Shown: positions 1 through 64,000 of the stretch, piece by piece
Position numbering within the stretch: position 1 is the stretch's first letter
How the letters are laid out: each line of letters starts with the position of its first letter
NCBI RefSeq assembly: GCF_008801925.2
Contig: NZ_CP062803.1
Span: forward strand, 3,224,001 to 3,288,000
Reading direction: 5' to 3'
DNA: 64,000 bases
Origin: Cupriavidus basilensis
GTDB lineage: Bacteria > Pseudomonadota > Gammaproteobacteria > Burkholderiales > Burkholderiaceae
Program-made: the position numbers and the translations under genes
Notes under the pieces: model-generated
What the model was told of the DNA's origin: nothing
Database searches by the model: none
What the model saw: only the letters and a program-made list of their open reading frames with translations

Positions 1-3000
1 GCCGCCGTGCTCCGGGTACCAGGCGCGGTACAGGCTCTGGCTGCCGCCATCGATATACGGCGCAAACGTCGTGCCATCCGGGCCCAGCAGCGTGCCGTCG
101 AAGGCAGTGGCGCGTGGCAGGTTGTACGCCGCGCCCACACCGGCGGACTGCGTACCGGCGGTGTAGACGCCGAACGGCGAGGTCATGGTGAAGTCACCGC
201 CCGAGATCAGGTCCAGGTCACCGGTGCCGGTGCGCAGCACGCTGAAGAGCTGCTGCCGGGCTGGCTGCAGCTGCGTCCTGTACTCCGGGGGCGTGCCGTC
301 CTTGACCTTGACGACCAGCAAGCCATACCCCAGGTCGTTGAGGTTCTTGACCTCTTGCTCGCCGCCCCATTGGTCCAGGTCGATCGGTGTGCCGGGCTCG
401 ATGCCGATCAATTCCAGCGAATCCCCCGCCCACACGTATTCGCCCGGCAAGCCGGTGCCCGGCAACAAGACGTTCGTCGAGACCAGGCCGTAGTGGGTGT
501 CGGCCAGCAGCATGGACGCCTGCTTGCCGTGCGTCTGCAAGGCGCGCGTGTCCGCGGCCTGCGTGTCGGCGCCACTCACCAGCCGCACCGACCACGATTG
601 CGAACCCTCGGGCAGCATCGGCGCCAGCGCCCAGTTGCGGCCCTGGTTGCCGCTGGCGTCCCCTGGGCGCAGCGACACCATGACCGCGTCGTCCGGCAGC
701 TTGACCACCGTTTCGCTCGGGATCACCGCGCCCTTGCGCAAGGCAAGTGCGTTCGCCAGGTAGACCCCTGGCGCGGTCTCCACGCTCGTGCCGGTCTGCG
801 GCAGCGGCACGCCGGCAGGCCAGGTCATGGCTGCTACGCTGGCTCCGCCGGCAAGCCGGTTGCCGGCATCGAGCTGCATGCCGCTGGCCAGCGTCAGCGG
901 CTGCGACAGCACCGTACCCGCCGCTTGCACGATATTGCCTTGCGCATCGCGCACCGCGCCGCCCAGTATCGTACCGGCTGGCAGCACCAGGTCCGCCGCC
1001 AGCGTGGCGCGTGCGGGCAGCACCGTGCCGGGGCGCAGGCTCACCGCCTTGATCGGCAGGTCGTAGTTGAGCGTGCGGCCGGACAGGAAGAAGGTGTCTT
1101 CCGCCAGCGTGACCAGCTGGCCCTGCGGGATGACGACATCGCCGCCCCAGGGCACCCTGCCCTTGACCAGCACCCAGCCCTGATCGTCCGGGGTGACCGG
1201 CAGCGCCGAGGCGTCGAAGCCATCGGTCAGGCTGCCATAGACATTCAGGTTGCCGCCCGCGCGCAGCACCAGCGCGCCGGCTTCGCCGGAGCCATAGACG
1301 CCGGTCTGCTGCGTGCGCGGGTTGACGCTGGCATAGCGGTAGCGCGACAGGTCGATGTCGCCATCGACGTGCAGGTCGCCATCCGGCGTGGCGCTGACGA
1401 TCTCCACGCCCGGGCGCAGGTGGAAAGCATCCGCATAGCCGCGCAGGCCGGCGAGCTTGCGGTTCATCAGGTCGCCGTTGGCCAGCGCATTGCTCATGAA
1501 CACCAGGCTATCTGCGTGCTTGGCGTCCAGGTAGGCCTGGTTGATGACCTGGTAGGGACGGCCGTCGGCCATCGGATCGGTGCCCCAGGCCGCGTCCTTG
1601 TAAGACCAGAAGCCGTTGACCGCGATGGAGCGCGCGCCGTCGATGCGCAGCGCGCCGCTGGCGTCGATATCGATATCGTTGCCGGTGGCGCCGCCCAGGC
1701 GCGGGGCGTTGAGCTCGACCGTGCCGAGCGACTGTGCGCCTGCGCCGGTGCCGGCGCGCAGGTCCATGCGCGCGCCGCTCTCAAGCGTGAGCCGGCCCGT
1801 GCCGGCGTTGATCTCGATGGTGGCGCGGTTGGGCGCTTCGATGACCTGGCCGTAGCTATCCACGCGCAGCACCGTGCCGTGCGCGTCGAGCAGTGCGCCG
1901 CCGCCGATGGTGACGCCGTTGCGCGCGGCCAGGCGAATGCTGCCGACCTGCTCGCCGCTGGCGTCGATGGTGCCGGTCACGGTGAGCTTGCCGCCGTCCA
2001 CCGACACGCTGACCTCGCGCGCCTTGAGCTCGTCGCCGATGGCCAGGTCGCCCTGCTTGAGCTGGAAGCTGCGGATGCCGGAGAGCTTGCCGTCGTTGAG
2101 GCGCTGGTTCAGTCCCGTGAAATCGGCGATATGCTGCGCGCGGATATCCGCGCCGCCGGCAGCAAACGGCACCAGGGTGCCGCCGGCATCGTAGTGGCCG
2201 CTGCTGCCGCCCAGCACGCTGCCGCGCAGGTCGATGGTGCCCGCGCCCGCGCCCAGCGCGAGCACGGTGAGCTTGCCCGCGCGGTTCTCCTTGGCGGAAA
2301 CGTCGATCAGCGCACCCGCCGCCTGGCGCACGTCGCCGGCGCGGCTTTCCAGCACCACGTCGCCGCCCCAGCTGTACTTGCTGACGTCATAGAAATCGAG
2401 CTTGCGCCCGGCCAGGTCGAGCCGCGCGCCGTCGCGCAACATCACGTCGCGCTCGGCGGACACGGTGAGCTTGCCGCTGGGCAAGACTACCGTGCTATCC
2501 AGCGCCACACTGTTGCCGTTGAGCGAAATCTCCGCGCCCAGGGCCTCGGCCAGGGCCTTGCCGGACAAGGCCGGCGCAGCGGCACCGGCAGGCGCGGTCA
2601 AGCGGATGTCGCCACCGGCGGTGATCTTGTTGACCGAGCCCGCCTGGCCGGTCAGCAGCGGCGTGTTGAGATTCAGGTTGCCGCCGCTGTAGGCATAGCC
2701 CTTGGTGGCGTCGTCCCAGGCGCCTTGCGACTGGTAGACCGCGAGCGAGCCCTTCTGGTTGGCGGTGATGCGCTCGCTGGCGTTGAGGTCGACCTGAGCG
2801 AAGCCCAGCACCATCCGGTCCATGGCGTGGATGGTATCGGGGCGGCTGTTGGGGCCATAGCCAAACTCGATCTGCTTCGCGTCGACCTGCAGGCGGCCGC
2901 TGCCCGTGCCGGCGCCGCCGGTTGCCACCAGCCCCGGCGCATTGGTCGCGCCGTTCCACACCAGGATGTCGGTGTGGATGCGGGCCAGCGCATCGGCACT

Positions 3001-6000
3001 GCCATAGCCCTGGATGGCCGGCGTGCCCAGCACCAGGCGCGCGAGCGAGGACTTGCCGGTGGCCGGGTCGATGGTGGACAGCTCCACCGAATCATAGAAA
3101 CGCAGCGCGTCGCGCGCGGTCAGCGCCAGGTTCTCCAGCGCCGGCGCGCCGGTGCTGGTGTCGCCCTTCAGGAGCCGGTCCAGTACCTCCTGGTTCAGCG
3201 TCAGGCCTGGCGGCAGCGCATTGCGCGCGGCCAGGTCCGCCAGCGTCGCCTGGTTGCCCGCGTTGATTGCGCCGACCGACAACACCAGGTTGCGGGTGCC
3301 ATAGCGTGCCGCGTCGCGCAGGTTGAAGCTCTGGTCGGTCGAGGCAGCGATGGTGCCTTCGGAATACAGCGGCGTGGTGCCGTGGCAGACAGCACCCGGG
3401 CTGCAGGCCCCGATGTCGATGCGGCCCGCGCCCCGGAGGGGATCAACGCTATAGCCGGGAGCCAGCATGTCCAGCCAGCCGTTGGAGACCGCCAGCACGC
3501 TGCTGGAGCCCGGGTCGTAGACATAGCCGTTGGTGGAATCCCAGGCCGCCTTGCCCTGCCCCAGCGTATTGATGCCGCCGCCCTGCTCCACGAAGATGCC
3601 GCCGGACTTGGTACTGGTCACCAGGTACACCTCGGCGGCCTTCAGCACCGCGCCTTCGCGCAGGAAGATGCTCCACGCCCCGCTATCGAACGTGGCGATG
3701 TTGGCGCGTTGCCTGCTGCCGGTGTAGTCGACATAGCGCACTGACGGCAGCCCGCCGATGCCGATGCGCGAGGCGCCGATGGCATTGATATCCGCCGCGT
3801 ACAGCGAGGTGCCGCTAAAACCCGGCGTCGGCGCCGCGCCGGCGGCCAGGATTTCGTAGCTGGTTTCGCCCATCATCAGCGCACTGCCGCCAAAGCCGCC
3901 TGCGGCGGGCGCGTACAAGGTGCGCCCGCCAAAGTGCAGGACAGGTTCATCGCCAGGGGCGCGCGGCGCACTCGGCGCGAAGGAAAAGCGCAGTGTCTTG
4001 GCGTCCCGCTCCAGCTGGACGCGTGGCACGCCCTCGCGTGCGGCCTGGGCCAGCGCGAAATCCGCGTAGCTCATCTCGTTGTATTGCGAATAGCTGCGCA
4101 ATACGTCGGCAGGCGTCAGGAAGACCTGGCTAGGCACGGCACTGCGGATGCCGGTGTTGGCCACGCCCAGCTGCGCCGAGGCCGCGTACGAGCCATTGCG
4201 CATGGCCATGGCGCCGCTGGCCGCCAACGTGCCATGGCCAAGCCCGTTGAGCTCGACGCGGAACGCGCCGGGCAACAAGGCGAAGGTGGAAGGCAACAGC
4301 GTGTAGGTGCCGGCGGGCAGGCCCGGCACGCCGGCGCCGATGGTGATCTGGCGGCCGATGGCCGGATCGCTGGCCCCTTTCTCGGCCACCACCGGCGCAT
4401 AGCCGGGCTGCACGCCCGGCACGATCGCATAGACCGGGTTGGTCGACAGGCCCGGCAAGGTGAAGCCGCCGCGGGCGCCGACCTGCACCAGCGGATTCAT
4501 GCGCGCGTCCACCGAGCCACCGCGCCCGGCGAGGAAGGCCGCGCCGGTGAGCGTGCCGCCACCGCTGAGGTCCAGCACCGCGTCCTGCCGCACGTCGATC
4601 GTCTTGCCGGCCAGGGTGATGGCCGGGCCATTACCCACGCCGTTGAACACCACGTCCTTGCCGTCGTGCAGGTAGCTGAGCCCGTCGAGCGAGCCGCCAT
4701 AGGGCATGACCAGGCCGTTGGCGCTGATCGAGCTCACGCTGCCCGGCAGCAGGTTCAGGTGCTCCGTCACAGCGCCATAGCCCACCGATCCCAGCTCGAG
4801 GTTGCCCAGCGGCGCCCGCACCACGCCACCCTGGTTGATGGTCGGGGCGCGCAAGGTCAGGCGGCCGAAGACGGAATAGGGCATGGCGGGCAGTTCATCG
4901 CCCACGCGCTCGATGTTGAGGTGGCGCGCCGGGTCGAATTCGCGCTGGACGTTGCCGTAGTTGTCGAGAAAACTGCGCTGTCCGACCGTCACCGAACCAC
5001 TGTCGCCCATGCCCGGGTAGATCTGCGCGGCCGCCAGCGTGAGGTTGCCGGGTACGCTCAGCGAGGCGGCGCGGTACATGCGCATGTCGCCGCGGCTGCG
5101 CAGGGTCGTTTCGTCGAAGGCACCTCGCTCCACCGTCAGCGATGTGTCAGCGTTGCGTTTGATGACGCCGCGCACGCCGAGCTGCGTGGCTGCCACCAGG
5201 TCCAGCAGATCCGCCTCGACTTGCAGCCGGGTGCCTTGCGACACCAGCGGCACGCCCACGGTGTTCACAGTGGGGTTGGGCATGTAGTAGAAGTCGGGCG
5301 GAACACGGGTCGTGCCGGCCAGGCGAACATAGGGCGCGGCCAGGCTGACCTGGGTGCCGGCAGCGGCATGCTCCGCCAGCGCGATCGCGCCGGTCGTCAG
5401 GCGCAAGCTCTGCCCTAAGGCCAGATTGACGTTGCCATCGAAGCTGATCAAGCCGTTGGCCAGTAGTGCAACGTTGTCGAACCCACCCGCCCCGATGCGG
5501 TCCACGCCGATGCGCCCGGCGCCGTAGGCCAGGGCGGCATCGCGCTCGCCGGGCCGCAGTCCGGCCGCCAGCGCGGTGGCGCCCTGCGTTTGCGCCACCA
5601 CCAGCTCGCGCGCGGCCCGCACCGCGTCCTCGACGCTGGGGCTCTTCTGGGTATAGTTGTCCACCGGTCCGTAGGCCGGTGTCTCCAGGTTCAGCGCCAG
5701 CGTGCCGCCGGCGGCGCCCTGGCCGCCGGCGGCCGCGCGCAGGCTGCCGTCCAGGAACAGGCCGCGAAAGGAACTCAGCGCGATGACGCCACCGTCGCTC
5801 GCCACCTGCGTGGCGCCCAGCCCGGGCAGGTCCAGCCGTGCGGAAGAGCCAGAGGCATCGATGCGCGCGCCCGGCCGAACCACGACGAAGGCGTCCGCGG
5901 CGTCGATCTGGGTGGCGTCCAGGTTATGGCGCGCACCGATCTCGATCGTGCCTCCCTGGCCCACCTTGCCATATACGTTCCCGCGCGCGTCGACAGCGGT

Positions 6001-9000
6001 GACCGCGCGCCCGGCGGCATCGAGCACGGCGCCGTTGCCGATCCAGATCGACATGGCATCGGCGATGCCGTTGGGCCGGTCCGCCTGGTTGCCGGTGCCA
6101 AGCTTGCCCGGCAGCAATGCGATATTGCCGCCCCAGGCGTTCAGCGTGCCCTCGACGGTGATCTGGCCATTGCCCTGCAGGGTCAGCGCACGGCCCGGAT
6201 CGACGGTCACGGTGGCGCCCTGCCCGATGACCAGCGGCGCCTGGGTGTAGACCGAACCGGCCGACAATGCCAGGTCGGCGCCGCCGCGCTGGGTCAGCGT
6301 GGCCTTGAGCGGGTCTTCCTGCCACAGGGGCGGCAGCCAGCGCTCCAGGACTTGCGCCGGATCGGCGCCGCTTGCCACCGCATGGCCCGCAGCGGCGTTA
6401 AAGCGCAGCACCGGCATCGCTACCGCCGTGTTGGCATCCCGGGCGACCTGCACGCCTTGCTGGGCGGCCACGGCGTAGCGCGAGAAGCCGCTCTGGAACA
6501 CCTCGTTGCCGATCACCAGCAGCGGCTTGACCGCCACCGCGCCCGGCAGCTTCGTGCCGGCCAGCAGCCTGGAGCCCTCGGCGAGCACCACGTCCTTGGG
6601 CAACGGCGTGCCGGCCTTCAGGGTGCTATTGAACTCGGGCACGGGCATGCCGTTGGGAAAGACGTCCGCTGGCACCACGTAGCCCGGTGCCAGGTCGCCC
6701 GATGAGCCTACCAGCACGGTACCGGCGGGGGCGATGTTGCCGTTGGAATAAAAGCGGCCCTTGTCGTCGATGACCGCGAAGTTCCAGGTCGTGCCGCGCG
6801 GCACCAGCCACGGCGCTTGCAGCGTGACCTTGCGCGTCGCGCTGAACAGCGGGTTGCCTTGCATCGCCTGGCCCGGCGCCACGATGTCCGCCATGTACGT
6901 GAAATCACTGGGCAGCACCGTGCCGGCCGGCAGCGTGACCGACTGCGCCAGCGTCAGGTTGACCGATACCGACTGGCCCGCCGGCAACAGGCCGCTGTCG
7001 GCCAGCAAGCCGCCGCCGATGGCAATGCCCACGCCGGTATCGATGGTGAGCGTACCCCCGCCCTTGACGCCATAGCCGCGTAGTTCGCCGTTCATCCGCA
7101 ACGCGCCGGAACCTTTGCCAGCGACGTCGTTCTGGTTGGACAACAGCGTGATATTGCCGCCCCGCCCGCCTTGTATCTTGTTGCCGGCGAGCAGCGCCGC
7201 GCCCGACGACACATCCAGCACGCTGCCCGTGCCAAGGGTGACGTCGCCAGTGCTGCTGATGGTGATCGCGCCACCGTTGACGTAGGGCAGCCCGCCGATC
7301 CGGGTGAAGTCCAGTTCGAGGTTGGACCACAGCCCACGCCCATCCAGCGTGACACCTTGCCCCACCGAAACGCCGGGCGTATAGCCCTTGGCCGGTAACG
7401 CCACCACCGGCACGTCCAGCCAGGCGCCACCGGCGCTGCTGGTGTACTGATTGATCATGTTGCCCAGCGCGATGCGCCCGCCGCGCGCCGCGAGGTCCGC
7501 CCCGACGTCCACCTGCGTGGCATGCAGCGCGAGGTCGCCGCCCGCGGCCAATTGCACGGCGGCGCCAACGTCGATGCCGTCCCTGGCGTAGACCTTCAAG
7601 GCGCCCAGGCCTAGCCCATTGATCCACCCGGCATCCAGGCGCAACTTGCCCTTGCGCTCGTCGGGCAGCGCGTCCGTCATGGCCAGGCCATCCGCGATGC
7701 CTTGCACGACGCCGATATCCACCTGTTTCACCAGTGCCTGCGGGCTGTCGCGCAGCATGCCGGTCTTGCTGTCATAGATCGGCGTGAGTTGCCCAACGAT
7801 CAGTTGGCCGGCGCGTGGCGCGGCGATCTGCGATTGCTTGTAGCCGTCCAGGCCGACATCCCGCGCGTCGCGCTGGCGATCGCCCTGGAATACCGTGGTG
7901 TCGATATGGCCTTCGAGCACCGCGGACTGCGTGCCAACAACCACGCGCCCGGCATCGCGCCCGACCGTGTAGCCGTTCTCCAGCCGCTCGCCCGGCGCGA
8001 TCAGCGGGCTGAGGAAGTATTCCGTGGTGTTCTTGCCCCAGCGCGCGTGCGCGTTCTCGAAGCCGCGATACAGCCCGGTGTAGAGGTTGTCCGCAGGCGC
8101 GGTAGCCAGGTTATACAAGCGCCCGTCGACTCCCCTGAGCCAGGTCTGCTTGATGATGCCGCTCTGCACGTTCAGCGAACCGCCGGAGACATTGATGCCG
8201 GACCCGGCCTGCGTGACCAGCTCGCCGCCGCTGAAGGCCACGGTGCCGCCCTGCGCGGCCCATTCGCCGATGCTGTGGCCGCCGGTGCTCAGGTAGCCGC
8301 TGACTTCCAGCAGGCCGCCGCCCGTGTACATGCGCTCGGTGGCATAGCCGTTGGTGCCCGCGGCGACGCGCACCAGGGTGCGGCGGTCGATCCAGATATT
8401 GGCGTTGTTGAGCAGCTTGCTGTCGCGGTTGAGCGGGGCGTCGCGTTGCTCGTTGCCCTGCACGTTGATCATGACGTTGTTGGATTCCATCGCCACGCTG
8501 ACGCCCACGGCGCCAGCCACGTCGATCGCGGCGCGATCCGCCACGCGCGTGCGGCGCACGGCGCCCACCATCACCTGGCCACCGGTGGCGAGCGTCATGG
8601 AGTCGGACTGGAAGTCGACGTCGCCGCTGGAATCGATCTTCACCAAAGACTGGTCGCGCCGGTTGTAGGCGCCATCGCTCAGCCGCGCGGAGTCCTTGAT
8701 CAGCGCATCGCGCTGCGCATCCAGGGCGGTGGCGTTGCTGTCGTCGAGCAGGATCGCGCTGACGCTGCCGGGCCCCAGGATCACCCGGCTCTCGGCGTCG
8801 CCTACGGCTGTGAGGTGCAGGGTGCCGCGCGTGGTGACCGAGGTGCTGGCAAGCGCCACGCCGGACTGCTCCACGCTGCGGCCAACCAGCGTGATGTCGC
8901 CGGTCGCCGCCTGGAGAAAGCCGCTGTTGCTCACGCGGCCTGCCAGGCTGCCGGGGTTGCGCTGCACGCTGACCTCGTTGCCGCGCGTGCTCGAATCCTG

Positions 9001-10080
9001 GTTGGCATCGGTGCCAACGCCCTTGCGGATGATGAAGCTGTCGCCAGCGGCCAGCGTGACCTGCCCGCCAGGTGTGGAAATGGAACCGTGGTTGTGCGCT
9101 TCGCGCCCGGCCAGGAGTACATAGCCGCCACCTTCGGTCACCGATTGCGGCTTGCGCGTTGCGATGCGCGCGCCGGCCTGGACGATCACGTCGCCCGTGG
9201 CATTGCCGTTCGATGACGTGCTCGGGGTGCTGACCAGGTCGTTGGCGAAGGTCGGCACATAGCCAACGCCCAGCGCATCGCTGTAAAGACCCTTGCGGAA
9301 TTGCGAATCCGTCATGCCCGCTGCTGCCGCCACCAGGTTGCGCGTGTCGACCTGGCTGCTGCCCGAGAACAGGATGCCGTTGCGGTTGACGATCATCACC
9401 GTGCCGTCTGCCTTGATCTGCCCCTGGATCTGGCTGGGCCGCGCCTGCGGATCGTTGACGCGATTGAGCACCGACCAGCTCGGCTGCTGGTCGAACTGCA
9501 CCGTGGTGTTACGCCCGACGTTGAAGGTCTCCCAGTTCAGGATGGCCTTGTCCGCGGTCTGCCGGACGGTAACCTGCGTCCTGCCGTCGACGACCTTCTG
9601 CCCGGTTTCCTTGTCCAGCGGCCTCGCATTGATCCAGCCCGCGGTGAGGCTGTTGGTATCCACCTTCAGGCCGCCTTCGGCCAGGCCATCGGGCACCGAC
9701 GCATCGCTCATCGCGGCCTGCCGCGCGGCAGCCTGCGCGGCCTGCATGGCAGCAATGCCGCGCGCCGCCACGTTGAGGTTGTCGATGGAGCGTTGCAGTT
9801 GTTCGTTAGCGCGTTGCTGTTGCGCCTGCGGGTTGGTCAGCGATGCGGCGGGCTGGCCATTGGGCAGGCGGCCGGTTGCCGCCGCCGTGTCCTGCATCAT
9901 GTTCTTTTGCGCCATCCAGGCACGGCTGAAGGCTTGTTGCGCATGCGCGCTCTGCATGCTGCCACCGGCTGCCACGAGCAATGCGATGGCGTGGGCCAGG
10001 GGCCGGATCGTGAGAACCGTTCTGCTGAATCGCGTTGTCTGTCGCGAGGGCATCTTCTTGTAGTGAACGCGCATGTTCAT
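1..10080 (-). CDS. Giant TpsA exoprotein (filamentous haemagglutinin family), 3' end outside window
   Basis: Secreted TpsA partner of a two-partner secretion system, probably a surface adhesin or exoprotein. The frame is open from 10080 to the left edge (3360 codons, no stop in the window). The N-terminus has a long Lys/Arg-rich extended signal peptide ending near SMQSAHAQ. A haemagglutination-activity (TPS) domain follows, with the segments TVQFDQQPSWSVLNRVND and NRNGILFSGSSQVDTRNLVA. The body is a long Gly/Val/Thr beta-helix of degenerate repeats with many LPAGT-like motifs. Near the left edge GDLDLISGGDFTMTSPFGVY is typical of the DUF3739 region found late in these proteins, so most of the gene is present. 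I chose 10080 because GGAAG sits 5 nt upstream; an in-frame ATG at 10092 lacks a usable ribosome-binding site. Its only TpsB in view is at 24713-26350. Family sure; ligand unknown. Confidence 0.93.
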   Translation of the reverse strand, partial: MNMRVHYKKMPSRQTTRFSRTVLTIRPLAHAIALLVAAGGSMQSAHAQQAFSRAWMAQKNMMQDTAAATGRLPNGQPAASLTNPQAQQQRANEQLQRSIDNLNVAARGIAAMQAAQAAARQAAMSDASVPDGLAEGGLKVDTNSLTAGWINARPLDKETGQKVVDGRTQVTVRQTADKAILNWETFNVGRNTTVQFDQQPSWSVLNRVNDPQARPSQIQGQIKADGTVMIVNRNGILFSGSSQVDTRNLVAAAAGMTDSQFRKGLYSDALGVGYVPTFANDLVSTPSTSSNGNATGDVIVQAGARIATRKPQSVTEGGGYVLLAGREAHNHGSISTPGGQVTLAAGDSFIIRKGVGTDANQDSSTRGNEVSVQRNPGSLAGRVSNSGFLQAATGDITLVGRSVEQSGVALASTSVTTRGTLHLTAVGDAESRVILGPGSVSAILLDDSNATALDAQRDALIKDSARLSDGAYNRRDQSLVKIDSSGDVDFQSDSMTLATGGQVMVGAVRRTRVADRAAIDVAGAVGVSVAMESNNVMINVQGNEQRDAPLNRDSKLLNNANIWIDRRTLVRVAAGTNGYATERMYTGGGLLEVSGYLSTGGHSIGEWAAQGGTVAFSGGELVTQAGSGINVSGGSLNVQSGIIKQTWLRGVDGRLYNLATAPADNLYTGLYRGFENAHARWGKNTTEYFLSPLIAPGERLENGYTVGRDAGRVVVGTQSAVLEGHIDTTVFQGDRQRDARDVGLDGYKQSQIAAPRAGQLIVGQLTPIYDSKTGMLRDSPQALVKQVDIGVVQGIADGLAMTDALPDERKGKLRLDAGWINGLGLGALKVYARDGIDVGAAVQLAAGGDLALHATQVDVGADLAARGGRIALGNMINQYTSSAGGAWLDVPVVALPAKGYTPGVSVGQGVTLDGRGLWSNLELDFTRIGGLPYVNGGAITISSTGDVTLGTGSVLDVSSGAALLAGNKIQGGRGGNITLLSNQNDVAGKGSGALRMNGELRGYGVKGGGTLTIDTGVGIAIGGGLLADSGLLPAGQSVSVNLTLAQSVTLPAGTVLPSDFTYMADIVAPGQAMQGNPLFSATRKVTLQAPWLVPRGTTWNFAVIDDKGRFYSNGNIAPAGTVLVGSSGDLAPGYVVPADVFPNGMPVPEFNSTLKAGTPLPKDVVLAEGSRLLAGTKLPGAVAVKPLLVIGNEVFQSGFSRYAVAAQQGVQVARDANTAVAMPVLRFNAAAGHAVASGADPAQVLERWLPPLWQEDPLKATLTQRGGADLALSAGSVYTQAPLVIGQGATVTVDPGRALTLQGNGQITVEGTLNAWGGNIALLPGKLGTGNQADRPNGIADAMSIWIGNGAVLDAAGRAVTAVDARGNVYGKVGQGGTIEIGARHNLDATQIDAADAFVVVRPGARIDASGSSARLDLPGLGATQVASDGGVIALSSFRGLFLDGSLRAAAGGQGAAGGTLALNLETPAYGPVDNYTQKSPSVEDAVRAARELVVAQTQGATALAAGLRPGERDAALAYGAGRIGVDRIGAGGFDNVALLANGLISFDGNVNLALGQSLRLTTGAIALAEHAAAGTQVSLAAPYVRLAGTTRVPPDFYYMPNPTVNTVGVPLVSQGTRLQVEADLLDLVAATQLGVRGVIKRNADTSLTVERGAFDETTLRSRGDMRMYRAASLSVPGNLTLAAAQIYPGMGDSGSVTVGQRSFLDNYGNVQREFDPARHLNIERVGDELPAMPYSVFGRLTLRAPTINQGGVVRAPLGNLELGSVGYGAVTEHLNLLPGSVSSISANGLVMPYGGSLDGLSYLHDGKDVVFNGVGNGPAITLAGKTIDVRQDAVLDLSGGGTLTGAAFLAGRGGSVDARMNPLVQVGARGGFTLPGLSTNPVYAIVPGVQPGYAPVVAEKGASDPAIGRQITIGAGVPGLPAGTYTLLPSTFALLPGAFRVELNGLGHGTLAASGAMAMRNGSYAASAQLGVANTGIRSAVPSQVFLTPADVLRSYSQYNEMSYADFALAQAAREGVPRVQLERDAKTLRFSFAPSAPRAPGDEPVLHFGGRTLYAPAAGGFGGSALMMGETSYEILAAGAAPTPGFSGTSLYAADINAIGASRIGIGGLPSVRYVDYTGSRQRANIATFDSGAWSIFLREGAVLKAAEVYLVTSTKSGGIFVEQGGGINTLGQGKAAWDSTNGYVYDPGSSSVLAVSNGWLDMLAPGYSVDPLRGAGRIDIGACSPGAVCHGTTPLYSEGTIAASTDQSFNLRDAARYGTRNLVLSVGAINAGNQATLADLAARNALPPGLTLNQEVLDRLLKGDTSTGAPALENLALTARDALRFYDSVELSTIDPATGKSSLARLVLGTPAIQGYGSADALARIHTDILVWNGATNAPGLVATGGAGTGSGRLQVDAKQIEFGYGPNSRPDTIHAMDRMVLGFAQVDLNASERITANQKGSLAVYQSQGAWDDATKGYAYSGGNLNLNTPLLTGQAGSVNKITAGGDIRLTAPAGAAAPALSGKALAEALGAEISLNGNSVALDSTVVLPSGKLTVSAERDVMLRDGARLDLAGRKLDFYDVSKYSWGGDVVLESRAGDVRQAAGALIDVSAKENRAGKLTVLALGAGAGTIDLRGSVLGGSSGHYDAGGTLVPFAAGGADIRAQHIADFTGLNQRLNDGKLSGIRSFQLKQGDLAIGDELKAREVSVSVDGGKLTVTGTIDASGEQVGSIRLAARNGVTIGGGALLDAHGTVLRVDSYGQVIEAPNRATIEINAGTGRLTLESGARMDLRAGTGAGAQSLGTVELNAPRLGGATGNDIDIDASGALRIDGARSIAVNGFWSYKDAAWGTDPMADGRPYQVINQAYLDAKHADSLVFMSNALANGDLMNRKLAGLRGYADAFHLRPGVEIVSATPDGDLHVDGDIDLSRYRYASVNPRTQQTGVYGSGEAGALVLRAGGNLNVYGSLTDGFDASALPVTPDDQGWVLVKGRVPWGGDVVIPQGQLVTLAEDTFFLSGRTLNYDLPIKAVSLRPGTVLPARATLAADLVLPAGTILGGAVRDAQGNIVQAAGTVLSQPLTLASGMQLDAGNRLAGGASVAAMTWPAGVPLPQTGTSVETAPGVYLANALALRKGAVIPSETVVKLPDDAVMVSLRPGDASGNQGRNWALAPMLPEGSQSWSVRLVSGADTQAADTRALQTHGKQASMLLADTHYGLVSTNVLLPGTGLPGEYVWAGDSLELIGIEPGTPIDLDQWGGEQEVKNLNDLGYGLLVVKVKDGTPPEYRTQLQPARQQLFSVLRTGTGDLDLISGGDFTMTSPFGVYTAGTQSAGVGAAYNLPRATAFDGTLLGPDGTTFAPYIDGGSQSLYRAWYPEHGG

Positions 10081-10311
10081 TCTGGCTTCCATTCCCGTCT
10101 AGCTCATTCGGCGTGGCCCGCTCGCCCGGCATTGCCTGGCATTGCTTGACGAACAGGCACTGCGATCATGTCCATCGATGGCAAGCGCCGTCGATGCTCC
10201 TGGGATCTAGACCGTTGGGCGCGGGGGAATCGGCAAGGTTTTATTTGAAGATTTCGTGACAGAGGGATAGGAGGGGTAATTGGGGGGGTATTGGGCGGCT
10301 TCTGGTTGCTG
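10081..10311. other. Intergenic region upstream of tpsA
   Basis: This non-coding stretch should hold the tpsA promoter on the minus strand, but I see no convincing sigma-70 or ECF match in that direction. On the plus strand, 10246-10261 (TGAAGATTTCGTGACA) resembles the upstream half of the two ECF promoters at 17182-17228 and 26488-26535. It points away from tpsA and lacks the CGTCT -10 at the 17-nt spacing, so it may be a relic or chance. The right part is G-rich and leads into the repeat arm at 10312. Confidence 0.5.
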
Positions 10312-10410
10312 TTGGCTTTTGGGGGCGGGGTTTTATTGCTTCTAGCTGTTGGCGCGGCTGTACGGTATTGGCCGTTTTAGAACGTGTGAGATGTCACTTT
10401 TCTTTACTCG
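10312..10410 (+). repeat. Outer arm of repeat copy 1, ending in a hairpin half-stem
   Basis: These 99 bases match, in inverted orientation, the right-hand copy at 12629-12728, with about eight differences by eye. The last 18 bases (10393-10410) are the left stem plus CTCG loop of a hairpin that is intact in the other copy but split here by the insertion sequence. CTCG at 10407-10410 is the left copy of the target-site duplication. Confidence 0.85.
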
Positions 10411-10480
10411 CCCTCCATGTCAGGATACTTGTCGTCTCCGTCTCCTTGGTGAAGCAAAATGGAGGGCGGTGTGCGAATAG

Positions 10481-10984
10481 GTGATGACACGATATGCAAT
10501 CGAGCATCGGGAATGGGTGGTGGAGCAGATGATGCCGCCGCTGAACCGGTCGATAGTGGAGTTGGCCAAGGCCACAGGGATCACGACAGTGACCTTGCGG
10601 ACTTGGCGCAGGATGGCGAGAGAAGCAGGAAGAATTGTGCCGGGTGACGGAAAGCAGAGTGATCAATGGTCCAGCGCGGACAAGTTTCGCGTTGTGTTGG
10701 AGACAGCGCCGCTAAGCGAAGCGGAGCTGTCGGAGTACTGCCGCGCAAAGGGCATCCGGGCGGAGCAGATTCAGCAATGGCGTGAGGCGTGCGAGCAGGC
10801 CAATGCGGCTACCCCCGTCAAGCGAACGTTGGCGCAGCGGCGGGAAGACGAAGCGGCGCGTGGGCGAGTGCGTGAGCTGGAACGCGAGCTCAAGCGCAAG
10901 AATGCGGCGCTGGCGGAGACGGCGGCACTGCTGGTCTTGCAAAAAAAAGCCGCAGCGATCTGGGGACGGGACGAGGAAGACTGA
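10481..10984 (+). CDS. IS3-family transposase OrfA (DNA-binding subunit)
   Basis: A 167-residue protein with two helix-turn-helix-like segments: residues about 20-50 (IVELAKATGITTVTLRTWRR) and about 75-105 (SEAELSEYCRAKGIRAEQIQ). A basic, leucine-rich coiled coil follows at about 120-155 (RVRELERELKRKNAALAETA), as expected for OrfA, which binds the IS ends and dimerises with OrfAB. The frame ends at 10984, just before orfB. The A8 run at 10941-10948 near its end permits a -1 shift into the orfB frame, which is open from there on, giving the OrfAB fusion transposase. Confidence 0.88.
   Translation: MMTRYAIEHREWVVEQMMPPLNRSIVELAKATGITTVTLRTWRRMAREAGRIVPGDGKQSDQWSSADKFRVVLETAPLSEAELSEYCRAKGIRAEQIQQWREACEQANAATPVKRTLAQRREDEAARGRVRELERELKRKNAALAETAALLVLQKKAAAIWGRDEED
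10941..10949 (+). promoter_or_regulatory. Probable -1 programmed frameshift site (A8 run)
   Basis: Eight adenines followed by G lie in the zero-frame context CAA AAA AAA GCC of orfA. Slipping back one base continues as KKSRSDLGTGRGRLISTPDR straight into orfB without a stop. This is the usual IS3 route to OrfAB. Confidence 0.7.
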
Positions 10985-11001
10985 TCAGCACCCCGGATCG
11001 C

Positions 11002-12033
11002 TTGGAAGCCATAGAGTTGATCGATGAAGCCGTAGGCGCCGGGGCCCGTCAGGCGAAGGCGTGCGAGGCGCTTGGTTTGACCGAGCGGACCATGCAGCGC
11101 TGGCGGCATGCCCCCGCCGACGGGCGGCTTGAAGCGCGTCGTGATGCACCGGCCAACAAGTTCAGCGAATCAGAACGGCAGGCGGTGCTGAGGGCGGCGA
11201 ACCAGCCAGGTTATGCGAGCCTGACGCCGCACCAGATCGTGCCAAAGCTGGCGGATGAGGGCATCTACGTGGGATCGGTATCGACGATCTACCGGGTGCT
11301 GCATGAAGCGGGACAAAGCCGTCGGCGTGGCCGCAGCAAGGCCCCGTGCACGCGCCCGCTGACGACGCACCGGGCCACGGGTCCGAATCAGGTGTGGTGT
11401 TGGGACATCACCTGGCTGCCGACTACGGTCAAGGGCAAGTTCTTCTACTGGTACATGATGAAGGACATCTACAGCCGCAAGCTGGTAGCCAACGAGGTGC
11501 ATGAGAGCCAGACGGCTGAGCACGCCAGCCGCCTGCTGATGCACGGCTGTTTGCGGGAGCAGACAGCGGGTCGTCCGCTGGTGCTGCACTCGGACAACGG
11601 CAAGGCCATGAAAGGGGCCACCATGCTGGCAGCAATGTATGACCTAGGGGTGGTGCCATCCTACAGCCGGCCCAGGGTGAGTAACGACAATGCCTATGCC
11701 GAAGCGCTGTTCCGCACGGCGAAGTACTGCCCGATGTGGCCGGAACGCCCGTTCGATAGCCTGGAACAAGCGCGTGACTGGGTGCTGCGCTTCGTGCGCT
11801 GGTACAACGACGAGCACCGACACAGCAGCCTGAAATACGTCACGCCCAACCAGCGGCATCAGGGCACAGCCACCGCTCTGTTGGCGCAGAGAACGGCACT
11901 GTATGAAGTTGTGCGCGCCCGGAATCCGCAGCGTTGGACCACGGGCATCCGCAACTGGGAACTACCAGATGCTGTGTACCTGAACCCGGAGCGAGCGCAG
12001 CAAAACGGACAGAATTACAAGCAAGCAGCGTAA
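11002..12033 (+). CDS. IS3-family transposase OrfB (DDE integrase core)
   Basis: A 343-residue catalytic subunit. An N-terminal HTH_21-type region (residues 1-90) precedes an rve integrase core. The DDE residues are visible: first Asp in VWCWDITWLP, second in LHSDNGKAMKG, Glu in YAEALFRTAKY, with the late motif EHRHSSLKYVTP. The independent start would be TTG at 11002, but the frame is open upstream into the slippery site, so the working protein is probably the OrfAB fusion. Length and motifs are complete; no disruption is seen. Confidence 0.92.
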   Translation: MEAIELIDEAVGAGARQAKACEALGLTERTMQRWRHAPADGRLEARRDAPANKFSESERQAVLRAANQPGYASLTPHQIVPKLADEGIYVGSVSTIYRVLHEAGQSRRRGRSKAPCTRPLTTHRATGPNQVWCWDITWLPTTVKGKFFYWYMMKDIYSRKLVANEVHESQTAEHASRLLMHGCLREQTAGRPLVLHSDNGKAMKGATMLAAMYDLGVVPSYSRPRVSNDNAYAEALFRTAKYCPMWPERPFDSLEQARDWVLRFVRWYNDEHRHSSLKYVTPNQRHQGTATALLAQRTALYEVVRARNPQRWTTGIRNWELPDAVYLNPERAQQNGQNYKQAA

Positions 12034-12066
12034 CGGCTGAGGCGACAACTACCTTGACACACGCCG

Positions 12067-12245
12067 CTCGTAAAGAAAAGTAACCAAAAGAAAGCGATCC
12101 TTGCAGGAGGCTGGCTTTTCGGGGTTGCGCAGCCCGGTGGTTTCGTCGTCAGGCCCCGGGTGCTAATGGCCTCGTACCGCAACCGGTTTAAAGGACCACG
12201 ACCCAGCAAATGACGCTGGTTTCGTGGTGAGGCTGCTCGGTAGAG
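12067..12245 (+). repeat. Inner arm of repeat copy 1 (inverted relative to 12440-12632)
   Basis: The first 49 bases (from CTCG at 12067) are identical to the reverse complement of the right copy. About 25 bases then diverge in sequence, yet both copies form a short palindrome there: GGGTTGCGCAGCCC here, CATTGGGATTCCCAATG opposite. Beyond this, similarity of roughly 80-85% by eye resumes to about 12245. CTCG at 12067-12070 is the right-hand target-site duplicate of the IS. Confidence 0.82.
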
Positions 12246-12439
12246 GCATCCCTGCTCATTCACGCATCTGCCGGTACCGGCGCAAAGCGCCACGATATAT
12301 CACGCTATGATGGTTTCGTGGTGGGGTGGGCGCGGTGACGAAGTTCATCGGCCAATCAAGCCGTTGCCACCGCGCCCACGACGGAAACGGGACGCCTGCA
12401 ACTTCGTGGCCGCCCGCACCGCGAGCGACAGACGGCTTC
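12246..12439. other. Spacer between the two repeat copies, rich in TTCGTGGTG motifs
   Basis: No credible gene. The motif TTCGTGGTG or its complement recurs here and in the flanking arms (about 12226, 12312, 12405, 12437, 12471 complement, 12495). Short frames through it have no ribosome-binding site and no recognisable protein. A TACCGGTACCGG-like palindromic cluster is at about 12270. Confidence 0.6.
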
Positions 12440-12728
12440 AAATTCGTGGTGATGGCTACCGGTGGGGGCCACCACGAATCCCTGGGCATTGGCTGGGTCG
12501 TGGTGATCTAAACTGGTAACGGCACGAGTCCATTAGCACCCAGGGCCGTACGACGAAACCATTGGGATTCCCAATGACGCCACGCCAGCCTCCTGCAAGG
12601 ATCGCTTTCTTTTGGTTACTTTTCTTTACGAGTAAAGAAAAGTAACATCTCACACGTTCCAAAACAGCCAACACCGTACAGCCGCGCCAGCAGCTAGAAG
12701 CAATAAAACCCCGCCCCAAAAACGCCAA
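12440..12728 (-). repeat. Repeat copy 2, intact element inverted relative to copy 1
   Basis: About 290 bases, uninterrupted, match copy 1 (10312-10410 joined to 12067-12245) on the opposite strand. It shows what copy 1 looked like before the insertion sequence arrived. It holds the long hairpin at 12615-12646, the palindrome around 12566-12582 and several TTCGTGGTG-type motifs. It is extragenic, just downstream of fecR. Confidence 0.82.
12615..12646. repeat. Perfect 14-bp hairpin with CGAG loop
   Basis: GTTACTTTTCTTTA, loop CGAG, then the exact complement TAAAGAAAAGTAAC. It is the intact twin of the hairpin split by the IS. It is A/T-rich and could act as a weak terminator for fecR, but it lacks a plain T-run after a GC stem. 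Confidence 0.85.
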
Positions 12729-12735
12729 TCTGCGC

Positions 12736-12763
12736 CAGCAGCCAGCAGCCAGCAGCCAGCAGC
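12736..12763. repeat. Four tandem copies of the 7-mer CAGCAGC
   Basis: Exact heptamer repeats lie 26 bases past the fecR stop codon, between the gene and repeat copy 2. The number may vary between strains. No coding role is seen. Confidence 0.8.
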
Positions 12764-12789
12764 GCAAAAAACGCCCCCTTAAGAAACAC

Positions 12790-13791
12790 TCAACTAAGCA
12801 ACACAATCCCCCCCGGCAACGACCTCACCTCCAACCCAAGTGAGCGCTGCATCTGCGCAATCGCCTTATCCAGCGACCGAATCTGAAACCGCCCCGTCAC
12901 ATGCCTGCTCGCTACCCGCTTATCCAACAGCACCACCCTGCCCGGCCGGTAGCGATTGATCTCCTCAACCACCTCATGCAATGGCGCGTCGGCAAACCGC
13001 AGGTAGCCATCGCGCCACGCCGGCATCCATGTCGGATCGACATGCACGATGCGCCCGAGCGCAGCACTATCGTAGGTGAGTTGCTGCTTGCCGCTCAGCG
13101 TCGCGATGCCCGCACCGTGCGCCACCTGCACGGTCCCCTCGACGCAAGTCACGCAGACACCGGCGGGCGTGACCCGCACTTCAAACCGTGCGCTCTGCGC
13201 AAACGCGCGCCCCGGCCCGGCGACCACCGCGAACGGCTGCGGCGCATTCAAGGTATCGACGGCGGCTTCGCCGGCGATCAGGTCGATGCCCTGCACACGC
13301 CCCGCGCCGGAGCGCACGGCAATACTGGTGCGCGTATTGAGCTCGACGGTGACATCCTCGGCCAGCGCCAGCCGGCGTTGCTCGCCGGTCGCGGTGCGGT
13401 AATCCGCGCGCATCTCCTCCACGGAAGGCCAAAGGCCCAGCGGCGGCCGGATGACGGCCACTGTCGCCGCGGCTGCCGCCGCGCTCATGGCGCCGCCGAG
13501 AAATGCACGCCGCTGCCAGTTCGGCGCGCGCGGCGTCCCGGCAAAACGCAGGCTGGCCGGGTTGCGGGCCACCACCAGCTGACTGGCCTCGCCCAGTTGC
13601 GCCCATCGCTGCCGTGCCACGGACAAAGCGGCCCGGTTGGCGGGATCGGCCATGCACCAGCGCCGCAGCGCGGCGCCGTCGGCCTGCGTCATCTCGCCCG
13701 CCGCCACGCGGCGCACCCAGGCGAGCGCCTGCCGCTCGATCGCATCAAGCGTGCGTTCCGGTTGTCGCGCAGGAATCATCATTCGTATCAT
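12790..13791 (-). CDS. FecR-family anti-sigma factor / sigma regulator (VreR-like)
   Basis: A 333-residue inner-membrane regulator that should hold the upstream ECF sigma factor inactive and relay a signal from the STN-domain protein. An N-terminal cytosolic DUF4880-type region (residues 10-60, QALAWVRRVAAGEMTQAD..ALRRW) precedes one membrane segment at about 97-116. A periplasmic FecR domain (130-225) and a DUF4974/STN-like C-terminus (260-333) follow. Gly-Thr at 219-220 (CVEGTVQV) falls at the conserved position where some FecR-like proteins self-cleave; that it does so here is inference. It lies 81 bases after the sigma gene in the same unit. The next DNA downstream is repeats and an IS, so it probably ends the operon. 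Confidence 0.9.
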   Translation of the reverse strand: MIRMMIPARQPERTLDAIERQALAWVRRVAAGEMTQADGAALRRWCMADPANRAALSVARQRWAQLGEASQLVVARNPASLRFAGTPRAPNWQRRAFLGGAMSAAAAAATVAVIRPPLGLWPSVEEMRADYRTATGEQRRLALAEDVTVELNTRTSIAVRSGAGRVQGIDLIAGEAAVDTLNAPQPFAVVAGPGRAFAQSARFEVRVTPAGVCVTCVEGTVQVAHGAGIATLSGKQQLTYDSAALGRIVHVDPTWMPAWRDGYLRFADAPLHEVVEEINRYRPGRVVLLDKRVASRHVTGRFQIRSLDKAIAQMQRSLGLEVRSLPGGIVLLS

Positions 13792-13872
13792 GGCATCAAG
13801 CGAGCCGCCACCGTGGTTTGCCCGTGGACATAGACAAGACGGTTGGGAAGCAACAGATCGGCATGCTTTTTT

Positions 13873-14388
13873 TCATCCATGCTTGGGGCTATGGGCCATG
13901 CAGTACTCATGGGCCCGCTTGAGCTCCAGGCCGATCAGGCGCGGCGACACGCCGAAGCGCACCGCGGCCTCCTGGTTCGAGAGTTCATCGACCCGCACCG
14001 CGAGGAAGATCGCCCGCCGGCGTGGCGGCATGCTTTCGATAAGGCGTGCAACGGCCTCGACCTCGTCACGCGCCGCGACCGTTTGCGCGGGGCCGGGCGC
14101 GGGATCGACGATCTCGGCCATCAGCGTCTCCATCTCTTCGGCGCTCATGTAGCGGCGGTCGCGCTGCAGCCGGTCCAGCGCCAGGTTGGTGGCCATGCGC
14201 ATCAGGTAGGCGGCCGGGCTCTTGACCGGCTCGCCCTCCTCCTTGCGGTCTTCCAGGTGCACCCAGGTATCGTGCAGCGCATCGCTGGCGAGCTCGGCCG
14301 AGCCCAGGCGCCATGTCAGGCGGCGCTTGAGGTCGTCGTAGCGTTGCGCGAGCAGTTCGCGCAAGCTGGAGCGGCTGGAGTCGCTCAT
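13873..14388 (-). CDS. FecI-type ECF sigma factor (VreI-like)
   Basis: A 171-residue RNA polymerase sigma factor of the extracytoplasmic-function class. Region 2 spans about residues 10-80 (ASDALHDTWVHLED..SPAAYLMRMATNLALDRLQ). Region 4 spans 110-160 (MPPRRRAIFLAVRVDELSNQEAAVRFGVSPRLIG) with its helix-turn-helix. There is no region 1 or 3, as expected. The ATG directly follows the stop codon of the STN gene, so the two are translationally coupled. Likely targets are the two matching promoters at 17182-17228 and 26488-26535, one of which drives this operon itself. Confidence 0.94.
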   Translation of the reverse strand: MSDSSRSSLRELLAQRYDDLKRRLTWRLGSAELASDALHDTWVHLEDRKEEGEPVKSPAAYLMRMATNLALDRLQRDRRYMSAEEMETLMAEIVDPAPGPAQTVAARDEVEAVARLIESMPPRRRAIFLAVRVDELSNQEAAVRFGVSPRLIGLELKRAHEYCMAHSPKHG

Positions 14389-15180
14389 CTATCGGCTCGC
14401 CTGCCGGCCACAGGGAGGCTGGCACGAGCCGGAGCGGGCCGCGGCGCCGTCACAGCGCACCGGCTTGACCAGCAGCACGAATGCCTTGGCCGGATCCCCG
14501 GGCGGCTGGCCCACATCGACGTGCTCCACGGTCTCGATGATGGCCGCATCGCGTGCCTTGTCGCCGGTGGTGTCCAGCAGGCGCACGTGCGCAACGTGGC
14601 CGGCCGCATTGATCTGCACATAAAGCGCGAGACGATATTCCCCGAGCGCGAGTGCGGGCCGCGCGCATAGCGCCTGATAGACCTGCGACTGCACGGCGCC
14701 GTCATATTGCCGCGCGGCGCTGGCCGGGGGCTGCGCGACGGCCGTGTCCGCGTAGCGCGGCGCGGGCACCAGCACGAAGGCATCGGCCGCGGCTGCCTGC
14801 ACGCTCAGCCCCGTGCCCTCGAGCATCTTGCGCAAGGCGTTTTCCGGGCTGAAGGTGCCGTGGACGGCAGTCGAGGTTCGCCCCGCTGCCAGCTCGGAGG
14901 AAAAGAAGACGGACAGGCTGGTCTGCGCGTCGTATTGCGCCAACGCTTGCTTGAGCGGCTGGGCCGGCAGGTCGAATGCCATCTCGACCGCGCCGCGGTT
15001 GGCGGGCTGCTGGGCGCGGGTCTGCTGGCAGGCGAGGCAGAGGGCCAGGACCGCCATATAGACGACCAGTGCGCGCGCACCGGGGGCTGCGACCAAACTT
15101 GCCATCACGATCCAATGCCATGTGCGTTGAGGAGTCCTTGCCGCATCGGGCGCGTGGCCCAAGTGCATACTCGTGCGCAT
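14389..15180 (-). CDS. STN-domain signalling protein without beta-barrel, TonB-C-like tail (VreA-like)
   Basis: A 263-residue exported protein. After a signal segment (about residues 20-52) comes an STN domain (60-130: MAFDLPAQPLKQALAQYDAQ, SVFFSSELAAGR, VHGTFSPENALRKMLEGTGL). This is the part of TonB-dependent transducers that touches FecR. No plug or barrel follows. Instead the last ~110 residues look like a TonB C-terminal fold (YRLALYVQINAAGHVAHVRLL). In P. aeruginosa, VreA of PUMA3 is likewise an STN protein lacking a barrel. The start is uncertain among 15180, 15168 and 15105. It is coupled to the sigma gene downstream and 58 bases after the protease gene. Confidence 0.82.
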   Translation of the reverse strand: MRTSMHLGHAPDAARTPQRTWHWIVMASLVAAPGARALVVYMAVLALCLACQQTRAQQPANRGAVEMAFDLPAQPLKQALAQYDAQTSLSVFFSSELAAGRTSTAVHGTFSPENALRKMLEGTGLSVQAAAADAFVLVPAPRYADTAVAQPPASAARQYDGAVQSQVYQALCARPALALGEYRLALYVQINAAGHVAHVRLLDTTGDKARDAAIIETVEHVDVGQPPGDPAKAFVLLVKPVRCDGAAARSGSCQPPCGRQASR

Positions 15181-15238
15181 CGTAGGGATCCAATGTGACG
15201 CCGCCGTGAAGGCGTGCCAGCCACTGCGGTGACATGGC

Positions 15239-16639
15239 TCACTCCTCCTGGCCGGGACCCGCCGGCTGCCGCGTCTCGATCGCGATAAACAACCGCGCGT
15301 TGCCACGCTGGACCAGCAGCGCCACCGCGCCGTCCGCCGCGCTGGCCTCGTCGGCCAGCGCCTCGATGCTGTCGACCGGCTGGCCGTTGAGCGCGAGGAT
15401 CACATCGCCGGCCTGCATGCCGGCGCGCGACGCGGCCGCGTTCACGCGCTGCACCAGCAGGCCGCCGTCGATACGCAGCACCTGCCGCTCTTGCGCCCAC
15501 AGCGGCCTGACCATCATGCCCAGCGGCGCGTGCCCGGGCGTGGCCGTGCGCGCCACCCGTGGCGCGTCGAAGCGATCGGGCCGCACCTCCAGCACGAGCA
15601 CGGCGCGGTCCCGCCAGATGCGCAGCGGGACCGCGACGCCGGGGGCCAGGTCCGCGATGCAGATCAGCGCATCGGCGGACTGCACGACATCGCGCGCGCC
15701 CACCTGCAGGATCACATCGCCCGGCTTCATGCCGGCCCGGCTGGCGGCCCCGCCGGGCTGCACATAGCTCACCAGCGCGCCCGCGGGCCGGGGCAGGCGA
15801 AACGAATCGGCCAGGGCCTGCGAGACCTCCTGCACCGCCACGCCGATACGCCCGCGTGTCACCGCGCCCTGGCGCAGCAACTGGTCCTTGATGCGCATGG
15901 CCACATCGATGGGAATGGCGAACGACAAGCCCTGATAGCCGCCGCTGCGGCTGTAGATGCGGGAATTGATGCCGATCACCTCTCCCTTGAGGTTGAACAG
16001 CGGGCCGCCGGAGTTGCCGGGGTTGACCGGCACGTCGGTCTGCAGGAAGGGCATGTACTCGGCGCCAGGCAACACCCTGCCCTTGGCGCTGACGATGCCG
16101 GCCGTGACCGAGTTACTGAAACCATAGGGTGAGCCGATGGCCAGGGCCCAGCTGCCCACTTCCACGCTCGCGGCGTCGCCGATCTTCACCGTCGGCAAGC
16201 CGGTGGCGTCGATCTTGAGCAGCGCGACGTCGGCAACGGCATCCAGCCCGATCAGCCTGGCCTTGAACTCGCGCCGGTCGGTCAGCTTCACGCTGACCAG
16301 GGATCCGCGCGCGACCACGTGCGCGTTGGTGAGGATATAGCCGTCGCCGCTAAGGATAAAGCCCGAGCCCAGGCTGGTCTCGTCGACATTGTCCTGGCCC
16401 TGCGCACGCCCGCGCAGCAGATCGGTCGATGCCTCGCGGGCCACACCGATGTTGACCACGGCCGGGCCATTCTCGCGGACCAGCCGCGAGAAATCGGGCG
16501 CGGCTCGCCACGCTGCCGCCTGCAGCGGCGCGCATCCGGCCGTGCCTGCCGCCAGCGCAAAGAGCAGCGCCATGGCAGCAAAGGCCAGCGAGCGCCGCAC
16601 GAAACCGCTGCGGCGACCCGGGTCCAAAGCCATCGCCAT
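15239..16639 (-). CDS. HtrA/Deg-family serine protease with two PDZ domains
   Basis: A 466-residue periplasmic or membrane-anchored S1C protease. A signal segment lies at residues 13-38 (a TAGC just after it is a poor lipobox). The trypsin-like domain carries His in TNAHVV, Asp in DAVADVALLKID and Ser in NPGNSGGPLF. Two PDZ domains follow (about 270-350, GAASRAGMKPGDVILQVG; and 395-460, AAASRAGMQAGDVILALNGQ). The start at 16639 gives TGATATG, a one-base gap after the preceding gene; a start at 16660 would overlap it by 20 bases. Lying in a sigma/anti-sigma operon, it may be the site-1 protease that cuts the FecR-like protein, like DegS on RseA. That role is inference; general folding control is the alternative. 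Confidence 0.9.
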   Translation of the reverse strand: MAMALDPGRRSGFVRRSLAFAAMALLFALAAGTAGCAPLQAAAWRAAPDFSRLVRENGPAVVNIGVAREASTDLLRGRAQGQDNVDETSLGSGFILSGDGYILTNAHVVARGSLVSVKLTDRREFKARLIGLDAVADVALLKIDATGLPTVKIGDAASVEVGSWALAIGSPYGFSNSVTAGIVSAKGRVLPGAEYMPFLQTDVPVNPGNSGGPLFNLKGEVIGINSRIYSRSGGYQGLSFAIPIDVAMRIKDQLLRQGAVTRGRIGVAVQEVSQALADSFRLPRPAGALVSYVQPGGAASRAGMKPGDVILQVGARDVVQSADALICIADLAPGVAVPLRIWRDRAVLVLEVRPDRFDAPRVARTATPGHAPLGMMVRPLWAQERQVLRIDGGLLVQRVNAAASRAGMQAGDVILALNGQPVDSIEALADEASAADGAVALLVQRGNARLFIAIETRQPAGPGQEE

Positions 16640-16640
16640 A

Positions 16641-17117
16641 TCAGCTCGCTTGTGCGCCATCCAGCCCCAGTTCCAGCACCATGGGCTGGCGCATATCCGG
16701 CGGCGGCGGCTCGGGCAACGCCTTGGTCATCAGCACCGCGCGCAGGTCCGCGTCGGCCTGCGGATTGCCCAGCGAGTCGAACTCCATGCGCTCCACGCGG
16801 CCATTGGGAGCAAGCCACACACGCATCACCAATGACGTGGCCGGCTGCGCGCGGGCCTGCATCCAATCCTGCAAACGCAGGGCGCTCGCGTCGGCCGCAT
16901 CGCCCAGCCGCGCCTGGAACTCCGCGCTGGCCAGCTGCGCATAGCGCATCCAGTGCTGCGGGAACGGCTGCGCCGGGGCGGCGGCGGAAGACGCCGCGCC
17001 CAGGCCAAGGCCCACCAGCCCCAGCGTACGGAGCAAACGCCCCCACATTTTCCAGGGCGCAGCCAGCTTGCGCGCGGCAGGACTGGCCTGCCGGCTTGGC
17101 TCAATCGGGGAATGCAT
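16641..17117 (-). CDS. Small exported protein with TonB C-terminal-like fold
   Basis: A 158-residue protein. An N-terminal basic stretch is followed by a hydrophobic signal/anchor at residues 28-48. The mature part has a helical segment (FPQHWMRYAQLASAEFQARL) and then a TonB-C-like motif: TSLVMRVWLAPNGRVERMEF and DLRAVLMTKALPEPPPPDMR. There is no proline-rich spacer, so it is not a classical energy transducer. It is the first gene of the signalling operon, 65 bases below a predicted ECF promoter -10, and is translationally close-coupled to the protease gene. It may be a periplasmic partner of the STN protein; function not known. Confidence 0.75.
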   Translation of the reverse strand: MHSPIEPSRQASPAARKLAAPWKMWGRLLRTLGLVGLGLGAASSAAAPAQPFPQHWMRYAQLASAEFQARLGDAADASALRLQDWMQARAQPATSLVMRVWLAPNGRVERMEFDSLGNPQADADLRAVLMTKALPEPPPPDMRQPMVLELGLDGAQAS

Positions 17118-17181
17118 CGAAGTTCCTGTCTTTCGTCATGGTGCGTTGCGCACCACGCAGGGCCGCAACCTCGTCATAGCA

Positions 17182-17228
17182 AGACGGAACACATCGCCCG
17201 GACCTGTCGTTTGTCACGGAAGATTCAT
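17182..17228 (-). promoter_or_regulatory. Predicted ECF sigma promoter of the signalling operon
   Basis: On the minus strand the -35 region GTGACAAACGACAG (ending at 17204) is followed by exactly 17 nt and then CGTCT at 17186-17182. The upstream flank ATGAATCTTCC is also conserved. The same arrangement, with the same spacer, occurs before tpsB (26488-26535), and only there in full. A CGT-type -10 is usual for ECF sigma factors. Transcription would start about 55-60 bases before the gene at 17117, implying autoregulation by the sigma factor at 13873-14388. Confidence 0.75.
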
Positions 17229-17318
17229 ATGCCCCGCCGCATCAGGCCCGCCTCAGGTCCGCGCCCCGCGCATTGGCCCTTGCTACAACATGCCTGCTAG
17301 CCGGCCGTGCGTTAGTTG

Positions 17319-17840
17319 TTACGCGGCGGTTGCCTCTTCCTGCGCAGGTGCGTCCGCGGTTGCCTCCGCGGTTGCCTCCGATACCGCCGGCTGGAAGTTG
17401 CGCAGATGCAGGAAAAACTGGCCCATCATCTGCGTCCACAGCTGCAGCGCCACGGTGAGATAGTCGGGGCCCACGCCGCCGGAAATCACCACGTCCATCT
17501 CAAGCACCAGGAATTCGCCGTGCTGCGCCACGCGCGCGAAGCGCTTGGCGCGATGCCAGTCGCCCAGCACACCTTCGGGCAACGCGCCGCCTTGCACCCG
17601 CAGCGGGCAGCTCAGCGTGAAATCCAGGTACGCATCCGGCGCAGCCGAGTTGCCCCAGAGGACCTGGAAGCCAACGCCGTGGCTGGCGCTGTGCAGGCGC
17701 TGAACGCCGTCCTGCTCGATGGCCGTCACAGCGCAGCCGGCGGCCTTGATGGCATCGCAGACCTGCTCCGAAGTGACTGCCATCAGCAGTGCGGGCTGGC
17801 TGTCTGCCGAGGTGTCGATCTGGGTTGCGGTGGTGTTCAT
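17319..17840 (-). CDS. YbjN-domain protein
   Basis: A 173-residue cytoplasmic protein without signal peptide. The YbjN domain spans about residues 20-150 (VTSEQVCDAIKAAGCAVTAI, FLVLEMDVVISGGVGPDYLT, ALQLWTQMMGQFFLHLRN). The C-terminus is an Ala/Glu-rich tail. YbjN folds resemble type III secretion chaperones and act as regulators or stability factors in other bacteria. It is the last gene of the TPS/ExbBD unit, 100 bases after the isomerase gene. A chaperone or regulator role for the exoprotein is only a guess. Confidence 0.8.
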   Translation of the reverse strand: MNTTATQIDTSADSQPALLMAVTSEQVCDAIKAAGCAVTAIEQDGVQRLHSASHGVGFQVLWGNSAAPDAYLDFTLSCPLRVQGGALPEGVLGDWHRAKRFARVAQHGEFLVLEMDVVISGGVGPDYLTVALQLWTQMMGQFFLHLRNFQPAVSEATAEATADAPAQEEATAA

Positions 17841-17940
17841 GGGTATCCTGGTGTTTAAATGATTGGGACTGGTATTGAAATCTGGATCGGGATTGAGGCT
17901 TGCGTGACCGGGCGCCGTGATCCGCGCCCGCATCGTTTTT

Positions 17941-18891
17941 CTAGTTCGCTTTCTGCAGCACGGCATCCAGCGCGGCGGTGTCGATGCTGGCCGCGCCTGG
18001 CGCAACCAGCTTCGCCATATAGGCCTGCACGAGCTGCTGCTGGCGTTGCTGGCGCATCGCCGACACCAACTGCGGCTTGATCTCGTCGAGCGTTGCGGTG
18101 CGGCCAGGCTGCGTGTCCAGCAGCTTCACCACATGAAAGCCCGCGGCCGATTGCACCGGGTCGCTTACCTGGCCAACCTTGAGCCTGGCAACGGTGTCGC
18201 GCACTTCCGGCAGCATCTGCGCCAGCGGCAGCGTGCCGACCTCCCCGCCGCGCTCGGCACCGCGAGGATCCTGCGAGCGGCTCTTGGCGAGCGCCGCGAA
18301 GTCGCCCTGGCGTGCCTGCGTGGCAAGCTTGCGGGCTTCGTCGCGCACCTTGGCCGTGGCCGCGGCATCGCTGCCCTGGGCAGCCAGGAAGATCTGCGCG
18401 ACGCGGTAGGTGGCGGGCACCTGGAAGTTCGCCTTGCCTTCTTCATAGGCCGCCTTCACCTCAAGCTCGGACGGATAGTCCGCCGGCACCTGCGTGACCG
18501 ACTCCAGGTAGGTGGAGGCGACGATCCGCGCGGAGATCTCGCGCATGGCGGCATCGACGCGCGCCTTCACCTCGGGCCGTTCCGCCCAACCCTTGCCCTG
18601 TGCCTCGCGCAGCAACGCTTCACTGGCCAGGCGCTGGCGCAGCCAGCTCTCGATGCCCGCGCGGTTGCTCCTGGCCGCGGCGCGGTCCGCTTCTGGCAGG
18701 CCCTGCAGCAGCCGTTCCACGTCATCCTGGCCAACGGTGACCGAGCCGGCACGCGCCACCACCGGACCGCTTGCCGGTGCGGGCTCCGCCGCCTGCACCG
18801 GCGCCGCGCTCAGCCACGAGGCCAGCAGGATGCCGATGGCCGTGCGCACGGGCGGCAGCATGGACTGGACGTGCGATTTCATTCGAATCAT
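17941..18891 (-). CDS. Periplasmic parvulin-type peptidyl-prolyl isomerase (SurA/PpiC-like)
   Basis: A 316-residue foldase for outer-membrane or secreted proteins. A signal peptide (residues 1-38, ending PVQAAE) precedes a helical SurA-like N-domain (45-160, TVGQDDVERLLQGLPEADRA). The PpiC rotamase domain spans about 165-270 (YRVAQIFLAAQGSDAAATAK, RSQDPRGAERGGEVGTLPLA, VGQVSDPVQSAAGFHVVKLL). A C-terminal helix closes the chain. The start at 18891 is an ATG with weak AAGGTAAG upstream; the frame stays open further up but overlaps the previous gene. It probably helps fold TpsA, the porin or TpsB in the periplasm. Confidence 0.9.
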   Translation of the reverse strand: MIRMKSHVQSMLPPVRTAIGILLASWLSAAPVQAAEPAPASGPVVARAGSVTVGQDDVERLLQGLPEADRAAARSNRAGIESWLRQRLASEALLREAQGKGWAERPEVKARVDAAMREISARIVASTYLESVTQVPADYPSELEVKAAYEEGKANFQVPATYRVAQIFLAAQGSDAAATAKVRDEARKLATQARQGDFAALAKSRSQDPRGAERGGEVGTLPLAQMLPEVRDTVARLKVGQVSDPVQSAAGFHVVKLLDTQPGRTATLDEIKPQLVSAMRQQRQQQLVQAYMAKLVAPGAASIDTAALDAVLQKAN

Positions 18892-19073
18892 CTGTGTCTT
18901 ACCTTTTTTCTCTGTGAGCGCGGGCGAACGCTTGCGCGGGCCGGCGGCATCGCCTTGCCCGCGCGCTGGCCCGCGCGCTTCATGACATCGCAGCAACATG
19001 ACAAAACACTCACGCCCCAGCAACAGCAGGCTCGGCGCCACCGCCATGCACGGTCCGTTGCCGGCTTTGCGCG

Positions 19074-19850
19074 TCATGGGCGTGGCGCCTCTGCCGCGCC
19101 CGTGGCGCTTGTGGTGTTTGTAGTGTTCGTGGTGCTCTGCGCATCCTTGACTTCGGCGGCCGCCTGCGCGGGTGCGTCGGCGGCTGCCGCAGCGCCGGCC
19201 ACGAAGCGCCCTTCGTACAGCTTGTCGCCATACTCCTGCGCGATCTGCTCGAACTTCACCCGGCTCTGCGCCGCGAAGGGCTGGCGCGCGATCATCACCG
19301 TGCCCAGGTCCACCGTCTCGTAGGCGCGCAGGATCTCCTGGCCCACTGCGTAGAGCTTCGCGTTCTTGGCCTCGCACTGCGCCACCGTGGCGTGCAGCGT
19401 CTTGGCCTCCAGGGCCAGGCGCTGGCGGTCCGCCTCGGCTGCGCGTGCGAGCTTGAGCAGTTCGTCATAAGCGTTGCGGTACTGCGCAATTTGCGTGCTG
19501 GCTTTCTCGGCAACCGCCTGTGCCTGCTGTTGCGCCTGCTGGCTCCTGTCGCTCAGCCGTTCGCGCTCCTGACGCTCTGCGGCGAGTTGCGCGCGGGCAC
19601 GCTCCAGTTCCTTCTTCACGTCGCCGTCCGCGCCGGATGGCGCGGCGCCGGCATGTGGCGCGCCGGCCTTGAGCGCGGCCAGTTCGTTCTGCGCCTGTTG
19701 CAGCTGCGTGGTGGTGACGCGCAACTGGGCGCGCAGGCGCTCTTCCATGGTCTGGGCCGGCTGGGCGTGAGCCGCTGCGCCGGCCATCATGAAGCTGGCG
19801 GCGAGCGCCAGCGGACGCCAGGCGCCGCGCAAGCGTGATGTGGATGACAC
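19074..19850 (-). CDS. Periplasmic coiled-coil protein of unknown function
   Basis: A 258-residue exported protein. It starts with GTG at 19850, preceded by the strong site AGGAGGG at 5-nt spacing. The signal peptide ends at AHAQ (about residue 30). Long coiled coils follow: residues 33-65 (MEERLRAQLRVTTTQLQQAQ) and 75-165 (KKELERARAQLAAERQERER, then Gln-rich). A small domain with YAVGQEILRAYETVDLG and EYGDKLYEGRFVAG and a low-complexity Thr/Asn/Ala tail close it. It begins 10 bases after the porin gene, so the two are co-translated. It could be a periplasmic scaffold between the TonB complex and the outer membrane; no family is recognised. Confidence 0.75.
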   Translation of the reverse strand: MSSTSRLRGAWRPLALAASFMMAGAAAHAQPAQTMEERLRAQLRVTTTQLQQAQNELAALKAGAPHAGAAPSGADGDVKKELERARAQLAAERQERERLSDRSQQAQQQAQAVAEKASTQIAQYRNAYDELLKLARAAEADRQRLALEAKTLHATVAQCEAKNAKLYAVGQEILRAYETVDLGTVMIARQPFAAQSRVKFEQIAQEYGDKLYEGRFVAGAAAAADAPAQAAAEVKDAQSTTNTTNTTSATGAAEAPRP

Positions 19851-19860
19851 TGTATCCCTC

Positions 19861-21633
19861 CTAGAAGCGCGTGTTGATCTCGACCTGCAAGATATCGATT
19901 GCCAGCGGCGGGCCATAGACCTCCTTGGTCGACGTCCAGCGGCCGGTCACCCACGTGTTCTTGTCGAGCGCGTACGAGCCGCCCACGTAGTAGCCGCGTG
20001 CGTTGGTGCCGCCCAGGTGGAAGGTCGAATCGTTGTAGCCGTCCGGCATGGCATCCGGCTCGATGCGCTTGTAGCCAAGCAGCATGTTCCAGTCGCCCTT
20101 GGCAAGCGTCACGGGCTTGCCCAGCGTCGCCTGGAACATATAGGCGTTGCCGCCGCTCTTGAAGTCCGCGCGGCTGGTGCCGCCGCTGCCGCCGAAGTTG
20201 TTGACGATGCCGCCGTTTGCGCGCGAGAACATGCCGCCCTCGTCGTAGGCCAGGTTGCGGATGTAGTTCGCATCCATGCGCAGGCCGAGGCTGCCCGCCA
20301 CCTTGGTTTCCCAGCGGAAGTTCAGGTCCAGCAGCTGGAACTTGGACGCCAGGCCCACGTATTGCGGCTGCGGCGTGCCGGCCGGATCCAGCGGATTGAG
20401 CGCGATATTGCGCAACAGCATCAGCGTGTTGCCCTTCTGCATGAAGGCCGGGCGTGACCAGTCGGTGCTGCAGCCATCGGCGCCGGCGTACAACGCACAA
20501 GGCTGCGACACCTGGCCGCTGACGTTGCGGAAGTCGTAGTACGCCAGCGCGCCGCGCAGGCGATTGTCGTTGTTGAGCTTCCAGCTCGCGCCGATCTGCG
20601 CGCCCAGCAGCCATTTCTTCTCGCTGCTCGCCTTGTTCTGGCTGCGGCTGGGGAAGCTGTCGGAAGAATACTCGAGCGGCACGAGGCCCAGCGTGCCGAA
20701 CAGCGCGACGTCCCGGTTGGGCAACGCCTTGTCGAACTGCGCGGCCAGGCCGTCGAAGTTCAGGTCGTTCGAGAACAGCAGGTCGGACGACACGAACGGG
20801 TTGCCGAAGCGGCCAGCCGTGAGGTTGACCCATTCCGCCGGCTTGTAGGACAGCCAGCCCTGGTCCAGCCACACATTCTTCTTGGCCAGGCCGCCGCCCA
20901 GCGTCTGGTTGGTGGACACCGGGCTGTCGTCGTTGCCGGTGGCAATGCGGATGCCCGCATGCGTGCTGTCGGAAATATCGGCCAGCACGCCGAACCTGGC
21001 GCGGGCACGCAGCAGGCTCACGCGATTCTGCCGCGTGTTGAGCAGCGGCGGCAGCGAAAGATTGGTGTTCGGGTTGACGTCAAAGCCGCTGCCCTGGTTG
21101 ATGGCCGCCCAGTCGATGGCGATATCGCTGTTGTTGCTGGAGTAGAAGCGCGATTCGTCGCGCACGCGCACGTCGCCTTCGATGCGGATGCGCTTGGTCC
21201 ACTCCGGCGTTTCGTTCGGTGCCGCCCAGCCTTCGGCTTGGGCCTGGGCCATGATCTGACCCTTGACCTCGTCGCGGATCTGGTCGCGCACGGTATCGGA
21301 GATATAGGGCACGCGCACGTCGCCCGGCTCCACGCGCATGCCGCCGGCGGCGGCGGCGGCGGCCGGGGCTGCCGACGCCAGGCGCTGCGCCTGCTGCTGC
21401 GCCATGGCTTCGGTCTGGGCCTGGGCGAGCAAGGCTTCGCCGGCATCTTTTTTCAGGGCACCGCTTTGCATCAGGCCACGGATCAGCTTGACCATGGTGC
21501 TATCGGCGGGCGCCGCGCTTTGCGCGTAGCCCGCGCCGCTTGCGCCGAGCAGTGCGATCGCCATGGCGGCGGCCAGCGCGTGGGTCTTGCGGGCCGGCTC
21601 CGCATGGCGCCGGGAGTTTGCTGGATGGTTCAT
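19861..21633 (-). CDS. Putative outer-membrane porin (Porin_5-like)
   Basis: A 590-residue protein with signal peptide (ending GAGYAQ, about residue 37). A helical N-terminal region (VKLIRGLMQSGALKKDAGEA) is followed by Ala/Gln-rich and VRVPYISDTVRDQIRDEVKG segments, probably a periplasmic coiled coil. A beta-barrel occupies about residues 140-590, with alternating strands and a C-terminal Phe (EINTRF), the usual outer-membrane assembly signal. The start at 21633 has no good ribosome-binding site; 21672 is an alternative. As part of a TonB/ExbBD operon it may be the outer-membrane partner energised by that complex, though no plug domain is seen. Confidence 0.82.
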   Translation of the reverse strand: MNHPANSRRHAEPARKTHALAAAMAIALLGASGAGYAQSAAPADSTMVKLIRGLMQSGALKKDAGEALLAQAQTEAMAQQQAQRLASAAPAAAAAAGGMRVEPGDVRVPYISDTVRDQIRDEVKGQIMAQAQAEGWAAPNETPEWTKRIRIEGDVRVRDESRFYSSNNSDIAIDWAAINQGSGFDVNPNTNLSLPPLLNTRQNRVSLLRARARFGVLADISDSTHAGIRIATGNDDSPVSTNQTLGGGLAKKNVWLDQGWLSYKPAEWVNLTAGRFGNPFVSSDLLFSNDLNFDGLAAQFDKALPNRDVALFGTLGLVPLEYSSDSFPSRSQNKASSEKKWLLGAQIGASWKLNNDNRLRGALAYYDFRNVSGQVSQPCALYAGADGCSTDWSRPAFMQKGNTLMLLRNIALNPLDPAGTPQPQYVGLASKFQLLDLNFRWETKVAGSLGLRMDANYIRNLAYDEGGMFSRANGGIVNNFGGSGGTSRADFKSGGNAYMFQATLGKPVTLAKGDWNMLLGYKRIEPDAMPDGYNDSTFHLGGTNARGYYVGGSYALDKNTWVTGRWTSTKEVYGPPLAIDILQVEINTRF

Positions 21634-21707
21634 CGGTTCGTTCACGAGAATGAGGTGGAATAGGTAGGGCATGCGGTGGGACATGCGGCGGCGGCCCGCT
21701 GGCCGCG

Positions 21708-22418
21708 TCACGGCCGGCGCCCCTTGATCGACATGCGCATCGGAAAGCGCAGCGACGCCGGCGGCCGTTCGTCGGCCCGGAAATCGCGCACCATGGCCAG
21801 CACGGCTTCATCGGTCTGCGCGTTGCCGGTGCTGCGCACCAGTTGCACGCGCGTGGCGCGGCCGTCGGCGTCCAGCCACAGCTCGATGCGGATGTCCTCG
21901 AACGCCAGCTGCCGGGTGCGCTGGTCGCGCGCAAAGGCCTGCTGCAAGGCACCCGAAACGTAGCTCGAATAGGACCGGCTGCCCAGCCCGCCGCCACCGC
22001 CGGTCATGCCGCCGCCGCGCCCGGCCTGGATGCCAAATGCATCCGTGCCGGCTTGCGCCGCGCCGTCGATCGTGACCGGGTCGCCGAGATCTTTCGACGG
22101 GCTTGGGGGGGCGTCGTCCTTCGGCGCTTCCTGCGGGTCCGCCGGCTTGGGCTCGGGTTCGACCACTTCCGGCTTGACCTTCTCCGGCACGGGCTCGGGC
22201 GGCTTCTCAGGCTCGGGGGGTGGCGGCGGCGGCGGCGGCAGCACCAGCATCGGCGTGGCCGCCACCTCGCGCTTGGTGCTGGCAGTGTCGGACAGCAAGC
22301 GCCAGACCAGCACGGCCAGCCCGATGATGACCAGCGCGCCGATGATCAGCCCGCCCCAGCGGCGCCACAAGGCGACGGCGCGCTGCCGGGCAGGAGGAGT
22401 TGAATCACGATGTTTCAC
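21708..22418 (-). CDS. tonB: TonB-family energy transducer
   Basis: A 236-residue inner-membrane-anchored protein that passes proton-motive energy from ExbB/ExbD to an outer-membrane partner. One membrane segment lies at residues 23-42 (GGLIIGALVIIGLAVLVWRL). A Pro/Glu/Lys-rich periplasm-spanning region covers 57-105 (eight consecutive Pro, then EPEKPPEPVPEKVKPEVVEP). A Gly-rich hinge and the C-terminal TonB domain (155-236, IELWLDADGRATRVQLVRST) follow. It starts 10 bases after the exbD stop codon. It is probably dedicated to the TPS/porin system; this is inferred from the operon. Confidence 0.92.
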   Translation of the reverse strand: MKHRDSTPPARQRAVALWRRWGGLIIGALVIIGLAVLVWRLLSDTASTKREVAATPMLVLPPPPPPPPEPEKPPEPVPEKVKPEVVEPEPKPADPQEAPKDDAPPSPSKDLGDPVTIDGAAQAGTDAFGIQAGRGGGMTGGGGGLGSRSYSSYVSGALQQAFARDQRTRQLAFEDIRIELWLDADGRATRVQLVRSTGNAQTDEAVLAMVRDFRADERPPASLRFPMRMSIKGRRP

Positions 22419-22428
22419 CCGACTCTCC

Positions 22429-22839
22429 TCACGCCGGCTTGCCGGTGACGAGGCCGATCTGGTTCAGGTCGATGCGCCTGAGCAGGTCCAGCACCTCCAC
22501 CACCTTCGCGTACTGCACGGCGGCATCGCCCCGCACGATCACGGGGAAATCCGGCGTGAGCGCCTTCTCCGTGCGCAAGCGCTCCTCCAGCTCCGGCAGC
22601 GTCACCGGATAGGCGTCGAGGAACACCTGGCCCGCGTTGTCGATCGTGATGGCCTTGGTCTTGGGCTTCTCCAGCGCGACCGACGAACTCGCCTTGGGCA
22701 GGTCCACCTTGATGCCCGGGATGCTGGCATTGCTGGTCAGGATGAAAATCACCAGCACCACCAGCAGCACGTCGACGAAGGGCGTGATGTTGATGCCGCC
22801 CGTGCGCTTCTTGGTGCCGAACTTGGCTGCGTTTGCCAT
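22429..22839 (-). CDS. exbD: ExbD-family biopolymer transport protein
   Basis: A 136-residue inner-membrane protein of the proton-driven TonB motor. A single membrane segment at residues 18-38 carries the essential Asp (NITPFVDVLLVVLVIF). The periplasmic ExbD domain follows (KAITIDNAGQVFLDAYPVTL, LTPDFPVIVRGDAAVQYAKV). It lies 15 bases below exbB and 10 above tonB, in one operon. Confidence 0.95.
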   Translation of the reverse strand: MANAAKFGTKKRTGGINITPFVDVLLVVLVIFILTSNASIPGIKVDLPKASSSVALEKPKTKAITIDNAGQVFLDAYPVTLPELEERLRTEKALTPDFPVIVRGDAAVQYAKVVEVLDLLRRIDLNQIGLVTGKPA

Positions 22840-22854
22840 GGCCGCGCGCTCCCC

Positions 22855-24645
22855 TTAAGCCCGGTGCAGGGCAGCGGGGACGCGACGTCCCTCGCCCTGC
22901 TCTTCGGCCAGGCGCGTGGCGAACTCGTCCACGAACACCGCCATGTCGGCGCCGATCGAATCCGAGCGCGAGGCCAGCCAGTTGTAGCCGAACAGCGCGG
23001 GAATCGCGACGCCCAGCCCGGCAGCGGTACACAGCAAGGCCGCGGCCATGCCTGGTGCCACCGAGTTGATATCCACCGCGCCGGCCATGGCCGCCACGAC
23101 GAACACCAGCATGATCCCGATCACGGTGCCGAACAGGCCCACATACGGCGCGCCTTCGATGGTGGTCGACAGCCAGTTCATGCGCTTGGCCATGCGCTCG
23201 CTCTCGCGCACCATCACGCCATCCATGGCCGCGCGGATCGCGCTGATGGTCGCGTCGGAGACCGCGTTGAGGTCGTAGCCCATCTGATGGCGGCGGTGCA
23301 GTTCCTCGACCGCCATCTCATACAAGCGCCACAGCGATGAATCCGCCTTGACGGCCTCGGGTACGCGGTTGCTCTTGGCCAGCTGGTCCAGCGGCGCGCC
23401 GGCCGCTTCGCGGAAATGCACCATGAAGGCAGCGTTGGCGCGTGAGGTGGCGCCGTAGCTGCGGCCCTTGCTGATCATGATGGCCCACGACAGCGCCATC
23501 ATGATGCCGAGCAGGCCCACCACGATCCAGGCGTCCAGCGGCATGGCGGCGAGGATGAAGCCGAAATGGCTCTTGCCGGCCTGCTGCTCGTCCGCGCCGA
23601 ACACGGCCAGGCGCGATTCAGCACCCTGCGATACGGCGTCGGCGAGGATCAGCGCATCCGGGCGCGCCACCTTGGACAAGCGCACTTCATCGATGGCACC
23701 GGTGAACGGGCTCAGCGCGGTCGCTGCGGCCGGCGTGTTGGCCGCGGCCGCGTCGGCACCGAGCGTGGCCGGTGTGTTCAGCGCCGGCAAGGCGGTTGCC
23801 AGCGACGCGGCAGGACGTCCGCCGACATACAGCGACACGCTCTTGCCATCGGACTTGACTGCCAGGTGCGACCACTGCCCCGCCTGCACGGGCTGGCCGG
23901 GATTGCTGCGCTGGCCATTGACCTGCACGAACGGCACGGCTTGGTCGATGCCGATGACGAGTTCGCCCGCGCCATCGCGGCGCGCATAGACGACTTGCTG
24001 CGGGCCGAGCCTCTCGGGGCGCACCCAGGCGGAAAAGCCGAACGGCGCGCCCGCGGCCAGCGCCAGCGACGGCGACGACGGCAGCACCAGCGGGGCGGCG
24101 CCGAGCTGCGCGCCCTTGCCGATGACCGTGCCATCGACGCTCACCACAGCGGTCTGGCTGTGGTTGCCGTAAGCCGTGGTGTCGCGGGCCGGTACGCTGC
24201 CTTCGGCGAAGTGGTAGACCAGCGTGTAGTCAGGGTCGAAGGTCCGCTGGCCATTGCCCGATGCCGGCGCCTTGGCGTTGCCGTAGTACATCCACAACTG
24301 CTGCGGACCGGCGGCGGAGACCGACGGAACGTCGATCCAGATCAGCGCGATGCCCAGAAGCGGATCGAACTGTTCGATCTGGTGGTTAAGCACGGTCTTG
24401 TCGTCGGCGGCAACAAAGCGCAGGTCGGCGCCGGTCTCGCTCACGCCTTCAAAGCTGAAGTTGCCGGTATGCAGGCGCAGCAGCACCGGGGTACGCCCGG
24501 CATCGCCGCCGATCGCGCCGGCCTTGGGGCCGGCATCGATCGTGATCGGCTTGCGATAAGCCCAGTCGGGCTGCCACCAGGCATGGGCCAGGTCGGGCAG
24601 GAGTGTGCTCAGCAGCGTGAGCACGAGCAAAAGGATGCGTCGCAT
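22855..24645 (-). CDS. ExbB proton-channel protein fused to a periplasmic DUF2341/LamG-like region
   Basis: A 596-residue composite protein. A signal peptide (residues 1-22, ending AHA) leads into a DUF2341 region (25-130, AWWQPDWAYRKPITIDAG) and a LamG/concanavalin-like lectin fold (about 150-335, FGFSAWVRPERLGPQQVVYA, QWSHLAVKSDGKSVSLYVGG). The MotA/TolQ/ExbB channel follows with membrane segments at about 367-393, 498-522 and 530-553 (GLFGTVIGIMLVFVVAAMAG, AALLCTAAGLGVAIPALFGY). Ordinary ExbB is about 240 residues with no such extension. The extra domains would lie in the periplasm and could sense or bind glycan or protein ligands. It is the first motor gene after tpsB. Confidence 0.92.
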   Translation of the reverse strand: MRRILLLVLTLLSTLLPDLAHAWWQPDWAYRKPITIDAGPKAGAIGGDAGRTPVLLRLHTGNFSFEGVSETGADLRFVAADDKTVLNHQIEQFDPLLGIALIWIDVPSVSAAGPQQLWMYYGNAKAPASGNGQRTFDPDYTLVYHFAEGSVPARDTTAYGNHSQTAVVSVDGTVIGKGAQLGAAPLVLPSSPSLALAAGAPFGFSAWVRPERLGPQQVVYARRDGAGELVIGIDQAVPFVQVNGQRSNPGQPVQAGQWSHLAVKSDGKSVSLYVGGRPAASLATALPALNTPATLGADAAAANTPAAATALSPFTGAIDEVRLSKVARPDALILADAVSQGAESRLAVFGADEQQAGKSHFGFILAAMPLDAWIVVGLLGIMMALSWAIMISKGRSYGATSRANAAFMVHFREAAGAPLDQLAKSNRVPEAVKADSSLWRLYEMAVEELHRRHQMGYDLNAVSDATISAIRAAMDGVMVRESERMAKRMNWLSTTIEGAPYVGLFGTVIGIMLVFVVAAMAGAVDINSVAPGMAAALLCTAAGLGVAIPALFGYNWLASRSDSIGADMAVFVDEFATRLAEEQGEGRRVPAALHRA

Positions 24646-24712
24646 GACAGTGGTTCTCGGTTAGCTCGTCGGGAGTCGATGTATCAGGTTGGAAGCGGCG
24701 CGCCGCACGCGC

Positions 24713-26350
24713 TCAGTAACTGGCGGTGACGCTGAAGTTCACGCGCGGGTCGCCACGCTGCGTGCGTGGCCCGTCCTTGAGCGGATAGCCCAGGTCCAGG
24801 CGCCCGGTGACTTTCTGGCCGAGGCGGAACGTAGTGCCCACCCCCACCGAGGCGAGCGAGACGTTGCTCTTCTGCTCGGGCAACGGATCGCGCAGGCGGA
24901 CCTGGCCGGCATCGGCAAACAGGTAGGCACGCCAGTTTTCAACCACGGAAGTGAAGAAGGCCAGCGGCGGCGTGCGCATTTCCACGGACCCGACCACGCC
25001 ATAGTCTCCGGTGGACTCGGCGGACAGGTAGCCGCGCACCGAGTTCATGCCGCCGGCCGCGATCTGCTCGTTCGAGACCAGCGGGGAATCCGTGACCTGG
25101 GCCGCCAGGCGCCAGCCCAGCTGCGCGTTGCCCGCGAAGGTGTAGGAGCCATTGGTATCGCCCTTGAGCACCATGAAGCTCGGCGACGCCTTGTAGCGCT
25201 TGTAGTCGAATTGCTGCGCGGTGCTGCCGTAGCCAAGGAAGCTGCGCGTGCCCGCGACCAGCGACAGGTTCAGGCCGTAGGTGCCGCGCTCCGTCTGGCC
25301 AAAGCCCGAGTAGCCGAGCGTGATCGGCGCGTACTTGAGCGGCACCGTATCGGCGGCGCTGCCAAGGCGCGTCACCTCGTCGTTGTCCTTGAAGTCCACG
25401 CCGGCGCTGAACGCGTGCCACCATGCGCCGGTGTTCGGCACGGTGTAGGTGGCCTTCACGCCAACCGCATAGCCCTTGCCCAATACATTGGTGCCGCCTA
25501 GCGTCGCGACGTTGCTGTCCGATTTGTAGCCGGAAGCCTCGAGGCCCCAGTTAGTGCCACGCAGCGGCGCCACATACGAGCCGGACCACACCTGGGTCTG
25601 GTTCAGGTCCTGCGGGGCGCCAAAGAAGCTGACCGAGGCGCTGTGCCCCAGTTGCCAGAGGTTGTCGTGGCCCAGCGAAGCCGTGGCCCGCAGTTGCTTG
25701 GTATCCGCGCTGTAGTCGTTGTTCAGGCCCACGCTCGCCCGCCACGGGCTGCTGTCTTCGACCTTGAGATCAACGTCCATGGTGCCTGGCAGCGCGCCCT
25801 GCCTGACCAGCGGCATCACCTGCCGGTTCGCGGTCCGGTTCAGGGCAGTGAGCTCCGTCTGCGCCTGGTTGAAGTCCGGCACCGCGCCCTCCGCCAGCGC
25901 GGGCACCTGCTCACGCACCTCTACCGGCGAGTTGTACTGCGCTCCCACCACACGCACGCGGCCCACCTTGGTCTCGCTCACCTGCAGGAAGACCACGCCG
26001 CCAACCGCCTGCTGCTCAGGCAGGTCCACGTACACCGACTGGTATCCCTTTGCCTGGTAGGCCGCCAGCAGCGCATCGCGCGCGCCCTCGATATCCTTCA
26101 GCGTGCGCTTCGGTCCAAGATAAGGCGTGACCGCGCGCTCGATCGCGCGCGCATCCAGCACCGTGTTCCCACGCACGATGTACTCGTTGATGTCGACGCG
26201 CCGTTCCGCGTCGGCCTGCACGCCAGGCGTTGCCGCCTCGGTGGCAGCGGGGGCCTGCGCCATCGCGGTTCCCTGCGTCCCTAGTCCTAGCACCGCCAGA
26301 CATAGCGCCCTCCAGCGCGCGGACGCATCGTTCTTGTTCTTGTCATGCAT
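24713..26350 (-). CDS. TpsB outer-membrane transporter (ShlB/FhaC family)
   Basis: A 545-residue Omp85-superfamily pore that exports the TpsA protein. The signal peptide ends near AMAQAP (residue 32). A ShlB-type POTRA region spans about 52-195 (VDINEYIVRGNTVLDARAIE, RTLKDIEGARDALLAAYQAK, TKVGRVRVVGAQYNSPVEVR). A 16-strand barrel spans 200-545. The hallmark loop-6 motif VRGY is at 438-441 (GGMNSVRGYLSAES). The C-terminus is NFSVTASY with a terminal Tyr. It is the first gene of its operon, below the ECF-type promoter at 26488-26535; the start is the ATG at 26350. Its cognate substrate is almost surely the protein at 1-10080, the only TpsA in the window. Confidence 0.95.
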   Translation of the reverse strand: MHDKNKNDASARWRALCLAVLGLGTQGTAMAQAPAATEAATPGVQADAERRVDINEYIVRGNTVLDARAIERAVTPYLGPKRTLKDIEGARDALLAAYQAKGYQSVYVDLPEQQAVGGVVFLQVSETKVGRVRVVGAQYNSPVEVREQVPALAEGAVPDFNQAQTELTALNRTANRQVMPLVRQGALPGTMDVDLKVEDSSPWRASVGLNNDYSADTKQLRATASLGHDNLWQLGHSASVSFFGAPQDLNQTQVWSGSYVAPLRGTNWGLEASGYKSDSNVATLGGTNVLGKGYAVGVKATYTVPNTGAWWHAFSAGVDFKDNDEVTRLGSAADTVPLKYAPITLGYSGFGQTERGTYGLNLSLVAGTRSFLGYGSTAQQFDYKRYKASPSFMVLKGDTNGSYTFAGNAQLGWRLAAQVTDSPLVSNEQIAAGGMNSVRGYLSAESTGDYGVVGSVEMRTPPLAFFTSVVENWRAYLFADAGQVRLRDPLPEQKSNVSLASVGVGTTFRLGQKVTGRLDLGYPLKDGPRTQRGDPRVNFSVTASY

Positions 26351-26487
26351 GTGTTTGCTCAATCCCTTGCGAAACAATTGCCGTCGTTCCCTTGCGCCGG
26401 CGCCTCGACCAGAGGCAAGTCGTAAGCGATCGCATCCGATGAGGCCATGATGAGCGGTCATCATTTCAGCGCCGCGTACGATTGGTT

Positions 26488-26535
26488 AGACGAACGGCCC
26501 GCGCGCCGACTGTCGTTTGTCACGAAAGCTTCATC
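26488..26535 (-). promoter_or_regulatory. Predicted ECF sigma promoter of the tpsB operon
   Basis: Minus-strand GTGACAAACGACAG (down to 26510), 17 nt, then CGTCT (26492-26488). The upstream flank ATGAAGCTTTC matches ATGAATCTTCC of the promoter at 17182-17228. About 24 of 26 upstream bases and the -10 are identical while the spacer is unrelated, which argues for selected contacts. Transcription would begin about 130 bases before tpsB. The rest of the 26351-26676 gap must also hold the promoter of the plus-strand gene at 26677; I see no clear sigma-70 match there. Confidence 0.75.
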
Positions 26536-26676
26536 TGCGGGCGCGGGGCATGGCGATGCGCCTCAACGGCAGCGATATCGCAGAGCAATTGCATGCCGCA
26601 CTACTCGGGATGGAGCGCTACACTTCAGGCATATCGCCAATGGCGGGGTTGGCAACCAATGAACACGGAGCACGAA

Positions 26677-27009
26677 ATGCGCGGATGGCTGAACGCTGTA
26701 GTGATTGCCGCAGGCAGCCTTGCCGCGGCCTGCCCGCTACTCGCCGCGGAGGCATCCCCACCGACGGGGGAAGGCACGGCGAACTGTGTCGAGGTCGAAG
26801 TCAATGGCATGCGGGCCCCGTCGTTTCCTTGCCTGACGCAGAAGCTAAGCCCCAAGCCCGCGGCCGGGCAGCCACCCTCGGAGCGCAAGCTGGCGTCCGA
26901 AGCCATCGTGGAGCGCCCCTCCAACGCGCTGGGGCTGTTCAACCACTCGGCGACCAGCAACCGCATGGGTAATACCTTCGGCACATCGGTCACGCCGCAG
27001 CGGCCATAG
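26677..27009 (+). CDS. Small exported protein of unknown function
   Basis: A 110-residue protein with signal peptide (residues 1-24, GWLNAVVIAAGSLAAACPLL then AAEA). The mature part has a two-cysteine motif (CVEVEVNGMRAPSFPC) followed by a polar, Pro/Ser/Asn-rich stretch. I chose the ATG at 26677 because GGAG lies 7 bases before it; 26659 is an alternative. It is divergent from tpsB and shares its upstream region. No family is recognised. Confidence 0.6.
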   Translation: MRGWLNAVVIAAGSLAAACPLLAAEASPPTGEGTANCVEVEVNGMRAPSFPCLTQKLSPKPAAGQPPSERKLASEAIVERPSNALGLFNHSATSNRMGNTFGTSVTPQRP

Positions 27010-27040
27010 CCGCATTAGCCGCACTAGCCGCCTTAGCGGC
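27007..27040 (+). repeat. Tandem 9-bp repeat starting in the stop codon
   Basis: TAGCCGCAT, TAGCCGCAC, TAGCCGCCT, TAGCGGC: three and a half copies that begin with the TAG of the preceding gene. In its frame they give four successive TAG codons. The end also forms a short GCCGC-TTA-GCGGC stem. Confidence 0.75.
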
Positions 27041-27080
27041 AAGCCACTCCATTCACCACGGTTTCTTTAAGGGAAAAGAC

Positions 27081-27548
27081 GTGCCATTCATCATCGCCGG
27101 CCTCGCCTTGATCGGTGCCCTCATCTACGGTGCGGTCCGCCTGTACGCCACGGTGGCCGCAGCCTATGGCGCGATCGCCGGGACCGCCGCTGTCTTGTTC
27201 TGCGCGGCGCTGCTCGTCGCATTCGTCGCAAGCCTGGTGCGCCGCTACCGCGCGATCCACGGCGTCAAGATCAAGGGCGAGCGCATCCTGTCGCTGGAGG
27301 GCGCATGGGGGACGATGCGCGTGGATCCGGAACGCAAGCGTGGCGCACTGGATGTCGACGGACAGCAGGCGAAGTTTATTTTTGCGGATATAGCGAGCGC
27401 TACCGCGCTGGAAAACGGCAGCGCATGGATGCTTGCCTTGCGTCTCGAACACCAGGCGCAAGGCAGTTGGCAGATCCCGATGGCAAGCCGGAAGGAAGCG
27501 TTGCGCTGGGCGAAGATTTTCGACCTGGCTGCGGTGCAGAAGCTTTGA
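27081..27548 (+). CDS. Two-pass membrane protein of unknown function
   Basis: A 155-residue protein with two N-terminal membrane segments (residues 2-24 FIIAGLALIGALIYGAVRLY and 28-52 GAIAGTAAVLFCAALLVAFV). A soluble domain (55-155) contains RYRAIHGVKIKGERILSLEG, ADIASATALENGSAWMLALR and a C-terminal KEALRWAKIFDLAAVQKL. The cytosolic part resembles a PH-like beta domain but I cannot assign a family. AAGGGAAAAGACG precedes the ATG. It stands alone, convergent with the DUF3455 gene. Confidence 0.7.
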   Translation: MPFIIAGLALIGALIYGAVRLYATVAAAYGAIAGTAAVLFCAALLVAFVASLVRRYRAIHGVKIKGERILSLEGAWGTMRVDPERKRGALDVDGQQAKFIFADIASATALENGSAWMLALRLEHQAQGSWQIPMASRKEALRWAKIFDLAAVQKL

Positions 27549-27639
27549 AGGCCTGGTGCTGCGCGGCTCGCCCGAGCGGCACGAACGGCAAGACCGGCAA
27601 CGCCATCGGAACGAACGCGCCTGCCTCGACAAGACGCGT

Positions 27640-28167
27640 CTATTCGAGAAATACGTAGTCGGCGCGATAAGGCACGCGGCTTTCCTGTCCTTCCTCGGTG
27701 CAGGCCTGAGCGGGCGCAATGCCGCCTTGCGTATTCAGGCGCTGAACGTAATGCACTCCCGCTAGCATGCCCGCCGCTCCGGAACTCGTCGCCTGCAACA
27801 GTAATAGCGCGATGCTGTCGGGCGCCCTGGCATTTGCGGCCTGCCGCAGTACTTTGCCGGTGATCTTGCTGCCGTCCGGCGCCTCCCAGGTCGGCCCGGC
27901 GTAATGCCTGGCGATGAGATTGCCGGAATCATCGCGCAGATCCGCTTCGGGGGATTTGAACGCCCACGCCAATGCACTACCCTGATCGCGCTTGCAGACA
28001 TAGATCTGCACGCCGGATGCGTGCAGGGTCGCGATCGTGCGATGGGCGTCGGCGGGCCGCAGCTCAGGCGGCGCAGCCTCCTGGGCAACAGCGCAGGAAA
28101 CCAGCAAGCATGCGCCGGCGAGGGCGATGCGATGCGCTTTGCGACGGGTGCGGAAATCTTGCGGCAT
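27640..28167 (-). CDS. DUF3455-family exported protein
   Basis: A 175-residue exported protein. The start at 28167 has the excellent site AAGGAGG; the longer open frame has none. The signal peptide ends at AVAQEA (about residue 30). The body shows DUF3455 features: ATLHASGVQIYVCKRDQGSA, ARHYAGPTWEAPDGSKITGK, IALLLLQATSSGAAGMLAGV, VHYVQRLNTQGGIAPAQACT, and RVPYRADYVFLE at the end. Some relatives are annotated as fungal-type or stress-related secreted proteins, with no established function. Confidence 0.85.
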   Translation of the reverse strand: MPQDFRTRRKAHRIALAGACLLVSCAVAQEAAPPELRPADAHRTIATLHASGVQIYVCKRDQGSALAWAFKSPEADLRDDSGNLIARHYAGPTWEAPDGSKITGKVLRQAANARAPDSIALLLLQATSSGAAGMLAGVHYVQRLNTQGGIAPAQACTEEGQESRVPYRADYVFLE

Positions 28168-28468
28168 ACGTCCTCCTTGCCTGAGCCTGGTCAGAATGGT
28201 ACCTCCGGCGCGATGGCAGGGAAACGCCGGAAGACACAGCAATCGCAGCGAGCGCGGCAGGCGCGGCCGTCCGCGTTGCCACTGGATGCGGTTGAAGTAG
28301 CGAACTGCCGACATGGGTCCAGCCACAAGCACGCAGCCACAAGCGCGCGGCAAAATGATCACTGGAATTCTGCAAGCCTGGCGGCTACGCTAATAGGCAG
28401 ACCGTTGCGCCAGCTGAGCGCGCGAGGGTCATCGGCTTTGCATCGACTTTGATTGGAAGGAGTCATCC
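28168..28468. other. Divergent intergenic region with no recognised element
   Basis: This 301-base stretch must hold promoters for both flanking genes. A short direct repeat (AGCCACAAGCACGC / AGCCACAAGCGCG, about 28320-28346) is present. I see no riboswitch, hairpin or confident promoter. GGAAGGAG at 28455-28462 is the ribosome-binding site of the plus-strand gene. Confidence 0.5.
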
Positions 28469-28831
28469 ATGAAGATCGCTATCGCAATGGCAATTGCAGT
28501 TCTCCTCCCTGCTACCGTCTACGCCGCAGGCCCTGCGAATCCAGCGGATCGCTACGACTACAACATGCGTAGCACCAACAAGGACGGCTATGTGCCGGAC
28601 CCTCAGCGCACGACCAATAAAGACGGCTACGTACCCGATGCCGAACGCGCCACCAACAAGGATGGCTACGTGCCCGACACCGCGAAGGCCAACGACAAGT
28701 TCGACCCGTACACCCAGGGTGCCAACCAGAACACGGCCTCGGCGCTCACCGACTCAAAAGCGTCTGCCAAGAAGCCGGCTGGCAAGGCGTCAAGCCAGAA
28801 AAAATCGCCCACTGCCGGCATGGACAAGTAG
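28469..28831 (+). CDS. Small exported protein with tandem TNKDGYVPD repeats
   Basis: A 120-residue protein. The signal peptide (residues 1-20, MAIAVLLPATVYAAG) is followed by three 13-residue repeats at about residues 35-73 (TNKDGYVPDPQR, TNKDGYVPDAER, TNKDGYVPDTAK). A related NDKFDPYTQG unit and a Lys/Ser/Ala-rich basic tail follow. The start has GGAAGGAG at 7 bases. The Asn-Asp-Gly-rich repeats might bind calcium or peptidoglycan; unproven. It is followed by the strong terminator at 28867-28898. Confidence 0.75.
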   Translation: MKIAIAMAIAVLLPATVYAAGPANPADRYDYNMRSTNKDGYVPDPQRTTNKDGYVPDAERATNKDGYVPDTAKANDKFDPYTQGANQNTASALTDSKASAKKPAGKASSQKKSPTAGMDK

Positions 28832-28866
28832 CGCAGCCTGCTTAGCTTAAGTCCGACGCGGCAAAG

Positions 28867-28898
28867 AAAAAGCCCCGCAGATTCCTGCGGGGCTTTTT
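28867..28898. terminator. Bidirectional rho-independent terminator
   Basis: Stem AAAAAGCCCCGCAG, loop ATTC, complement CTGCGGGGCTTTTT. GC-rich core with T-runs on both strands; it ends the plus-strand gene at 28469 and the tRNA/rpoD transcript on the minus strand. Confidence 0.95.
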
Positions 28899-28904
28899 CA
28901 ACAA

Positions 28905-28983
<79 letters not shown>

Positions 28984-29010
28984 TGGAAAGTCAGACCGGC
29001 ATGATACCGA

Positions 29011-31563
29011 TCAACTGCCTTCAAGGAAACTCTTTAGCTTATCCGAGCGGCTCGGGTGACGCAGCTTGCGCAATGCCTTGGCTTCTATTTGACGGATCCG
29101 CTCGCGTGTGACGTCGAACTGCTTGCCGACTTCTTCCAGCGTGTGGTCCGTGCTCATCTCGATGCCGAAACGCATGCGCAGCACCTTGGCTTCGCGTGGC
29201 GTGAGCGAATCCAGCACGTCCTTGACGACGTCGCGCATGGAGCCGTGCAGCGCCGCTTCGGCCGGGGCCAGCGTGTTGGTGTCTTCGATGAAGTCGCCAA
29301 GATGGGAGTCGTCGTCGTCGCCGATCGGCGTTTCCATGGAGATCGGCTCCTTCGCGATCTTCATGATCTTGCGGATCTTGTCTTCCGGCATCTCCATCTT
29401 CTCGGCCAGCGTTGCCGGATCCGGCTCGTTGCCGGTTTCCTGCAGGATCTGGCGCGAGATACGGTTCATCTTGTTGATCGTTTCGATCATGTGCACCGGG
29501 ATACGGATGGTGCGCGCCTGATCGGCGATCGAGCGGGTGATGGCCTGGCGGATCCACCACGTCGCGTAGGTCGAGAACTTGTAGCCGCGGCGGTATTCGA
29601 ACTTGTCCACCGCCTTCATCAGGCCGATATTGCCTTCCTGGATCAGGTCGAGGAACTGCAGGCCGCGATTGGTGTACTTCTTGGCGATCGAGATCACCAG
29701 GCGCAGGTTGGCCTCGGTCATCTCGCGCTTGGCTTCGCGGGCGCGCTTCTCGCCCTCGCTCATCTTGCGGTTGACTTCCTTGAGCTCCTTGAGCGGCAAC
29801 ACCACGCGCATCTGCAGGTCGATCAGCTTTTGCTGCAGCTCGCGCACGGCCGGCACATTACGTTCGACGATGGTGCTGTACGGCTTGCCGTCTTTGATAA
29901 TCGTGTCGATCCACTCGAGGTTGGTCTCATTGCCCGGGAAACGGGCGACGAAATCCGCGCGCGGCATGCCACACTTGTCCACCACGATCTTCAGGATGGA
30001 GCGCTCGAGCTTGCGCACCTCGTCCACCTGGCCACGCAGCGTGTCGCACAGGCGTTCGACATTGCGCGCGGTGAAGCGGATGCACATCAGCTCGTTCAGG
30101 ATGGCTTCCTGGGCCTTGACGTAGGACTTGGACTTGTAGCCTTCCTTCTCGAACGAGCGGCGCATCTTGTCGAACTGCTCGGCGATCACGCGGAATTTTT
30201 CCAGCGCGGCCAGCTTCAGTTCTTCGAGCTGGCGCGCCGAGGCAGCCAGGCCGCCGGCATCGTCATCCTCGTCTTCGTCGGACTCTTCGCCGTCAGACTC
30301 CAGCTCGTCTTCCTCGGCAGCCGCCACCACGGCCGGAGCCGGCGGGGCCACGGGTACGTCCGCGGCGTTCGGGTCGATCAGGCCGTCGACGAACTCGTCG
30401 ATCTTGATTTCATCGTTGGCAACGCGCTCGGCCAAGGCCAGGATCTCGGAGATCGTGACCGGGCAGGCGGAGATCGCCATCACCATGTCTTTCAGGCCAG
30501 CCTCGATGCGCTTGGCGATCTCGATTTCGCCTTCGCGCGTCAGCAGCTCCACCGTGCCCATCTCGCGCATGTACATGCGCACGGGGTCGGTGGTGCGGCC
30601 GAATTCGGAGTCAACGGTTGAAAGAGCCGCCTCCGCCTCTTCTTCGGCTTCTTCCTCGCTGGTGGCCGACGGGGCGTTGTCGTTGAGCAGCAGCGTTTCG
30701 GCGTCCGGCGCTTGTTCGTAGACGGCAATGCCGATGTCGTTGAGCGTGGCGACCAGCGTGTCGATCGTTTCCGAATCGACCATGTCGTCCGGCAGGTGAT
30801 CGTTGATTTCCGCGTACGTCAGGTAGCCGCGCGACTTGCCGAGCTTGATCAGCGCCTTGAGCTTCTGGCGGCGTACTTCCAGCTCTTCCTCGGTACCCTG
30901 CTGCGTCGAGGCGAACTCCTTGAGCAGCGCCTTTTCCTTGGCCTTGCGGTCGCGAGCCTTTTGCTTGTCGCTCTTGGGCGCGGCAGTCGGCGTTGCCGCC
31001 GCGGGGATCTCGTCTTCGTAAAGCTCTTCAGTCACGTCGTCTGGTGTGCTGTCGTCGTGCTGCGCTCCGGCCTTGGGCTTGCGGCCACGCTTCTTGGGCT
31101 CCGGCTTGACTGCCGGAGCGGCGGGACGCTCGGATGCAACGGGGGCGGAAGTTGTGGCATTCGGCGTGGCCTCGGGCTCGGCGGCGCCTGGCTTGGCGTC
31201 TCCGGTCTTGGCGCTGGTCGCTGCCGCTTTCTTGCTCTCGACTTCGGTATTCTGCTGTTTCGCCACGGTAATACTCTTGCCTTTCACAGGTACAGATGCG
31301 GCGTTCTTGCCGCTTGTATTGGCGCTATCGCCGCTCTCGTGTGCCGAAGTCGAGGGCTTCAGGTTTTCGGACAGGCGGATCCCGGTGGAAGTGGACGCTG
31401 CGGGCGCCTTGGCGCTCCGAGCTGTCTTGGCAGGCACAGGCTGGGCAGGCGCCTTGACTGACGCGGCCGTCTTCGCAGCCGCCGTTGTCTTCACGGACGC
31501 CTTGCCGCTCCCCGATTGGGGAGTTGTAGTGGAAACCTTTTCGGTTGCTTTGGCCTTTGCCAT
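29011..31563 (-). CDS. rpoD: RNA polymerase primary sigma factor RpoD (sigma-70)
   Basis: About 850 residues. The first ~200 are Lys/Ala/Pro-rich low-complexity sequence, usual in Burkholderiales and responsible for the length over E. coli (613). Region 1.1 begins near residue 225 ([20 protein letters not shown]). An acidic non-conserved insert ([20 protein letters not shown]) follows. Region 2 carries [20 protein letters not shown] and [20 protein letters not shown]; region 4.2 carries [20 protein letters not shown]. Start at ATG 31563; an in-frame GTG at 31581 is possible. Last protein gene of the macromolecular-synthesis cluster. Confidence 0.98.
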
Positions 31564-31773
31564 TGGCACGCTCACTTTCACCAGAAGGGGAGAGAAAGAT
31601 CTCGCTATCCAAACCGGCTATTGTAGCACTAGCAATTAGCCGGCTTCCCAACAGGTGAGGTTTTCACCTGAAAAATCAAGGCTTAAGCGTAGCCATGCCG
31701 CGCCAAGCCCTCACTTATTTGTCACCACCCACCTTGCCCGACCTACCGGACGGTCAACCCGGTTCAACCCGAA

Positions 31774-33588
31774 TCAACCCAACTGCCGCCGGCGATTGAT
31801 CTCGCTGACCAGCCATCGCATGCGGCTCTTGCCTTGCTCATCCGCAGTGCCCATGATCACCGACTGCTGGAGCATGTCGAGCTCGCGGCGCAACGGCCCC
31901 GCCAGCAGCTTGGCGATGGCGGTGTCGAACTCCTGCTCGGCAGGTTCCTCATCAATCTCTTCGCGCAGTACCGCGGCGCGCACATTGGCATAGACCTCGG
32001 CGTACGGCGACTGCGCGAGATGCTCGCTAAAGGCCGCGAAGTTCACCTCGCCCTGCAACTCGTCGCAGGCGGACACCAGGTGCGCCAGCACTTCGGCGTC
32101 GGCCTGCTCGTCTTCGAGCAGCAGTGCCCGGCTATCGGCGTCGAGCCGGCTCGACAGCTGCGGGTAGCGCATCAGCAACTGCAGCACCCGCTGCTCCAGG
32201 CCGGTGGGGGCCTGGCGCTTGGTGCGCGGCCGCGGCTGGGCAAAACGCCCGACCCGCGCCGGGTCGCTCGCCAGCCCGCAGACGGCTTCGATTTCGGCCG
32301 GCGTGGTGCCGGTGGCATCGGCCAGCTCGCGCACGATCTGCAGCCGCAGGCCGCCTGCGGGCATGGACTGCAGCAGCGGCTTGGCCTCGTACTGGGCGCG
32401 TGCGCGCCCCTCGGCCTGGCGCAGCTCCTGCCCCTCCGACACCACCTGCAGCAGGAAGCGCGACAGCGGCATGGCATCGCGCACCTGCGCGGCAAACGCG
32501 TCGGTGCCCTGCTCGCGCACATAGCTGTCCGGGTCGTGCTCGGCCGGCAGGAACAGGAAGCGGATGGTCTTGTTGTCCGCCACGTACGGCAGGCAGGCCT
32601 CCAGGGCCCGGCGCGCCGCGCGGCGCCCGGCGGCGTCGCCGTCGAACGAAAACACCACGGCATCGGTCTGGCGCAACAGCTTTTGCACGTGCACCGCCGT
32701 GCAGGCCGTGCCCAGCGTGGCCACGGCGTTGGCAAAGCCCAGCTGCGCCAGGGCCACCACGTCCATATAGCCTTCGACCACCAAAACATAGCCGGTTTCC
32801 CGGATCGCATGGCGGGCCTCGAACAGGCCATATAGCTCGGTGCCTTTGCTGAACAAGGGCGTTTCCGGCGAATTCAGGTACTTGGGCTCGCCCTGCCCCA
32901 TCACCCGCCCGCCAAAGCCGATCACCTGGCCCTTGGTGCTGCGGATGGGAAACATGATGCGGTCCCGGAAGCGGTCGTAGCGCCGCGGCTTGCCGTCGGC
33001 GTCGCGCTTCTCGGCGCTTTCGATCATCAGGCCGGCTTCCACCAGCGGCCCGGCGATCGCATCGTCGCGGTAATTGCCGAACACCGACTCCAGCCCCTGC
33101 CAGTCGTCCGGGGCATAGCCCAGGCCAAACTGCGCCGCGATCTCGCCAGTCAGGCCGCGGCTCTTGAGGTACTGGATCGCCTGCGGCGCGCTGCGCAATT
33201 GCTTGCGATAGAACTCGGTCGCGCGGGTCATGGCATCGGAGAGCGCCAGCGAGCGCGCCTGCACTTCGGCGCGCTGGGCCGGCGGCAGCCGGTCGCGCTC
33301 CTCGGGCACGGACAGGCCGACCGATTGCGCCAACTCGCGCACGGCATCGGGGTAGGATTGCCCGGAGTATTCCATCAGGAAGCCGATGGCCGAGCCATGC
33401 GCCGCGCAACCAAAGCAGTGATAGAACTGCTTGGTCGGCGAGACCGTGAACGACGGCGACTTCTCGTTGTGAAAGGGGCAGAGCCCCATGAAGTTGGCGC
33501 CGCCCTTCTTCAACTGCACGTACTTGCCCACCACATCGACTATGTCGACACGGTTGAGCAGGTCCTGAATGAAGGATTGCGGAATCAC
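31774..33588 (-). CDS. dnaG: DNA primase DnaG
   Basis: A 604-residue enzyme making RNA primers at the replication fork. An N-terminal zinc ribbon has CPFHNEKSPSF and HCFGC (residues 38-66). The RNA polymerase core contains a Toprim fold with VVEGYMDVVALAQLG and DGDAAG. The C-terminal DnaB-binding region runs from about residue 450. Start is GTG at 33588. It lies between yqeY and rpoD, as in the macromolecular-synthesis operon. Confidence 0.97.
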   Translation of the reverse strand: MIPQSFIQDLLNRVDIVDVVGKYVQLKKGGANFMGLCPFHNEKSPSFTVSPTKQFYHCFGCAAHGSAIGFLMEYSGQSYPDAVRELAQSVGLSVPEERDRLPPAQRAEVQARSLALSDAMTRATEFYRKQLRSAPQAIQYLKSRGLTGEIAAQFGLGYAPDDWQGLESVFGNYRDDAIAGPLVEAGLMIESAEKRDADGKPRRYDRFRDRIMFPIRSTKGQVIGFGGRVMGQGEPKYLNSPETPLFSKGTELYGLFEARHAIRETGYVLVVEGYMDVVALAQLGFANAVATLGTACTAVHVQKLLRQTDAVVFSFDGDAAGRRAARRALEACLPYVADNKTIRFLFLPAEHDPDSYVREQGTDAFAAQVRDAMPLSRFLLQVVSEGQELRQAEGRARAQYEAKPLLQSMPAGGLRLQIVRELADATGTTPAEIEAVCGLASDPARVGRFAQPRPRTKRQAPTGLEQRVLQLLMRYPQLSSRLDADSRALLLEDEQADAEVLAHLVSACDELQGEVNFAAFSEHLAQSPYAEVYANVRAAVLREEIDEEPAEQEFDTAIAKLLAGPLRRELDMLQQSVIMGTADEQGKSRMRWLVSEINRRRQLG

Positions 33589-33813
33589 CCGGCTTGTCGT
33601 CCTATGGCCGAACCACCCGTGGAACCGGGCGGCGGCGATATCTGGTTCATGAAGTGCGTGACCGGCACTGCGCTTTCCGGCCCCTTAACACTACATTGTA
33701 GTGCAGACGCAACGGATTGCAGCCAGCGCCGGCGAGGGGTGCCAGGCAAAAAGTGCCCTCAGCCAGACTCCGCAGCCTCCGGCCGCCAGGTGCCAGCTAG
33801 CGCCCCACCCCGC

Positions 33814-34263
33814 TCAACGCCCCGCCAGCGCGGCCTTGACCAGACCGGAGACCGCGGTCATGTCGGCACGGCCGGCCAGTTTGCCCTTGAGCACGGCCAT
33901 GACCTTGCCCATGTCCTGCGGGCCGGCAGCGCCGGTTTCCGTGACCGCGGCCTGCACTTCGGCGGCCACTTCCGCATCCGACAGGGCCGCCGGCATGTAG
34001 ACCTTGAGCACATCGATTTCCGCGCTCTCCTTGTCAGCCAGGTCGTTGCGGCCGGCCTGGGTGAACTGGGAGATGGAGTCCTTGCGCTGCTTGATCAGCT
34101 TCTCGATCACGGCCTGCACGGCGGTGTCGTCGAGCTCGACGCGTTCGTCCACTTCCCGTTGCTTGATGGCAGCCAGCAGCAGGCGGATGGTGCCGAGGCG
34201 CTCGGTCTCGCGGGCACGCATGGCGGCCTTCATGTCTTCGGTTACACGGGCTTTGAGGGACAT
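33814..34263 (-). CDS. GatB/YqeY domain protein
   Basis: A 149-residue protein of the YqeY family (MSLKARVTEDMKAAMRARET, RLGTIRLLLAAIKQREVDER, GAAGPQDMGKVMAVLKGKLA). It resembles the tail domain of the amidotransferase subunit GatB that contacts tRNA, but a stand-alone role is not established. Start chosen at 34263, where the family N-terminus begins. It sits between rpsU and dnaG, a common arrangement in proteobacteria. Confidence 0.93.
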   Translation of the reverse strand: MSLKARVTEDMKAAMRARETERLGTIRLLLAAIKQREVDERVELDDTAVQAVIEKLIKQRKDSISQFTQAGRNDLADKESAEIDVLKVYMPAALSDAEVAAEVQAAVTETGAAGPQDMGKVMAVLKGKLAGRADMTAVSGLVKAALAGR

Positions 34264-34334
34264 CGCATTATTCCAGGAAAGTGTGGGCGGGATGGTGCCG
34301 GTCAGGCGCAACGCCGGCCGTCGGCCGCCAATGC

Positions 34335-34369
34335 AAAAACCCGCCGGAGCCTTGCCCACAGCGGGTTTT
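34335..34369 (-). terminator. Hairpin after rpsU, likely attenuating terminator
   Basis: On the minus strand AAAACCCGC pairs with GCGGGTTTTT across a 16-nt loop, with the T-run just after the stem. It lies 24 bases past the rpsU stop. In E. coli a terminator at the same place lowers expression of dnaG relative to rpsU. Confidence 0.8.
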
Positions 34370-34392
34370 GATGCGAAACGCGAAGGGTACGC

Positions 34393-34605
34393 TCAGTACA
34401 TCTTCTTCGGCAGCATCAGGCTGCGGATGCGCTTGTAGTGGCGCTTTTCGGCGGCGGCCTTCTTGCGCTTGCGCTCCGCCGTCGGCTTTTCGTAAAACTC
34501 GCGAGCCCGCAATTCAGTCAGCAAGCCGTTTTTCTCGATGGTGCGCTTGAAACGACGCATGGCAACTTCAAACGGCTCGTTTTCTTTAAGGTGGATCGTG
34601 GTCAT
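34393..34605 (-). CDS. rpsU: 30S ribosomal protein bS21
   Basis: A 70-residue, very basic protein ([60 protein letters not shown]) of the small ribosomal subunit, involved in initiation. The full family length is recovered by starting at 34605; the open frame upstream is spurious. There is no strong ribosome-binding site, as often for rpsU. First gene of the rpsU-yqeY-dnaG-rpoD cluster. Confidence 0.97.
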
Positions 34606-34715
34606 TTTGCTGAAATAAGTAGCAGCTGTTAGCGGTTTTACGAAAGCTACAAGTGTAGCACAACCGCTGTCAAGCCCGTATGGCGGTTTTTTTGCCGCCA
34701 TGCTGCTTACGATAC

Positions 34716-35990
34716 TCAGGCCGTCCCCGCCGCCATGGCCCTTGCATTCTCCGCCACGGCCTGCCCGGCGGCCACGCCGGATGCCCACGCCCACTGGAAG
34801 TTGTACCCCCCCAGCCATCCGGTGACGTCGACCACCTCGCCGATGAAATACAGGTTGGGCACGGTGCGCGCCATCATGGTCGCCGACGACAGCGCGCGCG
34901 TGTCCACACCGCCGAGCGTGACCTCCGCCTTGCGGTAGCCCTCCGTGCCTGCCGGCACCAGTTGCCAGCTGTTGAGCGCCGCGCCGAGCCGGCGCAGTGC
35001 CTTGTCCGGCATATCGTGCAGCGGCTGCGCGCCGTTCAGGCCGGCCGCCGCGCACCAGGCGTCGGCCAGACGGGCGGGCAGGCGCTCGGCGAGCAGGTTG
35101 GCCAGGTGCTTGCGGCTGCCACCCTTTTGCTCGAGCAGCCATTCACTGGCGTCGTTGCCGTCGAACAGGTCGATGGTGATCGGCGTGCCAGGGCGCCAGA
35201 AGCTGGAAATCTGCAGCACGGCCGGCCCGGACAGGCCGCGATGGGTCCACAGCAAGTCCTCGCGGAAGGCGCCGGCCGTCTTGCCGCTTCCCGTCGCAAT
35301 GTCTACCTCCATCGACACGCCCGCCAGCGGCACGAATGGCGCCCAGCCCTGCCCGTCGAACGTCAGCGGCACCAGCGCCGGGCGTGTCTCGACAACGCCC
35401 AGCCCGAACTGGCGGGCAATGCGGTAGCCGATGTCGGTGGCGCCGATCTTCGGGATGGACAGGCCGCCCGTGGCCACCACCAGCGCGCCGGCACGCACTG
35501 GCCCGCTTGCCGTCATCAGCAGGAAATCGTCGCCCTCGCGCCTGACCTCGTCCACGCCGCAGCCGGTGCGCCAGTGCACGTTGCCCGCGCCGCATTCGGC
35601 ACGCAGCATCTCGATCACCTGCTCGGCGCTGTCGTTGCAGAAGAGTTGGCCGCGGTGCTTCTCGTGCCAGTCGATCTCATGCTTGCGCATCAGCGCGAGG
35701 AAATCCTGCGGCGTGTAGCGAGCGAGCGCGGAACGACAGAAGTGCGGATTAGCCGACAAAAAATTAGCCGGCCCCGCCTGCAGGTTGGTGAAATTGCAGC
35801 GCCCGCCGCCGGAGATGCGGATTTTCTCCGCCACCTTGGTGGCGTGGTCGATCAGCACCACGCTGGCGCCACCCTGCCCCGCCACAGCGGCGCACATCAT
35901 GCCGGCGGCCCCGGCGCCAAGCACCGCCACGTCGAAGCGCCCTGCGCGCGCGCCGGCCCGGCCGGTCTCTGTGGTCTGCTTGCTGCCCAT
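34716..35990 (-). CDS. BaiN/HI0933-family FAD-dependent oxidoreductase
   Basis: A 424-residue flavoprotein (TIGR00275 type). The FAD-binding dinucleotide fold lies at residues 18-50 ([20 protein letters not shown]). The family signature [10 protein letters not shown] follows at about residue 62. An inserted middle domain and a C-terminal FAD contact ([35 protein letters not shown]) are present. The start at 35990 is the first Met before the fold. Substrate is unknown; family members reduce bile-acid intermediates or act on unknown substrates. Divergent from tsaD. Confidence 0.92.
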
Positions 35991-36174
35991 GTCTGTCTTG
36001 CCCAATGAATGCCTGATTAGTGCCCGCGGAAGAAGCGCCGATTGTAGCGAAAAGCATGGCCAGCGCCGCTGTGCTACCCTGCTGGCCTCATGCCCGGCTG
36101 CCGGCCCGATGGTCTGCAGCCCGCTCCAACCCCTTGATTTGCCGGCCTCGCTTGATGCCGGCCTCGCCTGCCCC

Positions 36175-37215
36175 ATGCTTGTCCTCGGCATTGAATCCTC
36201 CTGCGACGAAACCGGCCTCGCGCTCTACGACACGCAAGCCGGCCTGCTCGCCCATGCCCTGCATTCGCAGATCGCCATGCACCGCGACTACGGCGGCGTC
36301 GTGCCTGAACTCGCCTCGCGCGACCATATCCGCCGCGTGCTGCCGCTGTTGCAGCAGGTGCTCGACGAAGCCGGCCGCACCCGCGCGGACATCAACGCGA
36401 TTGCCTTCACCCAAGGCCCCGGCCTGGCTGGCGCGCTGCTGGTGGGTGCATCGGTGGCCAACGCCCTGGGCTTCGCACTGAACGTGCCGATGCTGGGCGT
36501 GCACCATCTCGAAGGCCACCTGCTGTCGCCGCTGCTGACACCCAATCCGCCGCCATTCCCGTTCGTTGCCTTGCTGGTTTCGGGCGGACACACGCAGCTG
36601 ATGGAAGTGCGCGGCATCGGCGAGTACGCCTTGCTGGGCGAGACCCTGGACGATGCCGCCGGCGAAGCGTTCGACAAGACCGCCAAGCTGCTCGGCCTGA
36701 GCTACCCGGGCGGCCCCGAAGTCTCGCGGCTGGCCGAGTTCGGCGTGCCCGGCACGTACGCCCTGCCGCGTCCGATGCTGCATTCGGGCACCCTCGATTT
36801 CTCCTTCGCCGGCCTGAAAACCGCTGTGCTCACGCAAACGCGCAAGCTGGGCAATGTGTGTGAGCAGGACCGGGCCAACCTGGCGCGCTCCTTTGTCGAT
36901 GCCATCGTCGACGTGCTGGCCGCCAAGTCGATGGCCGCCCTCAAGCAGACCGGGCACCGGCGCCTGGTGGTGGCCGGCGGCGTGGGCGCCAACCGGCAAC
37001 TGCGCGAGCGGCTGAACCAGCTTGGCGCGCAGAAGAAGATCGAGGTCTACTATCCGGACCTGGCCTTCTGCACGGACAACGGCGCCATGATCGCCTTCGC
37101 CGGCGCCATGCGGCTGCAAGCCGCGCCGGAGCTGGCCAAGCGCGACTACGGCTACGGCGTGACGCCGCGCTGGGAGCTGTCGGACATCCGGCTGCCGGAG
37201 CGCCCCGCCGCCTGA
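36175..37215 (+). CDS. tsaD: tRNA N6-threonylcarbamoyladenosine transferase TsaD
   Basis: A 346-residue enzyme that adds the threonylcarbamoyl group to A37 of ANN-decoding tRNAs, with TsaB, TsaE and TsaC. It is an ASKHA fold. Motifs: [17 protein letters not shown] at the N-terminus, metal-binding HHLEGHLLS (His pair near residues 111 and 115), VSGGHTQLM and [16 protein letters not shown]. Start at 36175; the longer frame overlaps the divergent flavoprotein gene. Followed by a terminator. Confidence 0.97.
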
Positions 37216-37230
37216 GGCGAACGCCTCGAT

Positions 37231-37269
37231 GCAGTAAAAAAAGCCACCTCACGGTGGCTTTTTTACTGC
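37231..37269. terminator. Bidirectional rho-independent terminator between tsaD and folE2
   Basis: GCAGTAAAAAAAGCCACC, loop TCAC, complement GGTGGCTTTTTTACTGC, with A and T runs inside the stem. It serves both convergent genes. Confidence 0.95.
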
Positions 37270-37281
37270 GGCACGGCGGGC

Positions 37282-38085
37282 TTACTGCGCGCGCTTGTCG
37301 CGCTCGATCACGGCGTAGGCGCTGTGATTGTGGATGGACTCGAAATTCTCGGCCTCCAGCACATAGGCCACGATGCGATCGTCCGCATTCAGGCGCATGG
37401 CGATATCGCGCACCAAGTCCTCGACGAACTTGGGGTTCTCGTAAGCGCGCTCGGTGACAAATTTCTCGTCCGGGCGCTTGAGCAGGCCCCACAACTCGCA
37501 CGAGGCCTCTTCCTCGGCCATGCGCACCAGCGCCTCGACCGGCAGGTCGGCCGCCAGTTCGACGTTCATGGTGATGTGCGAGCGCTGGTTGTGCGCGCCG
37601 TACTGCGAGATCTTCTTCGAGCACGGGCACAGGCTGGTGACCGGAACCAGGGCTTTCAGGAAGACCTTGGTGGCGCCGTTGCGCACTTCGCCGATCAGCG
37701 TGACTTCATAGTCCATCAACGATTGCACGCCGGATACCGGCGCGGTCTTGTTGATGAAATACGGGAAGGTCACTTCGATACGGCCAGCCTCGGCTTCGAG
37801 CTTGACCAGCATCTTGTCGAGCAGCGTGCGGAAGCTCGCCAGCTCCAGCGGCTCGCGTTCTTCTTCCAGCAACGCGACGAAACGCGACATGTGCGTGCCC
37901 TTCTGGTCGGCAGGCAGGTGCACGTCGAGATTGAAGGTGCCGACGGTGGCCAGTACGCCGGCCGGCGTCTTCAGCGACAGGGGGTAACGCACGCCCTTCA
38001 CGCCAACCCGCTGGATGGGGATCTGGCGGGTATCGAGGCTCGACTGCACGTCGGGCATCACAAAGGCGGGATTGATGTCATTCAT
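37282..38085 (-). CDS. folE2: GTP cyclohydrolase FolE2 (type IB)
   Basis: A 267-residue enzyme of folate synthesis: GTP to dihydroneopterin triphosphate. It is the FolE2/DUF198 family ([53 protein letters not shown] with the conserved metal-ligand Cys, [20 protein letters not shown]). Start at ATG 38085. FolE2 tolerates Mn or other metals and in many bacteria is induced when Zn is scarce; I see no clear Zur box in the 248 bases upstream. A classical FolE is not in the window. Confidence 0.96.
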
Positions 38086-38333
38086 ATCGATCAGGTTTCC
38101 TCTACGGTCGCGGCATTTTTCGCAGTCAACCTTGCCGCGCAACGAGTGTGAAACCGCGGGGATGGCAAAGCCGATGGCCTCCCGCAGCTGCGAACACAGA
38201 ACCTGGGATTCTAAGGGAATTTGCCTTTGACTGCCCACGAGCGGGGCGATACCCGTACGGGACGCACGGGTGATGGCATCGGGATACCATCAGGAAAACC
38301 GGCGCGCCCGCAAGCCGCGGGCGCGCCGTTGGC

Positions 38334-40244
38334 TCAGGCCGCGCGGGTAGCGACGGCAGGCTGCGCCAGGTTGAAGCGCTCGCGCACCGATTGCTCGATG
38401 CCCTTGGCGTCCAGCCCGCACTGCGATAGCAGGAAGGCCGGGTCGCCATGATCGACGAAGCGGTCAGGCAGGCCGAGCTGCAGCACCGGCATGGCGATAC
38501 CAGCGGCAGCCAGCGCTTCGAGCACCGCGCTGCCCGCGCCGCCCATCACGCAGCCTTCTTCGACGGTGACGAGGTAGTCATGCTCGCTCGCGAGCTTCTT
38601 CACCAGTTCTTCGTCGAGCGGCTTGACGAAGCGCATGTTGGCCACCGAGGCGTCGAGCGCCTCGGCCGCACCCAGCGCCGGATGCAGCATCGAGCCGAAC
38701 GCCAGGAACGCCACGCGCTGGCCGGCGCGCGCGCCGCCCGTGCGGCGGATCTCGCCCTTGCCCACTGGCAGCGCGGTGAGCGCGGCCCCGGTCGCCACGC
38801 CCGTGCCGGCGCCGCGCGGGTAACGCACGGCGGTCGGGCAATCTTGCTGGTAAGCGGTGGTCAGCAGCTGGCGGCACTCGTTCTCGTCGGCCGGCGTCAT
38901 CACCATCATGTTGGGGATGCAACGCAGGAACGCGATGTCGTAGGCGCCCGCATGGGTAGCGCCGTCGGCGCCGACCAGGCCGGCGCGGTCGAGTGCGAAC
39001 ACCACCGGCAGATTCTGCAGCGCCACGTCGTGGATCAGCTGGTCATAGCCGCGCTGCAGGAACGTGGAGTAGATCGCCAGCACGGGCTTGAGGCCTTCGC
39101 AGGCCAGCCCGCCGGCGAACGTCACGGCGTGCTGCTCGGCGATGCCCACGTCGTAGTAGCGGCTGGGGAAGCGCTTCTCGAACTCGACCATGCCGGAGCC
39201 TTCGCGCATGGCCGGCGTGACCGCCACCAGCTTGGGGTCGGCGGCGGCCATGTCGCACAGCCAATCGCCGAACACCTGCGTGTAGGTCTTGCGGGCGGGC
39301 TTGGTCGACGGGCGGATGCCTTCGGCCGGATTGAACTTGCCGGGGCCGTGGTACAGGATCGGGTCGGCCTCGGCCAGCTTGTAGCCCTGGCCCTTCTTGG
39401 TGACCACATGCAGGAACTGCGGGCCGCCGCCTTCGAGGGCGCGCTGGCGGATGTTCTGCAGCGTCGGCACCAGCGATTCGAGATCATGGCCGTCGATCGG
39501 GCCGATGTAGTTGAAGCCGAATTCCTCGAACAGCGTCGCCGGCACCATCATGCCCTTGGCATGTTCCTCGAAGCGCTTGGCGAACTCGAGCACCGGCGGG
39601 GCGACCGACAGCACCCGCTCGATGCCCTTCTTGGTGGCGGCGTAGAACTTGCCGCTCATCAGCCGCGCGAGGTGGCTGTTGAGCGCGCCCACCGGCGGCG
39701 AGATCGACATGTCGTTGTCGTTGAGTACCACCAGCAGCGGCAGGTCCTTGTAGACGCCGGCGTTGTTCATGGCCTCGAAGGCCATGCCGGCGGTCATCGC
39801 GCCGTCGCCGATCACGGCGATGGAAACGCGCTTGTCGCCCAGCGTGCGGGCGCCCAGCGCCATGCCCAGCGCAGCCGAGATGGAGGTGGACGAATGCGCG
39901 GTGCCGAAGGTGTCGTACTCGCTTTCCGAGCGGCGCGGGAAGCCAGAGATGCCGCCCCACTGGCGCAGCGAATGCATGCGGTCGCGGCGACCGGTCAGGA
40001 TCTTGTGCGGATAGCTTTGGTGCCCCACGTCCCAGACGACGCGGTCATCCGGCGTATTGAACACATAGTGCAGGGCAATGGTCAGCTCGACCGTGCCCAG
40101 GTTGGACGACAGGTGGCCGCCGGTTTGCGACACCGATTCAAGCACGTAGGCGCGGAGTTCGTCGGCCAGCGTCTTGAGCTGGCGGCGGTCCAGCCTGCGA
40201 AGGGCTGCGGGGTCGTCAATAGTTTTGAGCAGTGCGTAGGTCAT
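38334..40244 (-). CDS. dxs: 1-deoxy-D-xylulose-5-phosphate synthase
   Basis: A 636-residue first enzyme of the MEP isoprenoid route; joins pyruvate and glyceraldehyde 3-phosphate using thiamine diphosphate. The thiamine motif [16 protein letters not shown], the [15 protein letters not shown] segment, the pyrimidine domain ([20 protein letters not shown]) and the C-terminal transketolase domain are all present. Start at 40244. It lies 59 bases below ispA, so probably one operon xseB-ispA-dxs. Confidence 0.98.
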
Positions 40245-40303
40245 GATGTCCGTTCGGCGGCCGGATTCTTGTGCCCGGTTGTCAGTGTTTCCTGCTTGTC
40301 CAT

Positions 40304-41224
40304 TCAATTCGAGCGCAGCACGATGAGATCGGCCAGTTCGCCCAGGCGTCGGGCGCGCGCGCCAAACACCGCCAACGCTTCGTGCGCCGTGGCCCGAAGC
40401 TGCTGCGCCAGCTGGCGTGCAGGCTCGAGCCCCATCAGCGACACGTAGGTCGGCTTGTCGTTTGCCGCGTCCTTGCCGGCAGTCTTGCCCAGCGTGGCGG
40501 TATCCGCGGTCACGTCGAGGATATCGTCCACTACCTGGAACGCCAGGCCCACGGCTGCGGCGTAGCGGTCAAGCGCGGCCAGGCCGGCTTCGTCCACGGC
40601 ACCGCAGTAAGCGCCCATGCGCACGCTGGCGCGCAGCAACGCACCAGTCTTCATGCGATGCATGCCTTCCAGTTCCTCCAGCGACATGGCCAGGCCGACA
40701 TGCTGCAGGTCGATCGCCTGCCCGCCTGCCATGCCCACGGAGCCGGAGGCCCGGGCCAGTTCCGCTACCAGGCGCAGGCGCGCGGCAGCGTCGAGCGAGG
40801 CCAGCAAGGCCGATTCGGCCAGCACAACGAAGGCCTGGGTCTGCAGCGCGTCGCCCACCAGCAGCGCCGTCGCTTCATCGTAGGCCTTGTGCACGGTGGG
40901 GCGGCCACGACGCAAATCGTCATCGTCCATGCAGGGCATATCGTCATGCACCAGCGAGTACGCGTGGATCATCTCCACCGCGCTGGCCGCCGCGTCACAG
41001 GCCTCGGGGGCAGCGCCCGCTACTTCACCGGCCGCGTGCACCAGCAAGGGGCGAACCCGCTTGCCACCGCCGAGCACAGCATACCGCATGGCTTCGTGCA
41101 GTGTGCAAGGCACTGTTTCCGCGGCCGGCAGCCCGGCGTCGAGCGCGGCCTCGGTCCTGGCGCCCGTGGCGCGCATCCAGGCAGCAAATTCGCCAGCTTC
41201 GATAGTTTGATGCGATTCGCTCAT
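40304..41224 (-). CDS. ispA: Farnesyl diphosphate synthase (short-chain polyprenyl synthase)
   Basis: A 306-residue prenyltransferase that condenses IPP with DMAPP/GPP. The first Asp-rich motif is [15 protein letters not shown] (about residue 88), the second [11 protein letters not shown] (about 225), and GGKRVRP lies near residue 55. The residues before the first Asp-rich motif ([11 protein letters not shown]) fit a C15-type enzyme. Its ATG overlaps the xseB stop codon (ATGA-type overlap), indicating coupling. Confidence 0.95.
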
Positions 41225-41520
41225 TCCAGGTCTCCGGCGTCGGCGGCCATGGGCTTGAGTACATCGCCCTCCAGCACTTTAACCTGTTGTTCCACGCGTT
41301 CGAGCATCTGCTGGCAGTACCTGACCAGTTCGGCCCCGCGCTTGTACGCGGCCAAAGAATCTTCCAGCGGCAAGGCGCCGCCCTCCATGCTGGCGACCAG
41401 CGCCTCCAGTTCGGCCATGGCGGCCTCGTAAGAGGCGGGCGGCGCGGAGGCGGACCGCTGGTCGGTCGCGGCCGGATCGGCCTGGGCCGGAGAGCTCGTA
41501 GTCTTTGGCATTGCGGACAT
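41221..41520 (-). CDS. xseB: Exodeoxyribonuclease VII small subunit
   Basis: A 99-residue subunit of the single-strand exonuclease. The family core lies at residues 30-85 ([52 protein letters not shown]). The N-terminal 28 residues are Ser/Ala/Pro-rich linker. Start at 41520, with 41511 also possible. First gene of xseB-ispA-dxs. The large subunit xseA is not in the window. Confidence 0.94.
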
Positions 41521-41869
41521 TGAATCTGGGGAAGCTGGGATTTTACGCCAAAGCGGGACATTGCCCGCATCCCATGCAACAGGGGACAGGGACAACGTTG
41601 CCGGAAAGTGACTTGTGCGCTTGGGTCGTCTTTCCGAATGCGCCCTGAACGACACCTCCATGACGACCCGGGTCGACTTTTTCGCTAAAAAGGCCAAATA
41701 ATCAGTCCCTTAACTTTTTCGCTCGGGTACAATCCGCGGTTCGTCAGCGCGATCCCCATCCGTCGGCCCGAAAGCAGGCCAGGGCGCGACTGACCGTCTT
41801 TCCCAAATCGATTTCTTTTTCGATGGTTGGGTTGTTCACTGCTTTCGCCTGTCATAGGGAGTGGGGATA
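41521..41869. other. Divergent intergenic region between xseB and the Rieske gene
   Basis: A TACAAT -10 candidate lies at 41728-41733 on the plus strand, but no -35 at normal spacing is clear. An inverted pair CGCGATC..GCGCGAC around 41750-41790 is weak. No coding sequence or RNA is supported. Confidence 0.45.
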
Positions 41870-42973
41870 ATGTCCAATCTCAGCACCGCGCTGAAACTGG
41901 TGCCGGCTGATACGCAGTTGCCCGTAAACGTCTACTTCGACGAGGCACTGCATCAACAAGAACTGGAACTGCTGTTCAAGAAGGGCCCGGGCTACGTCGG
42001 CCACGAGCTGATGATCCCCGAAACGGGCGATTATCACACGCTGGCCGCCGAGGACGAGGGCCGCATCCTGGTACGGAATGCCGACGGGATCGAGCTCATG
42101 TCCAATGTCTGCCGACACCGGCAGGCCATCATGCTCAATGGCCGCGGCAATGCGAAAAGCATTGTCTGCCCCTTGCACCGCTGGACCTACGACCTGAAGG
42201 GCGAACTGCTCGGCGCGCCGCATTTCGCCGAGCGTCCGTGCGTCCATCTGAACCGCTCGCCGCTGCAGAACTGGAACGGCCTGCTGTTCGAGGGGCAGCG
42301 CGACGTTCGCGCCGACCTGGCACGCCTGGGCGTGGCCGAAGACCTGAACTTCGAAGGCTACCTGCTCGACCACGTCGAGATCCACGAGTGCAACTACAAC
42401 TGGAAGACCTTTATCGAGGTCTATCTGGAGGACTACCACGTCGTGCCGTTCCACCCGGGCCTCGGGAGCTTTGTCTCCTGCGACGACCTGAGCTGGGAGT
42501 TCGGTGACTGGCACAGCGTCCAGACCGTCGGGTTGCACGCGGGCCTGAAACGCCCGGGCAGCCCCACGTACCAGAAGTGGCATGAGGCCGTGCTGCGCTT
42601 CAACAACGGCGTGCTGCCCAAGTACGGCGCGATCTGGCTCACCTACTACCCCAACATCATGGTGGAGTGGTATCCGAACGTGCTGGTGGTCTCCACCCTG
42701 CACCCGCTCGGGCCGAACAAGACGCGCAACGTCGTGGAGTTCTACTACCCCGAGGAAATCGCGCTGTTCGAGCGCGAATTCGTCGAGGCCGAGCGCGCCG
42801 CCTACATGGAAACCTGCGTCGAGGACGACGAGATCGCCGAGCGCATGGATGCCGGGCGCCGGGCGCTGGCCAAACGCGGCGTCAGCGAGACCGGCCCGTA
42901 CCAGTCACCCATGGAAGACGGTATGCAGCACTTTCATGAATGGTATCGCCGCGCCATGTCCTTCACGGACTGA
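41870..42973 (+). CDS. Rieske-type aromatic ring-hydroxylating oxygenase, alpha subunit family
   Basis: A 367-residue oxygenase. The Rieske [2Fe-2S] site is CRHRQ (about residues 82-84) and CPLHRW (101-104). The catalytic domain has a mononuclear iron motif EDYHVVPFHP near 190, where the two His with a later Asp should bind Fe(II). No reductase or beta subunit is nearby, so electron supply must come from elsewhere. The start at 41870 has GGGAGTGGGG upstream; GTG at 41861 is less likely. Substrate unknown; some relatives act on quaternary amines or choline-like compounds. Ends at a terminator (43028-43059). Confidence 0.9.
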   Translation: MSNLSTALKLVPADTQLPVNVYFDEALHQQELELLFKKGPGYVGHELMIPETGDYHTLAAEDEGRILVRNADGIELMSNVCRHRQAIMLNGRGNAKSIVCPLHRWTYDLKGELLGAPHFAERPCVHLNRSPLQNWNGLLFEGQRDVRADLARLGVAEDLNFEGYLLDHVEIHECNYNWKTFIEVYLEDYHVVPFHPGLGSFVSCDDLSWEFGDWHSVQTVGLHAGLKRPGSPTYQKWHEAVLRFNNGVLPKYGAIWLTYYPNIMVEWYPNVLVVSTLHPLGPNKTRNVVEFYYPEEIALFEREFVEAERAAYMETCVEDDEIAERMDAGRRALAKRGVSETGPYQSPMEDGMQHFHEWYRRAMSFTD

Positions 42974-43027
42974 CCCGCCAGCCAAGGCCCAGCGGGCCGC
43001 GGCATCGACAGCGCAGCGCAGACGCAA

Positions 43028-43059
43028 GCAAAACGGACCGCCCAGGCGGTCCGTTTTGC
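43028..43059. terminator. Rho-independent terminator after the Rieske gene
   Basis: GCAAAACGGACCGCC, loop CA, complement GGCGGTCCGTTTTGC; perfect 15-bp stem with terminal T-run. Confidence 0.92.
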
Positions 43060-43229
43060 CTTTGGTGCGGTGCACACTCGCTGATACAATCGCCGCTTCC
43101 GGTGTGCGCCCGGCGCCTCGCCGCCAGCCTTGCCGGCCATCCGCCCCATGCGGAGCCTTTCGCGATCCAGTTCCGCGCCCCCCGCCAGGAGCCGCTTCGC
43201 GCGCTGTCCATTCTTCCTTTCGCCCCACC

Positions 43230-44150
43230 ATGCAATCGCTCTGGATGCTGTTCGCCGCCTTCGCCTTCTCGTTAATGGGGGTGGGCGTCAAGCTGGCATC
43301 CGAGATCTATGCCACGGGCGAGATCGTGTTCTACCGCAGCCTGATCGGCGTGATCATCATGTGGACGGTGCTGGCTTCATCCGGCACCTCGGTGCGCACG
43401 CCGCACATGGCCATGCACATCAAGCGCAGCTTGTTCGGCGTGACCGCCCTGCTGCTGTGGTTCACCTCGATCACCATGCTGCCGCTGGCCACGGCGATGA
43501 CCCTGAATTACATGTCGCCGGTCTGGATCGCGCTGATCCTGGGCGCCGGCGCAGCCTTGACCGGCACCGGCGGCGCGGACCGCAAGCTGATCGGCGCCAT
43601 CCTGATGTCGTTCGGCGGCGTAATCTGCCTGTTGCAGCCGTCCGTCGGCCATAACCAGCTCACCGGCGGGCTGATCGGCCTGATCTCCGGCATGTTCACC
43701 GCGCTGGCCTATGTCGAAGTGCGCCAGCTCGGCCAACTGGGCGAGCCTGAAGGCCGCATCGTGTTCTATTTCTCGGCAGTCGGGATGGTGGTAGGCCTGG
43801 CCTGGATGCTGTACACCGGGCCGAGCACCCACACCTGGCGCGGCGCGGGCCTGCTGCTGGCCATCGGCATCCTGGCCACGCTCGGCCAGACCGCAATGAC
43901 ACGCGCCTACAAGCGCGGCAACACGCTGCTCACCGCCAACCTGCAGTACGCCGGCATCGTGTTCTCCAGCCTGTGGGGCATGATTGTCTGGCGCGACCAG
44001 CTCAACTGGCTGTCCTGGGTTGGCATGGCACTCATCATTGCCAGCGGCATCGCCACCACGCTGACCCGGGCGCGCGAAGGCTCCAACCAGCAGCCAACCG
44101 CTGATACCCCGGTCAAGTCGGCCGAGGCGGAAGTGCACCCCGAGGTGTAG
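43230..44150 (+). CDS. DMT-superfamily permease (EamA type)
   Basis: A 306-residue inner-membrane transporter with about ten membrane segments in two EamA repeats (LWMLFAAFAFSLMGVGVKLA..., GGLIGLISGMFTALAYVEVR...). RAYKRGNTLLTANLQYAGIV and LSWVGMALIIASGIATT are typical of the second repeat. The C-terminus is a polar tail. Start chosen at ATG 43230, directly before the first membrane segment. The preceding terminator makes it a separate unit, perhaps with the sulfurtransferase gene 86 bases downstream. Substrate unknown (amino acid or metabolite export is common). Confidence 0.9.
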   Translation: MQSLWMLFAAFAFSLMGVGVKLASEIYATGEIVFYRSLIGVIIMWTVLASSGTSVRTPHMAMHIKRSLFGVTALLLWFTSITMLPLATAMTLNYMSPVWIALILGAGAALTGTGGADRKLIGAILMSFGGVICLLQPSVGHNQLTGGLIGLISGMFTALAYVEVRQLGQLGEPEGRIVFYFSAVGMVVGLAWMLYTGPSTHTWRGAGLLLAIGILATLGQTAMTRAYKRGNTLLTANLQYAGIVFSSLWGMIVWRDQLNWLSWVGMALIIASGIATTLTRAREGSNQQPTADTPVKSAEAEVHPEV

Positions 44151-44236
44151 CATCGGGGGTGGCGGACCGTGCTCACCCCGCCGCCCGCGCCCGCCCATGC
44201 CTTTGCAGCGCGACTATCCCAACCCAAGGTTACGCC

Positions 44237-45094
44237 ATGTTCACCACCCTGATCTCCAGCCAGGACCTGCGCGCGCTGCGCGAAGACGGCAGCCGCCACA
44301 GCGTCGTGATCGACTGCAGTTTCGACCTGGCCAACCCGGCCGCCGGACGCGAGGCCTATCACGTGGGCCACCTGCCCGGCGCCTTCTACCTGCACCTGGA
44401 CAACGAACTGTCCGGCGAGAAAACCGGCACCAACGGCCGGCACCCGTTGCCGGACCCGAACACGCTGAGCGCGCGCCTGCGTGTGCTGGGCGTAAACGAT
44501 GACACCCAGGTCATTGCCTACGACGCGCAGGGCGGCATGTACGCGGCGCGCGCCTGGTGGCTGCTGCGCTGGCTGGGCCACGGCGCGGTGGCCGTGCTGG
44601 ATGGCGGCAAGAATGCGTGGGTGGCGGCGGGCCTGCCGCTCGAGGCGGGCAATACGCCGGAGCCGGAAAACCCGGGCAACCTGACGCGCAAGGCGGCGCT
44701 GGTAGCTACGGTGGACGCCGACGCCGTGCTGGCGAACCTGGCAAACCCGACCCGGCTGGTGGTGGACGCCCGCGCGGCAGACCGCTTCCGTGGCGAGAAC
44801 GAAACGCTGGACCCCGTGGGTGGGCATATCCCCGGCGCGGCCAACCGCTTCTTCAAGGACAACCTGGAAGGGAACGGCAGTTTCAAGCCGGCTAGCGCGT
44901 TGCGCCAGGAGTTCGGGCAAGTGCTAGGCAGCAAGCCGGCCAGCGAGGCGATCATGCAGTGCGGCTCGGGCGTGACCGCCTGCCACAACCTGCTGGCACT
45001 GGAAGTGGCCGGCATGCCGGGCGCCGCGCTCTATCCGGGCTCGTGGAGCGAGTGGTGCGCCGACCCGGCGCGGCCAGTGGCAAGCGGGTCCTGA
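44237..45094 (+). CDS. Rhodanese-type sulfurtransferase (SseA-like)
   Basis: A 285-residue two-domain rhodanese. The N-terminal inactive repeat has VIDCSFDLANP and HVGHLPGAFYLHLD. The C-terminal catalytic repeat has VVDARAADRFRGE, GGHIPGAANRFFKDN and the active loop QCGSGVTACHNLLAL, with nucleophile Cys near residue 237. The CGSGVTAC loop fits 3-mercaptopyruvate sulfurtransferase better than thiosulfate rhodanese. Start at 44237; the region before it has no ribosome-binding site for the longer frame. Confidence 0.93.
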   Translation: MFTTLISSQDLRALREDGSRHSVVIDCSFDLANPAAGREAYHVGHLPGAFYLHLDNELSGEKTGTNGRHPLPDPNTLSARLRVLGVNDDTQVIAYDAQGGMYAARAWWLLRWLGHGAVAVLDGGKNAWVAAGLPLEAGNTPEPENPGNLTRKAALVATVDADAVLANLANPTRLVVDARAADRFRGENETLDPVGGHIPGAANRFFKDNLEGNGSFKPASALRQEFGQVLGSKPASEAIMQCGSGVTACHNLLALEVAGMPGAALYPGSWSEWCADPARPVASGS

Positions 45095-45124
45095 TGGCGG
45101 GCGGCGCAAGCCGCCCGGGCCAGC

Positions 45125-45901
45125 TTATCTTGCGGCTGCGGCCACGCCATGTGGATGGCCATGGCCATGCGCCTCGTGCACGCCATTGGTGATGAAGAAG
45201 ATGGCGCAGATCCCGGTGGCGACCAGCACGACCTGGATGATCGATTCGCGCCAGCGCGGCTTGCGCTGCATCTGCGGCATCAGGTCGCTTACGGCGATAT
45301 AGACGAAGCTGCTTGAAGCAATCACCAGCACGTAGGGAATCCAGCCGCTCATCTGGTCGAGCAGGTAGTACCCCACCACGCCGCCGGCGATGGCCGCCAG
45401 GCTGGACAGCAGGTTAAAGGCAAAGGCGCGCGCCTTCGAGAACCCGGCGTTGAGCAGCACGATGAAATCGCCCACCTCCTGCGGGATCTCGTGCGCGGCA
45501 ATGGCCAGCGCGGTGACCAGGCCAATATGCGGATCCGCCAGGAAGGCCGCGGCGATCACGATGCCGTCCGCGAAATTGTGGAAGGTGTCGCCCACCAGGA
45601 TGGTCATGCCGCTACGGCCAGCTTCCTCCCGGTCATGGCCGTGGTGATGGTGGTGCCCGTCGCCCTCGTGATGATGCGAGTGGCGCAGCAGCGCGACTTT
45701 TTCCAGCAGGAAGAAGCCAAGCAGGCCGGCCAGCAAGGTACCGAACAAGGCACGCGGATCGGCGCCGGACTCGAACGCCTCGGGCAGGGAATGCAGCAGC
45801 GCCGTGGCCAGCAGCACCCCCACCGAGAAACTCACCATGCGCTCGACCACGCGCGAAGCCACGGTCAGCGACAACAGCGCCGCGCCAAAGATACTGCCCA
45901 C
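45125..45901 (-). CDS. ZIP-family metal ion transporter
   Basis: Divalent metal (Zn/Fe) importer, at least 258 residues from the GTG at 45901. There are about seven membrane segments and a His-rich cytoplasmic loop (HSHHHEGDGHHHHHGHD). The metal site carries HNFADG and HEIPQE, the hallmark helices IV and V. The C-terminus is again His-rich (HEAHGHGHPHG). The first membrane helix appears to begin upstream of the GTG: in frame the sequence reads IDSTLVYILLAATISG, preceded by AGGAG. No ATG/GTG/TTG occurs there, so the true start may be a rare ATC at about 45949-45952. Convergent with the sulfurtransferase gene. Confidence 0.92.
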   Translation of the reverse strand: MGSIFGAALLSLTVASRVVERMVSFSVGVLLATALLHSLPEAFESGADPRALFGTLLAGLLGFFLLEKVALLRHSHHHEGDGHHHHHGHDREEAGRSGMTILVGDTFHNFADGIVIAAAFLADPHIGLVTALAIAAHEIPQEVGDFIVLLNAGFSKARAFAFNLLSSLAAIAGGVVGYYLLDQMSGWIPYVLVIASSSFVYIAVSDLMPQMQRKPRWRESIIQVVLVATGICAIFFITNGVHEAHGHGHPHGVAAAAR

Positions 45902-46145
45902 CCCCGAGATGGTGGCGGCAAGCAGGATGTAGACAAGCGTGGAATCGATGATGGGCTCCTGGGATCGGTATTCCGCTCTTGGAGAGCAGCATCGACCTCA
46001 AACGCAACACTGTTGCAAGAAACGAAGCCCGCATTGTACGTAGATTGCAGCCGGTTTTGCAAATCCCGCGGCACAAGTCGGCCTTGTGCCGCGGGCGTGG
46101 CGACGCCGGGCCCTGCTGCAAACGCGCGCCAGTGCGGGCCGCGCC

Positions 46146-47018
46146 TCAAACCCCGTGCTGCTTGAACCAGGCCAGGCAGCGCTGCCAGCCGTCCTTGGCA
46201 TCGGCTTCGCGGTAACTCGGGCGGTAGTCCGCGTTGAAGGCATGGCCGGATTCCGGGTAGACCACGAAGGTGGAAGCCTTGGCAGAGGGGTCGTTCGATG
46301 CAGCCAGCGCCGCCTTCATCTTCTCGACCTGTTCCTGCGTGATGCCGGTGTCCTTACCGCCATAGAGGCCCAGCACCGGCACCTTGAGCTGGCCGACCAG
46401 GTCGATCGGGTTGCGCGGCTTGATCGGGGTTGGCTCGCCTACCAGCTGGCCATACCAGGCCACGCCGGCCTTGATCTGCTGGCTATGCGCGGCGTACAGC
46501 CAGGTAATGCGCCCGCCCCAGCAAAATCCGGTGATGGCGAGGCGGCTGGTATTGCCGCCGTTGTCCTTGGCCCAAGCCACGGCAGCATCGAGATCGCCCA
46601 TCACCTGCTCGTCGGGCACCTTGGAAATGAGCTTCGCCTGCAATTCCTGGATGGTGCCGAAGCTGCTCGGGTCGCCCTGGCGCGCGAACAGCTCCGGCGC
46701 GATGGCGAGGTAGCCCAGCTTGGCAAAGCGCCGGCAGATGTCGGCGATGTGCTCATGCACGCCGAAGATCTCGCTCACCACCAGCACCACCGGCAGGTTG
46801 GTCTTGCCTTCCGGCTGGGCGCGGTACGCGGGCATGTTGAAGCCGCCCGAGGGAATCGTCACCTCGCCGGCGGCAAGGCCTGCGAAATCGGTCTTGATGG
46901 CCTGTGCCATCACGGGCAAGGCGGCTGCGGCAAAAGCCGAACCTAGCGCCGTCTTGACGAAGGCGCGGCGGTCAAAGGACTGGCTGGGTACGAGGCTTTC
47001 CACTTCTGGCTTCAGCAT
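46146..47018 (-). CDS. Tat-exported dienelactone hydrolase-family protein
   Basis: A 290-residue alpha/beta hydrolase. The N-terminus has a twin-arginine signal (FDRRAFVKTALGSAFAAAAL, cleaved after VMAQA). The triad is visible: Cys in GFCWGG (about residue 165), Asp in GGKDTGIT (about 220) and His in PESGHAFN (about 260). ACAGGAGACCGC precedes the ATG at 47018. Export is unusual for classical ClcD enzymes but common in this subgroup; substrate unknown. Confidence 0.93.
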   Translation of the reverse strand: MLKPEVESLVPSQSFDRRAFVKTALGSAFAAAALPVMAQAIKTDFAGLAAGEVTIPSGGFNMPAYRAQPEGKTNLPVVLVVSEIFGVHEHIADICRRFAKLGYLAIAPELFARQGDPSSFGTIQELQAKLISKVPDEQVMGDLDAAVAWAKDNGGNTSRLAITGFCWGGRITWLYAAHSQQIKAGVAWYGQLVGEPTPIKPRNPIDLVGQLKVPVLGLYGGKDTGITQEQVEKMKAALAASNDPSAKASTFVVYPESGHAFNADYRPSYREADAKDGWQRCLAWFKQHGV

Positions 47019-47177
47019 GCGGTCTCCTGTCTGGCGTGGATGGCGAATCTGGATGGACGGCGCACGGGGTGGCACCGCCGCCGTGGCGAGATCCGATTCT
47101 AAGCAAACATGGAGTTCAGCGCACGCAGCCGGCAAGCGGGGCGGTTCGCAGTGCGATTCGCCCTGCGCCGGCGCGTG

Positions 47178-48506
47178 TCAGTGCAGCTTGACGCGCGGGC
47201 TGGTCTTGCTGCGCAGCCAGTGGGTCACGGTATCCAGCCCCATGCCCACGGCGCCATGCAACGCCATGACGTGCATGCGGTACAGCGAGCTGTACATCAC
47301 ACGTGCCATCAGCCCTTCGATAAACATGGAGCCGCCGATCAGGCCGCCCATCAGGCTGCCTACCGCACTGAAATGCCCCAGCGACACCAGCGAGCCCAGG
47401 TCCTTGAAGGCAAACGTCGGCAGCGGCTTGCCACTCAGGCGCGCGCGCAGCGCGCCATAGAGGAACATGGCCTGCTGGTGCGCGGCCTGGGCGCGCGGGG
47501 GCACCGCACCCTGCTTCTCGGGCCAGGGGCAGCTGGCGCAATCGCCAAAGGCAAAGATATCGGGATCGGCCTCGCTTTGCAGCGTGGGCTTGACGATGAG
47601 CTGGCCCATGCGGCTGACCGGCAGGCCCAGGGTGGACAGCACCGCCGGCGCGGTAATGCCGGCGGCCCACACCGTCAGGTCGGCGTCGATGCGCTTGCCG
47701 CTGGCGGTCAGCACCGCATCCCCGGTGACTTCGGTCACGCGCTCGGCGGTGAGGACTTCGATATCGAGCTTGTGCAGCAGCTTGGTGGTTTCGTTGGACA
47801 CGCGCTCGGACAGCGCGGGCAGGATGCGCGGGCCGGCCTCGATCACGTGGATGCGCACATCGCGGCGCGGATCGAGCTGATGCAGCCCGTAGGCGCTGAG
47901 CACATGTGCGGTATTGCGCAACTCGGCAGAGAGCTCGACGCCGGTGGCGCCGGCACCGATGATGGCAACGTCCACGCGCGGGCGGCCGTCCTCGCCGATG
48001 CGCCCGCGCCCGTTCTGGGCGCGCACGCAGGCCGAGATCAGCTTGCGCCGGAAGCGCTCCGCCTGGTCCACGGTGTCGAGCGCGATGGCGTTCTCGGCAG
48101 CGCCAGGCACGCCGAAGAAATGCGTGACGCAGCCGATCGCCAGCACCAGGGTGTCATAGGAAAGATCGCGTGCGGGCAAGAGCTCCGTGCCGTCGAGGTC
48201 GACACAGGCCGCCACCGAGATCGTCTTGCGATCCCGGTCGATGCCGGTCAGCTCGCCTTGCTGGAATTCGAAATGATGCCAGCGGGCCTGCGCCACGTAT
48301 TCAAGCTGATGGGTGTGGGGATCCATGCTGCCGGCGGCAACTTCATGCAGCAGCGGTTTCCAGATATGCGTGGGGGAGCGGTCCACCAGCACCACCTGCG
48401 CGGCCCCGCCCTTGCCGAGCTTGTCGCCCAGCCGCGTGACCAGCTCCAGTCCGCCCGCTCCTCCTCCGACTACGATGATGCGATGCGCCCTTCCCTCTGT
48501 GCTCAT
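47178..48506 (-). CDS. Type II NADH dehydrogenase (Ndh-like)
   Basis: A 442-residue membrane-associated flavoenzyme passing electrons from NADH to quinone without pumping protons. The FAD fold has IIVVGGGAGGLELV at residues 9-22; the NADH fold has DVAIIGAGATGVELSAEL near 170; FAD contact is DIFAFGDCASCPWPEKQGAV. The C-terminal amphipathic region (RVMYSSLYRMHVMALHGAVG, LDTVTHWLRSKTSPRVKLH) would bind the membrane. Length and order match Ndh; related sulfide:quinone reductases lack this tail. Symbol left blank because the NAD/NADP preference cannot be read here. Confidence 0.92.
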   Translation of the reverse strand: MSTEGRAHRIIVVGGGAGGLELVTRLGDKLGKGGAAQVVLVDRSPTHIWKPLLHEVAAGSMDPHTHQLEYVAQARWHHFEFQQGELTGIDRDRKTISVAACVDLDGTELLPARDLSYDTLVLAIGCVTHFFGVPGAAENAIALDTVDQAERFRRKLISACVRAQNGRGRIGEDGRPRVDVAIIGAGATGVELSAELRNTAHVLSAYGLHQLDPRRDVRIHVIEAGPRILPALSERVSNETTKLLHKLDIEVLTAERVTEVTGDAVLTASGKRIDADLTVWAAGITAPAVLSTLGLPVSRMGQLIVKPTLQSEADPDIFAFGDCASCPWPEKQGAVPPRAQAAHQQAMFLYGALRARLSGKPLPTFAFKDLGSLVSLGHFSAVGSLMGGLIGGSMFIEGLMARVMYSSLYRMHVMALHGAVGMGLDTVTHWLRSKTSPRVKLH

Positions 48507-48705
48507 GATCTACCCAGTGTCGTCGATATTCTTTTGCGGGGCCTGACGCGAGCCAGTGACCTCGGCTTTTCATCAGTCTGCTGCACAGCAGCACAACTGG
48601 CAAGACGCCATTCACCGATTCAGCGGTCGCTTCAATCGAAACCAGGATGCAGGAATACCGGGACGGGTGCAATCCCGGAGCGGCCCTGAAGGCCGCTCCT
48701 CGAGC

Positions 48706-51504
48706 TTAGTGCGCCTCCTCCCAGTTGCTGCCGGCGCCGACCTCGGCCACCAGCGGCACGCGCAGTTCAGCCACGTTGCACATCAGTTCCGGCAACTTTA
48801 CCTTGACCAGTTCCAGCTCGGCCTGCGGCACTTCCAGCACGAGTTCATCGTGCACCTGCATGACCTGGCGCGTACCCAGGCCATCGCGTTCCAGCCAGTC
48901 CTGCACCGCGATCATCGACAGCTTGATCAGGTCGGCGGCCGTGCCCTGCATCGGCGCGTTGATGGCGGCGCGCTCGGCGCCCTGGCGGCGCGGGCCGTTG
49001 CCGCCATTGATGTCCGGCAGCCACAGGCGGCGGCCGAACACGGTCTCGACGAAGCCCTGCTCGCGCGCGGTCTGGCGCGTTTCTTCCATGTACCGCGCCA
49101 CACCGGGATAGCGCATGAAATAGCGGTCGATGTAGTGCTTGGCGGCTTCGCGCTCGATGCCGAGGTTGCCGGCCAGGCCGAAAGCGCTCATGCCGTAGAT
49201 CAGGCCGAAGTTGATGACCTTGGCATAGCGGCGCTGCTCGCTGCTGACGGCATCCGGCGCCACGCCGAAGATCTCCGCGGCGGTGGCGCGGTGCACGTCC
49301 TCGCCCTCGGCGAACGAGCGCATCAGGTTCTCGTCGCCAGAGATATGGGCCATGATGCGCAGCTCGATCTGCGAGTAGTCTGCCGACACGATGACATTGC
49401 CCGGGCCGGCGATAAAGGCCTCGCGGATGCGCCGTCCTTCCTCGGTGCGCACCGGGATGTTCTGCAGGTTGGGCTCGGTGGATGCCAGCCGGCCGGTCAC
49501 CGCTGTGGTCTGCCCATAGCTGGTGTGCACGCGGCCGGTGGCCGGGTTGACCATCTTCGGCAGCTTGTCGGTGTAGGTGGACTTGAGCTTGGCCAGGCCA
49601 CGGTAGTCCAGCAGCAGCTTGGGCAGCGGGTAATCCTCGGCCAGCTTCTGCAACACCTCTTCGTCGGTGGACGGCGCGCCGCTGGCGGTCTTCTTGACCA
49701 CCGGCAGCTTCATCTGGCCGAACAGGATCTCGCCGATCTGCTTGGGCGAGCCCAGGTTGAAAGGCTGGCCCGCAGCCTCGTAGGCGGCCTGCTCCAGCGT
49801 CAGCATGCGCTGGCCGAGCTGCGCGCTTTGCGCGCCCAGGCGCTCGGCGTCGATCAGCACGCCGTTGCGCTCGATCTTCTGCAGCACCACCGAGACCGGC
49901 ATCTCGATCTTTTCGTAGACGTAATGCACCCCCGGCAACGCCTCGACCTGCGGGTACATATTGCGATGCAGGCGCAGCGTGACGTCGGCATCCTCGGCCG
50001 CGTACTCGGTGGCGCGCGCGATGTCGATCTGGTCAAAGCCGATCTGGCTCGCGCCCTTGCCACACACTTCCTCGTAGCTGATGGTCTTCAGGCCGAGCAG
50101 GCGCTCGGCCAGGCTGTCCATGCCGTGATTGCGGTGGGACGCCAGCACGTAGCTTTGCAGCATGGTGTCGTGCACGATACCGCGCAGGCTGACGCCGTGA
50201 TTGGCAAAGACATGGGAATCGTACTTCAGGTTCTGGCCAACCTTGCCGCGCGACGGGTCTTCGAGCCAGGCGCGCATGCGCGCCAGCACGGCCTCGCGCG
50301 TGAGCTGGCCATTGGCTTCCAGGCCCACCACATCCGGGCCGCGGTGCGCCACCGGGATATAGCAGGCCTCGCCCGGCTCGATCGACAGCGAGATGCCGAC
50401 CAGTTGGGCCTGCATCGGGTCCAGCGAAGTGGTCTCGGTATCGATGGACACCAGCGGCGCGGTTTCGATGCGCCGCATCCAGGCCTCCAGCGCCGCCTCG
50501 GTGGCCACGGTTTCGTAGCGAATCTGCGCCGGGGCCGGGGCGCTGTCGAACAGGCCACCCTGGGCCGGACCCGGGTCGGCGCCGGCCGCGGGCGGCGCCG
50601 CGCTTGCGCGTGCCTGGGCGCGCGGGTTGGGCAGGCTTTCGCCGGTGGCCTCGCGCAGCCAGGTCTTGAAGCCATAGCGCGCAAAGAAGTCAATCAGCTT
50701 GTCCTTGTCCTCGCTGCCACCCGCGAGCTGGTGGAAGTCGGCCAACGAGCTCGTCAGGTCGCAATCGGTCTTGACCGTCACCAGCTCGCGCGCCTTGGGC
50801 AGCCACGCCAGCGTGTTGCGCAGGTTCTCGCCCACCACGCCCTTGATGCCGGAGGCATTGGCCATGACATCGTCGAGCGTGCCGTACTCGGTCAGCCATT
50901 TGACCGCGGTCTTGGGGCCCACCTTGGGCACGCCGGGCACGTTGTCCACGGCGTCGCCGATCAGCGAGAGATAGTCGACGATGCGCGCCGGGGGCACGCC
51001 GAACTTGGCGGCCACGCCGGGCGGGTCGAGGATTTCCCCGCTCATGGTGTTGACCAGCGTGACATGGTCGTCGACCAGCTGCGCCAGGTCCTTGTCACCG
51101 GTGGAGACCACCGTGCGCATGCCTTCGGCGGTGGCCCGGCGCGCCAGCGTGCCGATCACGTCGTCCGCCTCCACGCCGTCCACCACCACGATGGGCCAGC
51201 CCAGCGCACGCACCGCTTCGTGGATCGGCTCGATCTGCTTGGCCAGGTCCTCGGGCATCGACGGGCGATGCTCCTTGTAGGCCGGATACAGGTCGTCGCG
51301 GAAGGTCTTACCCTTGGCGTCGAACACGCAGGCGCTATACTCTGCCGGGAAATCGCTGCGCAGCTTGCGCAGCATATTGATCATGCCGTAGATTGCCCCT
51401 GTGGGCAGGCCCTCACCGTTCCTCAGGTCCGGCAGAGCGTGATACGCACGATACAGATAGCTCGACCCATCGACGAGCAAGAGTGTTTTTGGACTATCCG
51501 ACAT
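48706..51504 (-). CDS. polA: DNA polymerase I
   Basis: A 932-residue repair and Okazaki-processing polymerase. The 5'-nuclease domain (1-290) has LLLVDGSSYLYRAYHALPDL and GVEADDVIGTLA. The 3'-5' exonuclease motifs are intact (SIDTETTSL, NLKYDSHVF, YAAEDADVTLRL), so proofreading is expected. The polymerase motifs are SADYSQIELRIMAH, RRYAKVINFGLIYGMSAF and MQVHDELVLEVP. The start is ATG 51504 (MSDSPKTLLLVDG); ATG 51510 lies two codons upstream. The gene starts face to face with the plus-strand gene at 51509. Confidence 0.97.
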   Translation of the reverse strand: MSDSPKTLLLVDGSSYLYRAYHALPDLRNGEGLPTGAIYGMINMLRKLRSDFPAEYSACVFDAKGKTFRDDLYPAYKEHRPSMPEDLAKQIEPIHEAVRALGWPIVVVDGVEADDVIGTLARRATAEGMRTVVSTGDKDLAQLVDDHVTLVNTMSGEILDPPGVAAKFGVPPARIVDYLSLIGDAVDNVPGVPKVGPKTAVKWLTEYGTLDDVMANASGIKGVVGENLRNTLAWLPKARELVTVKTDCDLTSSLADFHQLAGGSEDKDKLIDFFARYGFKTWLREATGESLPNPRAQARASAAPPAAGADPGPAQGGLFDSAPAPAQIRYETVATEAALEAWMRRIETAPLVSIDTETTSLDPMQAQLVGISLSIEPGEACYIPVAHRGPDVVGLEANGQLTREAVLARMRAWLEDPSRGKVGQNLKYDSHVFANHGVSLRGIVHDTMLQSYVLASHRNHGMDSLAERLLGLKTISYEEVCGKGASQIGFDQIDIARATEYAAEDADVTLRLHRNMYPQVEALPGVHYVYEKIEMPVSVVLQKIERNGVLIDAERLGAQSAQLGQRMLTLEQAAYEAAGQPFNLGSPKQIGEILFGQMKLPVVKKTASGAPSTDEEVLQKLAEDYPLPKLLLDYRGLAKLKSTYTDKLPKMVNPATGRVHTSYGQTTAVTGRLASTEPNLQNIPVRTEEGRRIREAFIAGPGNVIVSADYSQIELRIMAHISGDENLMRSFAEGEDVHRATAAEIFGVAPDAVSSEQRRYAKVINFGLIYGMSAFGLAGNLGIEREAAKHYIDRYFMRYPGVARYMEETRQTAREQGFVETVFGRRLWLPDINGGNGPRRQGAERAAINAPMQGTAADLIKLSMIAVQDWLERDGLGTRQVMQVHDELVLEVPQAELELVKVKLPELMCNVAELRVPLVAEVGAGSNWEEAH

Positions 51505-51508
51505 TCCC

Positions 51509-52447
51509 ATGGACTCAAAATTGACTGGTGCCGCCGCAGGCGGTGCGAACGCCGCCCCCCCTTCCGACGCAGCCGGCGCCGATAACCCGGCAGCGGCCCT
51601 CAAGCAGGCCGCGCAAGGCAGTATTACCACCGCGGCCGATATGGACGTGAACGTGACGGTCAGCACCGCTGCCGATGGCCCGGGAGATACGTCTCCCGCC
51701 GCCGGCATCCGCGCCAACCCACGCAAGATGATTCCCAGCCTGCGTGCGCTGGCCGACGAAGACCGCGCGACCGCAAAGAAGGCGCGCGCTTCGTGGCAAA
51801 TGTTCACGATTATGGCAGAGTTCATCGAGGCGACCGAGTACCTTTCGGAGATCCGCCCGGCGGTATCGATCTACGGCAGCGCGCGCCTGCGCGAGGACTC
51901 GCCTTACTACCAGCGCACCATCGAGATCGCCCGCCTGTTCTCCGACGCCGGCTTCGCGGTGATCTCGGGCGGCGGCCCAGGCATCATGGAGGCGGCCAAC
52001 AAGGGCGCCCACGCGGGCAAGTCGGCCAGCGTAGGCCTGAACATCGAGCTTCCGCACGAGCAGCAAGGCAATCCCTACCAGGACATCGCCATGCGCTTTC
52101 GCCACTTCTTCACGCGCAAGGTCACCTTCGTCAAGAATTCGGACGCCTTTATCGTGATGCCGGGCGGTTTCGGCACACTGGATGAGCTGGCCGAAGTGCT
52201 GACGCTGGTGCAGACCGGCAAGTCCCGCGCCGTGCCGGTGGTGCTGTTCGGCAACCGCTTCTGGAAAGGCCTGCTTGACTGGTTCCGCTTCACGCTGCTG
52301 CCGATGGGCCTGATCGCCGAACACGACCTCGACCTGATGAAGATCGTGGACGAGCCGCACGAAGTGCTCGAAGCGGTATATGAGTACTACGAGCAGCGCG
52401 GTGGCGACAACCCGATCCCGCCCAAGGAAGAGATGTTCTACCTGTAA
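51509..52447 (+). CDS. LOG-family protein (TIGR00730-like, possible nucleotide 5'-monophosphate phosphoribohydrolase)
   Basis: A 312-residue protein from ATG 51509, though the conserved part begins about residue 70 (PRKMIPSLRALADEDRATAK). Internal ATGs at about 51641 and 51728 are plausible starts. The Rossmann-like LOG core has AVSIYGSARL, VISGGGPGIMEAANKGA and MPGGFGTLDELAEVLTL (the PGGxGT motif). LOG enzymes release cytokinin-type bases or hydrolyse nucleotide monophosphates. The N-terminal Ala/Thr-rich 70 residues are atypical and overlap the polA start, which argues for a later start. Confidence 0.9.
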   Translation: MDSKLTGAAAGGANAAPPSDAAGADNPAAALKQAAQGSITTAADMDVNVTVSTAADGPGDTSPAAGIRANPRKMIPSLRALADEDRATAKKARASWQMFTIMAEFIEATEYLSEIRPAVSIYGSARLREDSPYYQRTIEIARLFSDAGFAVISGGGPGIMEAANKGAHAGKSASVGLNIELPHEQQGNPYQDIAMRFRHFFTRKVTFVKNSDAFIVMPGGFGTLDELAEVLTLVQTGKSRAVPVVLFGNRFWKGLLDWFRFTLLPMGLIAEHDLDLMKIVDEPHEVLEAVYEYYEQRGGDNPIPPKEEMFYL

Positions 52448-52653
52448 GCCAGGTAGAACAGGCCCGCCAGGCGGCTTCCAGGCGCGCCGCCCGCCCCGCA
52501 AAGGTGCCCGCAGGGTCACCGCGAGGGGCCCGGCGCGGGCAGGAATTGCTAGAATGGAAGCCTGACACACTGCCAAAGCCCGGCGCCGCCGGGCTGCAGC
52601 GCCATTTGTGGTGCAGCATGCCCCCGGCCTGCTGCGCCGCGCAGGAGCCTTCA

Positions 52654-53088
52654 ATGACCTCCCCCTCACTCCTGGCCACCGCCCGCGCGCAAGCGCCGCA
52701 GCCGCTTGGAGCCTCCCGTCCGGCCGCCCTGCGCGTGCTGGCTTTTGCGGCATTGGTGGCGCTTGGCGCCCCGGCCGCGGTGATGGCGCAGCCGGCCGAG
52801 CAGGCAGGCGGCGCGCTGACCCAGCAAGAGCTGAACCAGATCAACGACCGGCCGATCACCGCGCCGGCCAAGACCCAGCTGAACCAGCCGCGCGAACCGA
52901 GCTTCCAGCTCAATGAGCGGGATGGCACCCAGATCCGGGAGTACAAGAACAAGGGCCAGGCCACCGATATCGAGGTCAAGTCCGGCATGGGCACCAAATA
53001 CCAGATGAGCAAGCCGGAAGACAGCTCGCCGAAGATCCGGGACCACGACACGAACCGCGTGCCATCGGTCAAAGTGCTGCAATTCTGA
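52654..53088 (+). CDS. DUF2782-family exported protein
   Basis: A 144-residue small exported protein. GCAGGAG precedes the ATG at 52654. The signal segment spans about residues 25-48, ending AVMAQPAE. The conserved core (GTQIREYKNKGQATDIEVKS, GMGTKYQMSKPE) is the DUF2782 feature. In Burkholderiales this gene usually lies between polA and thrB, as here. Function unknown. Confidence 0.82.
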   Translation: MTSPSLLATARAQAPQPLGASRPAALRVLAFAALVALGAPAAVMAQPAEQAGGALTQQELNQINDRPITAPAKTQLNQPREPSFQLNERDGTQIREYKNKGQATDIEVKSGMGTKYQMSKPEDSSPKIRDHDTNRVPSVKVLQF

Positions 53089-53304
53089 GCACCGGGGCGC
53101 CAGGTCTTGGAATCCCGCCTTGCGCACCCTGATGTTCGCGTCCGTTCTTGTTTTTGCTGCCTGGTTTCTGTTGTCTTGTTTCTGATTTCCCACGACCCCG
53201 CCAGATGATCACGGCGGGGCCGCGCCGGCGCTTCCGGCATCCATGCCGCGAAAGCCAAGCTCTGCTTGCGCCCGCCGCCATCCGTTTCGATTCACACAAA
53301 GAGT

Positions 53305-54288
53305 ATGGCCGTATTCACCACGGTCTCGCCGGACGAGATCGCCAGTTGGCTCCTTGATTACAACCTGGGCGAAATGCGCGACTTGCGCGGCATTGCCTCA
53401 GGCATCGAGAACAGTAACTTCTTCCTGACCATGGAGCAGGACGGGGTCACGCGCGAGTACGTGCTGACCATCTTCGAGCGCCTGACGTTCGAGCAACTGC
53501 CGTATTACCTGCACCTGATGGCCCACCTGGCCGCGCACGACATCCGCGTGCCGGCGCCCATCCCGGGCCGCGACGGCGAGATCCTGCGGGCCCTCAAGGG
53601 CAAGCCGGCGACCATCGTCACGCGCCTGCCGGGCGGCTCGCAGCTGGCGCCAGGCGTGGGGCACTGCGCGCAAGTGGGCGACATGCTGGCCCGCATGCAC
53701 CTTGCCGGCCAGAGCTATCCGCGCCAGCAGCCCAACCTGCGCAGCCTGCCGTGGTGGCAGCAAACGGAAGGCGAGATCCTGCCCTTCCTGGATGCCGGCC
53801 AGCAAACGTTACTGCGCGAGGAACTGGCCCACCAGACCGCTTTCTTCGGCGGCGCGGACTACGCGGCGCTGCCCGGCGGCCCTTGCCATTGCGACCTGTT
53901 CCGTGACAACGCGTTGTTCGAGGACGGCCCCGCCGGGCAGGAGAAACTGGGGGGCTTCTTCGATTTCTATTTCGCCGGCAACGACAAGTGGCTGTTCGAC
54001 CTGGCCGTCACCGTCAACGACTGGTGCATCGACCTGGCCAGCGGCGCGCTAGACGCCGCCCGCGGCCAGGCCTTGCTGCGGGCTTATCATGCCGTGAGGC
54101 CGCTGGGCCCCATCGAGGCACAGCACTGGCGCGACATGCTGCGCGCCGGCGCACTGCGCTTCTGGATTTCCCGCCTGTGGGACTTCTACCTGCCACGCGA
54201 GGCCGACATGCTGCAACCGCATGACCCGACCCACTTTGAACGCATCCTGCGCCGGCGCATCGAAGCCGCCGCGCTGCCCTGGACCTGA
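53305..54288 (+). CDS. thrB: Homoserine kinase, APH-fold type
   Basis: A 327-residue kinase phosphorylating homoserine in threonine synthesis. It is the aminoglycoside-phosphotransferase-like form found in alpha- and beta-proteobacteria, not the GHMP type. Motifs: [20 protein letters not shown] at the N-terminus, catalytic [12 protein letters not shown] (about residue 200), and metal-binding [20 protein letters not shown]. Start at 53305, where the family sequence begins. It is followed after 5 bases by the membrane-protein gene, so they are co-transcribed. Confidence 0.95.
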
Positions 54289-54293
54289 CCGTC

Positions 54294-55094
54294 ATGCAAT
54301 TACTGGAAGTCTCCGCCAAGGAAGGTTATGTCTGGTTCCGCCAGGGTGTCTGGCTGTTCCGCAAGAACCCGCTCGCCTTCCTGATGCTGTTGTTTGTCTA
54401 CCTGATCGCCGCGCAACTGGCCGTGTTCGTGCCGTTGATCGGCATCATCGCGCTGCTGGTGGTCACCCCGGGCCTGTCGGTCGGCATCATGACCGCCTGC
54501 CGCGAGGTGATACTGAACAAGCGCGTGCTGCCGACCGTATTACTGGCGGGATTTCGCGGCAACGGCAAGCAGGCAAGCCGCAACCTGCTGGTGCTGGGTG
54601 GCATCTACGCAGGCCTGGTCTTCGTGCTGAGCCTTATCGCGGGCAGCCTGGTGGATATCAGCACGCTGGTGCCGATCCTGCTCAAGGAAGAAGCGCCGTC
54701 GGCGGAATCCGTGCGGCAGCTCTACTTCGCGCTGATGATCGGGGCCGCGTTGTACACGCCGATTGCCATGCTGTTCTGGTTTGCGCCGCTGCTCACCGCG
54801 TGGCACAACGTGCCGCCGGTCAAGGCACTGTTCTTCAGCTGGACCGCGTGCTGGCGCAACCGTGGCGCGTTCCTGGCCTATGGCGTGGTGTTCGCGGTCC
54901 TGCTGGTGGCGGTGCCGTTCTTCCTGGAGGCGTTGTTCGGCGCATTGGGGGCTGAAGCGGTGCTGTCCTTCCTGGTCACACCGTACTCGCTGCTGATGCT
55001 GGCGATCATGTATTGCTCGTTCTACGCCACTTACCGCGGCTGCTTCAATGTCGTGCCGGAAGAAGCCGCCGGCAGGCCGGACCTGGCCGCCTGA
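54294..55094 (+). CDS. BPSS1780-family membrane protein
   Basis: A 266-residue inner-membrane protein with about six hydrophobic segments (LAFLMLLFVYLIAAQLAVFV, LIGIIALLVVTPGLSVGIMT, LLVLGGIYAGLVFVLSLIAG, YFALMIGAALYTPIAMLFWF, FLAYGVVFAVLLVAVPFFLE, SLLMLAIMYCSFYATYRGCF). The family is frequent downstream of thrB in Burkholderiales. Function unknown. Confidence 0.87.
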   Translation: MQLLEVSAKEGYVWFRQGVWLFRKNPLAFLMLLFVYLIAAQLAVFVPLIGIIALLVVTPGLSVGIMTACREVILNKRVLPTVLLAGFRGNGKQASRNLLVLGGIYAGLVFVLSLIAGSLVDISTLVPILLKEEAPSAESVRQLYFALMIGAALYTPIAMLFWFAPLLTAWHNVPPVKALFFSWTACWRNRGAFLAYGVVFAVLLVAVPFFLEALFGALGAEAVLSFLVTPYSLLMLAIMYCSFYATYRGCFNVVPEEAAGRPDLAA

Positions 55095-55128
55095 AGGCAG
55101 GTCACGCCGGCCACCCGGGTCAGGCGGC

Positions 55129-55905
55129 TCACAGGCCGAACAGCCGGGCCGCGTTGCGGTCCGGCGCCTCGCACAGCGGGCCCAGCCACTCCCACACCTT
55201 GCGCTGCAGGCCGGCATAGCCGGCCTCGGCCTCGTGATTGGTCCAAGGCCAGTCCGATCCCCATAGCAAGCCTTGCTCGCCCAGGCAGTGGTGCCAGCCA
55301 GCCACCACGCCGGCCAGGTCCGCCGCCACGCGATACGGCGCACTCAGCTTGACGTAGACCTCCCTCTGCCTGCGCCAGTGTGCGGCGCAAGCCAGCATCG
55401 GCGCATCTGCCTGCGCGCCGGGCGCGGGCTTGCCGAAATGATCCAGCACCAGCGCGATCGGCACCGCCGGCAACCAGGCTTGCAGTTCGTTGAGCCGGCC
55501 CGGATCGGTGTGCAACTCCAGGTGCCAGCCCAGTGCGTGGGCCGCCTCCAGCAGCGCGGGCCAGCGCGCATCGCGCCATGATGCGTCGTCGTGCCGCCCC
55601 ACCATATTCCAGCGCAGGCCGCGCACGCCCAGGCCGTGCAGCCGCGCCAGCTCGCCGGCGGATGCCTCCGGGCCCACCACGCAAACACCGCGCAGCGCGG
55701 GCGAAGCCGCCAGCGCTGCTTCCAGCTCGCTGTTGTCGCAGCCGAAAAAACTTGGCTGCACCACCACGCCCGCGCGCACGCCATGCGCCCCGGAGATGGC
55801 TTGCCACTGCGCCAGGCTGGCGCCGTAGGCGGGCCGGTAGCGCGCCCCGCCCACGGCGGGGGCATTGGCGGAAAACACGTGGAAATGGGAATCGATCTGG
55901 AACAT
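55129..55905 (-). CDS. Amidohydrolase-family protein (PDC-lactonase-like)
   Basis: A 258-residue TIM-barrel hydrolase of the Amidohydro_2 group. Metal-site residues: IDSHFHVF at the N-terminus, conserved HTDPGRL and LVLDHFGKP in the middle, and GSDWPWTNHE near residue 220. Relatives open lactones (2-pyrone-4,6-dicarboxylate, fuconolactone). The start at 55905 is placed at the family N-terminus; 55929 and 55959 remain possible. It is divergent from the GntR gene and shares the operator region at 55953-56003. Confidence 0.87.
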   Translation of the reverse strand: MFQIDSHFHVFSANAPAVGGARYRPAYGASLAQWQAISGAHGVRAGVVVQPSFFGCDNSELEAALAASPALRGVCVVGPEASAGELARLHGLGVRGLRWNMVGRHDDASWRDARWPALLEAAHALGWHLELHTDPGRLNELQAWLPAVPIALVLDHFGKPAPGAQADAPMLACAAHWRRQREVYVKLSAPYRVAADLAGVVAGWHHCLGEQGLLWGSDWPWTNHEAEAGYAGLQRKVWEWLGPLCEAPDRNAARLFGL

Positions 55906-55952
55906 GTTCTGGCCCAAGGAACGGCGCATGCCGCCATGAATGGTAGCGCCGG

Positions 55953-55981
55953 TTGACACCCGCGCCCCTCCATTCTATGCT
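55953..55981 (+). promoter_or_regulatory. Strong sigma-70 promoter of the GntR gene
   Basis: TTGACA (55953-55958), exactly 17 nt, then TATGCT (55976-55981). The -35 is perfect and the -10 matches four of six consensus positions. The transcript would start at about 55988, inside the operator palindrome. Confidence 0.8.
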
Positions 55982-56003
55982 CTAGTCCTATAGATGACTA
56001 GAG
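55980..56003. promoter_or_regulatory. Operator palindrome, probable GntR binding site
   Basis: CTCTAGTC, 8-nt centre, exact complement GACTAGAG. It overlaps the last bases of the -10 and the start point, so binding would block transcription. Autoregulation by the adjacent GntR protein is the simplest reading. Confidence 0.75.
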
Positions 56004-56056
56004 TTCACCTCTCTCCCCGAACAGGCACCGCCGCCGGGGCACGCATGGAGACACGA

Positions 56057-56824
56057 ATGCCAGACCGTTCCGCCCTGCCCGACCCCACGGGAGCCGGCCT
56101 CGACGCCTCGCCAGCCAGCCTGGCGGCGCCGCGCTGGGCTCGCATCGCGACCGCGCTCAAGGGCCGCATCCTGGCCGGTGAATGGGCTTCCGGCACCGCC
56201 ATTGCGGCCGAGAGCGCACTGGCGGAGCACTACGGCGTGGCGCTGGGCACCATGCGCGCCGCCATCCAGGCACTGGTGGACGAAGGCTTGCTGGAACGCG
56301 TGCATGGCCGCGGCACCTTTGTGCGCGGCGCGCTGACCGGCGCCACCATGGCGCGGTTCTTCCGCTTTGGCGATGCCGGCTCGGAGATTCCCGAGTCGCG
56401 CATCGTGTCGCTGCGCACGCTGGCGGCGCCGGCGGATGTCGCCGCGCAGCTTGGCCTGGCTGCGGGCACACCGGTGTTGCGCGTATTGCGCCAGCGCGGC
56501 TGGGAAGGCCAGGTCCGCCTGCTCGAGACCATCTGGCTGCCGGCGCAGCTGTTCGGCGCGCTGGCCGCGCTCAAGCCGGCCGAGTTCGCGCCCCTGCTCT
56601 ACCCGATGTATGCCGAGCGTTGCGGCGTCACGGTCGGCCGCGCTGTCGACGACCTGCGCTTCACCCGGCTTGGCGCACGCGAGGCCGCCCAGCTGAGCTT
56701 GCCAGAAGGCCATCCCGCGCTGGCGGTCAGCCGCGTGGCGTTTGACCTGGCGGGCCGGCGGGTGGAGTTCCGCCAGACGCTGGGCAATGCCGACGATTTC
56801 CACTACCGCGCCGAGGTTCGCTGA
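56057..56824 (+). CDS. GntR-family regulator with UTRA domain (HutC type)
   Basis: A 255-residue repressor. The winged helix-turn-helix spans about residues 25-95 (WARIATALKGRILAGEWASG, ESALAEHYGVALGTMRAAIQ, ALVDEGLLERVHGRGTFVRG). A UTRA effector domain spans 110-250 (SRIVSLRTLAAPADVAAQLG, RLLETIWLPAQLFGALAALK, SRVAFDLAGRRVEFRQTLGN). The start at 56057 has GGAG 6 bases upstream; the ATG at 55994 falls inside the operator. Effector probably relates to the substrate of the amidohydrolase and Bug protein; unknown. Confidence 0.93.
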   Translation: MPDRSALPDPTGAGLDASPASLAAPRWARIATALKGRILAGEWASGTAIAAESALAEHYGVALGTMRAAIQALVDEGLLERVHGRGTFVRGALTGATMARFFRFGDAGSEIPESRIVSLRTLAAPADVAAQLGLAAGTPVLRVLRQRGWEGQVRLLETIWLPAQLFGALAALKPAEFAPLLYPMYAERCGVTVGRAVDDLRFTRLGAREAAQLSLPEGHPALAVSRVAFDLAGRRVEFRQTLGNADDFHYRAEVR

Positions 56825-56895
56825 GCCCCGCGCGCGACGCCACCGCAAGCGCGGGCCGGCGCAAGCACCCAGACCTGCACATTCCGAGGAGACCC

Positions 56896-57873
56896 ATGCG
56901 ATTCCCTATCCGTCTTTGCGCCACCGCCCTGTGCTGGCTCGCCGCCGGCACCAGCAGCCTTGCGCACGCACAGGCCTGGCCCGCGGCCAAGCCCATCCGG
57001 CTGGTCGTCACCTACGCGCCCGGCGGCGGCGCCGACACCATGGCCCGTATGATCTCGCCGCGCCTGGGCCAGGAATTGGGCCAGACCATCGTGGTGGACA
57101 ACCGTCCCGGCGCGGGCGGCCAGATCGGCACGGACCTGGTCGCCAAGTCCGCCCCGGACGGCTATACGGTGCTGCTCGACGCCGCCTCGTTTGCCGCCAA
57201 CCCCTCGCTCTACAAGCGGCTGCCCTACGACCCGGTCAAGTCCTTCATCCCGGTCTCGGTGCTGGCGCTGTATCCCAACATGCTGGTCGTGAACCCGCAG
57301 TTCCCGGCCAAGACCACGCAGGAGCTGATCGCGATGGCACGCGCCAAGCCGGGCAGCATTGCCTATGCGTCCTCGGGCAATGGCTCGGCCCAGCACCTGG
57401 CGGGCGCGCTGTTCGCGCAGCGCATGAAGCTGGACCTGTTGCACGTACCGTACAAGGGCGGCGGCCCGGCCATGGCCGATGTGATTGCCGGGCAGGTGCC
57501 GGTGTTCTTCGCCAACACGGCGTCTGGCCTGCAGCATGTGCGCGCGGGCAAGCTGCGCGTGCTGGGCGTGACCGGCGCCAGGCGCACGGCCATCCTGCCG
57601 GACACGCCGACGCTGGCCGAGGCAGGCGTGCCGCACTATGAGGTCTACGAGTGGAATGGCGTGTTCTTGCCGGCCGGCACGCCGCCGGAAATCGTCAAGC
57701 GCCTGTCGGATGCGATCCGCAAGGTCATCAACCTGCCGGAGAATCGTGAGCGCGTAACCAGCCTGGGCGGGGAGATCGTGGCCGGCACGCCGGCCGAGGC
57801 GGCGAAGTTCATCCAGGCCCAGACCAACGAATGGGCCAAGGTGATCAAGGAAGGCAACATCCAGCTGGACTGA
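56896..57873 (+). CDS. Bug-family periplasmic solute-binding protein (tripartite tricarboxylate transporter)
   Basis: A 325-residue receptor. The signal peptide ends at AHAQAW (residue 27). The family motifs PIRLVVTYAPGGGADTMARM and VVDNRPGAGGQIGTDLVAKS are followed by FAANPSLYKRLPYDPVKSFI and HVPYKGGGPAMADVIAGQVP. CCGAGGAGACCC precedes the ATG. No TctA/TctB membrane genes are adjacent, the usual orphan state of Bug genes in these bacteria. It is 71 bases after the GntR gene and probably shares its control. Confidence 0.95.
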   Translation: MRFPIRLCATALCWLAAGTSSLAHAQAWPAAKPIRLVVTYAPGGGADTMARMISPRLGQELGQTIVVDNRPGAGGQIGTDLVAKSAPDGYTVLLDAASFAANPSLYKRLPYDPVKSFIPVSVLALYPNMLVVNPQFPAKTTQELIAMARAKPGSIAYASSGNGSAQHLAGALFAQRMKLDLLHVPYKGGGPAMADVIAGQVPVFFANTASGLQHVRAGKLRVLGVTGARRTAILPDTPTLAEAGVPHYEVYEWNGVFLPAGTPPEIVKRLSDAIRKVINLPENRERVTSLGGEIVAGTPAEAAKFIQAQTNEWAKVIKEGNIQLD

Positions 57874-57912
57874 TCACTTTCCCGCGGCCTGGGCGCCTGG
57901 GCGCCCGTCCGC

Positions 57913-60276
57913 TCAGTCGATCGGGTCCAGCTTGGCGACCGACAGCACCAGCCATTTGGCGCCGTGGCGCTTGAACTTGATATTCGCGCGGGCGGCATCG
58001 CCCTCGCCTTCCAGCCCGGCGATCACGCCTTCGCCGAACTTGTTGTGGAACACGCTCTGGCCGATGCGCAAGCCGGAGCCGGCCTGGCGCTTGGCGTCGG
58101 CATAGCCGTTGCCGGTGTCCATGCCGCCGGTAGGCTGGGTGCCCGAATAGGGAACGTCCTCCGCCTTCTTGAACCAGTCGCGGCCCCAGCCGCCCTCGTT
58201 CTGCTGGCGGCGCTGCGAACCGCTGCCGCCATAGGCCTGTGCAGGCGGCATCAGCCACTTGAGCGATTCCTCCGGCAGCTCCTCGAAGAAGCGCGAGCGC
58301 ACGTGGTAGCGCATCTGCCCGTGCAGCACGCGGCTTTGCGCGAACGAGAGATAGAGCCGCTCGCGCGCACGCGTGATGGCCACGTACATCAGGCGGCGCT
58401 CTTCCTCCAGCCCGTCAGCCTCGGTGGCGCTGTTCTCGTGCGGGAACAGCCCTTCTTCCAGCCCGGTGATGAAGACCGCGTTGAACTCCAGCCCCTTGGC
58501 GGCATGCACCGTCATCATCTGCACGGCGTCCTGGCCCGCCTGCGCCTGGTTGTCGCCGGCTTCCAGCGAGGCATGGGTGAGGAAGGCCACCAGCGGGGTC
58601 ATCACCGCCGGCAGCGCCTCGGGATCCAGCACCTGCTGGGCCTGGTCGCCCTCGGCCAGCGCGGGCAGCGGCTGCGCGCCATCGCGCCCGACCGGAATCG
58701 CACTGGCCAGCGCGTCCAGCCCATAGCCCTCCTCCGTCACGAACGCCTGCGCCGCCGTCACCAGTTCCTGCAAGTTCTCGATGCGGTCCTGGCCTTCTTT
58801 TTCGGCGCGATAGTGCGTGATCAGGCCGCTGGTGTTGGTCACGTACTCGACTGTTTCCGGCAGCGTCATGCGCCGCGTCTCGGCGCGCATCTGCTCGATC
58901 AGCCGCACAAAGGCGCCCAGCGTGCTGCCGGCCTTGCCGGGCACGAAGGCCACGGCTTCGGCCAGCGAGCAGTTGTACTGGCGCGCCGCATCCTGCAGGG
59001 CCTCCAGCGAGCGCGCGCCGATGCCGCGCGTGGGGAAATTCACCACGCGGCCGAAGGCAGCGTCGTTGCGCGGGTTTTCCAGCAACTGCAGGTAAGCCAG
59101 CGCGTGCTTGATTTCGGCACGCTCGAAGAAGCGCAAGCCGCCGTACACGCGATAGGAAATGCTGGCCGAGAAGAGCGCGTGCTCGATCACCCGCGACTGC
59201 GCATTGCTGCGGTAGAGGATGGCGATCTCCGAGCGGCTCATGCCCTGCGCGATCAGGTCACGGATTTCCTCCACGATCCAGCCGGCCTCCTGGCCGTCGG
59301 TGCCGGCCTGGTACACCCGCACCGGCTCGCCGTGGCCGGCATCGGTGCGCAGGTTCTTGCCCAGGCGGCGCGAATTGTGGGCAATCAGGTGGTTGGCCGA
59401 ATCCAGGATGTGGCCGTGGGAGCGGTAGTTCTGCTCCAGCTTGATCATGTGGCGCACGCGGAACTCGTGCTCGAAGTCGCGCATGTTGCCGACATTGGCG
59501 CCACGGAACGCGTAGATGCTCTGGTCGTCGTCGCCGACCGCGAACACCGCGGCCGGGTTCTGCGTGCCGAAGCCAGCCAGCATCTTGAGCCACTGGTACT
59601 GCAGCACGTTGGTGTCCTGGAACTCGTCCACCAGCACATGGCGGAAGCGGTGCTGGTAGTGCTGGCGGATCGCGTCGTTGTAGCGCAGCAGCTCGTAGCA
59701 GCGCAGCAGCAGCTCGGCGAAGTCGACCACGCCTTCGCGCTGGCACTGCACATCGTAGGCGGCGTAGAGATCGACGAAGCGGCGGTTGAAGTCGTCGTTG
59801 GCCTCCACATCGGCCGGGCGCAGGCCTTGCTCCTTGGCATTGTTGATGAAGTACTGCAGGTTCTTGGCCGGGTACTTCTCGTCATCCACGTTCAGCGACT
59901 TGAGCAGGCGCTTGAGGGCGGAGAGCTGGTCCTGGCTGTCGAGGATGGCGAAGGTCTGCGGCAGGCCGGCGTCTCGGTAATGCGCGCGCAGCATGCGGTT
60001 GCACAGCCCGTGGAAGGTGCCGATCCACATGCCGCGCGTGTTGATCGGCAGCATCGACGTCAGCCGCGTCATCATTTCCTTGGCGGCCTTGTTGGTAAAG
60101 GTCACCGCCAGCAGGCCGGCGGGCGACACCCGGCCGTTCTGGATCAGCCATGCGATGCGGGTGGTCAGCACACGCGTCTTGCCGCTGCCCGCGCCAGCCA
60201 GGATCAGCGCCGGCTCGTCAGGCAAAGTGACGGCGGCTAGTTGTTCAGCATTGAGATTGGCAAGCAGGTCGGACAT
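57913..60276 (-). CDS. uvrD: ATP-dependent DNA helicase UvrD/Rep family
   Basis: A 787-residue SF1A 3'-5' helicase of excision and mismatch repair. Motifs in order: Walker [21 protein letters not shown], Ib and [91 protein letters not shown]. The C-terminal 100 residues end in a Tudor-like tail ([20 protein letters not shown]) found in UvrD and PcrA. PcrA/UvrD rather than Rep by that tail. Confidence 0.95.
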
Positions 60277-60598
60277 CGGGGAGGCCTTGTGGAGTGCCCC
60301 GAATTATACCGGGGCGCCCCCCGTGCCCGTACGGCCCCGGCCGCCGGACAGGGCGATCGGGCGGCAGCGGGCCGGGAACCACGCAAAATGGCACGAAAAA
60401 GCACGGCGGATCCCCTCGCGAGAGGTAAGCAGAGCACTTTCAGGCAGGGCAAAGCACCGGCAAAATGACGCCGCGCGGCCGAGCCCGGGCCGAAATCGCG
60501 CGCCCCCCACCCGCCTCCCCTATAATTTGATGTTTTCCCGGCGCGTTGCCCCTGCCCGCCTGGCCCGCAGAATCCGACGTAATCATCGACATCCGAGC
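60277..60598. other. Divergent intergenic region uvrD / valS
   Basis: 322 bases. A perfect -10 TATAAT lies at 60521-60526 on the plus strand, upstream of valS, but there is no matching -35 at 16-18 bases. No T-box or hairpin leader for valS is apparent. The short open frames here have no family match. Confidence 0.6.
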
Positions 60599-63466
60599 AT
60601 GACCGCCCAAGACCAGTCCCTTGCCAAGAGCTTCGAACCCGCCGCCATTGAGGCCAAGTGGGGCCCAGAGTGGGAGAAGCGCGGCATCGCGAAGCCGACC
60701 CTCGACCCGGACCGTCCGGACTTCTGCATCCAGCTGCCGCCGCCCAATGTGACCGGCACGCTGCACATGGGCCATGCCTTCAACCAGACCATCATGGACG
60801 GCCTGGCCCGCCATGCCCGCATGAGCGGCGCCAACACGCTGTGGGTGCCGGGCACCGACCACGCCGGCATCGCCACCCAGATCGTGGTGGAGCGCCAGCT
60901 GGAAGCGCAAGGCGTATCGCGCCATGAGCTAGGCCGCGAGAAGTTCGTCGAGAAGGTGTGGGAGTGGAAGGAAGAGTCCGGCTCGACGATTACGCGCCAG
61001 ATCCGCCGCATGGGCGCCTCGATCGACTGGAGCCATGAGTACTTCACGATGTCGCCGGAGATGTCCAAGGCGGTCACCGAAGTCTTCGTGCGCCTGTTCG
61101 AGCAAGGCCTGATCTACCGCGGCAAGCGCCTGGTCAACTGGGACCCGGTGCTGGGCACCGCGGTGTCCGACCTGGAAGTGGACAACGTCGAGGAAGATGG
61201 CTCGATGTGGCACATCCGCTATCCGCTGGCCGAAGCCGATACCGTGCACGGCCTGACCCACCTGACGGTGGCCACCACCCGCCCCGAAACCATGCTGGGC
61301 GACGTGGCCGTGATGGTGCACCCGGAAGACGAGCGTTATGCGCACCTGATCGGCAAGTTTGTGCGCCTGCCGCTCACCGGCCGCGATATCCCGGTGATCG
61401 CCGACGACTACGTCGACCGCGAATTCGGCACCGGCGTGGTCAAGGTGACGCCCGCCCATGATTTCAACGACTATGCGGTTGGCCAGCGCCACAAGCTGCC
61501 GCAGCTGTCCATCCTGACGCTCGACGCCAAGATCGTCGCCGACGCGCCCGCCGCCTATGCCGGCCTGGACCGCTTCGAGGCGCGCACGCGCATCGTGGCG
61601 GACCTGGATGCCCAGGGCCTGCTGGCCGAGGTCAAGAAGCACAAGCTGATGACGCCGCGCAGCGAGCGCACTGGCAGCGCCATCGAGCCGATGCTGACCG
61701 ACCAGTGGTTCGTCGCCATGAGCAAGCCGGCGCCGGAAGGCACCTTCCACCCGGGCCGCTCGATTGCCGAAGTGGCGCTGGACGCCGTGCAGAGCGGCGA
61801 GATCAAGCTGATCCCCGATAACTGGAACAGCACCTACAACCAGTGGCTGGAGAACATCCAGGACTGGTGCATCTCGCGCCAGCTGTGGTGGGGCCACCAG
61901 ATCCCGGCCTGGTACGACGAGGCCGGCAAGTGCTTCGTCGCCCGCACCGAGGAAGAGGCGCAGGCACAGGCGCGCGCGGCCGGCAGCACCGGGCCGCTGC
62001 GCCGCGAGGACGATGTGCTCGACACCTGGTTCTCCTCGGCCCTGGTGCCCTTCTCGTCGCTGGGCTGGCCCGCCGAGACGCCGGAGTTGCAACATTTTCT
62101 ACCGTCGTCGGCGCTTGTTACCGGTTACGACATCATCTTCTTCTGGGTGGCGCGCATGGTCATGATGACCAAGCACTTCACCGGCAAGGTGCCGTTCCAT
62201 ACCGTCTATGTGCACGGCCTGGTGCGGGATTCGGAAGGCAAGAAGATGAGCAAGTCCGAGGGCAACACCCTGGACCCGGTGGACCTGATCGATGGCATCG
62301 AGCTCGAGCCGCTGCTCAAGAAGCGCACCACCGGCCTGCGCCGTCCCAAGGACGCGCCCAAGATCGAGAAAAAGACCAAGAAGGAATTCCCCGAGGGCAT
62401 TCCGGCGTTTGGCGCCGATGCACTGCGCTTCACCTTCGCCTCGCTGGCCACGCTGGGCCGTAACATCAACTTCGACACCGGCCGCTGCGAAGGCTATCGC
62501 AACTTCTGCAACAAGCTGTGGAACGCCACGCGCTTCGTGCTGATGAACACCGAGGGGCACGACTGCGGCATGGGCCCGTGCAGCAACGACTGCGGCCCCG
62601 ACGGCTACCTGCATTTCTCGCAGCCGGACCGCTGGATCGTGTCGCTGCTGCAGCGCGTGGAAGCCGAAGTGGAAAAGGGCTTTGCCGAGTACCGCTTCGA
62701 CAATATCGCCAGCGCCATCTACAAGTTCGTCTGGGACGAGTACTGCGACTGGTACCTGGAACTGGCCAAGGTCCAGATCCAGAACGGCACGCCCGCGCAG
62801 CAGCGCGCCACCCGCCGCACGCTGTTGCGCGTGCTGGAAACCGTGCTGCGCCTGGCCCACCCGATCATCCCCTTCATCACCGAAGAGCTGTGGCAGAAGG
62901 TAGCGCCGCTGGCCGGCCGCGCCAAGGGCGACGGCAGCGAGACGCTGGCGCTGCAGGCCTATCCCCTGCCCGCCATGGCAAAGATCGACGAGGCCGCCGA
63001 GCAATGGACCGCGCAGCTCAAGGCCGTGGTCGACGCTTGCCGCAACCTGCGCGGCGAAATGAACATCTCGCCGGCCCAGCGCATTCCGCTGTACGCTGAA
63101 GGCGACAGCGCGTTCCTGACGTCGGCCCAGGCTTATGTGCAGGCGCTGGCGAAACTTTCGGAGGTCAAGGTATTCGAAGATCAGAATGCCCTGATGGCCG
63201 AAGGTGCCGGCGCGCCGGTGGCCATCGTCGGCGGCAACCATCTGTTGCTGAAAATCGAAATCGACGTGGCCGCGGAACGCGTGCGCCTGTCCAAGGAAAT
63301 AGAGCGCATCAGCGCCGAAGTCGGCAAGTGCCGTGGCAAGCTGTCCAACGAGAGCTTCGTCGCCAAGGCACCGCCCGCCGTCGTCGCGCAAGAAACCCAG
63401 CGTCTGTCGGATTTCGAACAGACCCTGGTCAAGCTGCAGGATCAACTGCAGCGCTTGCCGGCATGA
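60599..63466 (+). CDS. valS: Valyl-tRNA synthetase
   Basis: A 955-residue class I synthetase charging tRNA-Val. HIGH motif is HMGHAFN (about residue 55), the editing domain is about 200-330 ([20 protein letters not shown]), KMSKS is [10 protein letters not shown] (about 550), and [10 protein letters not shown] is present. A C-terminal anticodon and coiled-coil arm ends the protein ([20 protein letters not shown]). The start at 60599 begins the family sequence; the longer frame upstream overlaps uvrD. A 70-residue segment after KMSKS ([20 protein letters not shown]) is usual for beta-proteobacteria. Confidence 0.98.
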
Positions 63467-63518
63467 GCTTTGCATCACCAGCAGGGTTGTCTACACCGAA
63501 TTGATAAGGAAAACCGAT

Positions 63519-64000
63519 ATGGAAACCCGCGTCACCAAGGCTGTCTTCCCGGTAGCCGGTCTCGGCACTCGTTTTTTGCCGGCTACCAAGGCAAGCCCGA
63601 AGGAAATGCTGCCGGTGGTCGACAAACCCCTGATCCAGTACGCCGTGGAAGAAGCCATGGCTGCCGGCATCACCGAGATGATCTTCGTCACCGGCCGCTC
63701 CAAGCGCGCCATCGAAGATCACTTCGACAAGGCCTATGAGCTCGAAGCGGAACTCGAGGCAAAGAACAAGCAGGCCCTGCTCACCCTGGTGCGCTCGATC
63801 AAGCCGTCGCACGTGGAATGCTTCTACGTGCGCCAGCCCGAGGCGCTCGGCCTTGGACACGCCGTGCTCTGCGCGGAAAAGCTGGTGGGCGACGCACCGT
63901 TCGCCGTGATGCTGGCCGATGACCTGCTGGATGGCGATCCGCCGGTCATGAAGCAGATGGTGGACCTGTACGGCCACTACAACTGCTCGGTGCTGGGCGT
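63519..64000 (+). CDS. galU: UTP-glucose-1-phosphate uridylyltransferase, 5' part only
   Basis: The first 160 codons are in the window. The enzyme makes UDP-glucose for surface polysaccharides. The nucleotide motif is [20 protein letters not shown]; further family segments are [40 protein letters not shown] and the metal-ligand [23 protein letters not shown] precedes the ATG. It starts 52 bases after valS, possibly co-transcribed. The 3' end is outside the window. Confidence 0.96.

Follow-up and report, generated by a model that had tools for sequence, protein, structure and literature searches.

The window, a 64,000-nucleotide stretch of the Cupriavidus basilensis genome, holds in its first 26,535 positions a set of minus-strand genes in which a two-partner secretion (TPS) pair, proton-motor genes and a cell-surface signalling (CSS) trio lie together (Table 1). 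All genes named by a previous sequence-only reading of this DNA were found on that strand, close to where it had placed them, and a Pfam scan of the locus ORFs gave domains over cut-off for most of the assignments. The same scan returned nothing over cut-off for the coiled-coil protein, which is presumably periplasmic.

Table 1. Features of the locus, with positions in the window
Feature	Position	Strand	Basis
tpsA, giant exoprotein, N-terminal TPS domain; extends past window edge	1..10092	-	Pfam PF05860
Putative ECF -10 GGTCTAG before tpsA	10207..10213	-	seen in sequence
pho-box-like element before tpsA	10245..10262	-	core pattern rarity in genome
IS element, HTH_Tnp_1 + rve transposase ORFs, outside the system	10481..12033	+	Pfam; missing in relative G554
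FecR-type anti-sigma factor, VreR homologue	12790..13791	-	Pfam; best PA7 match; tree
ECF sigma factor, VreI-like	13873..14388	-	Pfam Sigma70 r2/r4; PA7 match
VreA-like signalling protein, STN + TonB/TolA-like C-terminus, without barrel	14389..15180	-	Pfam STN 42 bits; PDB FecA/PupB/FpvA STN matches
HtrA-family serine protease, Trypsin_2 + PDZ, triad motifs kept	15239..16639	-	Pfam; motifs
Small TonB-C-like protein, N-terminal hydrophobic segment (by eye)	16641..17117	-	TonB_2 20.7 bits, below cut-off 22
YbjN-family protein, PA0698 homologue	17319..17840	-	PF10722; PA7 match
PpiC-type parvulin isomerase, PA0699 homologue	17941..18891	-	Pfam Rotamase; PA7 match
Coiled-coil protein, at the position of PA0697	19074..19916	-	profile conservation
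Porin_5 outer-membrane barrel, N-terminal helices + conserved VRVPYxP, PA0696 homologue	19861..21633	-	PF16930 657.8 bits; AlphaFold model; fold search
tonB-like, single hydrophobic segment, Pro-rich linker, TonB C-terminus	21708..22418	-	Pfam TonB_2 25.8 bits; TIGR01352 over cut-off
exbD/tolR-type motor subunit, TM Asp in PFVDVLLV	22429..22839	-	Pfam ExbD
ExbB/TolQ-type motor subunit, N-terminal DUF2341 + LamG	22855..24645	-	Pfam DUF2341 + Laminin_G_3 + MotA_ExbB
tpsB, outer-membrane TPS transporter, POTRA_2 + ShlB barrel, short N-terminus	24713..26464	-	Pfam; PDB CdiB match; TpsB tree
Putative ECF -10 CGTCT before tpsB, 24 bp past box	26488..26492	-	seen in sequence
pho-box-like element before tpsB, reversed orientation, as before PA7 tpsA	26517..26534	+	core pattern

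Three details of the first description required correction. The named genes are all present, but fecR and tpsA are not contiguous, being separated by a 2.7-kb gap that contains the IS element (in the relative G554 the spacing is ∼0.8 kb, without the IS). Besides its STN domain, the VreA-like protein has a TonB/TolA-like C-terminal part (TonB_2 21.7 bits, just short of the cut-off of 22); the published design of VreA has the same two lobes. The tpsA gene continues beyond the window, and in the genome its frame is open over 4540 codons, stop to stop.

Judged by gene content and homology, this is the Cupriavidus version of the PUMA3 (VreAIR-Pdt) system of Pseudomonas aeruginosa, as had been proposed. 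The gene set is nearly identical in PA7, where the order is STN-ECF-FecR-...-TpsA-TpsB-ExbB-ExbD-TonB-Porin-CC-YbjN-PpiC (CC, coiled-coil protein). A tree built from 30 FecR proteins (8 TPS-linked rows and 22 other FecRs from the same genomes) gathers the TPS-linked rows, among them PA7 VreR and the window FecR, in a single group (100/100) apart from the other FecRs. In PA7 its best match is the PUMA3 gene (184 bits vs 97 bits), and the window sigma and STN proteins match the adjoining PA7 genes pairwise. A weak homologue of the small TonB-C-like gene (33.8 bits) lies where the PA7 locus ends. TPS and signalling genes also occur together in relatives; neither this nor the FecR tree went against the PUMA3 assignment. 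A search for VreA in viral contigs gave 11 pattern matches, none of them confirmed.

The YbjN and coiled-coil proteins, previously taken for additions to PUMA3, are both present in PA7, and a table published in 2020 lists PA0697, PA0698 (YbjN) and PA0699 (PpiC). Of the three proposed additions, HtrA is the sole extra gene relative to PUMA3, and was seen in 4 of 9 genus-level loci with surroundings read (out of 10 genus-level fusion genomes, G580 being left out). The reported lack of hxc type II genes agrees with the Pfam scan, which found none among the locus ORFs; their placement in PUMA3 homologues is variable according to a 2009 report. The same report described PUMA3 with TPS, ExbBD and PA0696 homologues in Burkholderia vietnamiensis and Janthinobacterium, so that the identification as a beta-proteobacterial version stands but its novelty does not. 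Elsewhere in the genome there are two further VreAIR-TpsA clusters, whose TPS domains are 67-68% identical to that of the window (three in all); the motor is single, with one copy of the ExbB fusion gene.

The surface-signalling switch is probably tied to phosphate starvation. Upstream of both tpsA and tpsB, a pho-box-like element is followed by a GGTCTAG or CGTCT motif, which we take to be of the ECF -10 class. The core pattern of the box has exactly 2 occurrences in the 8.94-Mb genome, before these two genes, whereas the reversed-pattern control has 0. A consensus scan was less decisive: the tpsA box exceeded 50/50 simple shuffles (20.4 vs a maximum of 20.1), the tpsB box scored 18.4, below the shuffled 95th percentile of 19.7, and several sites in other loci, that before PA7 tpsA (pdtA) included, were no better than shuffles. 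Since the scan alone is weak, the case for the pho boxes is made by conservation, a similar element preceding PA7 pdtA, and by genome-wide rarity; a pho box has been published as required at pdtA.

The motor genes retain the ion-path Asp of ExbD and the conserved TM motifs of ExbB (motif check), and both products score nearer to TolQ/TolR than to ExbB/ExbD, with ExbB below both cut-offs. A structure model of ExbB was discarded as too poor (mean pLDDT 57.6).

The association of this motor with TPS extends beyond PUMA3. Seven genes, encoding a TpsB (in most cases with a short N-terminus), a giant TpsA, the DUF2341-LamG-TolQ/ExbB fusion, ExbD, TonB, Porin_5 and the coiled-coil protein, recur as TpsB-TpsA-ExbB-ExbD-TonB-Porin_5-CC in Burkholderiales and Gammaproteobacteria; we found no published description of such a cassette. 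Of 28 order-level genomes with the fusion, 21 show both TPS genes within the DNA read (18 of them directly upstream), whereas none of the 9 loci with an ordinary ExbB does. CSS genes were detected in the DNA read at only three of the order- and class-level loci, G000, G429 and G409. The TPS-TonB link pointed out by the sequence-only reading is present but wider than the PUMA3 frame given to it, as most of the non-PUMA3 loci read have no detected signalling gene. On the other hand, the fusion is not invariably tied to TPS, because the second-copy loci G119a, G136b and G150b contain ExbB-ExbD-TonB with no porin and no TPS gene over thresholds (a single weak TpsA-like match, 86 bits, in G119a), and in G136a and G507 the porin and coiled-coil genes are present while the upstream DNA read (8.9 and 9.9 kb, respectively) contains no TPS gene.

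In the TpsB tree the cassette TpsBs form one group (100/100; 5 of the 30 family-sampled rows were assigned to it by score before the tree, 3 of these 5 being the same genes as linked rows). The window TpsB has 26 residues between its hydrophobic core and POTRA1, and the median spacing in the group is 22.5 vs 56 in other TpsBs. The FhaC layout has an N-terminal plug helix and linker, which are common but not universal in TPS, and the window N-terminus is too short to hold both. Long N-termini were measured in 6/42 cassette rows, some perhaps by measurement error. Inspection of TpsB revealed no obvious TonB box.

On balance, we lean towards a Cupriavidus PUMA3/Pdt form in which the motor aids TpsA export; motor-assisted TPS appears likely from the genomic associations, that of Porin_5 with the fusion (figures below) among them. 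The VreAIR-like trio, probably with PhoB, would control tpsA and tpsB, and TpsA would cross the outer membrane via TpsB, aided in the periplasm by the PpiC and coiled-coil proteins as possible chaperones. Proton-motive force would pass from the TolQR/ExbBD-like motor through TonB to a partner in the outer membrane, with the N-terminal VRVPYxP segment of Porin_5 or TpsB itself as the probable contact, and this force may start, speed or gate export. One motor may serve all three TpsA proteins, which have a VreAIR trio each; the TonB-like lobe of VreA would probably sense in what state that outer-membrane partner is, with VreA as a candidate secretion sensor. Several observations count against this reading: passages of a review report TPS translocation reconstituted without external energy; in zebrafish, with vreI overexpressed, mutation of tpsA, tpsB, the tonB homologue or PA0696 left virulence at the wild-type level (a read-out other than secretion); TpsB has no obvious TonB box; some fusion loci show no TPS gene; a few cassette TpsB rows have long N-termini; and the tpsB box did not exceed shuffles in the consensus scan.

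Alternatively, the motor might energize the porin alone, which would take up or release something required in the same circumstances, TPS being passive and merely co-inherited and co-regulated. We consider this rather unlikely, even though full-length Porin_5 accompanies the motor in 17/17 fusion genomes vs 2/257 others (274 genomes, Fisher p 4e-25) and contains the best candidate contact motif (VRVPYxP, 3.5 bits per site vs 1.9 upstream). The energy-free reconstitution is in line with a porin-only motor, as are G136a and G507. It accounts poorly for the position of both TPS genes in most order-level fusion genomes and for the single group of mostly short cassette TpsBs. Moreover, the AlphaFold model of Porin_5 resembles general porins in a fold search and shows no TonB-receptor plug, its N-terminus being of low confidence.

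It is improbable that the motor serves signalling, with TonB force on a TpsB-VreA assembly triggering VreR and the sigma factor while secretion is passive; the union of an STN domain with a TonB-like lobe in VreA, as in the published model of that protein, would suit this, but among the order- and class-level loci, in the DNA read, the motor-TPS cassette occurs without detected CSS genes in all but the three named above. Slightly more improbable still is a motor whose role is not export but anchoring or stretching the giant TpsA on the cell surface by a Tol-like force on the outer membrane. The TolQ/TolR-leaning scores would suit such a role, and the top fold match of the porin bears the title 'Outer membrane attachment porin OmpM1'; this match, however, is limited to the barrel (a modest TM-score, 0.39 by query length) of a model with a low-confidence N-terminus. 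Finally, an ordinary siderophore-type FecI-FecR system lying beside a TPS locus by chance is scarcely credible, despite the resemblance of the STN and FecR proteins to FecA and FecR, given that the FecR tree speaks against siderophore-type CSS, the Pfam scan of the locus ORFs found no TonB-dependent receptor, tpsA and tpsB have a rare promoter element in common, and the two further trio copies adjoin TpsA genes.

The preferred reading, in which the motor assists export, would bring together three loose ends in one testable proposal: the view, found in parts of a review, that type V secretion needs no energy source; the P. aeruginosa ExbB2-ExbD2-TonB4 set, described as still uncharacterised; and DUF2341 domains on stator-like proteins, which passages of a 2025 source name as domains of unknown function deserving study. 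It would also give a rationale to the TonB-like lobe of VreA. More tentatively, and with some doubt on our part, the seven-gene cassette, its TpsB lacking the plug helix, could represent a widespread proton-motive-force-assisted branch of TPS that exports giant surface proteins by means of a dedicated motor, with one motor for several cargoes and PUMA3 as a sub-branch that gained a signalling switch.

With TolQR and ExbBD-TonB motors the window motor shares its MotA_ExbB and ExbD domains, the TM Asp and a TonB-like C-terminus; it differs in the DUF2341-LamG part on the channel subunit and in the lack of a TonB-dependent receptor in the locus, and the most hydrophobic stretch is without His in 49/55 TonB rows. 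With FhaB/FhaC-type TPS the locus shares the TPS domain, POTRA and ShlB barrel; it differs by its dedicated proton-motor genes and, in most cassette TpsBs, by an N-terminus with too little room for the FhaC plug helix and linker. The PUMA3 homologues reported in 2009 (B. vietnamiensis, Janthinobacterium, Rhodopseudomonas palustris), compared by the published text, likewise combine PUMA3 with TPS, ExbBD and PA0696 in genera other than that of the window; in R. palustris and Janthinobacterium there are four such clusters, of which three precede a tpsA and the fourth precedes tpsB with exbBD. The closest counterpart is P. aeruginosa PUMA3 itself (vreAIR - pdtAB - exbB2D2 - tonB4 - PA0696-0700). 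The window part differs from it in having no hxc genes, in the added HtrA, in the IS before tpsA, in the signalling genes following the motor cassette and in the two extra VreAIR-TpsA clusters of its genome. The two have in common the STN and TonB-like VreA, ECF sigma factor, FecR, TpsA and TpsB, the DUF2341-LamG-ExbB fusion (56% identical in PA7), ExbD, TonB, porin, coiled-coil, YbjN and PpiC proteins, a weak homologue of the small TonB-C-like protein and a similar promoter element.

The locus runs along the minus strand in the order tpsB, an ExbB-type gene with DUF2341 and LamG domains (hereafter the fusion), exbD, tonB, a Porin_5 barrel, a coiled-coil (CC) protein, ppiC, ybjN, a small TonB-C-like gene, htrA, then genes for STN, ECF sigma and FecR proteins, ending with tpsA; every gene of the one-strand set listed in the sequence-only reading is present. 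That reading had likened the locus to PUMA3, the VreAIR-Pdt surface-signalling and two-partner secretion (TPS) locus of P. aeruginosa, and gene order, pairwise FecR scores and a FecR tree bear this out: the locus is a PUMA3 homologue. In strain PA7 (NC_009656) a full-length fusion, 56% identical to that of the window, stands in the order STN-ECF-FecR-...-TpsA-TpsB-ExbB-ExbD-TonB-Porin-CC-YbjN-PpiC; the locus closes on a TonB2-like gene matched weakly (33.8 bits). The window FecR scores 184 bits against the PUMA3 FecR of PA7 versus 97 bits against the next-best FecR of that strain. In the proposed tree comparison with VreR (30 proteins out of 60 matches, from 6 genomes), all 8 TPS-linked FecRs form a single group (100/100) apart from 22 others, a set not singled out as siderophore regulators. 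A TonB/TolA-like lobe (scoring just below the Pfam cut-off) makes the STN protein two-lobed, a layout that a 2009 paper presents as the VreA design (PMC2729926). In P. protegens FD6 a VreAIR-type trio lies ~113 kb from the motor cassette.

Several features within and beside the locus are collected below, together with genes adjoining two further TpsA clusters of the same genome. At the place of the insertion element, a relative (G554) has parts of the ~570-bp repeat and no IS; its ~280 bp upstream of and at the tpsA start are conserved (87% identical to the window). HtrA, found in 4 of the 9 genus loci examined (G000, G554, G578, G588), may therefore have joined the locus recently, with TpsA or the anti-sigma factor as its target. 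The G578 copy of the locus (L217-L219), in which TpsB, porin, FecR and HtrA are each split into two ORFs and TpsA is short, is decayed or mis-assembled.

Features of the window and of two orphan TpsA clusters (L323, L325)
Feature	Position	Strand	Remark
Repeat region	10081-12800		IS adjoins an imperfect palindromic repeat of ~570 bp; extra 120-bp inverted repeat on each side
IS element	10481-12033	+	in a repeat, between fecR and tpsA; HTH_Tnp_1 and rve ORFs
htrA	15239-16639	-	Cys past hydrophobic leader, possible lipobox (by eye)
tRNA-Met	28905-28983	-	borders locus
RpoD-like sigma gene	29011-31581	-	borders locus (by eye)
PstS-like phosphate-binding protein gene	L323:52-1344		adjoins orphan VreAIR-TpsA cluster (by eye)
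Second ECF-sigma-like gene	L323:1790-2650		directly 3' of orphan TpsA
Second ECF-sigma-like gene	L325:2333-3133		directly 3' of orphan TpsA

The TPS-motor cassette (TpsB-TpsA-fusion-ExbD-TonB-Porin_5-CC) is of wider occurrence than PUMA3. In the order-level sample the fusion is encoded by 28 of 250 genomes (E <= 1e-50), and in the DNA examined both TpsA and TpsB accompany it in 21 of these; TpsA is on the opposite strand in one (G437), a contig-cut giant ORF without a profile match lies directly upstream in three (G415, G444, G464), and no TPS gene was found in the 43, 1398 and 9875 upstream bases available in G324, G389 and G507. The order TpsB-TpsA-ExbB-ExbD-TonB-Porin is kept in 18 of the 21 (three with two ExbD), CC following next in 17 of the 18 and the contig stopping there in G428. 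In the class-level sample a match covering both the DUF2341 and ExbB parts (two pieces in G070 and at one G119 locus) was found in 17 of 274 genomes, at 20 loci. TpsA and/or TpsB occur at 13 of these and a giant ORF alone at one (G221); in six no TPS gene passes the threshold (G070 and G104, both at contig ends, G119a, whose opposite strand shows a weak TpsA-like match (86 bits), G136a, G136b and G150b). TpsA, TpsB and porin were all absent from 20 kb around each of nine ordinary ExbB genes (9 of 12 such loci listed), searched with the same profiles, which were partly built from cassette proteins. Within the genus the distribution is patchy, because the fusion is present in 10 of 60 genomes (surroundings examined for nine). 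A second locus type, seen at L050, L045 and L052, combines DUF2341-ExbB, ExbD and TonB but lacks a porin and any TPS gene above threshold; neighbouring genes at L050 resemble gspD/E/F by eye.

The sequence-only reading had pointed to the co-occurrence of TPS and signalling genes in relatives as a check: cell-surface signalling genes were detected at G000, G429, G409, G554, G578, G568, G544, G542 and PA7 and at no other locus, by profiles that very divergent members could escape. In the TpsB tree all signalling-bearing loci (G578 not included) fall within one 12-row branch containing Pseudomonas and the genus of the window. The 42 cassette TpsB rows (3 duplicates) separate as a whole from 25 other TpsBs (100/100, unrooted), the latter drawn from 30 loci listed in a POTRA_2 search of 114 genomes. 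An FhaC-type plug helix with its linker requires ~50 residues. By a hydrophobicity heuristic, the distance from signal-peptide core to POTRA1 is <=42 residues in 36 of 42 cassette TpsBs versus 2 of 25 others (medians 22.5 versus 56). Among the six longer rows, G588 (138 by the heuristic, 42 in another measurement) and G239 probably reflect a misplaced signal peptide; the greater distance seems genuine in G119b, in G344 and in G010 with its duplicate.

As to the motor subunits, the transmembrane Asp of ExbD is present in 60 of 60 rows (56 via pattern, 4 by eye). Among NCBIfam models the channel subunit scores 137 bits with TolQ versus 75 with ExbB, and the ExbD protein 96 with TolR versus 70 with ExbD, all under cut-off; the TonB C-terminus model is above its own. 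The porin is closely tied to the fusion: over the 274 genomes, full-length Porin_5 (E < 1e-100) occurs in 19, the fusion in 17 and both in 17 (Fisher p 4e-25), a count omitting 12 genomes with partial matches (1e-10 to 1e-35) out of 31 over the family cut-off. Both porin-only genomes are cut at contig ends, reading ExbB fragment-ExbD-TonB-Porin-CC in G101 and TonB-Porin in G200 (64% complete). The porin and CC genes of G010 are separated from its motor genes by ~26 kb. Named entries closest to the window porin include some from Cupriavidus basilensis, at 99%. N-terminal of the barrel, 46 of 49 porins carry a VRVPYxP-type segment (3.5 bits/site, compared with 1.9 upstream, 2.9 immediately downstream of it and 2.5 within the barrel), which we infer to be the strongest candidate for contacting TonB; part of the segment falls where the porin model (mean pLDDT 71.9) scores <50. 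A fold search with this model returned porins (top title 'Outer membrane attachment porin OmpM1'), with no TonB-dependent receptor among the 50 matches listed.

An 18-bp element precedes tpsA (CTGTCACGAAATCTTCAA) and, in opposite orientation, tpsB (TTGTCACGAAAGCTTCAT). Allowing one mismatch, the 18-mer pattern has 2 matches in the window versus 0 in 100 shuffles, and across the 8.94-Mb genome these two sites are the only ones that fit the core pattern TGTCACNAAANNTTCA (reversed control, 0). PA7 tpsA has an element, TTGTCACGGAAAGTTCAT, oriented like the window tpsB site, with CGTCT 25 bp past it versus 24 bp past that window site (manual count). According to the available text of PMC4971064, P. 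aeruginosa pdtA has a PhoB-bound pho box, required along with the -10 and -35 regions; the comparison with our elements is by its description, not its letters. In a consensus scan the window tpsB and PA7 tpsA sites do not beat shuffled sequence, and we therefore infer PhoB control in Cupriavidus only as likely.

The window genome encodes one fusion versus three STN-ECF-FecR-TpsA clusters, that of the window and one each on C4 and C1, with no tpsB or motor genes within the 28 and 25 kb examined around the latter two. Their TpsA TPS domains are 67-68% identical to that of the window; two other TPS matches reach 40-42% over part of their length. No second ECF-sigma-like gene was detected 3' of the window tpsA. 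A similar layout is described for R. palustris and Janthinobacterium in the consulted part of the 2009 paper (PMC2729926).

Among the openly accessible papers listed by literature searches, no title or abstract opening describes the general cassette. In their accessible portions, a 2017 TPS review has ExbB-initial words 0 times and TonB once, a 2020 paper terms the TonB4 system of P. aeruginosa uncharacterised, and papers of 2009, 2016 and 2020 treat PUMA3 with its TPS and ExbB. The window locus belongs to this already known kind; its value is that it leads to a wide TPS-motor cassette, unnamed as far as we found, which makes testable what powers giant TPS proteins.
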